Shown here in pieces: positions 1 through 64,000 of a stretch of DNA of 64,000 nt; the first letter of the stretch is position 1, and the number at the start of each line of letters is the position of its first letter. The DNA is taken from positions 2,278,001-2,342,000 of the forward strand of contig NZ_CP118224.1 of the NCBI RefSeq assembly GCF_030849025.1, read 5' to 3'. The notes under the pieces were generated by a model, which ran no database searches, was not told the DNA's origin, and saw nothing but the letters and a program-made list of their open reading frames with translations. Both the position numbers and the translations under genes were made by a program. Source of the DNA: Oceanimonas pelagia. Lineage in GTDB: Bacteria > Pseudomonadota > Gammaproteobacteria > Enterobacterales > Aeromonadaceae.

Positions 1-896
1 CCCTGCTCCTTCATCACCTTGAAGGCCATGGAAATGTACAACGGCATCACCGGAATGGCGGCAGACGCCTGGGTTACCACCGACTTGAGCACCGCCACAT
101 GGGCGTTGCCACCGCGCGCTTTCAGCTTGCTGTCGATGGCGTGGGCGGCGCGGTCCAGATCTTCCTTGGCCTTGCCCAGGGTGCCGTGCCAGTAGATCGG
201 CCAGGTGAGATCGGTGCCGATGTAGGAATAGGCCACGGACTTGGCGCCCTCGGCCAGCACGCCGGCCTCTTCCAGGGCGTTCATCCACAGTTCCCAGTCC
301 TGACCGCCCATCACCTTGATGGTGTCGGCAATTTCCTGCTCGTTGGCCGGCTCCACCACGGCTTCCACCAGCACGTCCTTGTTGGTGTCCAGGGCGGTGG
401 ACTTGTAGGGCTCGCCGATGGGCTTGAGGGCGGAGCGCACTACTTCACCGGTGTCGGGCAGCTTGCGCACCGGCGAGGCCAGGGAGTACACCACCAGGTC
501 GACTTCGCCCAGATCCTGCTTGATAAGCTCGATGACTTTTTCGCGGCACTCGTTGGAGAAGGCATCGCCGTTAATGCTCCTGGCGTACAGGCCTTCTTCC
601 TTGGCGGCCTTGTCAAAGGCGGCGGCGTTGTACCAGCCGGCGGTGCCCGGCTTTTTGTCGGTGCCCGGCTTTTCAAAGAACACACCTATGGTAGCAGCGC
701 CGCTGCCGAAGGCGGCGTTGATGCGTGAAGCCAGGCCGTAACCGGTGGACGCGCCGATCACCAGCACCTTTTTCGGCCCCTGCTCCAGTTTGCCCTTGCC
801 TTTGACGTAGGCGATCTGCTCACGTACATTCGCCTCACAGCCGACCGGGTGGGTGGTGGTGCAGATAAAGCCACGAACCTTGGGTTTGATGATCAT
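1..896 (-). CDS. fabV: Enoyl-ACP (trans-2-enoyl-CoA) reductase FabV, 3' end cut off by window
   Basis: NADH-dependent reductase of the last step of fatty-acid elongation, reducing enoyl-ACP or enoyl-CoA. The first 298 residues are present; the family is about 400 aa long, so the C-terminal quarter lies outside the window. Visible marks are the N-terminus [19 protein letters not shown], a dinucleotide-binding GASTGYG stretch at residues 48-54, and the FabV Y-x8-K signature with Tyr235 and Lys244 at the numbering usual for this family. The ATG at 894-896 is the natural family start; only a weak GAGG-like ribosome site precedes it. It is divergent from radD across a 220-bp gap holding a heptamer repeat. 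FabV usually confers triclosan tolerance, which is family knowledge and not tested here. Confidence 0.96.
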
Positions 897-981
897 AGAA
901 ATGGTTGCCTCGGTTATTACAAAGAATAGGGGCTAAAGATACCCTATTCCGGGGCAAATGTGAGGCCCAACGTGTTAAAGC

Positions 982-1098
982 GTGAGGGGTGAGGGGTGAG
1001 GGGTGAGGGGTGAGAAGAGTAACACGCCCCCAGCAGCTCTTGCGCCGAAGGTACCTTCTTTTTTTCTTCTCCTCACCCCTAACACCTCCCTCCTCACA
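982..1098. repeat. Heptamer array 1 (GTGAGGG type), inverted pair, radD leader
   Basis: The left arm, 982-1016, is about five tandem copies of the 7-mer GTGAGGG. The right arm, 1068-1098, is C-rich; its reverse complement again reads as 7-mers (GTGAGGA, GTTAGGG and similar). About 50 bp separate the arms. Base pairing would give a long imperfect hairpin that ends just before the radD ribosome site GAAGGA at 1104-1109. The left arm has regularly spaced runs of four G and could form a quadruplex. It belongs to the same family as the arrays at 6131, 43648, 56055, 59278 and 61506. Confidence 0.85.
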
Positions 1099-1116
1099 GT
1101 TCTGAAGGAACAAAGC

Positions 1117-2859
1117 ATGTTTACGTTACGTCCCTATCAGCAGGAGGCGGTTGACCGCACCCTTGCCTATTTTCGCCGCCACAGCGAGCCCGGGGTGCTG
1201 GTGCTGCCCACCGGCGCCGGCAAGAGCCTGGTGATCGCCGAGCTGGCGCGCCTCGCCCGCGGCCGGGTGCTGGTGCTGGCCCACGTGCGCGAGCTGGTGG
1301 AGCAGAACCACGCCAAGTATCAGGCCTACGGGGTGGAAGCAGATATCTTCTCCGCCGGGCTCAAGCGCCGGGAAAGCAGCCGCCAGGTGGTGTTTGGCTC
1401 GGTGCAGTCGGTGGCCCGCAACCTGAAGGCCTTCAGCGGCTTCAGCCTGGTGATCATCGACGAGTGCCACCGGGTCTCCGACGACGACAACAGCCAGTAC
1501 GCCCAGGTCATCAATCATTTGCGCGCCGGCAATCCGGCGCTCAAGGTGCTGGGACTCACCGCCACCCCCTACCGGCTGGGGCTGGGCTGGATTTACCGCA
1601 CCCACCACCATGGCATGGTGCGCAGCCGGGGCCCGCGCTTTTTTGAACACTGCCTGTTTGAGCTGCCGCTCAGACTGATGATCAAGCAGGGCTACCTGTG
1701 TCCACCCGAGCTGGTGGACGCCCCCGTGGTGCATTACGACTTTTCCCGGCTGTATGAGCAGGGCCTGTTTACCGAGCAGGCGCTGGAGCGGGAGCTGGCC
1801 CGCCAGCCCCGGGTCACGCCCCATGTGGTGGAGCAGATCAAGGACTACGCCGAAGACCGCCAGGGCGTGATGATCTTCGCCGCCACCGTGCGCCACGCCA
1901 GCGAGGTGGCCGGCCTGCTGCCCCCCGGGCACACCGCCCTGGTGACCGGCGACACGCCGGGGCCGGAGCGGGACGCTATCATTGCCCGCTTCAAGGCCAA
2001 AGAGCTCAAGTTTCTGGTGAACGTGGCGGTGCTTACCACCGGCTTTGACGCTCCCCATGTGGATCTGATCGCCATTTTGCGGCCCACCCAGTCGGTGGCC
2101 CTGTACCAGCAGATCATCGGCCGGGGCCTGCGGCTCAGTCCGGGCAAGACCGACTGCCTGGTGCTGGATTACGCCGGCAACAACATGGACATCTTCGCCC
2201 CGGAAGTGGGCGAGCCCAGGCCCAACCCCGACACCACCCAGGTGCAGGTGCCCTGCCCCGCCTGCGGCTTTGCCAATATCTTCTGGGGCAGGACCGACGC
2301 CGAGGGCCGGGTGCTGGAGCACTTTGGCCGCCGCTGCCAGGGGCTGTTTGAAGACGAAGACGGCGGGCGGGAAGAATGTGGCTACCGCTTTCGCTTTAAA
2401 AGCTGCCCCCAGTGCCTGGCGGAAAACGACATCGCCGCCCGCCAGTGCCACGACTGCGGCGAGGTACTGGTGGATCCGGACAAAAAACTGAAGGACGCCC
2501 TGGCGCTGAAGGATGCCCTGGTGCTGCGCTGCGCCGGCCTCACCCTTGAGGCCGCCAACGGCAAATACGGCCCGGCGCTGAAGGTCACCTACCACGACGA
2601 GGACGGCACCGAGCTGCACACATGGTATGCTTTCGACGCCAAGGGTCCCAAGGGCCGTTTTTACCGGGAATTTGTGCGCCCGCACTGGCCGGCGCCGGGC
2701 ACCGAGCCCGACTTTGCCGGGCTGGAGCAGGTGCTGGCCGCCGCCGGTCGTTTTCGCCACCCGGACTTTGTCATCGCCCGGGCCCACAAGCGCGGCTGGC
2801 AGGTCCGGGAAACCATTTTTGATTATCAGGGCCGGTTTCGCACCGCCCATGCCTTGTAG
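1117..2859 (+). CDS. radD: RadD (YejH) superfamily 2 DNA repair ATPase
   Basis: 580-aa SF2 helicase-like ATPase, very close in order and length to E. coli RadD/YejH (586 aa), which acts in double-strand-break repair together with RecA and SSB. The Q-like motif LRPYQQEAV opens the protein. Walker A PTGAGKS is at residues 31-37, the DECH box at 115-118, and TATPYRLG and [12 protein letters not shown] are motifs III and VI. The C-terminal third has paired cysteines (CPACGF, CPQC, CHDC) forming a probable zinc-ribbon domain. The ATG at 1117 is preferred over an upstream in-frame ATG at 1003 because the upstream piece is encoded by the heptamer repeat and because GAAGGA lies 7 nt before 1117. Confidence 0.95.
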
Positions 2860-2867
2860 AAGAGCCG

Positions 2868-4319
2868 ATGAAACTGTTTGCGACGATTTTTTCTGCCTTG
2901 TTGGCAGCCGTGTATGCCACCACCGCCATGGCGTCGGCCCCGCCCGAGCACAGCCAGAGCGCCTGGATGCTGGCCGATGCCGGCAGCGGCGAGGTGGAGC
3001 TCAGCCACCAGAGTGAACTGCTGATGAAGCCCGCCTCCACCCAGAAGCTGGTCACCGTGCTGGCCGGCGCCCTGGCACTGGGGCCGGACTGGCGCTATAC
3101 CACCCCACTTCGCTACCGGGGCGAGCTGCAGCAGGGCCGGCTCGACGGCGATTTGCTGATCGACTTTGGCGGCGATCCCACTTTCACCCGGGAGCAGCTC
3201 GCCGGCCTGCTGCGCCACAGCGGCATTCGCCATGTCAGCGGCCGGGTGCTGCTAAACCAGTACCGCTTTGCCGGCTACGACCGGGGCAACGGCTGGTCGT
3301 GGAACGATCTGGGGGTCTGCTATACGGCGCCGGCGGCGGCGCTGATCCTGGATCGCAACTGCGTGCAAGGCGCCCTCTACGCCCGCTCGGGACAGCCGGC
3401 CCGGGCCACGGTGCCGTCGCACCAGCCGATCAGCGTCAGCGCCGAGGTGGCGGTGCTGAACAAGGCCGAGCGCGAGCAACAATTTTGCTCGCTGGAGCTC
3501 GACATGAGCCCCCCCAACCGCTACCACCTTACCGGCTGTATCGGCCCGCGCCAGGAGCCCTGGCCGCTGCGCTTTGCCATTCAGGACGTCACCGCCTGGG
3601 GCGAGCAGCTCACTCTCTGGGCGCTACAACAGGCCGGCATTACCCTCTCGGGCCATATTGAAGGCAGCCAGCTGAACGCCGCCGACTGGCCGGTGCTCGG
3701 CCGCCACCGTTCACCGCCTTTTGCGGAACTGGCCGAACAGATCCTGGTGCACTCCGACAATCTCTATGCCGACAGCCTGCTGCGTACTCTTGGGGCCACG
3801 CACTTTGGCCAGCCCGGCAGCTTTCGTAATGGCACCCGGGCGGTGCGTGACATTCTGAAAGAACAGGCCAATATCGATCTGGGGCCGGCCTGGCTGGCCG
3901 ACGGCTCCGGCCTCTCGGCCCACAACCTGCTGCGGGCGAAGGATCTGCTGGCGGTGCTGCTTACCATCAGCCGCGACCCACGCGCCCAGTGGCTGATGGC
4001 CCGGCTGCCGGTCAGCGGCGAAAGCGGCACCCTGCGCTACCGCAAGAGCGTGCTGAGCCCGGCGCTGAAGGGCAGGATCACCGCCAAGACCGGTACCATT
4101 GCCCATGTGCAGAACCTGGCAGGCTTTATCGATACCCCCCAGGGCGAGCGCAAGGCCTTTGTACTGTTGCAAAACGGCCTGTCGCTGACTCCGGAACAGG
4201 AGCAGGCCATGGCCGAAGGCGCGCTGGAATGGCCGGCGCGGCGCTTCGAGCGGGACTGGCTGGAAGGGGTCATGCAACGGGCATCCATTGCCAGTGCCAA
4301 TCAATCCCCCAGCAATTAA
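2868..4319 (+). CDS. dacB: D-alanyl-D-alanine carboxypeptidase/endopeptidase PBP4
   Basis: Periplasmic low-molecular-weight penicillin-binding protein of peptidase family S13, which trims and cleaves peptidoglycan cross-links. It has 483 aa (E. coli DacB 477). A signal peptide covers roughly residues 1-23, ending at AMASA. The active-site triad motifs are in order: S-T-Q-K at residues 57-60 (nucleophile Ser57), HSDN as the SxN motif near residue 300, and AKTGT as the KTG motif near 410. It starts 8 nt after the radD stop, so it may be co-transcribed with it although the two are functionally unrelated. Confidence 0.94.
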   Translation: MKLFATIFSALLAAVYATTAMASAPPEHSQSAWMLADAGSGEVELSHQSELLMKPASTQKLVTVLAGALALGPDWRYTTPLRYRGELQQGRLDGDLLIDFGGDPTFTREQLAGLLRHSGIRHVSGRVLLNQYRFAGYDRGNGWSWNDLGVCYTAPAAALILDRNCVQGALYARSGQPARATVPSHQPISVSAEVAVLNKAEREQQFCSLELDMSPPNRYHLTGCIGPRQEPWPLRFAIQDVTAWGEQLTLWALQQAGITLSGHIEGSQLNAADWPVLGRHRSPPFAELAEQILVHSDNLYADSLLRTLGATHFGQPGSFRNGTRAVRDILKEQANIDLGPAWLADGSGLSAHNLLRAKDLLAVLLTISRDPRAQWLMARLPVSGESGTLRYRKSVLSPALKGRITAKTGTIAHVQNLAGFIDTPQGERKAFVLLQNGLSLTPEQEQAMAEGALEWPARRFERDWLEGVMQRASIASANQSPSN

Positions 4320-4382
4320 CGATTTTCGCGGCAGTGCCGGCTTGCCCTATACTGCCGCCCGTCAACAAAAAAGGAGAACAGC

Positions 4383-4646
4383 ATGTTTGCAGTGATTTTT
4401 GGTCGTCCCGGTTGTCCCTTCTGCGTCCGCGCCAAGGATCTGGCGGAAAAACTCTCCAGCGAACGGGACGATTTCAAGTACCGCTATGTGGACATTCACG
4501 CCGAGGGCATTTCCAAGGCGGATCTGGAAAAAACCGTGGGCAAACCGGTGGAAACCGTGCCGCAGATTTTCCTCGACCAGCAGCACATCGGCGGTTTCAC
4601 CGATTTTGAAGCCCACGCCAGAGAGCACCTGGGCCTGTATCAGTAA
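4383..4646 (+). CDS. grxA: Glutaredoxin 1 (GrxA)
   Basis: 87-aa glutathione-dependent disulfide oxidoreductase that reduces ribonucleotide reductase and other thiol proteins in the cytoplasm. It aligns along its whole length with E. coli Grx1: FGRPGCPFCVRAKDLAEKLS holds the CPFC active site at residues 11-14, VETVPQIF carries the cis-Pro TVP motif, and QHIGGFTDF is the glutathione-binding GG region. AAGGAG lies 4-9 nt before the ATG. It stands alone between dacB and a terminator. Confidence 0.96.
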   Translation: MFAVIFGRPGCPFCVRAKDLAEKLSSERDDFKYRYVDIHAEGISKADLEKTVGKPVETVPQIFLDQQHIGGFTDFEAHAREHLGLYQ

Positions 4647-4659
4647 GCGTGCCGTCCGG

Positions 4660-4681
4660 GGCGGCCGCCCGGCCGCCTTTT
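4660..4681 (+). terminator. Rho-independent terminator after grxA
   Basis: A GGCGGCC stem at 4660-4666 pairs with GGCCGCC at 4671-4677 across a 4-nt loop and is followed by four T. It lies 14 nt past the grxA stop. Confidence 0.75.
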
Positions 4682-4703
4682 GGTGTCTTTCCCGCCAACC
4701 TTG

Positions 4704-4733
4704 CTGAAAAATCACCGTTTTCAGAATTTTTTT
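4704..4733 (+). terminator. Second terminator-like hairpin after grxA
   Basis: CTGAAAA at 4704-4710 pairs with TTTTCAG at 4718-4724, followed by AA and a run of T. The stem is weak and AT-rich but has the right shape, and could back up the GC-rich terminator 25 bp upstream. Confidence 0.45.
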
Positions 4734-4910
4734 CGTTCAGGCTCCCCTTTTGCCTCTTTTCATTCGGCGGCCAAAGCTCCATCATGGGTCCCATTACCTG
4801 AATGGTACTGCCCGCCAGCGGACCGGATTTCCGTTGCAACCGGGGCCGGACCGGCCGTTGCCGGTTTCGCCCCACCGGGCAGCCGTATGATTCCGAGGCC
4901 GTAAACACCC

Positions 4911-6125
4911 ATGCATTCCGTAGAAAAATCCCACAAGCTGGACAACGTCTGTTACGACATTCGCGGACCCGTTCACAAGGAAGCCCGCCGCCTTGAAGAC
5001 GAAGGACACCGTATTCTCAAGCTCAACATCGGCAACCCGGCGCCGTTCGGTTTTGACGCGCCGGAAGAGCTGCTGAAGGACGCCATTCTCAACCTGCCCA
5101 CCAGCCAGGGGTATTGCGACTCCAAGGGGCTGTTTTCGGCACGCAAGGCGGTGATGCAGTACTACCAGCAAAAGGGACTGCGCACCACGGATCTGGACGA
5201 CATCTACATCGGCAACGGCGTGTCCGAGCTGATCGTGATGGCCATGCAGGCGCTGCTCAACAACGGTGACGAAATTCTGGTGCCGGCGCCCGACTACCCG
5301 CTGTGGACCGCGGCCGTGACCCTGTCCGGCGGCAAGGCCGTGCACTACATGTGCGACGAGCAGGCCGACTGGTACCCGGATCTGGACGACATCAAATCCA
5401 AGATCAGCCCGCGCACCAAGGGCATAGTGCTGATCAACCCCAACAACCCCACCGGCGCCGTATACGGCAGCGAGTTTCTGCTGGAGGTGATCGAAATCGC
5501 CCGCCAGAACAAGCTGATTATTTTCGCCGACGAAATCTACGACAAAATTCTTTACGACGACGTGGCTCACCACTCGGTATGCACCCTGTGCGACGACGTG
5601 CTGGTGGCCACCTTCAACGGCCTGTCGAAAAGCTACCGCGCCGCCGGCTTTCGCCAGGGCTGGATGATGCTGAGCGGACCCAAGCACCAGGCCAGAGGCT
5701 ATATTGAAGGGCTGGAAATGCTCTCCTCCATGCGGCTGTGCGCCAACGTGCCCATGCAGCACTGCATTCAGGCGGCACTGGGCGGTTACCAGAGCATCAA
5801 CGAGCTGGTGCTGCCCGGCGGCCGGCTGCGCCGCCAGCGCGACCGGGCCTGGGAGCTGCTGAACGAAATTCCGGGAGTGAGCTGCGTCAAGCCCAAGGGC
5901 GCCATCTACATGTTCCCCAAACTGGATCCCAAGGTGTACAACATCAAGGACGATCAGAAGATGGTGTATGACCTGCTGTTGCAGGAAAAAATGCTGATCG
6001 TGCAGGGCACCGGCTTCAACTGGCCGAAACCGGATCACTTCCGCCTGGTCACCCTGCCCCGGGTCGACGACATCACCGACGCCGTCGAGCGTATCGCCCG
6101 CTTCCTCAAGCATTACCAGCAGTAA
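4911..6125 (+). CDS. alaA: Alanine-synthesising PLP aminotransferase AlaA (YfbQ)
   Basis: 404-aa class I/II aminotransferase, colinear with E. coli AlaA (405 aa), which makes alanine from pyruvate with glutamate as amino donor. Visible features are NVCYDIRGPV near the N-terminus, the NPNNPTGAVY substrate loop, FADEIYDKILYDD with the PLP-ring aspartate, and FNGLSKSYRAAGFRQGW with the Schiff-base lysine near residue 240. The ATG at 4911 gives a family-typical N-terminus; the ribosome site is weak (GAGG, 13 nt upstream). The 230-bp leader has GC-rich palindromes (for example 4844-4856). It is convergent with cls, with a heptamer array between. Confidence 0.94.
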   Translation: MHSVEKSHKLDNVCYDIRGPVHKEARRLEDEGHRILKLNIGNPAPFGFDAPEELLKDAILNLPTSQGYCDSKGLFSARKAVMQYYQQKGLRTTDLDDIYIGNGVSELIVMAMQALLNNGDEILVPAPDYPLWTAAVTLSGGKAVHYMCDEQADWYPDLDDIKSKISPRTKGIVLINPNNPTGAVYGSEFLLEVIEIARQNKLIIFADEIYDKILYDDVAHHSVCTLCDDVLVATFNGLSKSYRAAGFRQGWMMLSGPKHQARGYIEGLEMLSSMRLCANVPMQHCIQAALGGYQSINELVLPGGRLRRQRDRAWELLNEIPGVSCVKPKGAIYMFPKLDPKVYNIKDDQKMVYDLLLQEKMLIVQGTGFNWPKPDHFRLVTLPRVDDITDAVERIARFLKHYQQ

Positions 6126-6130
6126 TCCCG

Positions 6131-6187
6131 GTGAGGGGTGAGGAGTAAGGGGTAAGGAGTCCGTCCTCCTTACCCCTCTCTCCTCAC
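6131..6187. repeat. Heptamer array 2, inverted pair between convergent alaA and cls
   Basis: The left arm, 6131-6160, reads GTGAGGG, GTGAGGA, GTAAGGG, GTAAGGA in strict 7-bp phase. The right arm, 6164-6187, is its reverse complement with few mismatches. The two arms meet across 3 nt, so this array can form a near-continuous hairpin. It fills almost the whole 68-bp gap between the alaA and cls stop codons and no ordinary terminator is present, so it may serve as a bidirectional terminator. Confidence 0.88.
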
Positions 6188-6193
6188 CAGCTC

Positions 6194-7651
6194 TTACAGC
6201 AACGGGCTGAGCAGATAAAACAGGTTTTCCAGCAGCCGCTTGCGCAGCGGCCGCTGCCGCCACTCCAGCCACGACAGCGGCCGGGCATCCGCCAGGTAGC
6301 GGTCGGCCAGCTGCAACAGCTCCCCCATGGCCTGGCCATCGTCTATCAGCAGGGTCATTTCAAAATTCAGCCAGAAGCTGCGCCGGTCCAGGTTCACCGT
6401 GCCCACCAGGGCGAACTGGTGATCCACCAGCACGCACTTGGTGTGCAGCAGGCCGGCGGAATACAGGTGGATTTCCACCCCGGCATGCAGCAGTTCGTCA
6501 AAAAAGGCGTTGCAGGCGTGGTTGACCATGCGCGAGTCGTTTTTCGCCGGCAACAGCAACTGCACCTCAACCCCCCGGTCGGCGGCGGAGCACAGCGCCG
6601 CCACCAGGGGATCGTCCGGTACGAAATAGGGGGTGATCAGCACCAGCCGGCGCCGTGCCTGATACACGGCACAGAGCAGGCTCTGGGAAATGGCGTCGCC
6701 ACCCATAAAGGGGCCCGACGGCAGCAGTTGCAGCTTGAGCTGGTTATCCAGGCAACTGATGGGGTGGTATTCCAGTTGCTCCAGCAGCCGCTCCCCGGTT
6801 TCCATTTCCCAGTCCCACACAAACAACGACCAGATAATGGGCACAATGGGCCCGCGAATGCGCAGCATGATATCCACCCACTGGCCTACGCCGGCATCCT
6901 GCTTGAAGCAGGCAGGATCCACCAGGTTCATGGAGCCGGTGTAGGCCACATCGTCGTCGATCACCACCAGCTTGCGGTGCATGCGCAGATCCTGACGCTC
7001 AAACAGCACGCGAAAGGCCCCCACCGGCAGCACTTCCACCACCTTGACCCCGGCTTCCTTCAGCCGCGCCGGCCAGCGGCTGCGAAAGAAGTCGGCGCTG
7101 CCCACCGAGTCCAGCAGCACCCGGCAGTCCACCCCGCGCCGGGCCGCCGCCATCAGCGCATGGGCAATGCCGTCGGCCATGCCGCCCTGGTGCCAGATAT
7201 AGAACTCCAGATAGCAGGAGCTGCGCGCCCGCTCTATGTCCATGCGCAGCGAGCTCAGAATGTCTGCCGGCTGCTGCAGCAGGGTCATGCCGTTGCCGCT
7301 CAGCATGGGCATGTTGAAACGGGCCTTGACCAGCTCGTAAATGGGCCTGACCTGATCGCTCACCTCAAACTGCTGGCCGGGAAAACGCGTGACCAGCACA
7401 TTGATCCAGTCGGCGTGGGGCCGGTACATGGCCCGGGCCCGCTCTGCCCGCTTGCGCCCCAGGCGCACTTCCCCGAACAGAATATAGGTGGCCACGCCCA
7501 GCACCGGAATGGCAAAAATCAGCGCCAGCCAGGCCAGGGAGACCCCCACCGGCCGGCGCTTCATGATCACCCTGAAGGTCACGCCCACCACCAGGCTGGT
7601 GTGGGCCGCAAACAGCAGCCAGCCGGCAACGGTATAGATATAGTCGTTCAA
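6194..7651 (-). CDS. cls: Cardiolipin synthase (ClsA family)
   Basis: 485-aa inner-membrane phospholipase-D-superfamily enzyme that joins two phosphatidylglycerols into cardiolipin and glycerol. Two N-terminal membrane segments (about residues 8-28 and 38-58) are followed by two HKD motifs: HRKLVVIDDDVAYTGSMN near 222 and HTKCVLVDHQFALVGTVN near 400. The length and the C-terminal LFYLLSPLL match E. coli ClsA. The start codon is TTG at 7649-7651, preceded by AGGAG at about 10 nt; no ATG fits the family N-terminus. It is divergent from the DUF1439 gene. Confidence 0.94.
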   Translation of the reverse strand: MNDYIYTVAGWLLFAAHTSLVVGVTFRVIMKRRPVGVSLAWLALIFAIPVLGVATYILFGEVRLGRKRAERARAMYRPHADWINVLVTRFPGQQFEVSDQVRPIYELVKARFNMPMLSGNGMTLLQQPADILSSLRMDIERARSSCYLEFYIWHQGGMADGIAHALMAAARRGVDCRVLLDSVGSADFFRSRWPARLKEAGVKVVEVLPVGAFRVLFERQDLRMHRKLVVIDDDVAYTGSMNLVDPACFKQDAGVGQWVDIMLRIRGPIVPIIWSLFVWDWEMETGERLLEQLEYHPISCLDNQLKLQLLPSGPFMGGDAISQSLLCAVYQARRRLVLITPYFVPDDPLVAALCSAADRGVEVQLLLPAKNDSRMVNHACNAFFDELLHAGVEIHLYSAGLLHTKCVLVDHQFALVGTVNLDRRSFWLNFEMTLLIDDGQAMGELLQLADRYLADARPLSWLEWRQRPLRKRLLENLFYLLSPLL

Positions 7652-7724
7652 AAACGCCTTGCTCCTTTTGGAATGAAGGGGGCAAACTGTAGCAAAGGTC
7701 TCTTCGCATCATGAGTACAGGACT

Positions 7725-8270
7725 ATGAAAAGTATATTGTTTTTCATCCTTTTTGGGATAAGTACGGCCCTTGCGGCACAGACCCTGACCCTTTCCGAGC
7801 AGCAGCTCAACCGCCAGCTGGCCACTCAGCTGGGCCGGGAGTTTCCGGTCAGCCTGGGCGACTGGCTCAAGGCCGGCGTACGCATTGAAGACATTCAGGT
7901 GGCCCTGGGGCGGGAGGAGGCCGACAAGGCGCGGGTATCGGGCCGGGGACTGGTCAGCCTGGAGCAGGGCGGCGTGCTGCATGACTGGGACATCAGCGGC
8001 GACTTCAGCGCCCGGCCGCGCTTTGACAGCGAGCAGGGCGCCCTGTATCTGGACGAATTCGAGCTGCTGGGGTATCGCCTCAACAACAACGACGCCAGCC
8101 CCCAGGCCGGCTTTGTGCTGCCGCTGTTGCTGCAGAGCCTGGCCGATTACCTGTCACGCTACCCGGTATACCGCCTGAACGAACAGGATCCCCTGCAGCA
8201 ACGGCTGAAAAACAGCCCCCTGAGCCTGTCGATCAGCCCGGGACGGCTGACCCTGGAAGGGCTGGAATAA
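7725..8270 (+). CDS. DUF1439-type periplasmic protein, function unknown
   Basis: 181 aa with a clear signal peptide (residues 1-18, hydrophobic core LFFILFGIS, cleavage after LAA). The mature part, starting near QTLTLSEQQLNRQLATQL, resembles the DUF1439 family to which the E. coli lipoprotein YceB belongs, but there is no lipobox cysteine here, so it should be soluble in the periplasm. The family has no agreed biochemical role. Its last 38 bp overlap the 3' end of the opposite-strand GGDEF/EAL gene. Confidence 0.7.
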   Translation: MKSILFFILFGISTALAAQTLTLSEQQLNRQLATQLGREFPVSLGDWLKAGVRIEDIQVALGREEADKARVSGRGLVSLEQGGVLHDWDISGDFSARPRFDSEQGALYLDEFELLGYRLNNNDASPQAGFVLPLLLQSLADYLSRYPVYRLNEQDPLQQRLKNSPLSLSISPGRLTLEGLE

Positions 8271-9993
8271 AGCCCGGCACCCGCTCGGAGGCCAGCGGGC
8301 CGGCCAGCCATTCCCCCTGCACCTGCCGGCAGCCGTGCTCACGCAAAAAAGCCAGCTGGCCGGCGCTTTCCACACCACAGGCCACGGTATTGAGCCCCAG
8401 GGTGTGTGCCAGCAACAGCAATGCCTGAATGACCGACCGATCAAAGGCGTCGAGCGGCTCGGTCAGCAGCCCCCGATCCAGCTTGATGCCGTCCACCGGC
8501 AACCCCTTCAGAATATCGAACCGAAACCGGCCATGGCCCAGGTTGTCGAGGTACACCGCCATGCCGGCGGCACGAAAGCCTTCGATCACCCTGAGCAGGG
8601 ACTCACTGCGGCGCATAATGAAATCGCTGCGCAGCTCCAGCTCAAAATCCGCCGGGTTGACGCCCCGGGCCCGCAACAGCTCGATCAGCCGCAAAATGCG
8701 CGGCTGCTCCAGCTCCGGCTCCAGTCCGCTCATGTTCAGGCTGATGCGGCCGCGCCAGCCCAGCTCATGCCAGCGCCGCTGCTGCTGCGCCGCCTCGGTA
8801 AACACCCACTCCGCCAGCCGGCCCAGCAGGCCTGCATCCCGGGCCGCGGGCAAAAAGGCGTCGGGGGCCACCAGCCCCAGGGTGGGGTGGTGCCAGCGCA
8901 ACAGTGCCTCCACCGCCGGCAGGGTGCCGCTGGCCAGATCCATGCGCGGCTGATATTCCAGAAACAGCTGCCCCTGCGCCAGGGCCGCGCGAAAATCCCC
9001 GGCCAGCCGGCCGCGCTGCTCCAGCTGCGCAAAACTGTCGCTGTCGAACAGGGCGATGTGCGACCGGCTGTAGGTTTTGGCCTCGTACATGGCGGTGTCG
9101 GCGTAGCGCAGCAGGGTTTCAATTTCCAGCCCGTGTTTAGGATACAGGCTGATGCCCACACTGGCGCCCACACTGAGCTCGTGCTGGTCCACCCGCACCG
9201 GCGCCTCCAGCCGCTCCAGCAGCCTGGCGGCCCGCTCAAACAGGGTCTGTTCGGTGTCAATATCGCGCCACACCATCACAAACTCGTCACCGCCAATGCG
9301 CGCCACCATCTCATTGGCGTCCACCATTTGCTGCAGTCGCTCGGCCAGCGCCTGGAGCACCCGATCCCCCACGCCATGACCAAAGCCGTCGTTGATCGGC
9401 TTGAACCGGTCCAGATCGATAAACAGCAGCGCCAGCTGCTCGTTAGCGGCCAGATCAGCGCGAATGCGGGAAAACCAGCTCAGCAGAAACTCCCGGTTGG
9501 CGGTGCCGGTAAGGCTGTCGTGGTGAGCCAGAAAACTGAGCCGCTCTTCCGACTGGCGCAGCCGGCTGATGTTGTCGAGAATGCCGACGATGTGGGTGAT
9601 CCGGCCGGCCTCGTCGTGGATCAACCGCAGCATCAGCCAGTGCGTAACCACCTCGCCGCGGCGGGTAATATGCTCCACCTCCCCCTCCCACTGCTGCTGC
9701 AGCTGCAACCGCTGCCAGATGCGACGGTAATAGCGGCCCTCGTGCAGCCCCTTGCTCACCTGAGTGATGTGGCGCCCTTCCAGCTCGGTGGCGGCCAGCT
9801 CGCAGTGGTGGCAGAAGGCCGGGTTGACTTCCAGCACCCGTCCCCGGGCATCCATGATGACAATGCCTTCCCGCGTGTACTGCATGACTTGCCGGGCCAG
9901 CGTAAGGGAGCCGGCGGGCGGGGCCCGGCGGGGCGCCGAGGTGCTTCCAGGCACAGGGGCGTCACCCCGTGGTAACCAGTTGTGTTGATCCAT
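8233..9993 (-). CDS. PAS-GGDEF-EAL protein with intact GGDEF and degraded EAL
   Basis: 586-aa predicted cyclic-di-GMP protein without membrane segments. PAS covers about residues 35-145, GGDEF about 150-320 and EAL about 335-575. The diguanylate cyclase signature GGDEF is intact at 234-238, but the upstream inhibitory RxxD site reads DANE, so product inhibition at that site is unlikely. In the EAL half the EAL triplet is present (362-364), but the ELTE glutamate is lost (ELRS), DDFG reads DNLG and EGVET reads CGVES, which removes metal ligands needed for hydrolysis. I infer a cyclase or a c-di-GMP-binding EAL, not a phosphodiesterase. The ATG at 9993 is preferred over an upstream TTG at 10032. 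Confidence 0.88.
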   Translation of the reverse strand: MDQHNWLPRGDAPVPGSTSAPRRAPPAGSLTLARQVMQYTREGIVIMDARGRVLEVNPAFCHHCELAATELEGRHITQVSKGLHEGRYYRRIWQRLQLQQQWEGEVEHITRRGEVVTHWLMLRLIHDEAGRITHIVGILDNISRLRQSEERLSFLAHHDSLTGTANREFLLSWFSRIRADLAANEQLALLFIDLDRFKPINDGFGHGVGDRVLQALAERLQQMVDANEMVARIGGDEFVMVWRDIDTEQTLFERAARLLERLEAPVRVDQHELSVGASVGISLYPKHGLEIETLLRYADTAMYEAKTYSRSHIALFDSDSFAQLEQRGRLAGDFRAALAQGQLFLEYQPRMDLASGTLPAVEALLRWHHPTLGLVAPDAFLPAARDAGLLGRLAEWVFTEAAQQQRRWHELGWRGRISLNMSGLEPELEQPRILRLIELLRARGVNPADFELELRSDFIMRRSESLLRVIEGFRAAGMAVYLDNLGHGRFRFDILKGLPVDGIKLDRGLLTEPLDAFDRSVIQALLLLAHTLGLNTVACGVESAGQLAFLREHGCRQVQGEWLAGPLASERVPGFIPALPGSAVPG

Positions 9994-10091
9994 CGTCGCG
10001 CTCTTGCTTGGCTTTATAGGCGTCCCTTGCAACCGGGCAACCCGATGTTTTATTTTTGAGCGCCCTCATCATATAGACTCAAACGACAAAT

Positions 10092-10117
10092 AAAAAGCCC
10101 GCGATTTGCGGGCCTTT
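10092..10117. terminator. Terminator at purL 3' end, usable in both directions
   Basis: AAAAAGCCCGC pairs with GCGGGCCTTTT around an ATTT-containing loop. On the minus strand the stem is followed by T-rich sequence, ending purL transcripts 24 nt past the stop; the plus-strand reading also has a T tract. Confidence 0.85.
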
Positions 10118-10140
10118 TATTATGAGTTGCAAATGGCAAA

Positions 10141-13100
10141 TCAGCCGAGTTGCTTGCGGGCATTGCGGAACATGCGCATCCAGCCGCCGTCCTCGCCCCA
10201 GTGGTCCGGGTGCCAGGAGTTGGCCACGGTGCGGAACACCCGCTCCGGGTGCGGCATCATGATGGTCACCCGGCCGTCCTCGCTGGTCAGGCCGGTAATG
10301 CCGTTGGCGGAGCCGTTGGGGTTGAACGGATAGCGCTCGGTGGCCTGGCCGTGGTTGTCCACATAGCGCAGGGCGATGGTGCCGCTGGCCTCCAGTGTGG
10401 CGATGTCGGCGCGCCTGGGCTGCACCCGGCCCTCGCCGTGAGACACGGCGATGGGCAGGCGGGAGCCGGCCATGCCGGACAGGAACAGGCTGGGTGAGTC
10501 CTGCACTTCCACCAGGCTGAAGCGGGCTTCAAAGCGCTCGGAGGTATTGCGCACAAAGTCGGGCCAGTGGCCGGCACCGGGGATCAGATCCCGCAGCTGG
10601 GACAGCATCTGGCAGCCGTTGCACACGCCCAGGGCAAAACTGTCGTCGCGCTGGAAGAAGGCCTCGAACTGGGCGCGCAGCGCCTCGTTGAACAGAATGC
10701 TCTTGGCCCAGCCACCGCCGGCACCCAGCACATCACCGTAGGAGAAGCCGCCACAGGCCACCAGGCCGGCGAATTCGTCCAGCCGCAGGCGGCCGCTTTG
10801 CAGATCGCTCATGTGCACGTCGATGGCGCTGAAGCCGGCCCGGTCAAAGGCGGCGGCCATTTCCATGTGGGAGTTGACGCCCTGCTCGCGCAGAATGGCC
10901 ATTTTCGGATGCACCCCTTTGGCGATAAAGGGCGCGGCGATGTCTTCTTTCGGATCGAAGGTGAGCGACGCGGACAGGCCGGGATTGCTTTCCAGCTTGG
11001 CCTCGAACTCGGCCTGGGCGCACTCCGGGTTGTCGCGCAGCGCCTGCATGCGGTAGCTGGTCTCGGACCACAACCGGCGCAGCTCGGTGCGGGATTCGGC
11101 ATAGAGCTCTTCACCGTCGGCCAGCAGGCGCAGGGTGTCGTCGTCGTTGGGCTCGCCAATCACGTGGGTGCAGGCGGCCAGGCCGTGACCGGCCAGGCAG
11201 GTGAGCACCGCTTCCTTGTCTTCGCGGCGCACCTGCAGCACGGCGCCCAGCTCTTCGCTGAACAGCGCCGCCAGGTGATCGCCACCCAGCAGATCCAGCT
11301 CCACATTCAGGCCGGTGTTGCCGGCAAAGGCCATTTCCGCCAGGGTCACGAACAGACCGCCGTCGCCGCGGTCGTGATAGGCCAGCAGTTTTTTCTCGGC
11401 CACCAGCGCCTGCATGGCGTTGAAAAAGCCCTTGAGCTGCTCGGCATCGTCCAGATCGGCGGGCTTGTCACCCAGCTGACGATAAACCTGGGCCAGGGCG
11501 GAAGCGCCCAGGCGGTTTCTGCCGTTGCCCAGATCCACCAGGATCAGGTCGGTCTCGCCCATATCGGTACGCAGCCAGGGGGTGACGGTGCTGCGCACGT
11601 CGGTGACCCGGGCAAAGGCGGAGATCACCAGCGACAGCGGCGCGGTCACGCTGCGCTCTTCGCCGTCCTGCTGCCAGCGGGTCTTCATCGACATGGAATC
11701 CTTGCCCACCGGAATGGTCAGCCCCAGCACCGGACACAGCTCTTCCCCCACGGCCTTGACCGCTTCGTACAGACCGGCGTCTTCACCGGGGTGACCGGCG
11801 GCGGACATCCAGTTGGCAGACAGCTTGATGCGGTTGAGCTCGCCGATCTCGGTGGCGGCGATGTTGGTAATGGCCTCGGCCACCGCCAGCCGGGCGGAGG
11901 CGGCGAAGTCGAGCAGCGCCACCGGGGCGCGCTCACCCATGGACATGGCCTCACCGGCGTAGGTGTCGTAGGCGGCGGCGGTGACCGCACAGTCGGCCAC
12001 CGGCACCTGCCAGGGGCCCACCATCTGATCCCGGGCCACCAGGCCGGTGACGGTACGGTCGCCGATGGTGATCAGAAAGCCCTTGTCGGCCACGGTGGGC
12101 AGGGTCATCACCCGCTCGACCGCGTCCTTCAGGTTGATGCCGTGCAGATCCAGCGCCGGGCTCTGATGCTGCTTGCTTTCCACATCCCGCTGCATCTTGG
12201 GCGGCTTGCCCAGCAGCACCTCCAGCGGCATGTCGATGGGCTGGTTGTCGAAGTGCTCGTCGTACAGGCTGAGATGACGCTCGGCGGTGGCTTCCCCGAT
12301 CACCGCATAGGGGGCCCGCTCCCGACGGCAGAAAGCCTCGAACTCGGCCAGCCGGTCTTCGGCCACCGCCAGCACGTAGCGCTCCTGGGATTCGTTGCAC
12401 CAGATCTGCAGCGGGCTCATGCCCGGCTCGTCATTGGGAATGTCGCGCAGGTTGAAGCGACCGCCGCGGTCGCCGTCGTTCACCAGCTCGGGCATGGCGT
12501 TGGACAGGCCGCCGGCGCCCACATCGTGAATAAACACGATGGGGTTGTCCTCACCCAGGGCCCAGCAACGGTCGATCACTTCCTGGCAGCGGCGCTCCAT
12601 TTCCGGGTTGTCCCGCTGCACCGAGGCGAAGTCCAGATCTTCGCTGGACTGGCCGGACGCCATGGACGACGCCGCGCCGCCGCCGAGGCCGATGTTCATG
12701 GCCGGGCCACCCAGCACTACCAGCTTGGCGCCCACCGGAATTTCGCCCTTTTCCACGTGCTCGCCGCGAATGTTGCCGAGGCCGCCGGCAATCATGATGG
12801 GCTTGTGGTAGCCGCGCACTTCCTCGCCGTTGAAGCTGGATACCCGCTCTTCATAGGTTCGGAAGTAGCCGAGCAGGGCCGGACGGCCGAACTCGTTGTT
12901 AAAGGCGGCGCCGCCCAGAGGGCCGTCGATCATGATGTCGAGGGCACTGACAATGCGCTCGGGCTTGCCGAAGTCCTGCTCCCAGGGGCGATGGTAGCCG
13001 GGGATTTTCAGGTTGGACACGCTGAAGCCCACCAGACCGGCCTTGGGCTTGGAGCCCCGGCCGGTGGCGCCTTCGTCGCGGATTTCGCCGCCGGAGCCGG

Positions 13101-14028
13101 TGGCGGCCCCCGGATAGGGGGAGATGGCGGTGGGGTGGTTGTGGGTTTCCACCTTCATCAGAATGTGAATGTCTTCCTGATGGTAGCGGTATTCGCCCGA
13201 CTCGGGACTGGGGAAGAAACGCCCCGCCGGCGAGCCCGCCATGACGGCGGCATTGTCTTTATAGGCAGAGAGCACGTGCTCGGGCACCTGCTCAAAGGTG
13301 TTCTTGATCATCTTGAACAGCGACTTGGGCTGTTCGACGCCGTCGATGGTCCAGTCGGCGTTGAAGATCTTGTGACGACAGTGTTCCGAGTTGGCCTGGG
13401 CGAACATGTACAGTTCGATGTCGTTGGGGTTGCGGCCCAGCTTGCTGAAGCCCTCGAACAGGTAGTCGATTTCGTCTTCCGCCAGGGCCAGGCCCATGCG
13501 CACGTTGGCCTCGGCCAGGGCGGTGCGGCCACCGCCGAGAATATCCACGGAAGTCAGCGGCGCCGGCTCGGCTTCGGCAAACAGGCACTCGGCCTCGGCC
13601 AGGCTGGAGAAGGCGGTTTCGGTCATGCGGTCGTGCAGCAGGTGGCTCACCGCCGCCAGCTCGGCCTCGGTGGGCTCACGCTCGAAACTCAGATGGTAGA
13701 CAATGCCACGCTCGATGCGCTTGACCTGGGCCAGGCCACAGTTGCGGGCGATGTCGGTGGCCTTGGACGACCAGGGGGAAAGGGTTCCGGGACGGGGCGT
13801 CACCAGCACCATGCGGCTTCCGGCGGCGGGCGTAATGCCCTGAGCGGGGCTGTCGAGCAGCTGAGTCAGGGTTTGCCGGCCCGCGTCGTCGAGCTCGGCG
13901 GTCAGGGCGACAAAGTGCACATACTCGGTTTCAATGGCGGACAGCGGCAGCGCCTGATCCCGGGCACGACGGATGATCGCCTGGGTTCTGAAACCGGATA
14001 AGGCCGGTGAGCCTCTCAGTATTTCCAT
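10141..14028 (-). CDS. purL: Phosphoribosylformylglycinamidine synthase PurL
   Basis: 1295-aa single-chain FGAM synthase, identical in length to the E. coli enzyme. It converts FGAR, glutamine and ATP to FGAM in step 4 of purine synthesis. The N-terminal PurS-like part is followed by two AIR-synthase-like halves ([22 protein letters not shown] region and GKDSMSMKT) and a C-terminal class I glutaminase with nucleophile in GVCNGCQML near residue 1135 and PHPERVFR near the end. A strong promoter is visible at 14080-14108. I looked for a PurR palindrome in the 5' region and did not see one. It is divergent from mltF, as in E. coli. Confidence 0.98.
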
Positions 14029-14079
14029 AGTGGCTAATTCTCAAAGCGTGAGTGTATGGGGGGTTCTCAAACTGGCGCT

Positions 14080-14108
14080 ATTATAGGTTTACGCCCCTGC
14101 CCTGTCGA
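14080..14108 (-). promoter_or_regulatory. Sigma-70 promoter of purL
   Basis: Reading the minus strand, TCGACA (14108-14103) is the -35 and TATAAT (14085-14080) the -10, separated by exactly 17 bp. The -10 is perfect and the -35 has one mismatch. The leader to the purL ATG is about 45 nt. Confidence 0.8.
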
Positions 14109-14161
14109 CGCCGATTTGCCGCAGCAATGGCTGGCTTTGCGACGTAAATATCGGCAATAAC

Positions 14162-14190
14162 CTGACGAATGCGCCGGCTTTTGCTATAAA
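14162..14190 (+). promoter_or_regulatory. Probable sigma-70 promoter of mltF
   Basis: CTGACG at 14162-14167 and TATAAA at 14185-14190 with a 17-bp spacer. The start point would fall about 25 nt before the mltF start codon. Confidence 0.6.
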
Positions 14191-14220
14191 ATGCCGGCGT
14201 TTTTACATCAGGAGTTGCCA

Positions 14221-15633
14221 TTGCTTATCATGCGTCTGCGCGCCGGCCTGATCCTGCTGCTGGGGCTGCTTGCCCTGAGCGGCTGTGACCATCCCGAGAC
14301 TGCCACCCAGCAGCAGCATATTCAGGCCCGAGGGGAACTCAGGGTCGGCACGCTTTATCATCCGCTCTATTACTTTCTGCGCAACGATCGCCAGGAAGGA
14401 CTGGACTACGAACTGGCCCGGGGCTTTGCCGACTACCTGGGGGTCGACCTCACCATGGTGCCCGCCTACAGCCTGGACGAGCTGTTCGCCCTGCTGGATG
14501 CCGGCCAGGTCGACATGCTGGCCGCCGGCCTGGCCGACACCCCGGTGCGCCGGCAACACTACCGCTTTGGCCCCAGCCTGTACGAGGTGGCCCAGACCCT
14601 GGTCTATCGCAAGGGCGAGCCCCGGCCGCAGGAGCTGACCCGGCTCAACGGCACGCTGCGGGTACTGGCCGGCTCCAGCCAGGCGGAATGGCTGCACCGC
14701 ATGTCCGGAGAACTGCCGGGGTTGCAATGGGAAGCCCGCCGCGACACGGACGCAGAAGATCTGTTGCGCCAGGTGGCCGAAGGCCGCACCGACTACACCC
14801 TGGTGGAAGACACCCTGCTGGCCCGCACTCAGCGCTACTACCCCAACGTGGACGCCGCCTTCAGCCTGCCCAGCTCCCAGCCGGTGAGCTGGGTGATGGA
14901 CCGGCGTGACGACGACAGCCTGCTGGCGGCCATGCTCGGCTATTTTGCCGAGCAGCGGGCCAGTGGCGCCCTGGCGCGGCTCAATGAAAAATACTTTGGC
15001 CACATTCAGGACTTTGACTATGTGGATACCCGCACCTTTCTGCGCCGGGCCGAGGATCTGCTGCCTCGCTACCGCCCGTTGTTCGAGCGTCACGCCGGCA
15101 ACCTGGACTGGCGCCTGCTGGCGGCGGTGAGCTATCAGGAGTCCCACTGGCAGCCCGAGGCCCAGTCTTACACCGGGGTACGGGGCATGATGATGCTGAC
15201 CGAAGACACCGCCCGGCAGATGGGCGTGCACGACCGGCTGGATCCGGAGCAGAGCATTCGCGGTGGTGCCGGCTATCTGGCCGGCCTGATTGAGCGCCTG
15301 CCCGACAGCATTCCCGACGGCGAGCGGGTCTGGTTTGCCCTGGCCGCCTACAACCTGGGACTGGGCCATCTGCTCGACGCCCGGCGCATCACCCGGCTGC
15401 GGGGACAGGATCCCGACGCCTGGGCCGCGGTCAAGGAAAACCTGCCCTTGTTGCATCAGCCCCAGTGGCACAGCAAAACCCGCTATGGTTACGCCCGGGG
15501 CCGAGAGGCCCAGAAGTTTGTCAATAACATTCGCCAGTATTACCAGAGCCTGCTGTGGCTGTATAAACCCACCACCGACAACGGCCTGGCCACCGCCCAG
15601 GCTGAGAGCCAGCCGACAGTTTCAACATATTAA
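14221..15633 (+). CDS. mltF: Membrane-bound lytic murein transglycosylase F
   Basis: About 470-aa exo-type lytic transglycosylase that cuts peptidoglycan with 1,6-anhydro-muramyl ends. An N-terminal lipoprotein signal has lipobox LSGC. A solute-binding-protein-like domain (RGELRVGTLYHPLYYF, then LDYELARGFADYLGV) covers about residues 35-265, and an SLT domain follows with catalytic Glu in SYQESHWQPEA and the motif GVRGMMMLT. The start is uncertain: TTG at 14221 sits 6 nt after AGGAG, while ATG at 14230 is 15 nt after it; both keep the signal peptide. An ATG at 14191 overlaps the -10 and is unlikely. Divergence from purL matches E. coli. Confidence 0.93.
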   Translation: MLIMRLRAGLILLLGLLALSGCDHPETATQQQHIQARGELRVGTLYHPLYYFLRNDRQEGLDYELARGFADYLGVDLTMVPAYSLDELFALLDAGQVDMLAAGLADTPVRRQHYRFGPSLYEVAQTLVYRKGEPRPQELTRLNGTLRVLAGSSQAEWLHRMSGELPGLQWEARRDTDAEDLLRQVAEGRTDYTLVEDTLLARTQRYYPNVDAAFSLPSSQPVSWVMDRRDDDSLLAAMLGYFAEQRASGALARLNEKYFGHIQDFDYVDTRTFLRRAEDLLPRYRPLFERHAGNLDWRLLAAVSYQESHWQPEAQSYTGVRGMMMLTEDTARQMGVHDRLDPEQSIRGGAGYLAGLIERLPDSIPDGERVWFALAAYNLGLGHLLDARRITRLRGQDPDAWAAVKENLPLLHQPQWHSKTRYGYARGREAQKFVNNIRQYYQSLLWLYKPTTDNGLATAQAESQPTVSTY

Positions 15634-15716
15634 TAACACTGTCACTTTACGCCGTTATTACTAGCTGATATCAAGGCAGGCAGGCCGCGAACACGGCCCC
15701 GAAACAGGAGAAACCC

Positions 15717-15857
15717 ATGTTGAAAAGAAGACGTACCCCGCTGAAACAGCATAAACCCCTTGGCGGCTCGCGCCGCAGACTGATGATGAATGACATGCGC
15801 CGCAAGATAGTGCGCCGCAACGCCACCTTTTTTCTGACCCAGGCCGGGTTTGAGTAA
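15717..15857 (+). CDS. Small arginine-rich protein, 46 aa, unknown function
   Basis: The open frame of 46 codons starts at ATG 15717 with an excellent ribosome site (ACAGGAG, 5 nt spacing) and ends in TAA at 15855-15857. The product begins MLKRRRTPLKQHKPLG and ends FFLTQAGFE. About a third of the residues are Arg or Lys, with almost none acidic, no signal peptide and no cysteine. I do not recognise the family. Such composition suits an RNA- or ribosome-binding role, which is only inference. It lies 83 bp after mltF and faces the stress protein gene; a CGCCCCAC/GTGAGGCG hairpin overlaps its stop region. Confidence 0.6.
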   Translation: MLKRRRTPLKQHKPLGGSRRRLMMNDMRRKIVRRNATFFLTQAGFE

Positions 15858-15887
15858 CGCCCCACTCCGGTGAGGCGCCCCCGGACA

Positions 15888-16328
15888 TCAACGAATGGTG
15901 ATCACACCGCATTTGGCGTTGTTGGCCACCTTGTGAGACACACTTCCCAGCATCAGCCCGGCCAGATCCCCCAGGCCGCGCGTTCCCAGCACGATCACTT
16001 CCACCCCCAGCGCCTCGGCCTGCCTTAAAATGGTGCGGGCCGGTTCGCCTTTTTCAACATGGGTATGAATATTGCTCACCCCCAGCTTGCGCGCCTCGGC
16101 CTCGGCACCGGAGATAATGCGATGGCCCAGGGCTTCCATCTCCTTGAGCTCGTCACCAATGGCGACGGCACCTATGCCCCAGATCAGCGTGGCCTCGTGG
16201 GGCAGCACCTCGGGCACGTGCAGAATATGCAGCTCGGCATTGTCGACCTTGGCCAGGTGGCAGGCCAGCTCCAGCGCCTTGCGGCCATGCTTGGAACCAT
16301 CCACCGCGACCAGCAGAGACTCGTACAT
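15888..16328 (-). CDS. Universal stress protein, UspA family, nucleotide-binding type
   Basis: 146-aa single-domain Usp protein. It begins MYESLLVAVDGSKHGRKALE with the usual beta1 and Asp. The C-terminal G-x2-G-x9-G-S motif is intact (GTRGLGDLAGLMLGS), which in this family marks ATP-binding members. GGAGG lies 8-12 nt before the ATG at 16328; an upstream in-frame start is not supported. It stands as a single gene between the small ORF and the der terminator. The partner or stress it answers cannot be read from the sequence. Confidence 0.92.
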   Translation of the reverse strand: MYESLLVAVDGSKHGRKALELACHLAKVDNAELHILHVPEVLPHEATLIWGIGAVAIGDELKEMEALGHRIISGAEAEARKLGVSNIHTHVEKGEPARTILRQAEALGVEVIVLGTRGLGDLAGLMLGSVSHKVANNAKCGVITIR

Positions 16329-16420
16329 AGTTTTCCTCCATGGAATCCATCGTTGGGCATGCATACCAAGCCTAGGCGGGAGTGCCCTGCTGCGCAAAAA
16401 GACAGGGTTCAAATGGATAA

Positions 16421-16446
16421 AAAAACGCCGGCTGGACCGGCGTTTT
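16421..16446. terminator. Terminator of der
   Basis: AACGCCGG pairs with CCGGCGTT around CTGGA. On the minus strand it is followed by a run of T within a few bases of the der stop. The plus-strand face also has TTTT. Confidence 0.85.
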
Positions 16447-16450
16447 AAAG

Positions 16451-17968
16451 TTACTTTTTCTTGAGGTGCTTCATCAGTCGCTTGCGCTTGCGCAGCTGGC
16501 TGGCGGTGAGCTTGTTCTTCAGCCCGGCGTAAGGGTTGTCCCCCTCCTGAAATTCCACCCGAATGGGGCTGCCCACTATCTGCAGCGAACGGCGGAAATA
16601 GTTGATCAGATAACGCTTGTAGGAGTCGGGCAAATCCTTCACCTGATTGCCGTGCACAATAATGCGCGGCGGGTTATAGCCCCCGGCATGGGCGTATTTG
16701 AGCTTGACCCGGCGACCACGCACCAGCGGCGGCTGGTGATCGTCCTGGGCCATCTGCATGATACGGGTGAGCATGGAGGTGCTGACCCGTTTGGTGGCCG
16801 AGGCATAGGCCTCTTTTACCGACTCGAACAGGTTGCCCACGCCGCTGCCGTGCAGCGCCGAGATAAAGTGCAGACGGGCGAAATCGATAAACCCTAAGCG
16901 CCTATCCAGCTCGCGCTTGATGTCGTCACGCACGTCCTGGCTCAGGCCGTCCCACTTGTTCACCGCCAGCACGATGCTGCGGCCGGCATTGAGTACAAAA
17001 CCCAGCAGGCTGAGATCCTGATCGGAAATGCCTTCCCGGGCATCCAGCACCAGCAGCACCACGTTGGCATCCTCGATGGCCTTGAGGGTCTTGATCACCG
17101 AGAACTTTTCCACCGCCTCATGCACCTTGCCCCGGCGACGCACCCCGGCGGTGTCGATCAGAATGTAGTCCTGCTCGTCCCGCTGCATGGGAATGTACAC
17201 CGAATCCCGGGTGGTGCCGGGCATGTCGTACACCACTACCCGCTCTTCCCCGAGAATGCGGTTGGTCAGGGTCGACTTGCCCACGTTGGGGCGACCGACA
17301 ATGGCCAGCTTGATGGGCGCATCCTCAAAGGGAATCGCCTCTTCCTCGGCCAGCTCGTCGATCATTGCCATGGCCTCTTCCAGGCTGGCGTCGTCAAACT
17401 CGTGCTCATCGCCCTGCTCGCCGTCGGCGTTTTCCTCGTCCGGGCGCTCCTCACCACCGGTGTCGCCGGCCAGCCGCTCCAGCTGAGGCGCCAGGGCGGT
17501 TTCCAGCAACGACAGCACGCCCCGGCCGTGGGCCGCGGCAATCTGGTAAATATCGCCCAGGCCCAGCTGGTAAAACTCGCCCACCGCGGCATCGGCGTCG
17601 ATGCCATCGGTCTTGTTGGCCACCAGCAGGGTCTTCTTCTGGCAACGGCGCAGGTGAGCGGCAATGGCCTGGTCGGCAGAAGTCAGACCGGCCCGGGCAT
17701 CCACCATGAACAGCACCACGTCGGCCTCGTCGATGGCCGCCAGCGACTGGGCCGCCATCTTCAGCTCGATGCCTTGCTCGCTGCCGTCGATACCGCCGGT
17801 ATCCACCACGATATATTCCAGCTCGCCCACCCGGGCCTGGCCGTATTTGCGATCCCGGGTCAGACCGGGAAAGTCCGCCACCAGCGCATCGCGGGTGCGG
17901 GTCAGGCGGTTAAACAGGGTGGATTTGCCCACGTTGGGGCGGCCCACCAGAGCCACTACTGGCATCAT
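16451..17968 (-). CDS. der: Ribosome assembly GTPase Der (EngA)
   Basis: 505-aa double GTPase needed for maturation of the 50S subunit. Two G domains in tandem each show GRPNVGKST (near residues 9 and 220), DTGG or DTAG, and NKTD or NKWD. They are joined by an acidic linker rich in Glu and Asp. The C-terminal KH-like domain ends in a basic [13 protein letters not shown]-type tail. The start is ATG at 17968 with GGAGA 8 nt upstream; a second ATG follows at once. It follows bamB, separated by a hairpin at 17993-18021. Confidence 0.97.
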
Positions 17969-17992
17969 AACAACGTCTCCAAAAAACAATAA

Positions 17993-18021
17993 CGGCTCCT
18001 GAATCTTGGAATCAGGAGCCG
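17993..18021 (-). terminator. Hairpin in bamB-der gap, possible attenuator
   Basis: The perfect 10-bp inverted repeat CGGCTCCTGA/TCAGGAGCCG with a 9-nt loop is followed on the minus strand by TTATTGTTTTTT, only about 10 nt before the der ribosome site. This looks like an intrinsic terminator that would lower read-through from bamB into der. Confidence 0.65.
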
Positions 18022-18041
18022 GTGGCCGCCGAGGGGCTGGT

Positions 18042-19214
18042 TCAGGGGCGGGCTATCGCCACCAGCTCACCGTCACGGCTTTGCACATAAAGGGTGTCAC
18101 CGGCCACCACAGGGGCGGCATACAGGCCCGAGCTGTCTACCCGCTCCAGGGCGACAATGGCACCGCTGGTGCGGTCCAGCCAGTACAGGTAGCCCTCGGC
18201 ATCGCCCACCACCAGGTGGTCGCCAAACACCACGGGGGCGGTCAGCCGGCGGTTTTCCAGCTCGGTGTTGGACCAGACTTCGCTGCCGCTGCGGGCATCC
18301 ACCGCAAACAGGTGGCTGCGGCTGTCGGTGATATACAGCAGGCGACCGTCGGTGCTCAGATCTTCCGAGCCCTGGTACTGGCGCTTCCACAACTGCTGGC
18401 CGGAAATCAGCTGATGGGCGGTAAGCTGGCCATTATAGGCGATCGTGAACAGAATATCGCCCAGGATCACCGGCCGGGCCGCCACGTCCACCATACGCTC
18501 CAGCTCGGTGGCGCCGCGGGGGCTGGCAATGCGGGTGTCGCGCACCGGCTGGCCGTTGGCCAGCAGGGCAATGCCCAGCCGGCCGTCGGCCCGGCCGTAG
18601 AGCACGGCGCCGCCGGCGGTAATGGGCGTGGCCATGCTGCGCAGGGTCAGGCTGGGCTGCTCGTTGCGCAGCAGCCACTGCTGCTCGCCGGTGGTGGCAT
18701 CCAGCGCCACCAGGTTGCCGGCGCTGGTATGCACCACCACCTTGCCTTCGTCCACCGCCGGGGCGGCCAGCACTTCGCCGGGCACTTCCCGGGTCCACAA
18801 CAGGGTTCCGTCGCTCTGGGACACGGCATACACCACGCCGTTTTCCGAACCGAAATAGAGATTGCCATAGGCGGCGGTCAGGCCGCCGGCAATGCGCGGG
18901 CTGCGCTGGTTCCTGTTGATGTCCAGCTCGTCGAGCTCGGTTTCCCACAATTCGTCGCCGCTGGAACGCTCAAAGGCCTTGAGCACGCCGTCCCGCGATG
19001 CGGCAAACAGCCGGTCGCCGTCCACCACCGGACTGAGCTGGGAATAGTAATCGCCCACGCCCTTGCCCACCGAGTCGCTCCAGCGGGTGCCGGGGGCAAA
19101 GGCATTGTCGACGTTCGGCAGGGGGCTCACCGGGGCTACCGGCGCCTGGCTGGCGCAGGCACTCAGGCCGAGGGCCAGCGCCAGGGGCAGCAGTTTGGTC
19201 AGCGGTCTGCTCAT
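18042..19214 (-). CDS. bamB: Outer membrane assembly lipoprotein BamB
   Basis: 390-aa lipoprotein of the BAM complex that helps BamA insert beta-barrel proteins. The signal peptide ends in lipobox LSAC near residue 20. The mature part is an eight-bladed beta-propeller of PQQ-type repeats; recurrent patterns such as [15 protein letters not shown] and [15 protein letters not shown] are visible. Length matches E. coli BamB (392 aa). Its ATG overlaps the yfgM stop in an ATGA, so translation of the two is probably coupled. Confidence 0.96.
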
Positions 19215-19855
19215 GGCTGCTCTCCCTGTGCGGCCGCGGCGGCCAGGTGGTCCAGCTTCAGGGTCAGCGCCGGGTTTTCACCCACACCGCCGGCACTGCG
19301 GGCGGCCTCGTAGGCGGCGCGGGCCTCGGCGGGCTGCTGCCGGGCCAGGAACAGATCGCCCTGAATTTCATGTTTCTGGGCGGCAAAGGCATCACCGGTC
19401 ACCTCATCGAGCCGGCCCTGGGCGGCATCCAGCTCGTTGCCGGCGATCAGCACCCGGGCCAGACGCAGCCGCACGGTATTGGCCAGGGCCGCATCACTGG
19501 TGCCGGCCAGCGCCTGCTCCAGCTGCTGTTGCGCCAGCGCGAGATCATTGGCCTTGACCGCTTCCGCCGCCAGCAGCAGGGCCGCCAGCTCACCGTAGCT
19601 GTTGCCCTGGTTTTCACTCACAAAGGCCGCGGCCCGGTCAAAGGCCGCACTGCCCCCGCTGGCCAGCTCCCGGCTGATTTGCTCAAAGGCCTCGGCGCCG
19701 GCGGCGCGGCTTTCCAGCTGTTCGCTCTGGTAGTAACGCCAGCCGAACAGGCCGGCCAGGCCGAGGGCCGAGCCCAGAATGATGGCCTTGCCGTATTCGT
19801 GCCACCAGCGCTTGATGGCTTCAATCTGTTGTTCTTCCGTGCTGTAAATATCCAA
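19211..19855 (-). CDS. yfgM: YfgM, periplasmic TPR ancillary SecYEG-associated protein
   Basis: 214-aa inner-membrane protein with a short cytoplasmic N-terminus, one membrane helix (about residues 23-40, AIILGSALGLAGLFGW) and a periplasmic TPR-like domain. In E. coli YfgM sits beside SecYEG with PpiD and helps hand secreted proteins to chaperones. Its start is TTG at 19853-19855: the following residues DIYSTEEQQIEAIKRWW line up with the start of E. coli YfgM, and no ATG is available. The start lies 1 nt past the hisS stop, and the stop overlaps bamB by 4 bp. Confidence 0.9.
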   Translation of the reverse strand: MDIYSTEEQQIEAIKRWWHEYGKAIILGSALGLAGLFGWRYYQSEQLESRAAGAEAFEQISRELASGGSAAFDRAAAFVSENQGNSYGELAALLLAAEAVKANDLALAQQQLEQALAGTSDAALANTVRLRLARVLIAGNELDAAQGRLDEVTGDAFAAQKHEIQGDLFLARQQPAEARAAYEAARSAGGVGENPALTLKLDHLAAAAAQGEQP

Positions 19856-19856
19856 C

Positions 19857-21134
19857 TCAAATCCCCTTCTGTTTGAGTAGTGCGACCAGCTCGCTTTGTG
19901 CCAGGGTCTGCTGTTCGCCCTGGCCACGCAGGTATTTCACCGTCACCTGACCACTGGCGACTTCGTCTTCGCCCAGGATCAGCGCCACGGCGGCGCCGCT
20001 TTTGTCGGCGCGCTTGAGTTGTTTCTTGAAATTGCCGCCGCCACAGTGACTCATCACGCGCAGCGCCGGCAGCTCGTCCCGCAGCCGCTCGGCCAGGGCA
20101 AAACCGGCGGTGCGGGTGCTGTCGCCCATCATGGCCACATATACATCGGCCTGGACCGGCTCCTCGGGCACCCGGTTCAGGGTTTCCAGCAGCAGCACCA
20201 GCCGCTCCATGCCCATGGCAAAACCCACCGCCGGCGTGGCCTGACCACCCAGCTGCTCCACCAGGCCGTCGTAGCGGCCGCCGCCGCAGACGGTACCCTG
20301 AGCGCCCAGGCTTTCGGTCACCCATTCAAACACGGTGAGGTTGTAGTAATCCAGGCCGCGCACCAGCCGCGGGTTGATTTCAAAGGCAATGCCGGCGGCG
20401 CTCAGCAGCGCCTGCAGACCGTCGAAGTGAGCGCGGGTCGCCTCGCCGAAGTAGTCGGACAGCACCGGTGCGTCGGCCAGCAGCGCCTGCACTTCGGGGT
20501 TCTTGCTGTCGAGCACCCGCAGCGGGTTGGTGTGCATGCGCCGGCGGCAGTCTTCATCCAGACGCGCTTCGTGCTGCTGCAGAAACTTCACCAGCGCCTG
20601 GCGGTACTGGGCCCGCTCTTCCGGCTGGCCCAGGCTGTTGAGCTGCAGGGTCAGGTGCTCGGTCACGCCCAGCGTCTTCCAGAAACGGGCAGTGAGCATA
20701 ATCAGCTCGGCGTCGATGTCGGGGCCGTTCAGGCCGAACACTTCCACCCCGAACTGGTGAAACTGACGGTAGCGCCCCTTTTGCGGACGCTCGTAGCGAA
20801 ACATGGGGCCCATGTACCACATGCGCCGCTCCTGGTTGTAGAGCAGGCCGTGCTCGATGCCGGCGCGCACACAGCCGGCGGTGCCTTCCGGGCGCAGGGT
20901 CAGGCTGTCGCCGCTGCGATCCTCAAAGGTGTACATTTCCTTTTCCACCACGTCGGTCACTTCGCCGATGGCACGCTGAAACAGGCCGGTCACTTCCATG
21001 ATGGGCAGGCGGATTTCGCTGTAGCCGTAGGCGCTCATGGTGTTGCGCAGCACGGCTTCCGCCTGTTGCCAGGCCGGAGTCTGTTCCGGCAGGCAGTCGT
21101 TCATTCCTCGAATTGCTTGAATTTGTTTGGCCAC
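19857..21134 (-). CDS. hisS: Histidyl-tRNA synthetase
   Basis: 425-aa class IIa aminoacyl-tRNA synthetase that charges tRNA-His. It starts [16 protein letters not shown]. Motif 2 is seen in [18 protein letters not shown], the histidine-binding loops are LVRGLDYYN and GGGRYDGL, and motif 3 is [12 protein letters not shown]-terminal anticodon-binding domain follows. E. coli HisS is 424 aa. It lies between ispG and yfgM in the conserved envelope/translation block. Confidence 0.97.
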
Positions 21135-21174
21135 AAAAAAATCTCTGTTCTGAATCGATAGGGTAAAAGCGGGC

Positions 21175-22293
21175 TCAGTCCTTGTCCTGCACCGGAATGC
21201 GGGCAGCGGGATCCATCATGGCCACCTTGGCGCGAATGCGCGCTTCCAGGGCATCCACCAGCTGGGTGTTGTCGAGCCGGTCCACCCGCTCGCCACCGTC
21301 GTAGAAGGCACTCTTGCGCTGGGCGCCGGCCAGCCCCAGATCGGAGACCAGCGCCTCGCCCGGCCCGTTGACCACACAGCCGATGATGGACACATCCATG
21401 GGGGTGGTGATGTCTTCCAGCCGGTTTTCCAGGGCGTTGACGGTGCCAATCACATCAAATTCCTGACGGGAGCAGGACGGACAGGCGATAAAGTTGATGC
21501 CCCGGGCGCGAATGCGCAGGGACTTGAGAATGTCAAAGCCGACCTTGACCTCTTCCACCGGATCGGCGGCCAGGGAGATGCGCAGGGTGTCGCCGATGCC
21601 CTCGGCCAGCAGCATGCCCAGGCCAATGGCGGACTTGACCGCGCCGCTGCGAAAGCCGCCGGCTTCGGTGATGCCGAGGTGCAGCGGCTGCTCAATCTGG
21701 CGCGCCAGCTCCCGGTAGGCGCCCACCGCCAGAAACACGTCGGAAGCCTTGACGCTCACCTTGAACTGGTCGAAGTTGAGCTTGTCGAGAATGTCGACAT
21801 GACGCAGCGCCGACTCCACCAGCGCCGCCGGCGTGGGCTCGCCGTACTTTTCCTGCAGATCCTTTTCCAGCGAACCGCCGTTGACGCCGATGCGGATGGG
21901 AATGCCCTTGTCCCGGGCGCAGTCCACCACGGCGCGCACCCGGTCTTCCCGGCCGATGTTGCCCGGGTTGATGCGCAGGCAGTCGGCGCCGTATTCCGCC
22001 ACCTGCAGGGCGATGCGGTAGTCGAAATGAATGTCGGCCACCAGCGGCATGGAGGTGCCGGCACGAATGGCCTTGAAGGCTTCTGCCGCCTCCATGGTGG
22101 GCACCGACACCCGCACGATATCGGCACCGGCCTTTTCCACCGCCCGAATCTGGGCCAGGGTGGCGGCCACGTCGGTGGTCAGGGTATTGGTCATGGTCTG
22201 CACACTGATGGGGGCATCGCCCCCCACCAGCACGGAGCCGACACGAATTTGCTTGGACTTGCGGCGAATAATGGGAGATTCGTGTTGGGACAT
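21175..22293 (-). CDS. ispG: HMB-PP synthase IspG (GcpE)
   Basis: 372-aa [4Fe-4S] enzyme of the MEP isoprenoid pathway that turns MEcPP into HMBPP. The TIM-barrel part contains [20 protein letters not shown]. The cluster-binding region shows [10 protein letters not shown] and CVVNGPGEA with the conserved glutamate. Length equals that of E. coli (372 aa). It depends on the isc machinery encoded about 10 kb away. It is downstream of rodZ with a 21-nt gap. Confidence 0.97.
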
Positions 22294-22314
22294 GGTTTGC
22301 TCTTGTTCGTTACA

Positions 22315-23280
22315 TCAGGATTGCGGCACGGTCAGACGGGCAACCCGGCCGGCGCGAAAGGCGGTCAGATCCACCGCCTGGTTCAGGTATTCCACGCTGG
22401 CCGCCTGGGGCGCGCCCAGCACCAGCCGGAACGGCGGCGTGCCCCGGAGCTCCAGGCGATCGGCGGCGGTCTTCACCCCTTCCGACAGCACCCTGCCCTG
22501 AGCATCGGTGACCTTTATCCAGCAATCGGCGGTAAAGTTCAGCACCAGCAGGCCGGGATCGGCGGCGGGTGCGGGTTCCGGCTCCGGCTTAGCCGCCTCG
22601 GCGGCCTCGGCCTGCACCGGCTCACTCGACGCCTCGACAGTTTCAGCCGTTTCGGTAACGTCCGCCGGCGCCGTGTCAGGAGCCGTCACCTCAGCCGGTA
22701 CGGCTGCAGGCTGTTCTTCACCGGCCGGCGCAGCTACCTCTGCGGCATCGGGGGCCGGCACGGCGGTGTCGGGCACCGCCGGCGCAGGCTCGGCGGGCAG
22801 GCTGCTCTCGGGAAGCTCGGGCTCCCGGGTAATGTAGCCCGAGCCGCTGTTTTGCCACCACCAGAATACCAGTGAGGCCAGCAGCCCCAGCAGCACCAGC
22901 CAGCTGATGCGCTTGAGCCATTTGTCGCTGGCCTGCTGGCGGGTCTTTTTGGAAAAGCTCTGCATGGGCGCCGGGCCGGCGCTGCGCAACTGCTCCATGC
23001 CCGCCATGCCGTCAAAGGCCGCCAGCGCCTGTTGCTCGCTGACGCCCACCAGGCGGGCGTAGGCCTTGACGTAGCCCCGCAAAAAGGTCATGGCTACGCC
23101 GGCCTTGTAATGATCGCCGTCAATGGACTCGATCACCGCCACTCTCAGGTTGAGCCGGCGGGCCACCTCGTTCTGGCTCCAGCCCCGGCCTTCACGCGCC
23201 TGGCGCAGCAGGGCGCCCGGCCCGGTTGTCGGTGTCTGGGGCTCGTCACCGGCTTGTTGTTGTTCTTCGTTAATCGTCAT
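22315..23280 (-). CDS. rodZ: Cell-shape protein RodZ
   Basis: 321-aa bitopic membrane protein that links MreB filaments to the cell-wall elongation machine. An Xre-type helix-turn-helix domain at about 20-90 (LLRQAREGRGWSQNEVARRLNLRV) is the MreB-binding part. A single membrane helix lies at about 122-140 (SWLVLLGLLASLVFWWW). A long linker rich in Pro, Ala, Glu and Val covers about 150-240, and a DUF4115 periplasmic beta domain ends the protein. The ATG overlaps the pilW end by 11 bp. Confidence 0.93.
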   Translation of the reverse strand: MTINEEQQQAGDEPQTPTTGPGALLRQAREGRGWSQNEVARRLNLRVAVIESIDGDHYKAGVAMTFLRGYVKAYARLVGVSEQQALAAFDGMAGMEQLRSAGPAPMQSFSKKTRQQASDKWLKRISWLVLLGLLASLVFWWWQNSGSGYITREPELPESSLPAEPAPAVPDTAVPAPDAAEVAAPAGEEQPAAVPAEVTAPDTAPADVTETAETVEASSEPVQAEAAEAAKPEPEPAPAADPGLLVLNFTADCWIKVTDAQGRVLSEGVKTAADRLELRGTPPFRLVLGAPQAASVEYLNQAVDLTAFRAGRVARLTVPQS

Positions 23281-24049
23281 GTTTCAGCAATCGCTCGGCC
23301 TGTTCTGAATCCGGAAATAAACGTACCAGCTCGGCACCGGCCTGCCGGGCCTGTGTGCCCTGCCCCCGTGCCTGTGCGGTACGCACTGTCAGCCATAAAC
23401 TCTGTGCGGTGGGTGAATGTCGTTGCCGGTAACGGTCAAGGTAAAGCTGGGCAAACACCGGCTCACCCCGTTCGAGCTCCAGCCCGGCCATGCCGAGCAG
23501 GGCCCGGGGCTTGCCCGGGCTGTATTCCAGCGCCCGGCGAAAATAGTCCAGCGCCGCGGCGTCATTGCCCCCGTCCTGGGCACAGAGGGCGGCGTTTTCA
23601 AGGGTGTCTGCCACCTTGGCATAACCAAACACCGCCACCGCCTTCCTGAACATGACATCGGCTTCGTCAAATCGTTCCCGAGCACACAGAAAAGCACCGT
23701 AGTTGTTCAGCCCGTCGCCGTGCTGCGGATTGAGCCGCAGCACCTGGCGGTAATGCTGTTCCGCCTTGTCATATTCGGACACGGTCTGAAAAAAGTACGC
23801 CAGGGCCAGATGAATATCGGGATTGGCGGCGTCCTGGGACAGGGCCCGCTCCAGGTTGAACTTGGCCTGGCCGGTATCACCCCGACGCAGGTATTCCAGC
23901 CCCAGGTTCATTCTGGTGAGGGCCGCCTGGGACGGCTCAAACACCACTTCCCCGGTTTGCCGGCCCTGGCTCAGATGAACGGTTTCACTGACGCAACCGG
24001 CCAGGGCTACGGCCATCAAGACTGCCGGCAATAAAATGGCCTTTCCCAT
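23270..24049 (-). CDS. pilW: Type IV pilus assembly lipoprotein PilW (PilF)
   Basis: 259-aa lipoprotein pilotin with lipobox LAGC at residues 16-19 and about six TPR repeats, for example LNLGLEYLRRGDTGQAKFNL and DIHLALAYFFQTVSEYDKAE. In Pseudomonas PilF and Vibrio/Aeromonas PilW this protein is needed for outer-membrane placement of the PilQ secretin. Its place between rlmN and rodZ is the usual one in pilus-bearing gammaproteobacteria. No other pilus gene is in the window. It overlaps rodZ by 11 bp, so the two are probably coupled. Confidence 0.9.
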   Translation of the reverse strand: MGKAILLPAVLMAVALAGCVSETVHLSQGRQTGEVVFEPSQAALTRMNLGLEYLRRGDTGQAKFNLERALSQDAANPDIHLALAYFFQTVSEYDKAEQHYRQVLRLNPQHGDGLNNYGAFLCARERFDEADVMFRKAVAVFGYAKVADTLENAALCAQDGGNDAAALDYFRRALEYSPGKPRALLGMAGLELERGEPVFAQLYLDRYRQRHSPTAQSLWLTVRTAQARGQGTQARQAGAELVRLFPDSEQAERLLKHDD

Positions 24050-24074
24050 TCCTTTCCCGCCACTGATTTTGAAG

Positions 24075-25193
24075 TTAAACCATTGTGACGGATATATTTT
24101 GTTCCTGCATCCGTTTTTTCAGGGTGCGCTTGGTTCTGTCGATCACATCCCCCACCAGCTGGCCACAGGCGGCGTCGATGTCGTCGCCCCGGGTCTTGCG
24201 AATGGTCACCGTATTACCGTATTGCATCAGCACCTTGTTGAAGCGGTCAATGCGGCTGTTGCTGGGCTTGCCATAGGGGTTGCCCGGAAAGGGATTGAAC
24301 GGGATCAGGTTGATCTTGCAGGGCAGGTCCTTGAGCAGCTCGGCCAGCTCGTGGGCGTGCTGCATGTCGTCGTTGATGTGATCGAGCAGCACATACTCGA
24401 TGGTGACCTTGCCCTGATTGGCATTGGACTTGGCCACATAGCGACGAATGCTGGCGAGCAGCTCGGCGATATTGTACTTGTCGTTGATCGGCATGATCTC
24501 GGAGCGCAGCTTGTCATTGGGGGCGTGCAGCGACACCGCCAGGGCCACGTCGATCATGTCGCCCAGCTTGTCCAGCGCCGGCACCACGCCGGAGGTGGAC
24601 AGGGTCACCCGCCGCTTGGACAGGCCAAAGCCGTAGTCCTCCAGCATCAGCCGCATGGCCGGCACCACGTTGTTGAGGTTGAGCAGGGGCTCGCCCATGC
24701 CCATCATCACCACATTGGTGATGGGCCGGCGGCCGGAGTCCCGGCTGAACCCCACCCGGCTGGCGGCGCGCCAGACCTGGCCGATGATCTCCGACACCTT
24801 GAGGTTGCGGTTAAAGCCCTGCTGGGCGGTGGAGCAGAATTTACAGTCCAGGGCGCAGCCCACCTGGGACGACACACACAGGGTGGCGCGGTCGCCGTCG
24901 GGAATATACACGGTTTCCACTTCCTGGCCGCCCACCTGCATGGCCCACTTGATGGTGCCGTCGGCGGACTTTTTCTCCACGCTGATCTCGGGCGCGCGGA
25001 TCTCGGCGCGCTCCTTCAGCTTGCCCCGCAGCACCTTGTTGATGTTGGTCATCTGATCAAAGTCGTCGCAACCAAAGTGATAAATCCACTTCATCACCTG
25101 ATCGGCACGAAAGGGCTTTTCACCCATCTCGTGAAAAAGTTCACGCATGCCGTCACGATCCAGATCCAGCAGATTGATTTTGGTTTCACTCAT
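24075..25193 (-). CDS. rlmN: Dual-specificity RNA methyltransferase RlmN
   Basis: 372-aa radical-SAM enzyme that methylates C2 of A2503 in 23S rRNA and of A37 in several tRNAs. The radical SAM motif C-x3-C-x2-C is CALDCKFC, preceded by CVSSQVG; the second catalytic cysteine is in [14 protein letters not shown] near the C-terminus. TIKWAM and MGMGEPLLN are family hallmarks. ATG at 25193 ([11 protein letters not shown]) is preferred over GTG at 25205 because GAGG precedes it by 8 nt and it matches the E. coli N-terminal region. Confidence 0.97.
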
Positions 25194-25300
25194 CGGTTGC
25201 CTCACGCGTTATGACCAGAGCCCACAGGGCGCGAAATTGTACAGAGTTTAGCACCGGGTTGCCAGTGCCGGCCTGAACCGGCGTCGTACGGCACTCGTGA

Positions 25301-25322
25301 AAAAGGCCGCGCAAGGCGGCCT
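25301..25322 (-). terminator. Terminator of the NCS2 permease gene
   Basis: GGCCGC pairs with GCGGCC around GCAAG (25305-25321). On the minus strand the stem is followed by TTTTT, 24 nt past the permease stop. Confidence 0.75.
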
Positions 25323-25345
25323 CATGGCAGTTGGCAATCGCGGCC

Positions 25346-26863
25346 TCAGTGTCCTTCGGCCACCGGCTTGAGCACCGGCTGCCGGCCGGAACGGCCCTTG
25401 CACACTTCAATGGTTACCTCGTTACCCTCGGCATCGAACAGCTTGCCGTCCACAAAGTAGTCACCGTCCTGCAGACAGGCGATGTCTTCCTGGCGAATGG
25501 TACGGTCGGTGCCCGCCGCAAACACCGACTGCTTGTCGGAATTACCCCAGTTCAGGTGGTTGAACAGCAGGTTCAGCACAATGGCCATGATGGCGGTGGA
25601 ACTGATGCCGGAGTGGAAGATGGTGGCGAACCAGTCCGGAAAATGGTGATAGAAGCTGGGCGCGGCAATGGGCAGCATGCCAAAGCCGATGGAGGTGGCC
25701 ACGATGATCAGGTTCATGTTGTTGGTGTAGTTCACCTTGGCCAGAGTGCGAATGCCGCTGGCGGCGACGGTACCGAACAGCACGATACCGGCTCCCCCCA
25801 GCACGGCGGTGGGCACGGTGGCGATTATGCGGCCCATGATCGGCAGCAGCCCCAGGGTCACCAGAATACAGCCGGCGGCGGCCACCACGTAGCGGCTCTT
25901 GACGCCGGTGACCGCCACCAGGCCCACGTTCTGGGCAAAGGCGCTCTGGGTAAAGGAGCCGAACATGGGCGCGATGGCGCTGGAGATCATGTCGGCGCGC
26001 AGGCCGTCGCCCAGGCGACGGGAGTCTACCTTGGTGTCGATGATGTCACCCACCGCCAGAATGTCGGCGGAGGTTTCCACCAGGATCACCAGCACCACGA
26101 TCAGCATGGAGATGATGGCGGCCAGCTCAAACACCGGCATGCCGAAATGAAACGGCGTGGGGAAGGCAAAAACGGGCCCCTCCAGCACGCGGGAGAAGTC
26201 CACCAGTCCCATGGACCAGGCCAGCAGGGTGCCGAGCACCATGGCCAGCAGAATGGACAGCCGGCTGATGGCGGCGTTACCCAGCTTGCTCAGCAACAGC
26301 ACAATGGCCAGGGTGGCGCCGGCCAGGCCGATGTTGGTCACGCTGCCAAAGTCTTCGGCCTGGCTGTTGCCGCCCATGGCCCAGCGCGCCGCCACCGGCA
26401 TCAGGGTCAGGCCGATGGTGGTGATCACCGCACCGGTCACCAGGGGCGGAAAAAAGCGAATGATTTTGGAAAAGACGGGGGTGATCAGCAGGCCGATCAG
26501 GGCCGCGCCGATCACCGCGCCAAACACCGAAGGCAGGCCGCCACCGGAGGTGACGATGGCAACGATGGTGGCCACACTGGCAAAGGACACGCCCTGCACC
26601 AGCGGCAGCTGGCAACCAAAGAAACGAATCCCCAGGGTCTGCAGCAGGGTGGCGGCGCCGCCCACAAACAGCGAGGCGGCGATCAGCATGCCGATTTCCG
26701 CCGAGGCCAGGCCCGCCGCCTGGCCCACGATCAGCGGCACCGCAATAATACCGCCGTACATGGTCAGCACATGCTGAAAACCGTAGGCGATGTTGGCGCC
26801 CAACCCCAGGTTTTCGTCTTCCGGGCGCTTCCCTGCCGCGCTGCTACGTGACTCTGTATTCAT
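25346..26863 (-). CDS. NCS2-family nucleobase (xanthine/uracil type) symporter
   Basis: 505-aa polytopic inner-membrane protein of the nucleobase-ascorbate transporter family with about 14 hydrophobic segments. Family marks are YGFQHVLTMYGGIIAVPLI, VQGVSFASVATI, the functional glutamate in VILVETSADILAVGD, and the QNVGLVAVTGV motif. Length and the charged C-terminal tail (about 60 residues) suit bacterial xanthine/urate-type permeases more than short uracil permeases, but substrate cannot be fixed from sequence. ATG at 26863 with AGGGAG 5 nt upstream is preferred to GTG at 26869. It sits between ndk and rlmN, which are adjacent in E. coli, so it is an insertion relative to that order. Confidence 0.85.
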   Translation of the reverse strand: MNTESRSSAAGKRPEDENLGLGANIAYGFQHVLTMYGGIIAVPLIVGQAAGLASAEIGMLIAASLFVGGAATLLQTLGIRFFGCQLPLVQGVSFASVATIVAIVTSGGGLPSVFGAVIGAALIGLLITPVFSKIIRFFPPLVTGAVITTIGLTLMPVAARWAMGGNSQAEDFGSVTNIGLAGATLAIVLLLSKLGNAAISRLSILLAMVLGTLLAWSMGLVDFSRVLEGPVFAFPTPFHFGMPVFELAAIISMLIVVLVILVETSADILAVGDIIDTKVDSRRLGDGLRADMISSAIAPMFGSFTQSAFAQNVGLVAVTGVKSRYVVAAAGCILVTLGLLPIMGRIIATVPTAVLGGAGIVLFGTVAASGIRTLAKVNYTNNMNLIIVATSIGFGMLPIAAPSFYHHFPDWFATIFHSGISSTAIMAIVLNLLFNHLNWGNSDKQSVFAAGTDRTIRQEDIACLQDGDYFVDGKLFDAEGNEVTIEVCKGRSGRQPVLKPVAEGH

Positions 26864-26953
26864 GATCACTCCCTGAACTTGTTAATTGATGCATACCATA
26901 ATTACAACAATATCATCTTTTATGTTGCAATAAGTGTAAACAATTTTTACAGG

Positions 26954-26967
26954 TTATGTATACATAA
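26954..26967. promoter_or_regulatory. Perfect palindrome TTATGTATACATAA, possible GntR-type operator
   Basis: A 14-bp perfect palindrome with a GTATAC core lies in the AT-rich 180-bp region upstream of the permease, 91 bp from its start. The core resembles operators of GntR-family repressors. No regulator gene is nearby, so the assignment is tentative. Confidence 0.45.
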
Positions 26968-27001
26968 ATAACAGTCAGAGCATGAGCCCGGGATCCACGC
27001 A

Positions 27002-27026
27002 TAAAAAAAGGCGCCGAAGCGCCTTT
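27002..27026 (-). terminator. Terminator of ndk
   Basis: AGGCGC/GCGCCT stem closed by a TTCG tetraloop (read on the minus strand), followed by a run of T. It begins about 22 nt past the ndk stop. The plus-strand face also has TTTTT. Confidence 0.88.
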
Positions 27027-27048
27027 TTGTTTGCCGGTCGGCTCGCGA

Positions 27049-27480
27049 TTAACGAGTGCGCGGGCAGAGTTCTTCGTCGCTGAAGAAATAGGCGATTTCG
27101 CGGGCAGCGGAAGCCGGGGCGTCGGAGCCGTGCACGGCGTTCTCGTCGATGCTGTCGGCGTAGTCGGCGCGCAGGGTACCGGCCAGAGCTTCGGCGGGGT
27201 TGGTGGCACCCATGATTTCGCGGTTGCGACGGATGGCATCTTCACCTTCCAGCACCTGCACCATCACCGGACCGGAAGTCATGAAGTCAACCAGGGCCTT
27301 GAAGAAGGGGCGCTCGCTGTGCTCGGCGTAGAAACCTTCGGCCTGCTCGCGGCTCAGGTGAACCATTTTGGCGGCAACGATTTTCAGGCCGGCAGACTCA
27401 AAACGGCCGTAGATGGCACCGATCAGGTTCTTGGCAACGGCGTCGGGCTTGACGATGGAAAAGGTACGTTCGATAGCCAT
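27049..27480 (-). CDS. ndk: Nucleoside diphosphate kinase
   Basis: 143-aa NDP kinase, identical in length to E. coli Ndk. It transfers the gamma phosphate of ATP to NDPs through a phospho-histidine. The catalytic His is in NAVHGSDAP near residue 117. The start [18 protein letters not shown] is typical, at ATG 27480; upstream in-frame codons are not needed. A perfect TATAAT at 27533-27538 (minus strand) marks its promoter. Confidence 0.98.
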
Positions 27481-27532
27481 AGGGGTATCCTTTAAATCAA
27501 CAGGTTCTGTTTTCAACGGTAAAAACGCGCGG

Positions 27533-27538
27533 ATTATA
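27533..27538 (-). promoter_or_regulatory. -10 element of ndk
   Basis: Perfect TATAAT on the minus strand, about 53 nt before the ndk ATG. The hexamer 17 bp upstream (TGTTAA) is a poor -35. Confidence 0.55.
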
Positions 27539-27587
27539 CGTAAAGCGGCGGCGAGTTAACACCGCCTGCGTGTATTTTTCTTGCGGC

Positions 27588-28886
27588 TCAGGCCTGGCAC
27601 ATCCGGGCCAGCATGGCGGCAATGGTGCGCACGCCATGGCCCTTGCCACCGGCGGCCCAGAGCTCGTTGGGCACCTTCTGGTAGGAGCCGGACAGATCCA
27701 GGTGCACCCAGTTGCGGCCGTTGTCCGGCACAAAGCGGGACAAAAACGCCGCGGCGGTGGATGCCCCGGCCTGACCCTCGCCCGCATGCACGTTGGCCAT
27801 GTCGGCAAAGGCCGAGGTCAGCAGGTTCTGGTGGAACGGCTCCAGCGGCAGCGGCCAGGCCTTTTCGCCTTCGTCCTTCGCCGCCTGTACCGTTTGCTGT
27901 GCCAGCTCGTAGTTCATGCTGAACACGGCGTTGTAATCCCGGCCCAGCGCCATTTTGGCGGCGCCGGTGAGGGTGGCCGCATCCAGAATAAAGGGCGCAC
28001 CGGTCTCGGACGCCGCCAGCAGGCCGTCGGCCAGCACCAGCCGGCCCTCGGCGTCGGTGTTGAGGATCTCCACGCTCAGGCCGTTGCGGTAGGTGAGAAT
28101 GTCCCCCAGCTTGAAGGCGTGACCGGACACCAGGTTTTCGGCACAGCACAGAAACAGCTTCACCCGGCGGCCGAGGCCACGGGCAATGGCCAGGGCCAGG
28201 GCGCCGGTCACGGTGGCGGCGCCGCCCATGTCGGACTTCATCACCGACATGCCGTCAGAAGATTTGATGCTGTAACCGCCGGAGTCAAAGGTAATGCCCT
28301 TGCCCACCAGGCAGGCGGCCACCGGGGCATCGGGGTCGCCACCGGGATTGTAGTCGAGCTCCAGCAGGGTGGGCGGACGGCTGCTGCCCCGGCCCACTTC
28401 GTAAATGCCCACATGGCCCAGATCCTTGAGCTGTTCGCCGCTGTAGATGCGGTAGCTCACCGCTTCGGGGGCCAGGGACTGAATAAACTTGCCGGCCTCG
28501 GTGGCCAGGGAGGCCGGATAAACGTCTTCCGGGGTGCCGTTAATCATTTCCCGCACCCAGTTGATGGCGGTGCGGCGGGCATCGAACTCGGCCTGGTCGT
28601 CGGCGCTCATCTCCCCCAGCTCCAGCCGCTGGCCGCCCTTGGCGTTATAAAAGCCCTGGGCAAAGGCCCAGCGGCTTTCCAGCGTCCAGTCGTCACCACA
28701 AAGCGCCACGTTTTTGATGCCCATGCCATCGAGCTTGCGCCCCGCCTGCTGCACCCGACGCAGCGGCTCACCGTTTTCACCCAGGTGCACCCGCACCTCG
28801 TCATTCTGAAAGCTGAGCAGCGCCTTGTCGCCCCAGCAGGCCGGGGCGGCATCTGTGGTCAGCATTACCTTCATGGTCGCGGACAT
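27588..28886 (-). CDS. pepB: Peptidase B (M17 leucyl aminopeptidase family)
   Basis: About 432-aa broad-specificity aminopeptidase with two metal ions, colinear with E. coli PepB (427 aa). Metal and active-site motifs are visible: LVGKGITFDSGGYSIK, MKSDMGGAATVTGA and the M17 signature NTDAEGRLVL. Position after iscX is also as in E. coli. GGAGT lies just upstream of two successive ATGs at 28889 and 28886; the second has the better spacing. An isc-operon terminator lies between, so pepB probably has its own promoter here. Confidence 0.95.
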   Translation of the reverse strand: MSATMKVMLTTDAAPACWGDKALLSFQNDEVRVHLGENGEPLRRVQQAGRKLDGMGIKNVALCGDDWTLESRWAFAQGFYNAKGGQRLELGEMSADDQAEFDARRTAINWVREMINGTPEDVYPASLATEAGKFIQSLAPEAVSYRIYSGEQLKDLGHVGIYEVGRGSSRPPTLLELDYNPGGDPDAPVAACLVGKGITFDSGGYSIKSSDGMSVMKSDMGGAATVTGALALAIARGLGRRVKLFLCCAENLVSGHAFKLGDILTYRNGLSVEILNTDAEGRLVLADGLLAASETGAPFILDAATLTGAAKMALGRDYNAVFSMNYELAQQTVQAAKDEGEKAWPLPLEPFHQNLLTSAFADMANVHAGEGQAGASTAAAFLSRFVPDNGRNWVHLDLSGSYQKVPNELWAAGGKGHGVRTIAAMLARMCQA

Positions 28887-28913
28887 CATGACTCCTTGGT
28901 TGTTCGTCAAAAA

Positions 28914-28942
28914 CGGAAAAAGCCACAGTATCACTGTGGCTC
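28914..28942 (-). terminator. Terminator of the isc operon, just upstream of pepB
   Basis: AGCCACAG/CTGTGGCT, a perfect 8-bp stem with a 5-nt loop at 28921-28941, is followed on the minus strand by TTTTT. It lies only about 30 nt before the pepB start. Confidence 0.75.
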
Positions 28943-29286
28943 AAGAGAAAGCTATAAGCTCTGACAATTCGAAGCTGAAGCGTGGTTACACTCCGCCGAC
29001 ACGCTTCAAGCCCATCCGTGGGGCGCTCGGCAAATGTCATCCATGACATTTGACGGTCGGCTACGGTAATCCACACTGCAGCTTCGCCTGACACTCGCAT
29101 TGTCTGCCGGCAAGTGGCCGGCAACTCAGTGCCAAAATCAGGAGGGCAAAGGGTGTCTGCTTCGGCGCGCCCTCTGCGCCAGGGATGGCGCAGTGGAGCC
29201 TACATGGAGGTATTCACGGCGTGCCGCAGAAGTAGTGCCCTTTGGTCGACGAGACTGCACGGCCCAGCCTGCAACGCAAGGTCGAT
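28943..29286. other. Gene-free 344-bp gap between iscX and pepB, rich in hairpins
   Basis: No convincing gene is present on either strand. It holds three separate inverted repeats: TGAAGCGTG/CACGCTTCA at 28976-29008, the near-perfect cruciform CAAATGTCAT/ATGACATTTG with a 2-nt loop at 29031-29052, and the composite palindromic element at 29147-29244. In E. coli the iscX-pepB gap is short, so this is likely an insertion of one or more non-coding repeats. Confidence 0.6.
29147..29244. repeat. 98-bp imperfect palindromic element, MITE/REP-like
   Basis: The ends are CAAAGGG (29147-29153) and CCCTTTG (29238-29244), perfect inverted termini. The adjacent inner sequences (GTGTCTGCTTC and GAAGTAGTGC) are also roughly complementary. 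Inside lies a perfect 8-bp hairpin CTGCGCCA-GGGA-TGGCGCAG at 29174-29193. The motif CAGGGATGGCGCAG followed by a short GGAGCCTACATGGAGG stretch recalls dispersed non-coding repeats I remember from several marine gammaproteobacteria, often mis-annotated as tiny proteins; copy number could not be checked. Confidence 0.55.
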
Positions 29287-29487
29287 TCAGTCGTATTCGT
29301 CCATCCAGGCGAGGATCACCGCTTCCAGAATGCGCTCGTTGGAATGCTCGGGCTCATCATCGAACTCGTCCAGCTCGCAGATCCACCGGTGCAGATCGGT
29401 AAAGCGCACGGTTTTGGGATCCACCTCCGGGTACTGCTCCATCAGCGCCAGGGCAATGTCCAGGCTGTCGGTCCATTTCAGGCTCAT
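29287..29487 (-). CDS. iscX: Fe-S assembly adaptor IscX
   Basis: 66-aa acidic protein (E. coli IscX 66 aa) that binds IscS and iron and tunes the rate of cluster assembly. It starts [20 protein letters not shown] and ends WMDEYD, the conserved termini. A GGAGGAGGGGGA tract precedes the ATG at 29487. It is the last gene of the isc operon, 31 nt after fdx. Confidence 0.96.
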
Positions 29488-29518
29488 GGGTCCCCCTCCT
29501 CCTTGGACTTTTCCGTGA

Positions 29519-29857
29519 TCAGTGGCCTTCGGATACCATGTTGACGGTATAGCGCGGAATTTCCACCACCAGATCCTCATCGTCCACCCGGGCCTGGCAG
29601 CCCAGACGGGACTCGGGCTCCAGACCCCAGGCCTTGTCGAGCATGTCGTCTTCCAGCTCGGAGCTTTCCTCCAGCGAGTCAAAGCCTTCCCGCACGATCA
29701 CATGGCAGGTGGTGCAGGCACAGGACTTCTCACAGGCGTGCTCAATGTCGATACCATTGCGCAGCGCCACATCCAGTACAGTTTCCCCGGTTTCGGCCTC
29801 GACGGCAGCGCCCTCGGGGCAAAGCTCGGCATGGGGCAGAAATACAATCTTCGGCAT
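29519..29857 (-). CDS. fdx: [2Fe-2S] ferredoxin of the ISC system
   Basis: 112-aa adrenodoxin-type ferredoxin. Cluster ligands are in [10 protein letters not shown] and in LGCQARV, four cysteines in the C-x5-C-x2-C...C pattern. It supplies electrons for cluster formation on IscU. It lies 2 nt after the hscA stop, so the two are translationally close. Confidence 0.97.
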
Positions 29858-29859
29858 CG

Positions 29860-31704
29860 TTACACCTTGTCCACTCGTTGGCCGGCCAGTGCCTTGCGAA
29901 TGGAGGCGTCCATTCGGCGGGCGGCAAAGTCGGCGGTTTGTTTGTCGGTCTGTTCAATGGCGCGCTTGATGGCGTCCGGATCGTCCCCCTGAGCCACCTG
30001 CTGCAGCGCCTCCAGGCAGGCCACCACCTCGGCCTGCTCCTGCTCGCTGAGCAGCTCATCGCCGTCGGCCTGCAGGGCGCTGATGATGTTCTCCACCACC
30101 CGGGCCGCTTCCACCCGCTGCTCGGCCAGCATGCGCGCGGCTATGTCTTCCTGGGCATGCTCGAACGAGGCCTTGAGCATGGAGGAAATATCCTCTTCCT
30201 TCAGACCGTAAGAGGGCTTGACCTCGATACTGGCCTGTACTCCTGACGATTTCTCCATGGCGCTCACCGACAGCAGGCCGTCGGCGTCCACCTGAAAGGT
30301 CACGCGGATATGGGCGGCGCCGGCGGCCATGGGCGGAATGCCGGTCAGCACGAAACGGGCCAGGGAGCGGCAGTCGGCCACCAGCTCACGCTCGCCCTGT
30401 ACCACGTGAATGGCCATGGCGGTCTGACCGTCCTTGAAGGTGGTGAATTCCTGGGCCCGGGCCACGGGAATGGTGGTGTTGCGGGGAATCACCTTTTCCA
30501 CCAGGCCGCCCATGGTCTCCAGGCCGAGGGACAGGGGGATCACATCCAGCAGCAGCATGTCGCTGTCGGGCTTGTTGCCGATAAGAATATCGGCCTGAAT
30601 GCTGGCGCCGATGGCTACCACCTTGTCGGGATCGATGCTGGTGAGCGGCTCCCGGGCAAAAAACTCCCCGACCCGCTCCCGCACCAGCGGAACCCGGGTG
30701 GAGCCCCCTACCATCACCACCTGCTGCACCTCGTCCTGGCTGACACCGGCGTCCTTCAGGGCGCGGCGGCAAGCCATCAGGGTCTTGTTGACCCAGGGCT
30801 GGATCAGGCTGTTGAACTGTTCACGGCTGAGCTCACCCTGCCAGCCTTCCCAGCTGACGGTGACACTGTCGTTGTCGGTCAGCGCCACCTTGGCGGCGGT
30901 GGCGGCATCGTGCAGGTTGCGCTGCTGAGCCGGAGTCAGCTCGGTCACACCGGCCTGCTGCTGAATCCAGTCGCCAAGGGCGTGATCGAAATCGTCACCA
31001 CCCAGGGCCGAGTCGCCGCCGGTGGCCAGCACTTCAAACACGCCCTTGTGCAGGCGCAGAATGGAAATGTCAAAGGTGCCGCCGCCCAGATCATACACCG
31101 CAATCACCCCTTCCTGACCGGAGTCCAGGCCATAGGCGATGGCGGCGGCGGTGGGCTCGTTGAGCAGGCGCAGCACATTCAGCCCGGCCAGTTTGGCCGC
31201 GTCCTTGGTGCCCTGGCGCTGGGCGTCGTCGAAATAGGCCGGCACTGTGATCACCGCCCCTTCAATGGGGTTGCCCAGGGCGGATTCGGCCCGGGCGGCC
31301 AGGGTCTTGAGAATTTCGGCGGATACCTGAACCGGATTCACCGGTCCCTGCGGCGTGTTCAGCTCGATGATGCCGTCGCCGGTATCGCGGAAATCGTAGG
31401 GCAGTCGCGCTTGCGGCACATCGGCCAGGGCCTTGCCCAGCAGCCGCTTGACCGAAACGATGGTATTCTGCGGATCGAATTCGGCCTCGTGCCTGGCATC
31501 AAAGCCCACCCGCAGCCCGTCGGCGGTGTAGTGCACCACGGACGGCAGCAGTTCCCGGCCCTGCTCGTCGGCCAGGGTCTCGGCCAGGCCGCTGCGCACC
31601 ACGGCCACCAGGGAATTGGTGGTGCCCAGATCGATGCCTACGGCCCACTTGTGCTCGTGCGGAGCCGCGCTCTGGCCCGGCTCGGAAATTTGTAACAATG
31701 CCAT
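29860..31704 (-). CDS. hscA: Hsp70-type chaperone HscA
   Basis: 614-aa specialised Hsp70 (E. coli HscA 616 aa). With HscB it helps release the cluster from IscU, binding the LPPVK motif of IscU. N-terminal ATPase motifs: [35 protein letters not shown]. The substrate domain and lid follow. No EEVD tail is expected for a bacterial protein. It lies 5 nt after hscB. Confidence 0.97.
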
Positions 31705-31709
31705 GAGAT

Positions 31710-32228
31710 TCAGAATTCCTGCTGGGCGTCTTCCACCCGTTCAAGCTCGGCGTGCAGCTTGGCCATGAATTTGAGTTTGCGCACCGTGTCGGCGGCGTCA
31801 CTCCAGTGACCGGCGTCAAGCTGCTGCTCCAGTTCGCGATAATAATCGTTCGAAGCCTGTTTCAGCTCGCGCTCAAAGGCCATGATGGCGGCAAACACGT
31901 CGCTGGCGGCGGGAATCTCTTCCAGCTGCTCGCGCCATTCCATTTGCTGCATCAGAAACGCGGGATCCTTGAGAGTTTGCTGCTCGCCACGAATATCCAC
32001 GCCCTGCAGCGACAGCAGGTATTCGGCCCGAGCCAACGGATCCTTGAGGGTGGAAAAAGCGTCGTTGATGCGGGCGGCCTGCTGTACCGCCTGCAAACGC
32101 TCCCGCTCGGGGCGGGAGGCGAATTTGTCGGGATGGAACCGGGTCTGCAGCCGGCGGTAGGCCTCGGACAAGGCCTGACCGTCGAGTTGAAACTGAGCGG
32201 GCAGATCAAACAGCTCAAAGTAGTTCAT
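31710..32228 (-). CDS. hscB: J-protein co-chaperone HscB
   Basis: 172-aa J-domain protein (E. coli 171 aa) that brings IscU to HscA. The J domain at residues 1-75 has the HPDK tripeptide-lysine in [16 protein letters not shown]. The C-terminal helical domain with [13 protein letters not shown] is the IscU-binding part. It is within the isc operon. Confidence 0.97.
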
Positions 32229-32238
32229 GCCGCTTTCC

Positions 32239-32562
32239 TTAAACGTTAAAGCTCTCGCCGCAACCGCATTCCCCGGTGATATTGGGGTTGTTGAACTTGA
32301 AGCCTTCGTTCAGCCCTTCCTTGACGAAGTCCAGCTCGGTGCCATCCAGATAAACCAGGCTCTTGCTGTCGACGATCACCTTGACCTCGCCATGCTCGAA
32401 CACCTGATCGCCCTCGGACAGCTCATCCACGAACTCCAGCACATAGGCCAGGCCGGAACAGCCGGAAGTTTTCACTCCCAGCCGCAGGCCAATGCCCTTG
32501 CCCCGGTTGTTGAGAAAGGTCTGCACCCGCTGGGCGGCCGCGTCGGTAATGGTGATCGCCAT
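32239..32562 (-). CDS. iscA: A-type Fe-S carrier IscA
   Basis: 107-aa carrier (E. coli 107 aa). The three conserved cysteines are in [12 protein letters not shown] and CGCGESFNV. It passes Fe-S clusters to apo-targets such as IspG. It is 12 nt after iscU and 10 nt before hscB. Confidence 0.98.
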
Positions 32563-32574
32563 AATGTCTCCGTC

Positions 32575-32961
32575 TTACGCCAGGTTCTTTTTCTTCTTGT
32601 AATCGTCGATGGCCGCCTTGATGGCATCCTCCGCCAGAATGGAGCAGTGGATCTTCACCGGCGGCAGGGCCAGCTCTTCGGCAATGTCGGTGTTCTTGAT
32701 GCTGGCCGCTTCATCCAGGCTCTTGCCCTTGACCCACTCGGTGATCAGCGAGCTGGAGGCGATGGCGGAGCCACAGCCGTAGGTCTTGAACTTGGCATCC
32801 TCGATGATGCCGTCGTCACTGATCTTCAGTTGCAGCTTCATCACGTCGCCGCAGGCCGGCGCGCCCACCATGCCGGTGGCCACACTGGGGTCGTTCTTGT
32901 CAAAACCGCCGACGTTGCGGGGGTTTTCATAGTGATCGATTACTTTTTCGCTGTAAGCCAT
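32575..32961 (-). CDS. iscU: Fe-S scaffold IscU
   Basis: 128-aa scaffold on which the cluster is built (E. coli 128 aa). Ligand cysteines are in GAPACGDVMKL, TYGCGSAIAS and VKIHCSIL. The HscA-recognition motif LPPVK is intact near residues 99-103. It follows iscS by 29 nt. Confidence 0.98.
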   Translation of the reverse strand: MAYSEKVIDHYENPRNVGGFDKNDPSVATGMVGAPACGDVMKLQLKISDDGIIEDAKFKTYGCGSAIASSSLITEWVKGKSLDEAASIKNTDIAEELALPPVKIHCSILAEDAIKAAIDDYKKKKNLA

Positions 32962-32990
32962 GATTCAATTCCTCTGCAGTCCGTCACACC

Positions 32991-34205
32991 TTAATGGTGT
33001 ACCCACTCAACTTTTTCCAGGTCCACGCCATCCTTGAACATCTCCCACAGCGGGGACATTTCCCGCAGGCGGCCAATGGCTTCGTTCACCAGCTGTATCG
33101 CATAGTCCACTTCTTCCTCGGTGGTGAAGCGGCCGATGCTGAAGCGAATGGAGCTGTGCGCCAGCTCGTCGTTCAGGCCCAGGGCACGCAGCACGTAGGA
33201 CGGCTCCAGGCTGGCGGAGGTACAGGCCGAGCCGGAGGACACCGCCAGATCTTTCAGCGCCATCATCAGGGACTCGCCTTCCACATAGGCAAAGCTGATG
33301 TTGAGAATGCCGGGCACCCGCTGTTCCAGATCGCCGTTGACATAAACTTCTTCAATGTCTTTCACACCGTTGTAAAGACGGTCGCGCAGGGCGCGAATAC
33401 GTTCGCCCTCGGCCTGCATTTCTTCTTTCGCAATGCGGAAGGCCTCGCCCATGCCCACGATCTGGTGGGTTGCCAGGGTGCCGGAACGCATGCCACGCTC
33501 GTGACCGCCGCCGTGCATCTGAGCTTCCAGACGCACCCGCGGCTTGCGGCATACATACAGGGCACCGATGCCCTTGGGGCCGTAAATCTTGTGGGCCGAC
33601 AGCGACAACAGGTCGATGTTCATGGCCTGAACGTCCAGCGGAATCTTGCCGGCACTCTGGGCGGCATCCACATGGAACATGATCTTGCGGCTGCGGCACA
33701 GCTCGCCAATGGCTTTCACATCCTGGATCACGCCGGTTTCGTTATTGACATGCATGATGCTCACCAGAATGGTGTCGTCACGCAGGGCGCCTTCGATCTG
33801 CTCCAGGGTGAACAGGCCGTTGGGCTGGGGCTCCAGGTAAGTCACCTCATAGCCTTCCCGCTCCAGCTGGCGGCAGGGATCCAGCACCGCCTTGTGTTCG
33901 GTCTTGGAGGTGACGATGTGCTTGCCCTTCTTGCCATAGAAGTGGGCAATGCCCTTGATGGCCAGGTTGTCGGACTCGGTGGCGCCGGAGGTGAACACGA
34001 TCTCCCGCGGATCGGCGTTGATCAGCTCGGCAATCTGGTTGCGGGCGATGTCCACCGCCTCTTCCGCCTGCCAGCCAAAGCGGTGGGAGCGGGACGCCGG
34101 GTTGCCGAAAAAGCCGTCCGGGGTCAGGTATTGCATCATTTTTTCGGCGACGCGAGGGTCTACCGGGCAGGTAGCCGCATAGTCGAGATAAATGGGCAGT
34201 TTCAT
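32991..34205 (-). CDS. iscS: Cysteine desulfurase IscS
   Basis: 404-aa PLP enzyme (E. coli 404 aa) that takes sulfur from cysteine for Fe-S clusters, thio-tRNA and thiamin. The PLP lysine is in [12 protein letters not shown] and the mobile catalytic cysteine is in [13 protein letters not shown]. It ends in VEWVHH, the IscU-contact tail. Two ATGs in tandem are possible; the second (34205) has better spacing from GGAG and matches [10 protein letters not shown] of the family. Confidence 0.98.
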
Positions 34206-34256
34206 CATATTCTCCGTTCCAACGCTGCCCTGTACGGCAGTCTTGTCATCGACATT

Positions 34257-34754
34257 TTAAAGTTGAACTTTAACGCTCACAGACCGATCCTGGTTTTCTT
34301 CCAGGTTCAGCATGCTCAGATGTTTGTCTTGCTGTCCGGATATGCGCCGGACCTCGTTCTGACTGACCAGCTCGGCCAGGGTTATGGCGTCGAGAAAGTT
34401 GCTGATCCGTTCGCTCAGGGCACACCACAGGGTGTGAGTCAGACACTGGTTGCCGCCGTGGCAGTCCCCCTTGCCCTGACACTTGGTGGCATCCACCGAC
34501 TCGTCGACGGCGGCGATCACCGCGCCCACGGAGATGTCACCGGCGTCCTGCCCCAGCAGGTAACCGCCACCCGGGCCGCGCACGCTGCTCACCAGCCCCT
34601 GCTTGCGCAGGCGGGAGAACAGCTGTTCAAGATAGGACAGGGAAATGCCCTGCCGCTCCGAGATATCGGCCAGGGATACCGGCCCCTGGTTGGCATGCAG
34701 TGCCACGTCCAGCATGGCGGTGACCGCATAGCGCCCTTTCGATGTCAGTCTCAT
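34257..34754 (-). CDS. iscR: Fe-S sensing regulator IscR
   Basis: 165-aa Rrf2-family repressor of the isc operon that senses cluster supply through its own [2Fe-2S] cluster. The N-terminal winged helix begins [18 protein letters not shown]. Ligands Cys92, Cys98, Cys104 and His107 are all present at E. coli numbering. It is the first gene of the isc operon, and a near-perfect type 1 IscR site lies 38 bp upstream of the ATG. Confidence 0.98.
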
Positions 34755-34791
34755 GGATTCAAACCGTTTTCGAACATGGCGTCAGGGTGTC

Positions 34792-34816
34792 ATACCCGAG
34801 TGTTTCAGTCAAGTAT
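34792..34816 (-). promoter_or_regulatory. Type 1 IscR binding site of the isc promoter
   Basis: On the minus strand the 25 bp begin ATACTTGACT and end ACTCGGGTAT. They agree with the published type 1 consensus (ATASYYGACT, AT-rich centre, YRGTCRRSTAT) at 24 of 25 positions by my count. The embedded TTGACT can be the -35. This predicts holo-IscR autorepression. Confidence 0.85.
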
Positions 34817-34837
34817 TTACCCCGGCGCCGCTGTCGG

Positions 34838-35566
34838 TTATTCCGCGCTTTTGTGCGCCATGCGACGCTGCACCGAGGTCAGAATGCCCCGCAGTATATT
34901 GAGCTCGTGATCTTCCGGCCGGGCCCGGTTGAACAGCCGGCGCAACTTGGTCATCACCTGCCCCGGATGGGGCTTGATGATAAAGCCGGTGTCCAGCAGA
35001 GTCTGTTCCAGATGCTCGTAAAACCGTTCCAGATCCGACGCCAGCGGGTAGCTTTCTGTCACCGGCTGCTCCTGCCGGCCGGCCAGCCAGGCCATGCGCA
35101 CCTCATAACTCAGGGTCTGCACCGCCATGGCCAGGTTGAGGGAGCTGTATTCCGGGTTGGCGGGAATGGCCACGTGGTAGTGACACTGCTGCAGCTCTTC
35201 ATTGGTCAGCCCGGTGCGCTCCCGGCCGAACACCAGCGCCACCTTGTGGCAGGGGGCTTCCGCCATCGCCTTTTCCCCCGCTTCCCGCGCATTGAGCATG
35301 GGCCAGGACCAGGTGCGCGAACGGGCGCTGGTGCCGATCACCAGGCCACAGTCGGCCACCGCCTCGGCCAGAGTAGGCACGGTGCGGGCACTGGCCAGAA
35401 TGTCGCTGGCGCCGGCGGCCAGGGCCACCGACTGGCCGTCGGGCGGGCTGACCGGATCCACCAGGCAGAGATCGCTCAGGCCCATGGTTTTCATGGCCCG
35501 GGCGGCGGAGCCCATGTTGCCGGTGTGGGAGGTGTTTACCAGCACGATGCGTACTTGCTCAAGCAT
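34838..35566 (-). CDS. trmJ: tRNA (Cm32/Um32) 2'-O-methyltransferase TrmJ
   Basis: 242-aa SPOUT-class methyltransferase that modifies position 32 of several tRNAs. It starts [33 protein letters not shown]-knot motifs are [14 protein letters not shown] and [17 protein letters not shown]. The C-terminal basic extension ([16 protein letters not shown]) is typical. Position upstream of iscR is conserved with E. coli. The IscR site in the 83-bp gap lies beyond its stop. Confidence 0.96.
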
Positions 35567-35625
35567 GTTGACCTTGTTTCCGTTGCGCTCAGGGCGCAGG
35601 ATTTTAACACAGTCGTGTGAGGGGA

Positions 35626-36147
35626 TCAGGTTTTATCCTCGGCCGCCATGCCCTTGCCGTGGGGCCGGCATTCCGCCTGACGCAGCACCCAGGCCATTCC
35701 CGCCAGCCCCCGCCTGAGCCAGGCCGGCTGAAGCGAAGGCTCCAGCCGGTCGAGCAGATTTTTACATTCCAGGCCAAGCTCGGTGTCGCCGGAGATCAGC
35801 AGCCGGCGCTGAAAAAACAGGGTGTCGGGATCGCACTCCCGGTTACCGAGCCGGATCAGATCGTTAAAGCCGGCCCGAATCACCACATCGGCGTTGTCAT
35901 CCTGCAGCATCCTGAGCCTGTCGCCGGAGCAGGTCAGGGTCAGCCGGTAATCGAGATCCGGCACCCACACCTGCAGCCGGCGCCCCTGCAAAAAAACCAG
36001 CTCGCCCCGGTGCAGCGGCTCGTCCAGCAGCCGGCACAACACCGCCTCCAGCACCGGCGCCTGCAGGCGCAGCGGCACCCGCGCCAGTGGTTGTTTCAGC
36101 CAGCCAGGGCCGCGCCGGCTGAGCTGTTGACAGATGATCGGCAGCAT
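35626..36147 (-). CDS. ubiT: Anaerobic ubiquinone accessory factor UbiT (SCP2 domain)
   Basis: 173-aa SCP2-type lipid-binding protein of the UbiTUV oxygen-independent ubiquinone pathway. It is thought to carry hydrophobic intermediates, as UbiJ does under oxygen. The SCP2 fold region runs from [15 protein letters not shown] through [20 protein letters not shown] at 36147 with AGGAG 9 nt upstream is preferred; a TTG at 36165 would overlap that ribosome site. It is divergent from ubiU across a 151-bp control region with an FNR-like box. Confidence 0.9.
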
Positions 36148-36226
36148 ACATAACCTCTCCTGCAAAAGGCCCTATCTCATCATGCCGTGGTGGTGCGCTT
36201 ACTGCGCCAAATCAAATCGGCCGCAA

Positions 36227-36240
36227 TTGTTTCAAATCAA
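36227..36240. promoter_or_regulatory. FNR-like box in the ubiT/ubiU control region
   Basis: TTGTTTCAAATCAA matches the FNR consensus TTGAT-N4-ATCAA at 9 of 10 positions. A TTAGAG at 36262-36267 could be the ubiUV -10, placing the box centre near -41.5, the usual class II activator position. This fits oxygen-limited induction of UbiUV known from E. coli. Confidence 0.7.
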
Positions 36241-36298
36241 ATTCTGCTGATGCCATCCCCATTAGAGTGACATTCTTCTGCACCAGGGGGCCATTATC

Positions 36299-37294
36299 AT
36301 GGAATTGCTCTGCCCAGCCGGCAGTCTGCCGGCACTGAAATCTGCGGTCGATCAGGGTGCCGATGCGGTTTACATCGGCTTCAAGGATCAGACCAACGCC
36401 CGCCACTTTGCCGGCCTGAACTTCACCCCGCAAGGGCTGCACGAGGGGGTCGATTATCTGCGCCGCCATGGCCGCAGGCTGCACGTGGCCATCAATACCT
36501 TTGCCCACCAGGGCAGGGAGACGGTCTGGCGAGGTGCGGTGGATCAGGCCATGAGCCTGGGCGCCGACGCCCTGATCATCGCCGACACCGCCATGCTCGA
36601 CTACGCCGCCCGGCACTATCCCGATGCCGAGTTGCATCTGTCGGTGCAGGCCAGCGCCACCAACGCCGCCGCCATTCGCTTTTTTCAGCAAAACTTCGGG
36701 GTGCGCCGGGTGGTGCTGCCGCGGGTCCTGTCCATTCAGCAGGTGCGCCAGCTGGCGAAGGACACCGACGCCGAGCTGGAGGTGTTCGCCTTTGGCAGCC
36801 TGTGCATCATGGCCGAGGGCCGCTGCTACCTGTCTTCCTACCTCACCGGGGAAAGCCCCAATACCGTGGGTGCCTGCTCGCCCGCCCGTTTTGTGCGCTG
36901 GGAGGAGCGCCAGGGCTTGCTCGAATCCCGCCTCAATCATGTGCTGATCGACCGCTTTGCCGACGGTGAACAGGCCGGCTACCCCACCCTGTGCAAGGGT
37001 CGCTTTGAAGTGGATGGCCGGCGTTACCACACCCTGGAGGAGCCCACCAGCCTCAACACCCTGAGCCTGCTGCCCGAGCTGGTCCGGCTGGGAGTGAAGT
37101 CGGTGAAAATCGAAGGCCGCCAGCGCAGCCCGGCTTATGTGAGCCAGGTAACCCGGGTGTGGCGCCAGGCGCTGGATGCCTGCCTGGGTCATGCCGGGGA
37201 CTATCATGTCGAGCCCGGCTGGCAACGGCAGCTCGACGCCCTCTCCGAAGGCAGCCAGACCACCCTGGGTGCCTACCACCGCAAATGGCAATAG
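36299..37294 (+). CDS. ubiU: UbiU, O2-independent ubiquinone hydroxylation, U32 peptidase family
   Basis: 331-aa member of the U32 family (E. coli UbiU 331 aa). With UbiV it forms a [4Fe-4S] complex that hydroxylates ubiquinone precursors without O2, using prephenate as oxygen donor. The four cluster cysteines are at Cys169, Cys176, Cys193 and Cys232, exactly as in E. coli. It starts MELLCPAGSLPALKSAVDQG. It is followed after 8 nt by ubiV. Confidence 0.95.
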   Translation: MELLCPAGSLPALKSAVDQGADAVYIGFKDQTNARHFAGLNFTPQGLHEGVDYLRRHGRRLHVAINTFAHQGRETVWRGAVDQAMSLGADALIIADTAMLDYAARHYPDAELHLSVQASATNAAAIRFFQQNFGVRRVVLPRVLSIQQVRQLAKDTDAELEVFAFGSLCIMAEGRCYLSSYLTGESPNTVGACSPARFVRWEERQGLLESRLNHVLIDRFADGEQAGYPTLCKGRFEVDGRRYHTLEEPTSLNTLSLLPELVRLGVKSVKIEGRQRSPAYVSQVTRVWRQALDACLGHAGDYHVEPGWQRQLDALSEGSQTTLGAYHRKWQ

Positions 37295-37302
37295 GAGCGC
37301 AC

Positions 37303-38193
37303 ATGCACGTTCATCTGGGTCCTCTTTTGTTTTTCTGGCCCCGCCGGCAGGTTGATGCGTTTTACCGGGCCGCCCTCGACACCCCCTGCCGGCGCATTTA
37401 TCTGGGGGAAACCGTCTGTCCCAAGCGCCGGGAGCTGAAAACGGTTGACTGGCTGGAATGGGCTCGTGAGCTGACCGCCGCCGGCAAGGAAGCGGTGCTG
37501 TCGACCCTGGCGCTGATCCAGACACCGGCGGAGCTGCGAGTCATTCAACAACTGTGTGAACAGGGCGGGCTGCAGATTGAGGCCAACGATCCGGGCACGG
37601 TGCAGCTGGCCCACGAGCATGGCCTGCCCTTTGTGGCCGGGCCGGCGCTCAATGTCTACAACCTGGACACACTGCGCATTTTGCTGGACAAGGGCATGAC
37701 CACCTGGGTACCGCCGGTGGAGCTGTCCCGGGACTGGCTGTTACGCATTCACCGGGCGGCGGAGGATGCCGGAGTGCGTGACCGCTTTCGGCTGGAAGTG
37801 TTCGGTTACGGCCACCTGCCCCTGGCCTGGTCGGCGCGCTGTTTTACCGCCCGGGCGGAGAACCGGCCCAAGGACGAATGCGGACTGATGTGCATCGACT
37901 ACCCCGCAGGGCGGCCTGTCAGCACTCAGGAAGGCCAGCCGGTGTTCAACCTGAACGGCATTCAGACCCAGTCCGGCTATTGCTACAACCTGATTAACGA
38001 TCGGGATGGCATGGCCGGCTGGGTGGACGCGGTGCGCATCAGCGCCCATAGTCCGGCGTGCCTGGAATGGATTGCCCGCTTCAATGCTCCCAACGGGAAG
38101 CCCTGGCCGCTGGCATCCCGCTACTGCAACGGTTACTGGAACCAGCTGCCGGGCATGGAGTGGCTGCCGGCCCCGGCCGGCATGGAAATCTGA
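37303..38193 (+). CDS. ubiV: UbiV, O2-independent ubiquinone hydroxylation partner
   Basis: 296-aa U32-family partner of UbiU (E. coli 292 aa). Cluster cysteines are Cys39 (GETVCPKRRE) and the C-x12-C-x3-C set in the SARCFTARAE and DECGLMC stretches. ATG at 37303 has TAGGAG 5 nt upstream; a longer frame exists but overlaps ubiU and is not needed. It is convergent with nlpI. Confidence 0.95.
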   Translation: MHVHLGPLLFFWPRRQVDAFYRAALDTPCRRIYLGETVCPKRRELKTVDWLEWARELTAAGKEAVLSTLALIQTPAELRVIQQLCEQGGLQIEANDPGTVQLAHEHGLPFVAGPALNVYNLDTLRILLDKGMTTWVPPVELSRDWLLRIHRAAEDAGVRDRFRLEVFGYGHLPLAWSARCFTARAENRPKDECGLMCIDYPAGRPVSTQEGQPVFNLNGIQTQSGYCYNLINDRDGMAGWVDAVRISAHSPACLEWIARFNAPNGKPWPLASRYCNGYWNQLPGMEWLPAPAGMEI

Positions 38194-38208
38194 ACAGGAG
38201 AAAGGAGT

Positions 38209-38233
38209 GGCCCGTCAGCGCTTGAGACGGGCC
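38209..38233. terminator. Hairpin between convergent ubiV and nlpI, weak terminator candidate
   Basis: GGCCCGTC/GACGGGCC, a perfect 8-bp stem with a 9-nt loop, overlaps the nlpI stop. There is no clear T run on either side, only CTCCTTTCTCC on the minus strand. Confidence 0.35.
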
Positions 38234-39090
38234 TGCTGGCCGATAAGATCCAGCTCCAGCAGGGCGTAGCGATGCTCGACAAAGTCGTAGATGTTGGTGG
38301 CCAGCGCCAGCTTGAGGTAGACCTCGGCCTGCTCGGGCTCGCCGTTGTGCTGGGCCCGCTTGGCCAGGTAGAAATAGGCCTCGCATAACATCTCGGCCAG
38401 CTCCTGGTTGTCCTGACTGCGCTCGGAAATACGGTTGAGCAGCGCTTCCGCAGTGAGCGTGCCCAGATAGACGTCGACAATGTCCCAGGCCCACTCCTCG
38501 CTGCCATACTGGGCACGATGGGCGGCCAGACGTTCCTGCGCCATGTCGGCATCAACCCGCTCCAGCGCCAGGTACCACCACAACAGACGATAGGGATCGT
38601 CCGGCTCCTTGTCGAGAAACACTTTCAGATCCCGCGCCGCCAGCTCGGGCCGGCCACCGTAATAGAGGGCGATGCCCCGGTTGAGGTTGGCATAGACATA
38701 ATCGGGGGCCAGCTCCAGGGCCGAGTCAAAGGCCTCGTAGGCTTCGTCAAACTCCTGATTCTGGGTCAGATAAACGCCGTTCAGGTTGTAAGCGTCGGCA
38801 AAGTCCGGCTGCTCGCGCAGGGCGCGGTTGAAGTCGAGCCGGGCCATGGCGCGCAGGCCCACCCGATCAAACACCACGCCGCGCTGAAAAAACAGCTCGG
38901 CCCGCTGCTCCGGGGTCAGCCCGGGCGCATTGAGCATCTGCCCCAGGCGGGCAATGCCCAGTTCGCTCTGGTAGGACACCTGCATCGGCACCGGCAACAC
39001 CAGGGTCGGCGTTACCACTTGGGGCGCACTGCAACCGGTCAGCATCACGCCCAGCAGGGCCAGCGGACCGAGCAAAAATCTGTGTTTCAA
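38215..39090 (-). CDS. nlpI: Lipoprotein NlpI, TPR adaptor of peptidoglycan hydrolases
   Basis: 291-aa outer-membrane lipoprotein (E. coli 294 aa) with lipobox LTGC at residues 17-20. It has several TPR motifs such as AELFFQRGVVFDRVGLRAMA and ADAYNLNGVYLTQNQEFDEA. In E. coli it docks Prc protease and endopeptidases such as MepS. Here it stands alone, not next to pnp as in enterics. Confidence 0.93.
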   Translation of the reverse strand: MKHRFLLGPLALLGVMLTGCSAPQVVTPTLVLPVPMQVSYQSELGIARLGQMLNAPGLTPEQRAELFFQRGVVFDRVGLRAMARLDFNRALREQPDFADAYNLNGVYLTQNQEFDEAYEAFDSALELAPDYVYANLNRGIALYYGGRPELAARDLKVFLDKEPDDPYRLLWWYLALERVDADMAQERLAAHRAQYGSEEWAWDIVDVYLGTLTAEALLNRISERSQDNQELAEMLCEAYFYLAKRAQHNGEPEQAEVYLKLALATNIYDFVEHRYALLELDLIGQQARLKR

Positions 39091-39221
39091 GAAGGCTCCG
39101 AACTTGTCTTGTTCTATGACCCCATGTTATGCAGCCGCAGGACGTTTGTCATGCTGCAAATGCAATCAATCTCAATAAAGGGGGTCAAAGGCGCGTTTCA
39201 GCATGTTTTAAAGGGCCAGAC

Positions 39222-39246
39222 AAAAAAGAAGCCCGAAGGCTTCTTT
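39222..39246 (-). terminator. Terminator of the queA-tgt-yajC-secDF operon
   Basis: GAAGCC/GGCTTC stem with a TTCG tetraloop on the minus strand, followed by TTTTTT, about 20 nt past the secF stop. Confidence 0.9.
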
Positions 39247-39264
39247 GATTTTGCATGACGGCGA

Positions 39265-40209
39265 TTACACCAGGGGCTCCTGATCCGCCCCTTCCTTTTC
39301 CACCACCGGCGGCAGCATGTGCTCCCGCTTCACCCCGAGCAGCATGGCCCAGGCACTGGCGATATAGATGGAAGAGTAGGTGCCGAACCCGATGCCCAGC
39401 AGCAGCGCGGTGGCAAAGCCGTGGATCAGGGCGCCGCCCTTCATGAACAGCGCCACCACCACCACCAGGGTGGTGGCCGAGGTGATCAGGGTCCGGCTCA
39501 GGGTATCGGTAATGGCCTCGTCAAACACCCGGGCCGTGGTGGCTTCACGTACCCGGCGGAAGTTTTCCCGTACCCGGTCAAACACCACTATGGTGTCGTT
39601 GAGGGAATAACCCACCACGGTCAGCAATGCCGCCACTATGGTGAGATCCACCTCGATCTGCAGCCAGGAAAACACCCCCAGGGTGATGATTACATCGTGG
39701 GCCAGCGACAGCACGGCACCGGACGCCAGCCGCCACTCAAAGCGCATGCCCACGTAAACGAGAATGCACAACAGCGCCACCAGAATGGCCAGGCCGCCCT
39801 GCTCCGCCAGCTCCTTGCCGATGGACGGGCCGACGAACTCCAGCCGTTTCATCTCGGCGTCAGCCGACAACCGCTGCATGGCGGACAATACCGCATCGCC
39901 CTGCTGCTGCACATTGGCGCCTTCCTGGGGCGGCATGCGAATGAGCAGATCCCGGCTGGTACCAAAATGCTGCACGGTGGCGCCGCTCAGGCCGGCATCG
40001 TCCAGTTGCGCGCGCACGCCGTCCAGCGCCACCGCCTGTTCAAAGGCCACTTCCACGACGGTGCCGCCGGTAAAGTCCAGGCCCCAGTTCAGGCCCCGGG
40101 TGGCCAGGCTGAAAAAGCACAGGCCAATCAGCACCAGCGACAGCACGGTGGCCCCCCTGGAAAAGCGCATAAAGGGCAGCGGCTCTTTGGTCTTGAGGAT
40201 TTCAAACAT
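39265..40209 (-). CDS. secF: Protein translocase subunit SecF
   Basis: 314-aa inner-membrane protein with six membrane helices (E. coli 323 aa). With SecD it uses the proton gradient to help proteins leave SecYEG. Visible marks: RGLNWGLDFTGGTVVEV (first periplasmic domain), VVGYSLNDTIVVFDRVREN, and a final membrane helix pair ending LLGVKREHM. It lies 12 nt after secD. Confidence 0.97.
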   Translation of the reverse strand: MFEILKTKEPLPFMRFSRGATVLSLVLIGLCFFSLATRGLNWGLDFTGGTVVEVAFEQAVALDGVRAQLDDAGLSGATVQHFGTSRDLLIRMPPQEGANVQQQGDAVLSAMQRLSADAEMKRLEFVGPSIGKELAEQGGLAILVALLCILVYVGMRFEWRLASGAVLSLAHDVIITLGVFSWLQIEVDLTIVAALLTVVGYSLNDTIVVFDRVRENFRRVREATTARVFDEAITDTLSRTLITSATTLVVVVALFMKGGALIHGFATALLLGIGFGTYSSIYIASAWAMLLGVKREHMLPPVVEKEGADQEPLV

Positions 40210-40221
40210 CGCTCAGCCTCC

Positions 40222-42075
40222 TCATATCGACAGCTTCTTGAGACGCTTGCCGCCCCAGAGCAGGTTGACCAGGGCCCGGGTACCGACAATGGCGGTAAAC
40301 ATGGAGGCCAGAATGCCGATCATCAGGGTCACGGCAAAGCCCTTGATGGGGCCGGTGCCGACCGCAAACAGAATGATGGCGGTAATAAAGGTGGTGATAT
40401 TGGCATCGGTAATGGTGCCAAAGGCCTTTTCATAGCCCATGTGAATGGCCTGCTGAATGCTGCGGCCGTCCCGCAATTCCTCGCGGATACGCTCGAAGAT
40501 CAGCACGTTGGCATCCACCGACATGCCGATGGTGAGCACGATACCGGCAATGCCCGGCAGGGTCATGGTCGCCCCCGGCACCATGGACATGACCCCGATG
40601 ATGATCACCAGGTTGGCCAGCAGCGCCAGGTTGGCCACCAGACCGAACTTGCGATAGTAGATGCTCATGAACAGCACCACCGCCAGCAGGCCGTAGATCA
40701 TGGCCATCAGGCCGTTTTCCACGTTCTGCTGACCCAGGCTCGGGCCAATGGTGCGCTCTTCCACGATCTGAATGGGCGCAATCAGGGCACCGGCACGCAA
40801 CAGCAGGGCCAGGTTCTGGGCCTCGGCCATGGAGTCGATGCCGGTAATACGGAAGCTGCGGCCCAGCCGGGACTGAATGGTGGCCACGTTGATCACTTCC
40901 TGCTCCTTGCGAAGAACAGGCTTGCCATCGGCGCCGGGCTCACCACCGGGCTTGTACTCGGTGAATACCGTGGCCATGGCGCGGCCCACATTGTCCTTGG
41001 TGAAATCGGCCATGCGGCTGCCACCGGGGGCATCCAGACTGATGTTCACCTGCGGGCGGCTGAACTCGTCCATGCCGGAGTTGGCATCGACGATATGCTC
41101 ACCGGTGAGGATCACCCGCTTTTGCAGCACCACGGCACGGCCGCTGCGATCGGTGAACAGCTCGGAGCCCGGCGGTACCCGGCCTGCGGCCGCCGCGGCG
41201 GCATCGGCGCGCTCGTCCACCAGACGGAATTCCAGGGTGGCGGTGGCGCCGAGAATTTCCTTGGCGCGGGCGGTGTCCTGAATACCCGGCAGTTGCACCA
41301 CGATACGGTCGGCGCCCTGGCGCTGTACCAGCGGCTCGGCCACGCCCAGCTCATTCACCCGGTTGCGGATGATGGTGATGTTCTGCTGCAGGGCGTATTC
41401 CTTTACTTCCTTCAGCCGCTGCTCGCTCATCACCGCCAGCAGGCCAAAGCTGTCACCGCTGTTCTGAGTGCTGAACACCAGATCCGGGTAGCGCTGGCGC
41501 AGGTGGCTGATGGCCTTGTCGCGGGTGGCTTCATCACGGAACACCACCAGGGTGCCGCCGTCGCGGTTAAGCACACCGGAATAGCGCAGCCGCTCCTGAC
41601 GCAGCTCGGTACGAAAGTCCTGCACCGTCTGCTCCTGCACCCGGTTCAGGGCCTCGGCCATGTCCACTTCCATCAGAAAGTGCACGCCACCCCGCAAATC
41701 CAGACCCAGCTTGAGGGGGCCGGCGCCGATGGCTTCCAGCCAGGCGGGGGTGGACGGGGCCAGGTTGAGGGCGGTGACGTAGTCGTCGCCCAGGGCCTCG
41801 GTCACCAGATCCTTGCCCCTGAGCTGATCATCGGTATTGCGAAAACGAATAAGCAACTGGTCGTTTTCCAGGGCGGCGCTTTTTACCTCGATGCCGGCCT
41901 GGGTCAGGCTTTGCTGGGCCTTGACCAGAATGTCGGAAGAAACCTGGGTTCCGCGGCTGCCGGACACCTGAAGCGCCGGATCTTCACCAAACAGGTTGGG
42001 TGCTGCATAAAGAAAACTGATGGTGATCACCAGGATCACCATCAAGTATTTCCACAGCGGATATCGATTCAACAC
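40222..42075 (-). CDS. secD: Protein translocase subunit SecD
   Basis: 617-aa partner of SecF (E. coli 615 aa) with one N-terminal membrane helix, a large periplasmic P1 head and five C-terminal helices. Motifs: [52 protein letters not shown] and the final [16 protein letters not shown] region. It lies between yajC and secF. Confidence 0.98.
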
Positions 42076-42099
42076 GCTGTGCTCCTCGACAGGAAAGAA

Positions 42100-42429
42100 T
42101 TAGAGGGACTGAATGGAGCCCTTGGGCAGGACGGCGGTGATGAAGTCCTTCTTGATGGTCACCTGGCTCTGCTCGCTCAGGCTCAGTACCACATAGTCGT
42201 TGTCGGCGGAGATCTTGGCAATCTTGCCCACCAGGCCACCGTTGGTGAGCACTTCGTCACCCTTGCTCAGGGAGGCCATCAGGTTCTTGTGCTCTTTAAC
42301 CCGCTTGGACTGAGGGCGGAAGATCATGAAGTAGAAGATCAGGCCGAACACGACCAGCATGATGATCATTTCCATACCGCCACCGGCGGCACCGCCACCC
42401 TGGGCGTAAGCACTGGAGATAATATCCAT
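42100..42429 (-). CDS. yajC: Sec translocon accessory protein YajC
   Basis: 109-aa membrane protein with one N-terminal helix at about 18-40 (MEMIIMLVVFGLIFYFMIFR) and the conserved RPQSKRVKEHKNLMASL. It associates with SecDF. Position tgt-yajC-secD is conserved across gammaproteobacteria. Confidence 0.97.
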   Translation of the reverse strand: MDIISSAYAQGGGAAGGGMEMIIMLVVFGLIFYFMIFRPQSKRVKEHKNLMASLSKGDEVLTNGGLVGKIAKISADNDYVVLSLSEQSQVTIKKDFITAVLPKGSIQSL

Positions 42430-42461
42430 TCTTGCAGTTTCCTCGTTATGGTTAAAAGCCG

Positions 42462-43607
<1,146 letters not shown>

Positions 43608-43682
43608 TTACCTCACTGGCCGGAGAAACAGTCCGACCTTTAATATCGGGGATTAGGGAATAGTGATTAGTTGTAGGTACCT

Positions 43683-43704
43683 GTAGGCCCGAATTTATTC
43701 GGGC
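43683..43704 (+). repeat. REP-like palindrome headed by GTAG, copy 1
   Basis: GTAG followed by GCCCGAAT, a TT loop and ATTCGGGC, a perfect 8-bp stem. GTAG ahead of a palindrome is the layout recognised by REP-associated tyrosine transposases (RAYTs). Confidence 0.7.
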
Positions 43705-43729
43705 AATACCGTTGGCGGCTGCCATGTTC

Positions 43730-43751
43730 GCCCCACTAAAGTGGGGCCTAC
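43730..43751 (-). repeat. REP-like palindrome headed by GTAG, copy 2, inverted
   Basis: On the minus strand GTAG is followed by GCCCCACT, a TT loop and AGTGGGGC, a perfect 8-bp stem. With copy 1 it forms a head-to-head pair like a BIME. Stem sequences differ between copies, but heads and loops are shared. Confidence 0.7.
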
Positions 43752-43769
43752 AAACCCCTTAACCAGTCC

Positions 43770-44831
43770 CTATTCCCCAGTCCCCATTCCCTGTTGTCGA
43801 GTAATAAACATGGCGTCGCCGTAGCTGAAGAAACGGTAACGCTCGGCCACCGCCTGACGGTAGGCTTCCATAATATGATCCCGGCCGGCAAAGGCACTGA
43901 CCAGCATGATCAGGGTCGACTCCGGCAGGTGAAAGTTGGTCACCATGGCGTCCACCAGCTGAAAACGGTAGCCGGGGTAAATAAAGATGTCGGTGTCACC
44001 ATAGAAGGGCGCCAGAGGCTCGCCCCTGGCCAGGCTGGCCTGGGCCGCGCTTTCCAGCGACCGTACCGAGGTGGTGCCCACGGCAATCACCCGGCCGCCC
44101 CGGGCTTGAGTGGCCTCGATTTGCGCCACCACTTCGGCGGGCACTTCGATGTATTCCGCGTGCATTTTGTGCTCGAGCACGTTGTCGACCCGCACCGGCT
44201 GAAAGGTGCCCGCGCCCACGTGCAGGGTAATAAAGGCCAGTTCGGCGCCCTTGGCACGCAAGGCATTCAGCAGCGGCTCGTCGAAGTGCAGGCCGGCGGT
44301 GGGCGCGGCCACGGCGCCGGGCTTTTCGTTGTAAACGGTCTGGTAGCGTTCCTTGTCGGCGTCGGTGTCGGGCCGGTCAATATAGGGCGGCAGCGGCATG
44401 TGCCCCACCGCTTCCAGGATCTCCAGCACGGTGCGCGGGTCGTGGAATTCGATTTCAAACAGGGCATCGTGGCGGGCCACCATGGTGGCCCGTACGTCGG
44501 GCTCGAGGATCAGCTCGGTGCCGGGCTTGGGCGCCTTGGAAGCGCGCACATGGGCCAGTACCCGCTTGTCGTCGAGCATGCGCTCCACCAGCACTTCCAG
44601 CCTGCCACCGCTGGCCTTGCGGCCGAACAGCCGGGCCGGAATGACCCGGGTGTTGTTGAACACCAGCAGATCGCCGGGATTGATCAGGTCCAGAATGTCG
44701 CCAAAGCGGCCGTGTACCAGATTGCCAGTATTACCGTCCAGCTGCAGCAGCCGGCTGGCGGTGCGCTCGGGCATGGGGTGGCGGGCAATGAGTTCATCGG
44801 GAAGTTCAAAGGAAAAATCTTGGACCTGCAT
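43770..44831 (-). CDS. queA: tRNA preQ1(34) S-adenosylmethionine ribosyltransferase QueA
   Basis: 353-aa enzyme that transfers and isomerises the ribose of SAM onto preQ1 in tRNA to make epoxyqueuosine (E. coli 356 aa). Motifs: FDLPEELIARHP-like start ([13 protein letters not shown]), [15 protein letters not shown]-like stretch as [15 protein letters not shown], and [11 protein letters not shown]. The core ends normally at [12 protein letters not shown]; the final residues after QQ, GMGTGE, and the TAG stop are encoded by the heptamer repeat, so the native C-terminus has been replaced. It is upstream of tgt. Confidence 0.96.
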
Positions 44832-45015
44832 AACTACCTCTGTGTAAGACGAGCGCTAGTCTAGTGAGCGCACCCTGAGGGATCAAGGCAATTCGATGTT
44901 GAAGCCAGGGCCCCGCCGCGGTGAAAACCGGGCAATCTTTGCGGTGAGCGTGATCCCGGTCAGGTTACTCAAGCATGGTGTTGGGCTATCTTGATATAAA
45001 AAGAGGAGAACCACT

Positions 45016-45528
45016 ATGGCCGCCATCGTTTCCGAGATCATGTCATCCCGCGTGCTGGGGCTGCCTCCTTCGGCTACCCTGGCCGACGCCCGCACCCTGA
45101 TGCAGCGCCATCATATTCGCCATCTGCCGGTGCTGGAGCAGGATCGGCTGGTGGGACTGGTCAGCCAGCGGGACATTCTCGCCGCTCAGGAGTCGAGCCT
45201 GGAGCAGGGACGCAACGGCCAGTTTCTGGAGCAGCACACCCTCTCGGAGATCATGAAAACCGGGGTCACCACCGTCAGCCCCCGGGCCGGCATTCGCGAG
45301 GCGGCGCTGTATCTGCAAAAACACAAGTACGGCTGCCTGCCGGTAGTGGACAGGGGCCGGCTGGTGGGCATTGTCACCGACAGCGACTTCGTCGCCGTGG
45401 CCATTCACCTGCTGGAAGTGCTCGACAACCAGCTGGCCGAGCAGGACGACGGGCTTGACGCCGGCGAGCTGGACGAGCTGCAGGCCGAGACCGAAGGCTT
45501 TGAATACCGGGACGACTCCCCCCGCTGA
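45016..45528 (+). CDS. Protein with paired CBS domains
   Basis: 170-aa cytoplasmic protein with two CBS motifs in tandem: about residues 8-60 (MSSRVLGLPPSATLADARTL, HLPVLEQDRLVGLVSQRDIL) and about 80-135 (IMKTGVTTVSPRAG, CLPVVDRGRLVGIVTDSDFV). Such pairs bind adenine nucleotides and act as energy sensors or regulatory modules. The C-terminal 35 residues are acidic. GAGGAG precedes the ATG by 8 nt, and a TATAAA at 44995-45000 may be the -10. The next gene starts directly after the stop codon. Confidence 0.88.
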   Translation: MAAIVSEIMSSRVLGLPPSATLADARTLMQRHHIRHLPVLEQDRLVGLVSQRDILAAQESSLEQGRNGQFLEQHTLSEIMKTGVTTVSPRAGIREAALYLQKHKYGCLPVVDRGRLVGIVTDSDFVAVAIHLLEVLDNQLAEQDDGLDAGELDELQAETEGFEYRDDSPR

Positions 45529-46116
45529 ATGAATTACCTAGCTCACCTGCACCTGGCCGAACTCAGCGGCACCAGCCTGGCCGGCGCCCTGCTGGGGGAA
45601 TATGCCCGGGGCGCCGTGGAACCATCCTTGCCGGTGCGCCTGCAAACCGGCATTGTGCTGCACCGGCGTATCGACAGCTTTACCGACGCCCACCCGCTGC
45701 ACATGGCCAGAGTGCGCGCGTTGCCGCCCCCCTTTCGCCGCTTTGGCGGCATTATCACCGACATGATGTTCGATCATTTTCTGGCCCGGCACTGGCCGCG
45801 CTTTCACGCTCAGCCCCTTGAGCAGTTTGTGCAAGAGATCCATGCCGAACTGCAGCCAGACCGGCACTGGCCCGAGGCCATGGTGCAGCTGGTCATGCGC
45901 ATGGAGCAAAGCGGGCTGCTGCTGCACTACCGGGAATTCGACGGCATCGTAACGGCCCTTACCCGCATCGACCGGCGTTTTCAACGGCCCACGCCCCTGC
46001 CTCAGTGCCGTGCATTGCTGGAGCAGCATTACACCGACTTTGAACAGGCCTTTCTCGGCTTCTACCCCGAGCTGGAGAAGTTCGTCTTACGCCAGGCCCG
46101 GGGGTTGGCGGGATAG
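45529..46116 (+). CDS. acpH: ACP phosphodiesterase family protein (AcpH-like)
   Basis: 195-aa protein of the HD-like ACP phosphodiesterase family, which removes 4'-phosphopantetheine from acyl carrier protein. It starts MNYLAHLHLAELSGTSLAGALL, close to the E. coli AcpH start. HRRIDSFTDAHP and ITDMMFDHFLARHW carry the conserved His and Asp residues. It begins right after the CBS gene stop with no gap, so translation should be coupled. Its last 55 bp overlap the convergent kinase gene. Confidence 0.85.
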   Translation: MNYLAHLHLAELSGTSLAGALLGEYARGAVEPSLPVRLQTGIVLHRRIDSFTDAHPLHMARVRALPPPFRRFGGIITDMMFDHFLARHWPRFHAQPLEQFVQEIHAELQPDRHWPEAMVQLVMRMEQSGLLLHYREFDGIVTALTRIDRRFQRPTPLPQCRALLEQHYTDFEQAFLGFYPELEKFVLRQARGLAG

Positions 46117-47912
46117 AAGCAGTCAGGCTGCACCGGCTGGTGGGTAAAGAAGCGGGTGTTTTTGCAGGGCAGTTTCATAAAACCACCCACGCCCTGATCA
46201 TCGATCAGCGGAATATACTCCACGATTTGCGCCAGCAGGGCGGCAAATTCGGCCTCGGCGGCGGCGTCCAGCAGCCGGTAGTAACTGTGCAGTTTCAGAT
46301 GCTCGGACGTCACTTCAAAGATAATGCAGCCGCTGTGGTGGATCTGGTTGAGCCGGGTAATCACCGCCATGATCTCCGCGGGCAGCACCAGCTGTTCGTC
46401 GGGATCCCGGCCGTCTTCAAAGTAGGAGTGGGGCTGACGATCGGCACCGGTGTCGGGCCGGTCCGCCAGCCGGTAGGGAATGCGCATGTCCACAGGCGGC
46501 ACAAAGGGCTGGCCGGGGCCGCTGCGACTCAGATGCAGGGTGTTGCGAGCATTGAACAGGCAGGCCTTGAACACCCCGGTTTTGGTAATGGCCCGGGCCA
46601 GGGTCACCACATTGTTGACCGCCACGGCGAAGGCCGGCAACAGGCTGGCGTCGTAAAGGTTGAGGCTGGAGTCGATATCCACTCCCTGCTTGTGCCAGTG
46701 CAGCGCCAGCCCGCCCATCACCGGATAGCGCCCCAGCCGGCTCACCGCCGCCACAAAGGCCTTTTCGGTTTCCCCCATCCCCTCCAGATATTGCTTGTAG
46801 TAGCGTTCAAGCTGGGCATCGGTCACCTGATGAATGTCTTGCCGCTCGCTGCGTTCGCGCAGAAAGGACTTGCGCGAGGAATACACCACGGTGTCGATGT
46901 CCCGCGTGTCCGTGCCCGGCCACACCGGCAACTGCGGGCTGTCGTCAAACAGCGGCAGCTCGGGCAGCACCAGTTGCCTGAGCCGGGGCATGGCCTTCAG
47001 CCAGTAGTCGCCGGCCCGGCGGCGGCGCTCGGGATCGTCATCAAGCAGGGCATCCAGCAGCCGGGCGAACTCTTGGGGCAGCCCCAGGCTGGTGGCGGGC
47101 ATGGCCTTGCGGCCAAAACGGCAGGCCTGCCCCGAGGCCAGGGCATAGAGGGTGCCGGCCACGCCCTGCTCGTCAAAGCGGGGGCTCGACAGGGCGCCTG
47201 CCAGCTGCTCCGGGCCGATAAAATACACATCGCCCATGCGGGCGTTGGACTGCTGCAGATCCCCCGAGAGCAGCGCCAGCCCGCGCGCTCCCGCCCAGTG
47301 GCCCTCGGCGTCCAGCTGGGCAAACACCGACGAGCCCCAGTCCACCAGGCTGATGCGCCCGCTGCATGAGTCATACATGATGTTGGAGGGCTTGATATCA
47401 CCGTGCACCACCGGCGCCGGCTCGCCGTCCCGAGTATGCCGGCGCAGGGCCAGCAGTATGTCCGCCAGCTGGGCGGCGATGTCGATGATCTCCCGGGCCG
47501 ACAGTCGGCCCCGGCGCAGGCTGTAATGCTCCAGATCTTCCCCCGGCGCCCGGCTCATCAGCAAAATGCCCTGGCGACCGCGCAGGGCATAGGCAATATA
47601 CTCGGGCACCAGCGGATGGCGCACGCAGGACAGCATATAGGCCTCGTCCGCCAGCCGCTCGCGCACCGCCTCGGGCAGGTCGAGTCGGGAAAACTTGAAT
47701 GCCACCTGCTCGCCGTTTTCACCGGTGCCGGCAAAGGTAAAGCCGTATACCCCCTTGCCCGCCAGGGTGATGTCGCGGTAGCCGAGCTTTTCCAGCTCGG
47801 CCTGGCACAGGGCAATCCAGTCTTTCAGTTTTTGCGCATCGTTGGCGCTCAGCAGATAGATGGACTGCTCTTCGGGAATATAGAAGTTGCCCAGGGCATC
47901 CATGGCCGGCAT
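46062..47912 (-). CDS. Hanks-type Ser/Thr protein kinase coupled to the bkd operon
   Basis: 616-aa soluble protein with a eukaryotic-like kinase domain in the N-terminal half and an unrecognised C-terminal half of about 270 residues. Kinase hallmarks: Gly loop AGKGVYGF (51-58), ATP lysine Lys73 in VAFKFSRL, Glu90 in the alpha-C helix, catalytic loop HGDIKPSNIM (His170, Asp172, Lys174, Asn177) and DWG in place of DFG with Asp191. All catalytic residues are present, so activity is expected. No membrane helix or PASTA repeat is seen. The start ATG shares one base with the bkdB stop (TGATG), giving translational coupling to the dehydrogenase. The target is unknown; see the finding. Confidence 0.85.
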   Translation of the reverse strand: MPAMDALGNFYIPEEQSIYLLSANDAQKLKDWIALCQAELEKLGYRDITLAGKGVYGFTFAGTGENGEQVAFKFSRLDLPEAVRERLADEAYMLSCVRHPLVPEYIAYALRGRQGILLMSRAPGEDLEHYSLRRGRLSAREIIDIAAQLADILLALRRHTRDGEPAPVVHGDIKPSNIMYDSCSGRISLVDWGSSVFAQLDAEGHWAGARGLALLSGDLQQSNARMGDVYFIGPEQLAGALSSPRFDEQGVAGTLYALASGQACRFGRKAMPATSLGLPQEFARLLDALLDDDPERRRRAGDYWLKAMPRLRQLVLPELPLFDDSPQLPVWPGTDTRDIDTVVYSSRKSFLRERSERQDIHQVTDAQLERYYKQYLEGMGETEKAFVAAVSRLGRYPVMGGLALHWHKQGVDIDSSLNLYDASLLPAFAVAVNNVVTLARAITKTGVFKACLFNARNTLHLSRSGPGQPFVPPVDMRIPYRLADRPDTGADRQPHSYFEDGRDPDEQLVLPAEIMAVITRLNQIHHSGCIIFEVTSEHLKLHSYYRLLDAAAEAEFAALLAQIVEYIPLIDDQGVGGFMKLPCKNTRFFTHQPVQPDCFYPANPRAWRKTNFSSSG

Positions 47913-49108
47913 CAGTGCAGCCGGGCCAGCATGCGTCCGGGCTGCTCCAGGTAGCCCTGCCAGCAACGGTTGAAGCGTGCCAGGCTGGCGCCGTCCATCA
48001 CCCGGTGATCCGCCGACCAGCACACCGTCATGATGTGCCTGGCCACCACTCTGTCCTGCTCATCAAAGCGGGGCAGCCGCTGCAGCCGCCCCAGGGCGGC
48101 AATGGCCAGCTGCGGCGGCATGACGATGGGCGTGGACACGGTGCCGCCCAGCACGCCGATATTGGACAGGGTAATGGTGCCCCCCTGAAGCTCGGCCTGG
48201 GTCAGCCGGCCGGCCCGGGCCGCCCTGGTCAGCCGGCTGAGTTCCCGGGCCAGGGTGAGCAGCGACTTGTCTTCGCAGTGGTGCAGCACCGGCACCAGCA
48301 AGCCGGCCGGGGTGTCCACCGCCACCCCCACATGGTGGCCGTCTTCATACACCAGAGTCTGGCCGCCTTCTTCAAGCCGGGCGCCCGGCAACGGAAAGTC
48401 CGACAGCGCCAGTGACAGCGCCTTGATAAAAAACGGCAGCAGGGTCAACTTTACGCCTTCCCGCTCACACTCGGGCGCCAGGCGGCTTTTCAGCGCCAGC
48501 AACTCGTCGAGGCAAAATTCCTCGCAATAGGTAAAGCGGGGAACGGCGAGGCTCTCGGTCATGTGCCGGGCCATGGCGGCACGCACCCCGGTTACCGGCT
48601 CGCGCCAGGCCGACTCGGTGCGGGCCGGGGCGCCCTGCGCCGCCAGCCAGGCCTCCACGTCTTCCTTGTAGATGCGGCCCTTGTCGCCGGAGCCCGGCAC
48701 CTGCGTCAGATCCACATTGTGCTCCCGGGCCAGCCGGCGCACCGCCGGGCTGGCCACGGCACGCCGACCGCTGGCAGCCGGTGCCGATGAAACGCTTGAG
48801 GCTGGTGCCGGCTCTGCTGCCGGCCTGGGATCCTGCGCCGCCTTTTCCTGCTCGGCGGCGGTGTCTTCATCCGCCAGCTCCAGTTCAAACAGGGGAGCAT
48901 GCACCCGGGCCATGGCGCCCTTTTGCACATAGAGCCGGGAAATGGTACCGGCGTGCACCGCCGGGATCTGCACCAGCGCCTTGTCGGTCATCACATCGCA
49001 AATGGCCTGATCTTCTTCCACCCGGTCGCCCTCGGCCACCAGCCAGTCGACCAGCTCGCATTCCACTATGCCTTCGCCGATGTCCGGCAGCAGAAAGTCC
49101 TTTTTCAT
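47912..49108 (-). CDS. bkdB: Branched-chain 2-oxoacid dehydrogenase E2 (dihydrolipoyl acyltransferase)
   Basis: 398-aa E2 core subunit. A single lipoyl domain spans 1-78 with lipoyl-lysine Lys43 in MTDKALVQIPA. An Ala/Pro/Glu linker follows, then the E1/E3-binding domain near 115-155 (ASPAVRRLAREHNVDLTQVP), then the acyltransferase domain with catalytic His368 in DHRVMDG. The DKA around the lysine is typical of branched-chain rather than pyruvate E2. It is third in bkdA1-A2-B; no lpd gene follows, so the cell's general lipoamide dehydrogenase must serve as E3. Confidence 0.93.
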   Translation of the reverse strand: MKKDFLLPDIGEGIVECELVDWLVAEGDRVEEDQAICDVMTDKALVQIPAVHAGTISRLYVQKGAMARVHAPLFELELADEDTAAEQEKAAQDPRPAAEPAPASSVSSAPAASGRRAVASPAVRRLAREHNVDLTQVPGSGDKGRIYKEDVEAWLAAQGAPARTESAWREPVTGVRAAMARHMTESLAVPRFTYCEEFCLDELLALKSRLAPECEREGVKLTLLPFFIKALSLALSDFPLPGARLEEGGQTLVYEDGHHVGVAVDTPAGLLVPVLHHCEDKSLLTLARELSRLTRAARAGRLTQAELQGGTITLSNIGVLGGTVSTPIVMPPQLAIAALGRLQRLPRFDEQDRVVARHIMTVCWSADHRVMDGASLARFNRCWQGYLEQPGRMLARLH

Positions 49109-49116
49109 GGGCGCTC

Positions 49117-50094
49117 CTAAAAATTCATGGTGGCGTGAATGGCATCCAGAATTTTGTACTGGTCGGGCATGTACTGTTTTTCCAGCGCCAGCGGAAAGGG
49201 GGTATCAAGGCCGCATACCCGGGCGATGGGACTTTCCAGATACAAAAAGCAGCGCTGCTGCACGGTGGCGGCGATCTCCGCCCCCACACCACCGGTGAGC
49301 GGCGCCTCATGGCTGATCAGCAGCCGTCCGGTCTTGAGCACGGATTCCACCACAGTGTCTTCATCCCAGGGCAACAGGCTTTGCAGATCGATCACCTCGC
49401 AGGAAATACCCTCGCCTTCGGCCAGTTCGGCGGCGTTTAACAGATACTCCATCTGGGCGCCCCAGCCCAGCAGGGTGATATCCGAGCCTTGCCGCACCAC
49501 CTCGGCCTGGTCCAGCGGCAACTGGTAATGGCCTTCGTCCACCTCGGCCACCGCCGCCCGGTACAGCCGCTTGGGCTCAAAAAAGATCACCGGATCCGGG
49601 CAGTCGATGGCCGCCAGCAGCAGGCCCTTGGCCTGCACCGGCCCCCGGGGCACCAGCACCCGCAGGCCCGGCGTGTGCACAAAATAGGCTTCCGGCGACT
49701 GGCTGTGGTAGTGGCCGCCGGCAATGCCGCCGCCGTAGGGTGTGCGCACCACCAGGCCCCCCACATTGAACTGGTTGCCGGAGCGATAGCGGAATTTGGC
49801 GGTTTCGTTGACCAGCTGATCAAAGGCGGGAAAGATGTAATCGGCAAACTGGATTTCCGCCACCGGCTTCAGCCCCTTTGCCGCCAGACCGTTGGCAAAG
49901 CCGACGATGCCCTGCTCGGTGAGCGGCGTATTGAAACAGCGGTCGTTGCCGTACTTGTCCTGCAGCCCGCTGGTGGCCCGGAATACGCCGCCAAAATGGC
50001 CCACGTCCTCGCCAAAACACAGCACGGTGTCGTCCCGTGCCATGGCCAGATCCAAGGCGTTATTGACCGCCTGCAACAGGTTCATCTGCTTCAT
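49117..50094 (-). CDS. bkdA2: Branched-chain 2-oxoacid dehydrogenase E1 beta
   Basis: 325-aa beta subunit of the thiamin-diphosphate decarboxylase. Motifs: [17 protein letters not shown] with the ThDP glutamate, [19 protein letters not shown], and [15 protein letters not shown]. Its ATG overlaps the bkdA1 stop by 4 bp, and it lies 8 nt ahead of bkdB. Confidence 0.94.
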
Positions 50095-51257
50095 GCACGC
50101 TCCCTTTTCCGGTTGGCCGCATCCTGCTTTTTCAATCTGTCCAGCTGGCGCTCAAGGTGACGCGGCACCGCCGCGTATACGTCTTCCACCAGGCTCTCCA
50201 GGGGCGGCTTGTGTTTTTGCTCGGCCCGCTTCATGGCCTCCAGTATCTGCCGGCGCAGCCCATCGCTGTGGCGGCGGTCTTCATCTTCGTTGAGCCAGCC
50301 TCGATGCCCCAGCCACAGCCGGTAGCGGCCGATGGGGTCCCGCTTGCGCCAGCGCTCCTCCTCGGCCCGGGAGCGGTAGCCGCTGGGATCGTCCGACGAG
50401 GAATGGGCCCCCAGCCGGTAGGACATGGCTTCGATCAGTACCGGCTGGGGTTCCTCAAGCATCAATTGCCGGGCCTGGCGCGTGGCTTCAAACACCGCCA
50501 GGGTGTCGGCGCCGTCCACCCGCAGGGTGCGAATGCCGTAACCCACGGCACGACTGGCGATGCCGTCGCCCACGAACTGCTCGCTGGCCGGAGTGGAAAT
50601 GGCGTAGCCGTTGTTGCGGCAAAAGAAAATCACCGGGGTTTTCAGCACCGCCGCCATGTTCAGGCCGGCGTGGAAGTCCCCTTCCGAGGCCGCCCCCTCG
50701 CCGAAATAACACAGGGTTACCGCCGCCTCCCCGGCCAGCCGCTGACCGTAGGCATAACCGGTGGCCTGGGGAATTTGCGTGGCCAGAGGCGAGGAAATGG
50801 TCATGAAATTGAGTTCACGGCAACCGTAGTGCACCGGCATCTGCCGGCCTCTGCCCAGATCGTCTTCATTGGAAAACAGCTGGTTCATGAACTGATCCAG
50901 GGTAAATCCCCGGTGCAGCAGCGCCCCCTGCTCCCGGTACTGGGCCAGGATCATATCGTCGGGTGCCAGCGCCGCGGCACTGGCCACCGCCTGCGCCTCT
51001 TCCCCCAGACTTTGCAGGTAAAAGCTGATACGCCCCTGGCGCTGGGCCGCCAGCATGCGCTCATCCAGCAGGCGGGTAGCGACCATGCTGCGGTACATGG
51101 CCAGGGCCTGCTGCCTGTCGAGCACGGGCTCGGCGGCATCGGCATAAAGCTGGCCATCGTCCTTCAGCAGCCGAAAGGTGGGAATGGTCAGGCCGTGGCC
51201 GTCCACGAACCGGGCCCGGTGCACCAGGGTAATGGTGGCGTTATTGGGATTGGTCAT
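50091..51257 (-). CDS. bkdA1: Branched-chain 2-oxoacid dehydrogenase E1 alpha
   Basis: 388-aa alpha subunit, strikingly like mitochondrial BCKDHA in the stretches [34 protein letters not shown] and [13 protein letters not shown]. The ThDP-magnesium motif begins GEG at 186-188 and ends NN near 215. The loop [14 protein letters not shown] carries Ser286-288 and Ser292, lined up with the phosphorylated loop of the human enzyme. It oxidises keto acids from Val, Leu and Ile. ATG at 51257 has GAGG upstream; TTG at 51275 is less likely. Confidence 0.94.
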
Positions 51258-51337
51258 GCCGCCCTCGCAGTCCAACTGGAACCTCGTGGCTAATTCTAGT
51301 CGCTTTTATTCCGGCGGCCCGGCCTGGCGCCCAACGA

Positions 51338-51366
51338 AAAAAGGCAGCCCGAAGGGCTGCCAAAAA
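51338..51366 (-). terminator. Terminator of aceA
   Basis: GGCAGCCC/GGGCTGCC stem capped by TTCG on the minus strand, followed by TTTTTT, about 45 nt past the aceA stop and upstream of the bkd start. Confidence 0.92.
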
Positions 51367-51409
51367 CGAGATGGACCTTGAAGTGTTGTAATTATGCGGC
51401 TTAACCCGG

Positions 51410-53008
51410 TCAGATGTTTTCGAACTGACCCATGGTGTTGTCCTTGCCGCCGGCCTTGAGCGCGGCTTCGCCGGCGAAGAACTCCTTGTGGTCGTCACCG
51501 ATGTTGGAGCCGGCCATGTCCTGGTGCTTGACGGTGGCGATGCCCTGACGGATTTCCTGACGCTGAACGCCCGCCACATAGGCCAGCATGCCTTCGTCGC
51601 CGAAGTAACCCTTGGCCAGATTGTCGGTGGACAGGGCCGCGGTGTGGTAGGTCGGCAGGGTGATCAGGTGGTGGAAGATGCCGGCTTCCCGGGCCGCGTC
51701 GGCCTGGAAGGTACGCACCTTCTCGTCGGCGGCCAGGGCCAGCTCGGTGGCGTCGTAATCGGCGCTCATCAGGCGATCCCGGTCGTAGGCAGAGACGTCC
51801 TTGCCTTCGGCGGCCCAGGCGTCGAACACCTGCTGACGGAAGTTCAGGGTCCAGTTGAAGGACGGGCTGTTGTTGTACACCAGCTTGGCATCGGGCACCA
51901 CGGCGCGAATGCGGTCCACCATGCCCTTGATCTGGCCGATATGGGGCTTCTCGGTTTCAATCCACAACAGGTCGGCACCGTGCTGCAGGCTGGTGATGCA
52001 GTCCAGCACCACCCGGTCTTCACCGGAGCCGGCCTTGAACTGGAACAGGCCGGAAGGCAGACGCTTGACCTTTTTCAGCTTGCCGTTGGACTTGATGACC
52101 ACGTCGCCGTTGTCGATTTCGTCGGCGCTGTTGATGTAGTCGCCGTCAAGAAAGCTGTTGTACTGGTCGCCCAGATCGCCCGGCTCGTTGGTCACGGCAA
52201 TCTGCTTGGTCAGACCGGCACCCAGGGAGTCGGTACGGGCCACAATCACACCATCGTCTACCCCCAGCTCGAGGAAGGCCAGACGCACGGCGTTGATCTT
52301 GGCCAGGAAGTCGGCATGGGGCACGGTGACCTTGCCGTCCTGGTGGCCGCACTGTTTCTCGTCGGACACCTGGTTTTCCAGCTGAATACAGCAGGCACCG
52401 GCTTCTATCATCTTTTTGGCCAGCAGGTAGGTGGCTTCGGCATTACCAAAGCCGGCATCGATGTCGGCGACAATCGGCACGATATGGGTTTCGTGATTGT
52501 CGATTTGAGCTTCAATTTCCCTGGCCTTGGCGCTGTCACCGGCCTTCTGAGCGTCTTCCAGGGCACGGAACAGGTGGTTCAGCTCCCAGGCATCGGCCTG
52601 ACGCAGGAAGGTATACAGCTCTTCGATCAGCGCCGGTACCGAGGTTTTCTCGTGCATGGACTGATCCGGCAGCGGGCCGAATTCGGAGCGCAGGGCGGCC
52701 ACCATCCAGCCGGACAGGTACAGGTAGCGACGCTTGGTGCTGCCAAAGTGCTTCTTGATGGAAATCAGCTTCTGCTGACCGATAAAGCCGTGCCAGCAGC
52801 CCAGGGACTGGGTGTATTGCGCCGGATCCTTGTCGTAGGCGGCCATGTCTTCGCGCATGATTTTGGCGGTGTACCTGGCAATGTCGAGGCCGGTCTTGAA
52901 TTGGTTCTGCACCCGCATGCGGGCGGCATGTTCGGGCTTGATGGCACCCCAGGTCGGGTTCTGCTTGATCAGCGTGGCCAGGGTATCGATCTCATTGGCG
53001 TATGGCAT
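51410..53008 (-). CDS. aceA: Isocitrate lyase, long Pseudomonas-type
   Basis: 532-aa isocitrate lyase, about 100 residues longer than E. coli AceA and like the 531-aa Pseudomonas enzyme. It splits isocitrate to glyoxylate and succinate for growth on acetate, fatty acids and ketogenic amino acids. The catalytic motif KQCGH is at 218-222 with Cys220; VADIDAGFGNAEATY binds magnesium. No malate synthase or aceK is adjacent, unlike the enteric aceBAK operon. It lies directly upstream of the bkd operon on the same strand, with a terminator between. Confidence 0.97.
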   Translation of the reverse strand: MPYANEIDTLATLIKQNPTWGAIKPEHAARMRVQNQFKTGLDIARYTAKIMREDMAAYDKDPAQYTQSLGCWHGFIGQQKLISIKKHFGSTKRRYLYLSGWMVAALRSEFGPLPDQSMHEKTSVPALIEELYTFLRQADAWELNHLFRALEDAQKAGDSAKAREIEAQIDNHETHIVPIVADIDAGFGNAEATYLLAKKMIEAGACCIQLENQVSDEKQCGHQDGKVTVPHADFLAKINAVRLAFLELGVDDGVIVARTDSLGAGLTKQIAVTNEPGDLGDQYNSFLDGDYINSADEIDNGDVVIKSNGKLKKVKRLPSGLFQFKAGSGEDRVVLDCITSLQHGADLLWIETEKPHIGQIKGMVDRIRAVVPDAKLVYNNSPSFNWTLNFRQQVFDAWAAEGKDVSAYDRDRLMSADYDATELALAADEKVRTFQADAAREAGIFHHLITLPTYHTAALSTDNLAKGYFGDEGMLAYVAGVQRQEIRQGIATVKHQDMAGSNIGDDHKEFFAGEAALKAGGKDNTMGQFENI

Positions 53009-53743
53009 GGTTTCAGTCCTGTCTTGTTGTCGTTGAGCAATCGGCGCCCAAACAGTTGTACATCCCTGTCAAACCAGCGTTTACACCGCCGTTCGGCTGG
53101 TTTGGCAGTACTTCGGTGTTGTTGTTTTTATGTGCGGCCTTGCAGCTCGCTTCCGTTTGTTCGGCGGGTTACGGTCATGTGCCTTACCGAACCCTTGCCC
53201 GTTTCTTTTGCGTTGCGGTGTGACTATTACGTTGCGCAAAAAAAACAGTTCGATCAAGATCCAATTTAACTAAAACACAACATGCGTCACATAACCCCAC
53301 TGGCCTAATACTAAAGCATAACTGGCTCTAAACCCTTAAATTAAGCCACATCAACCCGCCACCACATTCCACAGCAATACCTGAAAAAGAAAAAATAAAA
53401 CGTAAATAAACAACAAAAAATCACAAAACATTGGATTTAACTCAATATTATGAGTGAATGGCAAACACGCGCCACCGCCCACTTCAGCCCCCATAAAGCC
53501 GGGCAGGGTGGGCGCTCAATACAGCGAGAGGTATTTTTTTTGCGTTCGCAAAAAACAGGGGGAACAACAGGATCACGGCCACGAACACCGGGCAGTGTTG
53601 TTGTTTTGTCATATTCCATGACGCCGGTCAGCTTTGCCTTTAGGAGCGCACCGGCACGCGCTCCTGGGGCCCGGTCGGCGGCGGCCACGACAACAAAAAA
53701 TGTTTTTGACTGAGGGCTGAAATGTGGCCCGGCACGGTTGTTG

Positions 53744-53780
53744 ATTGGTTAAGACAATCAATTTAATAGAAAAGAATGAT
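53744..53780 (+). promoter_or_regulatory. OxyR-type binding site upstream of ahpC
   Basis: Four tetranucleotides at exact 7-bp spacing: ATTG (53744-53747), CAAT (53755-53758), ATAG (53766-53769), TGAT (53777-53780). They agree with the OxyR pattern ATAG-N7-CTAT-N7-ATAG-N7-CTAT at 12 of 16 positions. The site ends at the -35 element, as expected for an OxyR-activated promoter. Confidence 0.7.
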
Positions 53781-53809
53781 TTCACCGAATGAACGGCTTT
53801 ACCTAACAT
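53781..53809 (+). promoter_or_regulatory. Promoter of ahpC
   Basis: TTCACC at 53781-53786 (-35) and TAACAT at 53804-53809 (-10) with a 17-bp spacer, directly downstream of the OxyR-like site. Confidence 0.55.
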
Positions 53810-53857
53810 GAGCAGCGTTCGAAACACACTCACTCAGAGAAACACAAGGAGCTATTC

Positions 53858-54424
53858 ATGGCCGTTTCCATCAATACCGAAATCAAGCCCTTTACCGCCC
53901 AGGCCTATTACAACGGTGACTTCGTGCAGGTGACCGAGGCCGACCTCAAGGGCAAATGGTCCGTGGTGTTCTTCTACCCGGCCGACTTTACCTTTGTCTG
54001 CCCCACCGAACTGGGCGATCTGGCCGACCATTATGACGAGCTGCAGCGCATGGGCGTGGAAGTGTTTGCCGTCTCCACCGACACTCACTTTACCCACAAG
54101 GCCTGGCACGACAGCTCCGAGACCATCGGTAAAATCCGCTACTACATGGTGGGCGACCAGACCGGCACCATCACCAACAACTTCGGCGTGATGCGTGAGG
54201 GCCAGGGCCTGGCCGACCGCGCCACCTTCATCATCGATCCCGAAGGCGTGATCCAGGCCATGGAAATCACTGCAGAAGGCATTGGCCGCGATGCCGCCGA
54301 TCTGCTGCGCAAGATCAAGGCCGCCCAGTATGTGGCTGCCCACCCGGGTGAGGTGTGCCCCGCCAAGTGGCAGGAAGGCGAAGCCACCCTGGCCCCGTCC
54401 CTGGATCTGGTTGGCAAGATCTAA
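53858..54424 (+). CDS. ahpC: Alkyl hydroperoxide reductase peroxiredoxin AhpC
   Basis: 188-aa typical 2-Cys peroxiredoxin (E. coli 187 aa) that reduces H2O2 and organic peroxides. The peroxidatic Cys48 is in [10 protein letters not shown] and the resolving Cys167 in [16 protein letters not shown] lies 7 nt before the ATG. It is followed by ahpF with a terminator between, so ahpC transcripts should exceed ahpF. Confidence 0.98.
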
Positions 54425-54441
54425 TCATCCAGACGGCTTGC

Positions 54442-54480
54442 ACCCGGCCCGCCCATATTCGGCGGCGGGCCGGGTTTTTT
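54442..54480 (+). terminator. Terminator/attenuator between ahpC and ahpF
   Basis: A 12-bp GC-rich stem ACCCGGCCCGCC/GGCGGGCCGGGT with a 10-nt loop is followed by TTTTTT. It lies 18 nt past the ahpC stop and 29 nt before ahpF. Confidence 0.9.
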
Positions 54481-54508
54481 ACACCCCATTTTCAGCACAG
54501 GACACGTT

Positions 54509-56050
54509 ATGTTGGATGCCAATCTCAAAAAACAACTGGACACCTATCTGCAACACATCGTCTCGCCGATAGCGATCAGCGTGTCCGGTGATGACTCTGC
54601 AAAATCACACGAATTACGGGAGCTGGCTGGCGAAATCAGCGCGCTCTCAAGCAAGATCAGCCTGGAGCAGGCGCCCGCCGCCCGCACCCCCAGCATGAGC
54701 ATTGCCGCCGCCGGCCAGGCGCCCCGGGTGGCCTTTGCCGGCGTGCCCATGGGCCACGAGTTCACTTCCCTGGTGCTGGCGCTGCTGCAGACCGGCGGTC
54801 ATCCGTCCAAGGCCGCCCCCGAGTTGCTGGAGCAGATCCGCAACCTTGAAGGTAAATACCACTTTGAAACCTATGTGTCGCTGTCGTGCCAGAACTGCCC
54901 GGATGTGGTGCAGGCCCTGAACCTGATGGCAACACTGAATCCCAATATCAGCCATGTGATGATAGATGGCGCCCTGTTTCAGGACGAGGTCAACGAGCGC
55001 AATATCATGGCGGTGCCCGCCGTTTTTCTTAACGGCGCGCATTTTGGCCAGGGCCGCATGACCCTGGAGGAAATCGTCGGCAAGCTGGACACCGGTGCCG
55101 CCGAGCGTCAGGCCGCCGCCCTGAATGAGCAGGCTCCCTTTGACGTGCTGGTGGTGGGCGGTGGCCCCGCCGGCGCAGCGGCCGCCATCTATGCCGCCCG
55201 CAAGGGGGTGCGCACCGGCCTGGTGGCGGAGCGCTTCGGTGGCCAGGTGATGGACACGGTAGGCATAGAGAACTTTATTTCCGTGCCCTATACCGAGGGT
55301 CCGAAACTGGCGGCCAGCCTGGAGCAGCACGTCAGGGAATATGAGGTGGAACTGATCACCAGCCAGCGCGCCGCCGGCCTTCGCCAGAGCGAGCTGATTG
55401 AAGTCCCGCTGGAAAGCGGCGCCGTGCTCAAAAGCAGGTCGGTGATCCTCGCCACCGGCGCCCGCTGGCGCGAGCTGAACGTGCCCGGCGAGGCCGAATA
55501 CCGCACGCGGGGCGTGGCCTACTGCCCCCACTGCGACGGTCCCTTCTTCAAGGGCAAGCGGGTGGCCGTAGTGGGTGGCGGCAACTCCGGCATTGAGGCG
55601 GCCATCGATCTGGCGGGCATCGTCGAGCACGTGACCGTGCTGGAATTCGCCGACAGCCTGCGCGCCGACGAGGTGCTGCAGCGCAAGGCGCGCTCCATGG
55701 GCAATATCGATATCATCATGAATGCCCGGACCACAGCAGTGCTGGGGGACGGCAGCAAGGTGACCGGTCTGCAATACACCGACCGCACCAGTGGTAAAGC
55801 CCAACACCTGGAGGTGGCCGGCATCTTTGTACAGATTGGCCTGGTGCCCAATACCGAGTTTCTGCAAGGCTCGGAAGTGGAGCGGACCCGCACCGGCGAG
55901 GTGATCATCGACAGCCGGGGCGCCACCTCCATGGCCGGTGTGTTTGCCGCCGGCGACGCCACGACCGTACCCTACAAGCAGATCATTATTTCCATGGGGG
56001 CCGGCGCCACCGCCGCCCTGGGCGCCTTTGATCACCTGATCCGGTCGTAA
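54509..56050 (+). CDS. ahpF: Alkyl hydroperoxide reductase flavoprotein AhpF
   Basis: 513-aa FAD enzyme (E. coli 521 aa) that uses NADH to reduce AhpC. The N-terminal double thioredoxin fold has the CQNC dithiol at Cys127 and Cys130. The thioredoxin-reductase-like part has [19 protein letters not shown] (FAD), CPHCDGP (active disulfide near 335) and [17 protein letters not shown] (NADH). A final FAD motif [19 protein letters not shown] closes it. It is convergent with yejK across a 34-bp gap. Confidence 0.97.
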
Positions 56051-56054
56051 AACC

Positions 56055-56093
56055 GGGGAATGGGGAATAGGGATTCCCTGCTCCCTATTCCCC
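56055..56093. repeat. Heptamer array 4, perfect 12-bp inverted repeat
   Basis: GGGGAATAGGGA (56062-56073) and TCCCTATTCCCC (56082-56093) form a perfect 12-bp stem with an 8-nt loop, with an extra GGGGAAT unit on the left at 56055-56061. It lies between convergent ahpF and yejK, and overlaps the yejK 3' end: the last codons GGG GAA TAG are part of the repeat. Confidence 0.9.
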
Positions 56094-57083
56094 GCCTTTT
56101 AGTTGCGCCTTGAGGTTGGGCGGCGTGCCCTTGATGGTGAGGGTGTCGGTGGCCGGATCGTATTCGATGCGCTCGCCCAGCAGCTTCTGATCGAAGCTGA
56201 TGGTCAGCCCGCCTCCCGAGCCCACATATTTGGTCAGGCCCTTGAGGGCCGAACGGTCCACCGGAAACCGCTCCTCGAGGGCATATTCCTCGCTGACAAA
56301 CTGATAAAAGTCGAGATCGTCATCGGTGCCCAGCTCCGCCGACAGTTCGCGCAACTCCAGCTCTTCCCCTTCCTTGAGCTGCTCCCGGCAATACTTGCTG
56401 ATGGTGGCCTTGCTCTGTTCACGCTCTTCCTTGCTCAGCTGGCGGACCTCGCAGTATTCCTCCACTGCCTTCATCAGCCCCTGACTCTGGGCCCTGGGAT
56501 CCATACCCTCGACGCAGGACAGAAAGTTGAGAAAGAAATCCGACACCTTGCGCCCGGCCCGGCCCTTGATAAAGGAGAAGTAGCGTTTTGACTCGGGACG
56601 CGTCTGCAGCTCGGTCAGATCCAACCGCGCCGCCAGCTGCATGCGCCCCAGATCCAGGTAGCTGGCCCGGCTGACGTCGAGCTTGTCGGTCACAGTCACG
56701 CTGTCCTTATTATCGAGCAGGGCGATCAGCAGGTAGCGGGCCCCCAGCCAACGGTAGCGTACAAACAACAGCACGCCTTCTTCCTGCATGTCCAGCCGGT
56801 TCAGCTCGCCCAGCAACCGCTCGGCGGCCAGGTGGGAAAACGGCGCAAAGCCCAGGCTCTGATCCTCCATGCGCCGCACCAGATCGCGAAAGCCGGTGTC
56901 TTCGTCACTGAAATAGCCAAACACCTTGCCGGCCTTGGTGTTGTAAACGTGATGCAGCTCGCTCATCAGCTGGTTCACCGCCGGGCCCGTGGCCAGCTCG
57001 TCGTCGCGCCTGGCGAGCGCCGTCTGGCCCTGCTCATTGATAAACAGGGAGTGCACTATGATGTGTTCGATGTCCAGGCTCAT
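56085..57083 (-). CDS. yejK: Nucleoid-associated protein YejK (NdpA)
   Basis: 332-aa nucleoid protein (E. coli 335 aa) of unknown precise role that binds the chromosome. It starts MSLDIEHIIVHSLFINEQGQ and contains YVGSGGGLTISFDQKLLGER. The end NLKAQLKGGE is followed by TAG; the GE and stop come from the heptamer repeat, so the native terminus was altered slightly. It is divergent from yejL. Confidence 0.95.
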   Translation of the reverse strand: MSLDIEHIIVHSLFINEQGQTALARRDDELATGPAVNQLMSELHHVYNTKAGKVFGYFSDEDTGFRDLVRRMEDQSLGFAPFSHLAAERLLGELNRLDMQEEGVLLFVRYRWLGARYLLIALLDNKDSVTVTDKLDVSRASYLDLGRMQLAARLDLTELQTRPESKRYFSFIKGRAGRKVSDFFLNFLSCVEGMDPRAQSQGLMKAVEEYCEVRQLSKEEREQSKATISKYCREQLKEGEELELRELSAELGTDDDLDFYQFVSEEYALEERFPVDRSALKGLTKYVGSGGGLTISFDQKLLGERIEYDPATDTLTIKGTPPNLKAQLKGGE

Positions 57084-57160
57084 GTCAGATTGCCATAGAG
57101 TTGCCGAATGGGGTGGGGTATTATAGACGCCCTGTTACCAAGTTAAACGATTGAACGCCC

Positions 57161-57388
57161 ATGCCTGTTATTTCCAAGTACGACAAACAATTTGACCAGT
57201 TGCTGAGCGAGCTGGAGGCGGTGATGGACAAACACCAGGCCCCGGCGGACCTGCGGCTGATGGTACTGGGCAACCTGGCCACCCATGTGATCAATCACCA
57301 GGTGGCCCCCGGCCAGCGCAAGGCCATTGCCGACAAGTTCGCCAGTGTGCTGACCTCCTCCGTCGACACGCAAAAAGGGGCGCACTGA
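57161..57388 (+). CDS. yejL: YejL, DUF1414 protein
   Basis: 75-aa conserved protein (E. coli YejL 75 aa) of unknown function. It starts MPVISKYDKQFDQLLSELEAVMDKH; the middle has the family stretch LRLMVLGNLATHVIN. It lies between yejK (divergent) and yejM, 32 nt before the latter. Confidence 0.93.
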   Translation: MPVISKYDKQFDQLLSELEAVMDKHQAPADLRLMVLGNLATHVINHQVAPGQRKAIADKFASVLTSSVDTQKGAH

Positions 57389-57420
57389 GCGCCCTTTCAT
57401 TCACCGAGATTCACCCCCTC

Positions 57421-59274
57421 ATGGTTGAAACCGGCCCCCACTACCGCGATAACGTCTCCCGCCTGATCGGCTGGGGCCACTGGTTTGTCTTTTTCAACAT
57501 ACTGCTGGCCATGGCGGTGTCCGTCCGCTATCTGTTTGCCGCCGGCCTGCCCGACAGCGCCCTCGGCATGGGCTACATGCTGGTCAGCTGGGTGGGGCAC
57601 TTTGCCTTTCTTACCTTCTGCACCTACCTGCTCACCCTGTTTCCGCTGACCTTTGTGTTTCCCCGGCTCAGGGCGGTGCAGTTTCTCGGGGCCGGCATCG
57701 CCACCGCCGCCCTCACCCTGCTGCTGGTGGACACTCAGGTATTCAGCCTGTTCGGCTTTCACCTTAATCCGGCGGTATGGCGGCTGCTGCTGGACCAGGC
57801 CCAGGCGGAAGGGGCCCCGGGCTGGGGCTGGCTGTTTGCCTGGGTGCCGGTGCTGTTCGTGCTGGAGCTGTGGCTGGGCGCCTGGCTGTGGCGCTGGAGC
57901 CGGGGCCGTTCCCGCTCGCTGTCGCGGCCGCTTACCCTGCCGCTGCTGGTTTGCTTTTTCCTCACCCACAGCGTGCATATCTGGGCCGACGCCACCCTGT
58001 ATACTCCCATTACCCTGCAGAAGGCCAACTTTCCCCTCTCCTACCCCATGACCGCCAAGGGCTTTCTGATCCGTCAGGGCTGGCTGGACGAGGAAAGTTA
58101 CCGCCAGCGCTCCGAGCAGGTGGCCGACAACCCGCAGCAGCGGCTCAGTTACCCGCTGCGTCCGCTGTCGGTACAGCCTCCGGAGCAAGCACCCAATATT
58201 CTGCTGGTGGTGGCCGACGGCCTGCGTGCCGATCAGCTCGATGCCATCACCATGCCCAACCTGAGCCGTTTTGCCGCCCAGCACCTGCGCTTTGACAATC
58301 ACCTCAGCGCCGGCAACCGCCCCGAGCCGGCCCTGTTCAGTCTGTTCTACAGCCTGCCCGCCCACTACCGGCGGGAAGCCGAGCTAGAGCGGGTAGCGCC
58401 GGTGCTGATCAACGAACTGCAGCGCCAGGACTATCGCATTGGCCTGTTTGCCAGCGGCGGCACCGACGCGGACCTGTACCGGAATGCCATTTTCAGCACC
58501 CTGCGCAGCCCTGCCATGGAGCCGGCCCCCGGCGGCGCCGAGGGCGACCGCCGAGTGCTGGGCCGTTTTGCCGGCTGGCTGAGCCAGCAGCCGGACGATC
58601 GCCCTTGGTTTTCCTATGTCTACCTGGATGCGCTCAATGCGCTGTCGCTGCCCGAGGGCATGACCGGCCCCTTTCAGCCGTCGCTGACGCAACTGAACCC
58701 GGCCGACAGTTACCGGGCCGAACAGCACGAGGCCCTGCTCAACCGTTATCGCAACGCCGTGTTTTATACCGATCAGTTGCTGGGCGGCCTGCTGGGCCTG
58801 GTGCAGGGTCTGGAGCGGAACACCCTGGTGGTGGTGACCTCCGGCCATGGCATGGAATTCAACGACAACGGCAATAACACCTGGGGCTTTGGCAACGCCT
58901 ATTCACCAGCCCAGTTGCGCGTGCCGCTGGTGATTGCCTGGCCCGGACGCGATGCCCCCGCACGTTTCAGTCACCCCACCAGCCATCTGGATCTGGCGCC
59001 TACCCTGTTGCAACAGGCTCTGGGCGTGACCAATCCGCTGCGCAGCTATGCCAGTGGCCAGTCGCTGTTTGCGGTGCGTCCGAACCGCTGGCGGCTGGCA
59101 TCGGATGAAGAGGAATACGCCATTTATCAGAATGGTGACATCACCCTGTTCAACCGGCGCGGCGATCTGCAGTTGCTGAATGCCACCGATTACGGCGAGC
59201 GGGAAGGAAGCAATCCGGAGCTGACCCTGCTGATGCAGGTAATGAACGAGCTGAACCGGTTTCAGGGGAAATAG
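57421..59274 (+). CDS. yejM: LapC/PbgA (YejM), inner-membrane regulator of LPS synthesis
   Basis: 617-aa protein with five N-terminal membrane helices (residues about 20-190, DUF3413) and a periplasmic sulfatase-fold domain. E. coli YejM (586 aa) senses periplasmic lipid A and controls FtsH-LapB degradation of LpxC. Sulfatase-like motifs LLVVADGLRADQLDAITMPNL and VVVTSGHGMEFNDN are present, though the family is not an active sulfatase. It ends in RFQGK, with the TAG stop just before heptamer array 5. It is convergent with nlpC. Confidence 0.95.
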   Translation: MVETGPHYRDNVSRLIGWGHWFVFFNILLAMAVSVRYLFAAGLPDSALGMGYMLVSWVGHFAFLTFCTYLLTLFPLTFVFPRLRAVQFLGAGIATAALTLLLVDTQVFSLFGFHLNPAVWRLLLDQAQAEGAPGWGWLFAWVPVLFVLELWLGAWLWRWSRGRSRSLSRPLTLPLLVCFFLTHSVHIWADATLYTPITLQKANFPLSYPMTAKGFLIRQGWLDEESYRQRSEQVADNPQQRLSYPLRPLSVQPPEQAPNILLVVADGLRADQLDAITMPNLSRFAAQHLRFDNHLSAGNRPEPALFSLFYSLPAHYRREAELERVAPVLINELQRQDYRIGLFASGGTDADLYRNAIFSTLRSPAMEPAPGGAEGDRRVLGRFAGWLSQQPDDRPWFSYVYLDALNALSLPEGMTGPFQPSLTQLNPADSYRAEQHEALLNRYRNAVFYTDQLLGGLLGLVQGLERNTLVVVTSGHGMEFNDNGNNTWGFGNAYSPAQLRVPLVIAWPGRDAPARFSHPTSHLDLAPTLLQQALGVTNPLRSYASGQSLFAVRPNRWRLASDEEEYAIYQNGDITLFNRRGDLQLLNATDYGEREGSNPELTLLMQVMNELNRFQGK

Positions 59275-59277
59275 CAG

Positions 59278-59342
59278 GGATTAGGGATTAGGGATGGTGT
59301 GAGCAGTTAATTCCCCCGTCACCAGTCCCTATTCCCTGTTAT
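59278..59342. repeat. Heptamer array 5, inverted pair between convergent yejM and nlpC
   Basis: The left arm, 59278-59295, reads GGGATTA, GGGATTA, GGGAT. The right arm, 59322-59342, is CCAGTCCCTATTCCCTGTT, with the same CCAGTCCCTA start as the right arms of arrays 3 and 6. The loop is about 25 nt. It fills nearly the whole gap between the two stops, and no other terminator is present. Confidence 0.85.
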
Positions 59343-59870
59343 TCAGTCCAGTACCCGGCGGGCCTGCCAGTAACGGCTGCGCCAGTAGACGTTGTCCAGG
59401 CTGGAAATGGTCACCCCCACGCTCGATGAGGCATGAGCAAATTTGCCATTGCCGATATACACGCCATTGTGGCGCATGCTGCGGCCGGTGCGGAAAAACA
59501 CCAGGTCACCCGGACGCAGTTCGTCCCGCTCCACTTCCCGGCCCAGCAACACCTGCTCATTGGTGCTGCGTGGCAGCTCCATGCCAAAGGCTTCCTGATA
59601 CAGGGTCTGGGTAAAGGCAGAGCAGTCGATGCCGTCCGCCCCCTCACCGCCAAAGCGGTAAGGCACGCCCCGCCAGCGCTGATAGACCTGATGCAAATCG
59701 CTGACCGTGGCCAGGGTCCGTTTGGGCTTCATGGGCTGGGTGCTGATGCTGTAAGTCAGGGAAGAGGACGGCTTTTTGCCAGTCATCCTTTTGCCTGACT
59801 CGAGGCCCTGGGTGCTGCTGCACCCGGCCATCACAAGCAGACTGCCGATAACAATGATATGTTTGATCAT
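59343..59870 (-). CDS. nlpC: NlpC/P60 family lipoprotein endopeptidase
   Basis: 175-aa probable peptidoglycan endopeptidase anchored as a lipoprotein (lipobox MAGC near residue 17). The NlpC/P60 domain has the catalytic cysteine in GIDCSAFTQTLYQ, the histidine in MRHNGVYIGNGKFAHASSS and the following conserved DNVYW. E. coli NlpC is 154 aa with the same end motif WQARR. ATG at 59870 fits the signal peptide; no strong ribosome site is seen. Confidence 0.9.
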   Translation of the reverse strand: MIKHIIVIGSLLVMAGCSSTQGLESGKRMTGKKPSSSLTYSISTQPMKPKRTLATVSDLHQVYQRWRGVPYRFGGEGADGIDCSAFTQTLYQEAFGMELPRSTNEQVLLGREVERDELRPGDLVFFRTGRSMRHNGVYIGNGKFAHASSSVGVTISSLDNVYWRSRYWQARRVLD

Positions 59871-59938
59871 ATGAACAATGGCAACCAAAGAATGGGCTCC
59901 AGCATAGTCCAATTTCTGCGTACTTTGCAAAGCGAAAA

Positions 59939-60655
59939 ATGAGCGAAAACAATGATATTGACGTCGAACTGCTGATTTGTGACGTCATGGCGATTAAGTC
60001 ACCACAAACTGTCTGCAAAACGCTCTCCCCGGCAGAGCGCCAGCGCCTGGACGGCATCACCAATGCGGTCCAGGCCCGGCTGTTTTTACTGGGCCGTTAC
60101 CTGTTGCGCCAGCGCCTGGGCCGGTTGCTGGGCCAGCCCCCGGCCACCCTTGAAATCGGCCTGAGCGACAAGGGCAAGCCCGAGCTGGCCGGCGGCGGCT
60201 GGCAGTTCAACCTGAGCCACAGCGGTTCCCTGCTGGCGCTGGCGCTGAGCCCGCACTCGGCCGTGGGGGTGGATCTGGAGAGGCGACAACTGGAGCCGGC
60301 ACGCATCACCCGCCTGGCCCGGCGCTACCTGGCCGGCGCCGAACAGGCATGGCTGACTCAGAGCCGGCAACCGGCCCAAGACTTTCAGCGGCTGTGGACC
60401 GTCAAGGAAGCCGTGCTCAAGGCCGGCGGCGATGGCATTGCCAACAACCTGGACCGGGTCGAGTGGCGTCCCGGCGAGCCCCGGGCGCACTTCAACGAGC
60501 GGGTTTACCGGCTGTATCAGGGCCGGGCCGCCGATGCCAGTCTCACCCTGGCGGTGGCGGGAGAGCCCGGCCGGCTGCGCCGGCTTTCCCTTGCCGATTG
60601 CGCGCCGGCGCTTGAAATTACCGGACCGCAACCCAATCTAGCCATAAACCCCTAA
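59939..60655 (+). CDS. 4'-phosphopantetheinyl transferase, Sfp/AcpT type
   Basis: 238-aa Sfp-type enzyme that attaches phosphopantetheine to carrier proteins. Motifs: NLSHSGSLLALALSP and GVDLERR (magnesium site) and LWTVKEAVLKAGGDG, the W-x3-KEA motif. Length suits the Sfp class rather than the short AcpS. No polyketide or peptide synthetase cluster is nearby, so it likely serves fatty-acid ACP or a distant carrier. The start lacks a strong ribosome site. Confidence 0.88.
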   Translation: MSENNDIDVELLICDVMAIKSPQTVCKTLSPAERQRLDGITNAVQARLFLLGRYLLRQRLGRLLGQPPATLEIGLSDKGKPELAGGGWQFNLSHSGSLLALALSPHSAVGVDLERRQLEPARITRLARRYLAGAEQAWLTQSRQPAQDFQRLWTVKEAVLKAGGDGIANNLDRVEWRPGEPRAHFNERVYRLYQGRAADASLTLAVAGEPGRLRRLSLADCAPALEITGPQPNLAINP

Positions 60656-60667
60656 TGAGGCTTTTCA

Positions 60668-61504
60668 ATGATCCTTGATATCACGGTAGAGAATTTTCAG
60701 CAGGCACTGCTTCAGGCCTCCATGGATAAAACGGTGGTGGTGTTTTTCCACGCCGATCAGGTGCCCGAATGCCAGCCCATGCGCCCCCTGCTTGAGGGGC
60801 TGATTGGCGCCGATAACAGCCATGTGGATCTGGCCCGGGTGGATGTGGCCGATCCGCAACTGCAAAGCCTGGCCATGCAACTGGGTCTGCAGGCACTGCC
60901 GGCCCTGGTAGCGTTCAAGGGCGGCCAGCCGGTGGACATGCTGGAAGGCCCTCAGGACGAGGCCGCGCTCAGGGCGTTTCTCAAGCCCTACCTGCCCAAC
61001 GAGGCCGAGCTGCTGCTGGATCAGGCCAGGCAGATGCTGGGCGTGGATCCCAAAGCCACCTATGGACTGCTGCAACAGGCCCGGGGGCTGGAAGACACCC
61101 CGGCCATTCGCCTGACCCTGGCCGAGACGGCCCTGGCCCTGAACAAGCTGGAAGAAACCCGGCAGTTGCTCGACACCATCGGCATGGCGGATCAGGACAG
61201 TCAGTACCAGCACGTGCTGGCCCGGCTGGAGCTGGCGGAAGAAGCCGCCGACAGCCCCGAACTGCGCGAGCTGGAGCAGAAGCTGGCCGCCTCGCCGGAA
61301 GATCTGGGCCTGAAGGAAGAGCTGGCGGTGCAGTATTTTCAGGCCGGCCGCCAGGAAGAAGCCCTGCAGTTACTGACCGAAATCCTGCAACGGGATCTGG
61401 CTTTCGGCGAGGCCAGAAAGCACCTGCTCGACATGCTCACCAGCATGGGCGCCGATCCGGTGGCATCCCGCTACCGCCGCAAGCTGTACAGCATGCTGTA
61501 CTGA
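60668..61504 (+). CDS. cnoX: Chaperedoxin CnoX (YbbN)
   Basis: 278-aa protein with an N-terminal thioredoxin fold (residues 1-108) and C-terminal TPR-like repeats, close to E. coli CnoX/YbbN (284 aa), which guards proteins from over-oxidation and passes them to GroEL. The usual CGPC is VPEC here: the first cysteine is lost, as is the case in E. coli, so it is not a normal thioredoxin. ALPALVAF carries the cis-Pro. It lies 12 nt after the transferase gene. Confidence 0.9.
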   Translation: MILDITVENFQQALLQASMDKTVVVFFHADQVPECQPMRPLLEGLIGADNSHVDLARVDVADPQLQSLAMQLGLQALPALVAFKGGQPVDMLEGPQDEAALRAFLKPYLPNEAELLLDQARQMLGVDPKATYGLLQQARGLEDTPAIRLTLAETALALNKLEETRQLLDTIGMADQDSQYQHVLARLELAEEAADSPELRELEQKLAASPEDLGLKEELAVQYFQAGRQEEALQLLTEILQRDLAFGEARKHLLDMLTSMGADPVASRYRRKLYSMLY

Positions 61505-61505
61505 T

Positions 61506-61670
61506 AAGGACCAAGGACTAGGGACTAGGGACTAGGGACTAGGGACTAGGGACTAGGGACTAGGGACTAGGGACTAGGGACTAGGGACTAGGGACTAGGG
61601 ACTAGGGACTAGGGACTAGGGACCAAGGATAACTTACCAGTCCCTAATCCCCATTCCCCGATCCCTGAGT
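61506..61670. repeat. Heptamer array 6: 14 perfect AGGGACT units plus inverted C-rich arm
   Basis: The left arm, 61506-61630, holds two degenerate units (AAGGACC, AAGGACT), then 14 identical AGGGACT units (61520-61617), then AGGGACC and AAGGAT. The right arm, 61638-61670, is C-rich with mixed units (CCAGTCCCTAATCCCCATTC and on). It lies between convergent cnoX and the NSS transporter gene. The homogeneous left arm against the mixed right arm points to recent copy-number expansion. With runs of three G every 7 nt it fits the quadruplex pattern G3-N4. Confidence 0.97.
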
Positions 61671-61674
61671 CAAT

Positions 61675-63006
61675 TTACCAGCTGGCGCCGATCACCAGCA
61701 CCACCAGCAACGGGCACACCAGCCGCACATACCAGGGCCAGATGCGCCAGAACAGACTGCCGGCCAGCGCCGGTGTGCCCTTCACCAGTTCATCAAACAG
61801 TTTGGCCCGGCCCCACATCCAGCCTCCCAGCACACAGAAGCCCAGGCCCACCAGGGGCTGAATATTCTGGGTGGACAGCCGGATCACAAAGCCGAACAGG
61901 GTGCCGAAATTCAGGCAGATCACCACGCTGAACAGCGCCAGCGCGCCCCCCAGCAACCAGGTCATCAGCGGCCGCGGTGCCTGAAAGCGCTCGGTGGCGT
62001 AGGATACCGGCACTTCCAGCATGGAAATGGACGAGGTCAGGGCGGCGATGCCCATCAGCACGAAAAACACCAGTGCCATCACCAGGCCCACCGGACCCAT
62101 GGTGTCGAACAGCGCCGGAAGCACCTGGAACACCAGGGTGTCACTGCTCAGCAGGCTGCCGTCGTCGGCATAAATGGTCACGCCGTTATGCATGGCCACG
62201 AACATGGCCGGCAATATCACCAGGCCCGCCAGAAAGGCCACGCCGGTGTCGATCAGGGTGACCTGAAAGGCGGTGGCGGGAATGCTTTCCTGCCGGCTCA
62301 GGTAGGAGCCGTACATCAGCATGGAGCAGCCGCCGATGGTAAGCGAGAAAAACGCCTGGCCCATGGCGCTGATCAGCAGCTGGCCGTCCATTACCTTGCT
62401 GAAGTCGGGGATCAGGTAATGGCGCAGCCCTTCCACGGCGCCGTTCTGGGTGAGAATGTAGCCAAACAGCAGAATAAACAGTACAAACAGCGCCGGCATC
62501 AGCCGGGCCGACCAGCGCTCAATGCCGCGGCGCACCCCGGCCTGCACCACCAGAATGGTGAGCAGGTAAAACACCAGGGTCCAGACGATGTTGCGGCCCA
62601 GGCCAAAGGCTTCCAGCCAGTCGGTGGCCGCCTGCCAGCCCAGCATGCGGGTAACGCTGGCGGCGAGAAAGGCCAGCAGCCAGCCGGCCACAATGGCGTA
62701 AAACGACAGCACCAGGCTGGGCACTAGCATGCCGGCATAGCCCACCAGCGATGCCAGTGCCTTTTGCAGCGGGCTTTTACCCAGCCTGCGCACCGAGTCC
62801 ACCGGGTTGGCCTGACCGTGGCGGCCAATGGCCACCTCCATTACCAGCATGGGAAAGGCCAGCACCAGCACCAGGTAGGCCACCAGAAAGGCACCGCCGC
62901 CGTTGCTGGCGGCCTGGGTGGGAAAACCCCAGATATTGCCCAGCCCCACCGCCGCTCCCGCGGCCGCCATGATAAACCCGAAGCGGGAAGCGAAATGTTC
63001 TCTCAC
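61675..63006 (-). CDS. Sodium-dependent transporter of the NSS (SNF) family
   Basis: 443-aa inner-membrane symporter of the LeuT-fold NSS family with about 11-12 helices. N-terminal hallmark: FIMAAAGAAVGLGNIWGFP and ASNGGGAFLVAYL with the sodium-site residues; FFSLTIGGCSMLMYGSY is helix 6-7. Bacterial members carry amino acids such as Trp, Leu or Tyr; the substrate is not decidable here. The start is GTG at 63006 with AAGGA 8 nt upstream; translation as VREHFASRFGFI fits. It faces cnoX across heptamer array 6. Confidence 0.9.
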   Translation of the reverse strand: MREHFASRFGFIMAAAGAAVGLGNIWGFPTQAASNGGGAFLVAYLVLVLAFPMLVMEVAIGRHGQANPVDSVRRLGKSPLQKALASLVGYAGMLVPSLVLSFYAIVAGWLLAFLAASVTRMLGWQAATDWLEAFGLGRNIVWTLVFYLLTILVVQAGVRRGIERWSARLMPALFVLFILLFGYILTQNGAVEGLRHYLIPDFSKVMDGQLLISAMGQAFFSLTIGGCSMLMYGSYLSRQESIPATAFQVTLIDTGVAFLAGLVILPAMFVAMHNGVTIYADDGSLLSSDTLVFQVLPALFDTMGPVGLVMALVFFVLMGIAALTSSISMLEVPVSYATERFQAPRPLMTWLLGGALALFSVVICLNFGTLFGFVIRLSTQNIQPLVGLGFCVLGGWMWGRAKLFDELVKGTPALAGSLFWRIWPWYVRLVCPLLVVLVIGASW

Positions 63007-63038
63007 TCTGTATTCCTTGAATTTAATGCAGTGAATGA

Positions 63039-64000
63039 TCAGGCCGGGGAGCCATCCTGATGAGGCCAGGCGTTGATCACCGCCTTGACCAGGGTGGCCA
63101 GGGGAATGGCGAAAAACACCCCCCAAAAGCCCCAGAAGCCGCCAAACACCAGCACCGCCACAATGATGGCGATGGGGTGCAGGTTGACCGCTTCGGAGAA
63201 CAGCACCGGCACCAGCACGTTGCCGTCCAGCGCCTGAATGATGCCGTAGGCCACCATCAGGTAGAAAAACGGCGGGGTAAAGCCCCACTGAAACAGCCCC
63301 ACCATGGCCACCGGCACGGTGGCGGCGGCGGCGCCGATATAGGGAATAAGCACCGAAAAACCCACCAGCACCGCCAGCAACAGGGCGTAGTTGAGGCCCA
63401 GCAGGGCAAAGGTGACATAGCTGACCCCGCCCACGATCAGAATTTCAATGACCTTGCCGCGCACATAGTTGGCGATCTGCACGTTCATCTCGTGCCACAC
63501 CCGGGAAATCAGTTCGCGGTTTTCCGGCAGAAAGCGGCTCATGCTGTGCAACAGCGCCGGTTTGTCCTTGAGCATGAAGAACACCAGCACCGACACCAGG
63601 ATCAGGTACACCAGCAGCACTGCCACATTGGTCAGCGAGCTGATGGACACGCTGAGAATGGCATCGGCCGAGCCCAGCAGGCGGCCGCGCACATCGTTGA
63701 GCAGGCTTTGCACCAGGGTCACGTCCACCAGCTCGGGGTACTGCTCGGGCAGGGTCAGCAGCACTTCCTGGGCGCGGTTGATCATGGTGGGCACTTCCCG
63801 GGCCAGATTGGCACTCTGACTCAGAATGGACGGCACCAGGCTCACCAGCGACACCACCAGCACCACCGCAAACACCAGCAGCACCACCCCCGCCGCCGGC
63901 CCTCTGCCCAGCCCCAGCCGGCGCAGCCGGCCCACGGGCCACTCCAGCAGGTAGGCAATGACCACGGCGGCAAAAAACGGCGCCAGTATGCGCCCCATGA
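63039..64000 (-). CDS. perM: PerM/AI-2E-type exporter family protein, 5' end outside window
   Basis: About 320 residues of an inner-membrane permease of the AI-2E family (UPF0118) are present; the family is around 350-360 aa. The visible start, GRILAPFFAAVVIAYLLEWPVGRL, is normally preceded by 30-40 residues, so the true start is beyond base 64000. Helices and the ALLVLINPYIG-type motif equivalent (VLIPYIGAAAATVPV) are visible. E. coli PerM is its closest counterpart; function is unclear. It lies 32 nt upstream of the NSS gene on the same strand. Confidence 0.85.
   Translation of the reverse strand, partial: MGRILAPFFAAVVIAYLLEWPVGRLRRLGLGRGPAAGVVLLVFAVVLVVSLVSLVPSILSQSANLAREVPTMINRAQEVLLTLPEQYPELVDVTLVQSLLNDVRGRLLGSADAILSVSISSLTNVAVLLVYLILVSVLVFFMLKDKPALLHSMSRFLPENRELISRVWHEMNVQIANYVRGKVIEILIVGGVSYVTFALLGLNYALLLAVLVGFSVLIPYIGAAAATVPVAMVGLFQWGFTPPFFYLMVAYGIIQALDGNVLVPVLFSEAVNLHPIAIIVAVLVFGGFWGFWGVFFAIPLATLVKAVINAWPHQDGSPA

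Follow-up and report, generated by a model that had tools for sequence, protein, structure and literature searches.

Inverted heptamer arrays at gene ends in Oceanimonas pelagia: candidate terminator hairpins with arm growth tied to replication direction

Results

Many gene ends in the genome of the marine bacterium Oceanimonas pelagia carry inverted arrays of 7-bp units, and the growth of the arms of one unit class is tied to replication direction, which is the new element of this analysis. Where genes converge, the arrays mostly take the place of T-tract terminators. Judging from the sequence patterns, we consider it on balance probable that the arrays are U-tract-poor gene-end hairpins with arms growing by orientation-dependent replication slippage.

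Arrays in the window

All six arrays of the original prediction were present in the window (the whole 64-kb stretch of DNA analysed), each with units repeating every 7 bp and with a left arm rich in G (plus strand) facing a right arm rich in C (minus strand). Two main unit classes were distinguished, class A (GGGANTR) and class B (RGTRAGG). Array 1 consisted of a class B left arm of about 4.7 GTGAGGG units (980..1014) and a right arm of imperfect class B heptads (1069..1098), and was located in the divergent gap between an enoyl-CoA reductase gene and radD (gap borders at 896, gene on the minus strand, and 1117, gene on the plus strand). Array 2, also class B and located in a convergent gap, contained mixed GTGAGG and GTAAGG heptads in the left arm (6130..6160), facing a right arm at 6165..6189. 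Arrays 3 to 6 belonged to class A. The left (43648..43670) and right (43762..43793) arms of array 3 were located between the co-directional genes queA and tgt and enclosed a loop with a REP-like double palindrome, TGTAGGCCC...GGGCCTACA (43680..43755, no strand assigned); REP-like palindromes were observed near 8 of 69 arrays. The left arm of array 4 (56055..56075) lay 4 bp 3' of the stop codon of ahpF and directly adjoined the right arm (56076..56093). Array 5 was found 3' of yejM (59276..59297 and 59321..59338). In array 6, the left arm was expanded to 15.6 perfect copies of GGGACTA (61508..61629), with the G-rich strand as the leading-strand template, while the mirror arm was short, with approximately four dissimilar class A heptads (61636..61666). 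The right arms of arrays 3, 5 and 6 had CCAGTCCCTA in common, as predicted. Four of the six gaps (6131, 56055, 59278 and 61506) were convergent, and the claim that these four lack another terminator agreed with a T-tract terminator screen, which detected none in them. In a looser terminator scan, the hairpin of array 4 itself was terminator-like, with the tail CCTTTTAGTT and a short T run.

The motif GGGANTRGGGA occurred 27 times in the window (0.36 expected from 100 shuffles), with 26 matches within arrays 3–6 and the remaining one intragenic at 13204; GGTRAGGRGTRAGG occurred four times (0.00 expected, 100 shuffles). All seven folds of window elements were better than all 200 shuffles, with RNA folding z-scores of −3.99, −6.10 and −6.08 for arrays 1 to 3, −5.04 and −4.67 for array 4, and −6.44 and −4.70 for arrays 5 and 6. 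The window contained no Rfam match at gathering scores. A promoter scan of positions 43501-63500 yielded two sites, compared with 4.4 in shuffles, and none at an array.

The stop codons of queA (43770-44831, minus strand) and yejK (56085-57083, minus strand) are TAG triplets of the right arms of arrays 3 and 4, respectively. This would suit a role in translation, in which stop-bearing heptads close every frame behind a gene, as such units can because 7 equals 1 modulo 3. Every class B unit contains TGA or TAA, and 22 of 42 class B arms stopped all three sense frames. However, just 10 of 78 class A arms stopped three frames, 21 of 78 stopped none, and the units GGGACTC, GGGACTG and GGAAGCT are devoid of stop codons. 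All-frame stops as a common feature were ruled out by class A, and we find this explanation scarcely credible.

Alternatively, the GGG-N4 period might be kept since the arm must fold as a G-quadruplex (G4), as DNA or RNA. Related heptamers form G4 in vitro (PMC4692102), and a four-tract motif was present in 42 of 78 class A arms. Yet 36 of the 78 arms of class A lacked the motif, as did 39 of the 42 of class B, and these arms have the same placement and layout. The presence of the motif in only 3 of 42 class B arms ruled out G4 as the common feature, and a G4 requirement is decidedly improbable, although G4 may aid slippage in class A.

Genome-wide distribution and orthologous gaps

A whole-genome search found arrays throughout the genome rather than confined to the window. 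With at least 69 intergenic places, the predicted six-member family had six real members but was a large undercount. Class A alone accounted for 256 matches of GGGANTRGGGA in the genome. At least 75 match clusters gave 74 rows and 73 distinct places, two clusters having yielded no arm; among the matches listed, 69 of the 73 places were intergenic and four were intragenic, the latter probably by chance. Genes were called with our own codon model rather than a published gene finder, and sites were sampled mostly up to approximately 2.7 Mb for class A and across the whole genome for class B. Tandem repeats in the sampled gaps had almost exclusively a period of 7. The family occurs in Oceanimonas and relatives (Aeromonadaceae), with 1 to 367 matches per genome within the genus.

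Two arms of a single class were found at 49 of 69 sites, and 17 of 69 had only one arm in the A/B scheme. Arm classes were coupled, with 31 A/A and 18 B/B pairs and two mixed pairs at the at least 69 sites. Since own partner arms paired no better than arms from other sites of the same class (p = 0.80 for 28 A pairs, p = 0.33 for 17 B pairs), no co-variation was seen at the level of the individual site. In 15 relatives, orthologous gaps often retained an array of a different class or with a different unit, and at one such gap both arms had switched together from class A to class B; the orthologous gaps compared were few (three), and orthologous sites are not independent.

The original prediction included the spread of the arrays as mobile non-coding elements, with later use as transcription terminators or topological insulators. 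Such elements could be of the REP/REPIN type, spread by a RAYT or another enzyme. The many dispersed sites, the coupled arm classes, the joint class switch and the unspecific pairing of partner arms, as expected of arms drawn from one shared pool, are all consistent with mobility. Against it, the unit varies from site to site, and no constant core or ends were seen by eye. A link to a RAYT was not supported: Y1-transposase domains (PF01797) were detected in 18 of 23 genus genomes and did not follow array number among them. Two of the five genomes without the domain are array-rich (174 class A matches in G012 and 117 in G009), and the genome of O. pelagia had one weak, stop-containing match. 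A RAYT or other Y1 transposase was rejected as the driver, given the lack of a relation to array counts (judged by eye), and we regard mobile elements as an improbable origin.

Placement in gaps and T-tract terminators

The 69 sites comprised 42 convergent, 25 tandem and 2 divergent gaps. The 42 convergent gaps among 69 compare with 69 of 409 in the background (p = 2e-13), and divergent gaps were depleted of arrays (p = 0.0014). The convergent enrichment sought in the original prediction held whatever minimum gap length was applied (odds ratios of 6.6 to 9.2 for 1 to 100 bp).

T-tract terminators were found in 7 of 34 convergent gaps with an array and 23 of 31 without (p = 2e-5), with a gene-score filter applied to the non-array gaps only. 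At loci of relatives together with the region of O. pelagia, the respective fractions were 5 of 37 array gaps and 10 of 16 others (p = 6e-4). The median RNA folding z-score was −4.65 in array gaps (n = 34), compared with −4.1 in T-tract gaps and −2.35 in gaps with neither. Regarding the features of Rho-independent terminators, a GC-rich hairpin 3' of the gene was present, and a U-tract directly after it was mostly lacking (present in 7 of 34 array gaps). An excess of T behind the C-rich arms of class A (0.35 vs 0.23) was dropped as support, being unconfirmed at tandem sites, at which no stop codon adjoins; 3' of the hairpin at tandem sites, no T excess was observed (0.28 for 11 class A and 0.22 for 6 class B sites; background 0.23). 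Since the arrays occur across the genome, favour gaps between convergent genes and largely stand in for T-tract terminators, their predicted use as terminators appears plausible.

Arm growth and replication direction

Long perfect class A arms followed a replication rule: in 66 of 76 arrays, drawn from six genomes, their G-rich strand served as leading-strand template, and the remaining 10 contradicted this rule. Class A was defined for this count as a unit with GGGA, which admits one GGGAGAC (genome G002) and one GGGACTT (O. pelagia), and four class A arrays with a skew under 0.005 were left out. Replichores in relatives were approximated by the local 20-kb GC skew. Without the genome in which the rule was first noticed, 48 of 57 arrays agreed. 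At eight or more units, all 18 class A arrays agreed, with length bins chosen after the data were seen and bin sums varying by a few arrays between two counts with different filters. Among the class A elements of O. pelagia, the arm predicted by the rule was longer in 21 and shorter in 8. No strand rule was seen in class B (7 of 12 arrays; 8 vs 7 in the arm-length comparison).

Stretches from G003, G005, G015, G017 and the other bacterial family described below were hand-picked among the strand-labelled matches listed when the skew was not yet known, and the G003 picks were mostly pure arrays. For the second batch from G002, the choice was made with the skew of the first already known. The sole listed G002 cluster beyond 2.1 Mb that was left out (2900200) is a mixed array and against the rule; among the matches listed, the rule fit 21 of the 28 clusters of G002, a number that includes 2156734, whose stretch has ambiguous skew.

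Fork and gene direction are inseparable at convergent gaps, which leaves room for transcription-driven growth, with R-loops on the G-rich non-template strand expanding the arms. In E. coli, the instability of (G3T)8 was strongly raised by transcription (PMC7023247). At tandem gaps, however, the long G-rich arm was sense to the flanking genes in just 7 of 27 arrays and antisense in 20 of 27, whereas the replication rule fit 23 of 27 and, where the genes were on the leading strand, 19 of 22. Transcription-driven growth is therefore highly improbable.

In GGGAATC arrays from another family, the rule was weak: 24 of 35 arrays fit at four or more units and 15 of 29 below 4.5, while 30 of 47 fit across all lengths (p = 0.08). 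Neither a convergent preference nor an exclusion of terminators, both of which were looked for, was seen in these arrays, so both claims are limited to the Oceanimonas group. The lack of convergent preference in the other family would suit neutral simple repeats, that is, products of heptad slippage without function that are tolerated where they do no harm, mostly between gene ends. The same holds for growth that follows replication rather than genes, the wide range of matches per genome within the genus, and the unmatched partner arms at individual sites. Neutral repeats do not explain why arrays replace T-tract terminators, fold into hairpins beyond the level of shuffles and are retained in orthologous gaps through a change of class, and we consider them somewhat unlikely.

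Discussion

We propose, with good confidence, that folding of the G-rich strand and fork-directed slippage would account for the unequal arms and for their homogeneous units. The G-rich strand would fold while the DNA replicates, and gains and losses by slippage would therefore depend on the template strand. When the G-rich strand serves as the leading-strand template, its sequence is that of the nascent lagging strand, and slippage would add 7-nt units, so that this arm expands as the opposite one remains short; when it serves as the lagging-strand template, slippage would tend to remove units. Slippage would also homogenise mutated units. In support, PMC7023247 cites an E. coli result in which duplications are favoured by hairpins located in the leading template and deletions by those in the lagging template. 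Against the proposal, that study itself saw little leading/lagging difference for (G3T)n. The earlier suggestion of a templated process was right in assigning growth a physical origin; since each site has its own unit, replication slippage fits better than copying of one template.

We give even odds that the transcribed hairpin acts in both directions, be it as a U-tract-poor terminator or as a stable RNA 3' end. With slightly less than even confidence, native G-rich heptamer arrays on bacterial chromosomes may be strand-specific records of replication direction, with units gained where the G-rich strand is the leading-strand template and lost in the mirror arm; in the Oceanimonas group, this process would make and remake sequence-agnostic bidirectional terminators. 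If this is true, gene-end hairpins differ in their entire sequence from species to species, although their location and folding are kept. Should the hairpins terminate transcription, complete sequence turnover would be compatible with an unchanged terminator role, and many gene ends of the group would escape terminator finders that rely on motifs. Several bacteria have an excess of heptamer repeats, for which no origin or function is generally accepted. Because each gap holds two mirror copies of one repeat, growth of one arm can be controlled against the other, and the leading/lagging question can be addressed in sequenced genomes and by long-read resequencing.

REP/REPIN elements with their RAYT are palindromic intergenic repeats dispersed across a genome. 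The Oceanimonas arrays are likewise dispersed, intergenic and palindromic, but consist of heptads with variable units and have no correlated Y1 transposase. Intrinsic terminators without a U-tract occur at convergent genes as bidirectional hairpins. In contrast to these, the arrays are tandem heptads replaced wholesale between species, with a putative terminator role.

G-rich heptamer repeats as such are already known: Rehm et al. (2015) described GGGAATC in Xanthomonas and GGGGAYT in Nostoc (PMC4692102). In that report, the repeats lie mostly between aligned ORFs (16% convergent), with one main unit per genome and no strand preference in a plain count, and were reported absent from other gamma-proteobacteria; transcripts start or stop more often at G4-capable than at control repeats. 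Class A fits the GGGANTN/GGGGAYT tandem heptads, whereas class B (RGTRAGG) does not. The intergenic excess (69/73) and the facing inverted pairs (49/69) are found here too. For G4 capacity the picture is split, with a four-tract motif in 42/78 class A and 3/42 class B arms. Unlike the Rehm repeats, the Oceanimonas arrays occur in another gamma-proteobacterial family with several unit classes, are mostly convergent rather than between aligned ORFs, replace T-tract terminators, change class at orthologous gaps and grow in relation to fork direction. The TAACTGA repeats of Beggiatoaceae, also found in Cyanobacteria and Bacteroidetes (MacGregor 2015; PMC4679880), are intergenic tandem heptamers which are direct, have one fixed unit and lie mostly just 5' of start codons; the Oceanimonas arrays are inverted, have other units and prefer gene ends. 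Finally, the E. coli plasmid repeats of PMC7023247 were cloned, whereas the present asymmetry was read from native chromosomes, in which each element has two mirror arms.

Heptamer arrays in the chromosome

All six heptamer arrays of the original prediction (arrays 1–6, at window positions 982, 6131, 43648, 56055, 59278 and 61506) were present in the window (G000:C1:2278001-2342000). Their units fell into class A, GGGANTR (for example GGGACTA, GGGATTA, GGGAATA, GGGACTG), and class B, RGTRAGG (for example GTGAGGG, GTAAGGG). Arrays occurred throughout the 3,592,406-bp O. pelagia chromosome, with 256 genome-wide matches to GGGANTRGGGA and 32 to GGTRAGGRGTRAGG. Grouping the matches listed gave at least 75 clusters. 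After retrieval of their sequences and addition of the window, arms were present in at least 74 rows, or at least 73 distinct places. A word-free repeat search (13 of 14 successive bases matching at a fixed lag) yielded five matches at lag 7, four at lag 14 and one at lag 15 in the O. pelagia gaps; within lags 4–15 no match was found at other lags, nor in shuffles. Fifteen relatives' loci gave 16 matches at lag 7 and one at lag 12 (lags 5–12). As regards the heptamer length, a passage of Rehm et al. (PMC4692102) relays a conjecture on the stretch of DNA in the active site of the polymerase. A further heptamer class in O. pelagia, CGTGAGA/ACGTCTC, comprised 11.3 units at L063 14174 and 3.4 units at L074 3670 (L handles denote sequence stretches, with positions counted within each). 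Two more words with a period of 7, GGAAGCT and AGCNRTM (class C), were located at gene ends (L091 8454; L046 7346; L019 1876; L075 2532 and 2712); in L091, heptads flanked a canonical T-tract terminator.

Among the matches listed, 69 intergenic sites comprised 31 A/A, 18 B/B, two mixed, one A/undecided and, by the A/B classification, 17 one-armed sites. In 45 of 45 orderable A/A and B/B sites, the G-rich arm preceded the other arm along the plus strand; the arm calls of the other four of these 49 overlapped. Partner arms paired no better with each other than with same-class arms of other O. pelagia sites (p = 0.80 for 28 class A, p = 0.33 for 17 class B). Four convergent gaps, one of them in O. 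pelagia, had class C opposite a class A arm (15 relatives' loci and the O. pelagia region). In two cases, paired one-armed or distant arms were the halves of one element, of class A in one case and class B in the other, parted by one and the same insertion sequence (L017 1656-2833; L060, between chromosome arms 3400530 and 3401853), which carried an HTH_Tnp_1 (transposase) ORF and an rve integrase-core ORF. Several single arms adjoined REP-like palindromes, which were found, counting the double type and a second type, at eight of the 69 sites. Double palindromes (TGTAGGCCC...GGGCCTACA) lay in array loops or next to arms at window 43680-43755 and in L010, L017, L022 and L025. The sole Y1-transposase match in the genome was weak and contained a stop.

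Position relative to genes and terminators

Among the matches listed, the 73 places were distributed over 42 convergent, 25 tandem and two divergent gaps and four intragenic positions. The background consisted of 409 gaps between neighbouring genes (273 tandem, 69 convergent, 67 divergent) in 462 kb, made up of the window and 20 evenly spaced stretches. Against it, the predicted enrichment in convergent gaps was confirmed for the matches listed (p = 2e-13), and divergent gaps were depleted (p = 0.0014). Enrichment held at minimum gap lengths of 1, 30, 60 and 100 bp (odds ratios 6.6, 6.9, 7.0 and 9.2). Within the 462-kb sample, picked without regard to arrays outside the window, array-bearing gaps were convergent in seven cases, tandem in three and divergent in one. 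Array 1 (window 980-1105) was one of only two divergent-gap arrays among the matches listed. Because it is directly upstream of radD and has a T run in its loop, it could possibly act as a leader or attenuator.

T-tract terminators (a hairpin with five or more T in eight bases behind it) were found in 7/34 array gaps versus 23/31 non-array gaps among convergent O. pelagia gaps of 25–300 bp (p = 2e-5). The same exclusion was observed in the 15 relatives' loci and the orthologous O. pelagia region when convergent gaps of 20 bp or longer were counted (array only 32, terminator only 10, both 5, neither 6; p = 6e-4). Array gaps folded no less well than T-tract gaps (median z-scores −4.65 and −4.1) and better than those with neither feature (−2.35), and all seven single folds of window elements were better than all 200 shuffles. 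No T enrichment was found behind the hairpin at tandem array sites, which counts against a classical intrinsic terminator.

Arm growth and replication strand

The GC skew of O. pelagia (20 stretches) took positive values between 3.34 Mb and 1.38 Mb, across the zero coordinate, and negative values between 1.54 and 3.18 Mb. The G-rich strand of long perfect class A arrays was the minus strand in the positive part and mostly the plus strand in the negative part; it was thus mostly the leading-strand template. This rule was first noticed in O. pelagia and then tested in other genomes. Among the matches listed, it fitted 18/19 arrays in O. pelagia and 19/23, 16/20, 3/3, 7/8 and 3/3 in genomes G002, G003, G005, G015 and G017, in total 66/76 (p = 3e-11), leaving out four arrays with ambiguous skew. 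Among the same matches, the fit was 48/57 with O. pelagia excluded (p = 1.5e-7) and 18/18 for arrays of at least eight units. Within O. pelagia class A elements, the predicted arm was longer in 21, shorter in eight and tied in two (sign test p = 0.02, Wilcoxon p = 0.002), and where the arms differed by at least 7 bp it was longer in 12 versus one. In tandem gaps, among the matches listed, the rule fitted 23/27 arrays and the long G arm was antisense to the flanking genes in 20/27; therefore, transcription is not likely to drive arm growth. Class B arrays followed no strand rule (7/12 fitted).

Base composition acts in the opposite direction, the leading strand being G-rich by skew. In Zobellella taiwanensis, two expanded arrays approximately 2 kb apart (L084 9138 and 11415) lay on opposite strands, one breaking the rule.

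Distribution and turnover

In a survey of 61 genomes, class A matches numbered 1 to 367 in the 23 genomes of the same GTDB genus (more than 100 in ten), 1 to 18 in 14 others of the family and 0 to 9 in 24 others of the order. Class A expansion is therefore a trait of the Oceanimonas–Zobellella–Oceanisphaera group, with great variation inside it.

The ahpF/yejK gap contained class A arrays in O. pelagia, O. smirnovii and three Oceanisphaera, and class B arrays of a common form in Oceanimonas sp. CHS3-5 and O. marisflavi. Hairpins without heptads were found in O. baumannii and one MAG, that of the MAG having a T-tract terminator score on one strand. Four Zobellella had an additional inserted gene and T-tract terminators; O. 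pacifica had GGAAGCT repeats and a T-tract terminator (read by eye). CHS3-5 was nearest to O. pelagia on the YejM tree (92% identity, support 95/94). More than one change is needed at this gap, because these two are sisters and both classes occur in the other branch. In the yejM/nlpC gap, Z. taiwanensis and Z. endophytica had GGGGACT units and Z. denitrificans approximately ten GGTGACT units, one substitution running throughout the whole array.

Comparison with known heptamer repeats

Runs of GGGAATCGGGAATCGGGAATCGGGA were found in 1/377 genomes drawn from the class and in 9/41 genomes of the family of that one genome, probably Xanthomonadaceae judging from the repeat type. In 40 stretches of this family, 34 of them at arrays, the replication rule fitted 30/47 arrays of at least 2.8 units (p = 0.08), 24/35 of at least four (p = 0.04), 14/16 of at least five (p = 0.004), 6/7 of at least eight and 15/29 below 4.5 units. 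This is suggestive of a rule confined to long arrays, in agreement with the absence of strand preference by plain count stated for G-rich heptamer repeats in a section of PMC4692102. In the probable Xanthomonadaceae family, arrays occupied 32/492 tandem, 6/83 convergent and 3/81 divergent gaps, and terminators were equally common with (1/5) and without (14/50) arrays.

Among the papers listed from the open-access PMC literature, none dealt with the heptad family of these genera or with growth of native heptamer arrays that depends on the strand. Tandem repeats of Borgs are treated in sections of PMC9879509. Judging from excerpts, the closest descriptions to the Oceanimonas-group arrays are PMC4692102 and PMC4679880. 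These arrays belong to an already known kind of repeat, to which we add replication-strand-dependent growth, statistically strong in the Oceanimonas group, and, as a functional reading of the sequences, class-swapping arrays that putatively stand in for T-tract terminators where convergent genes end.
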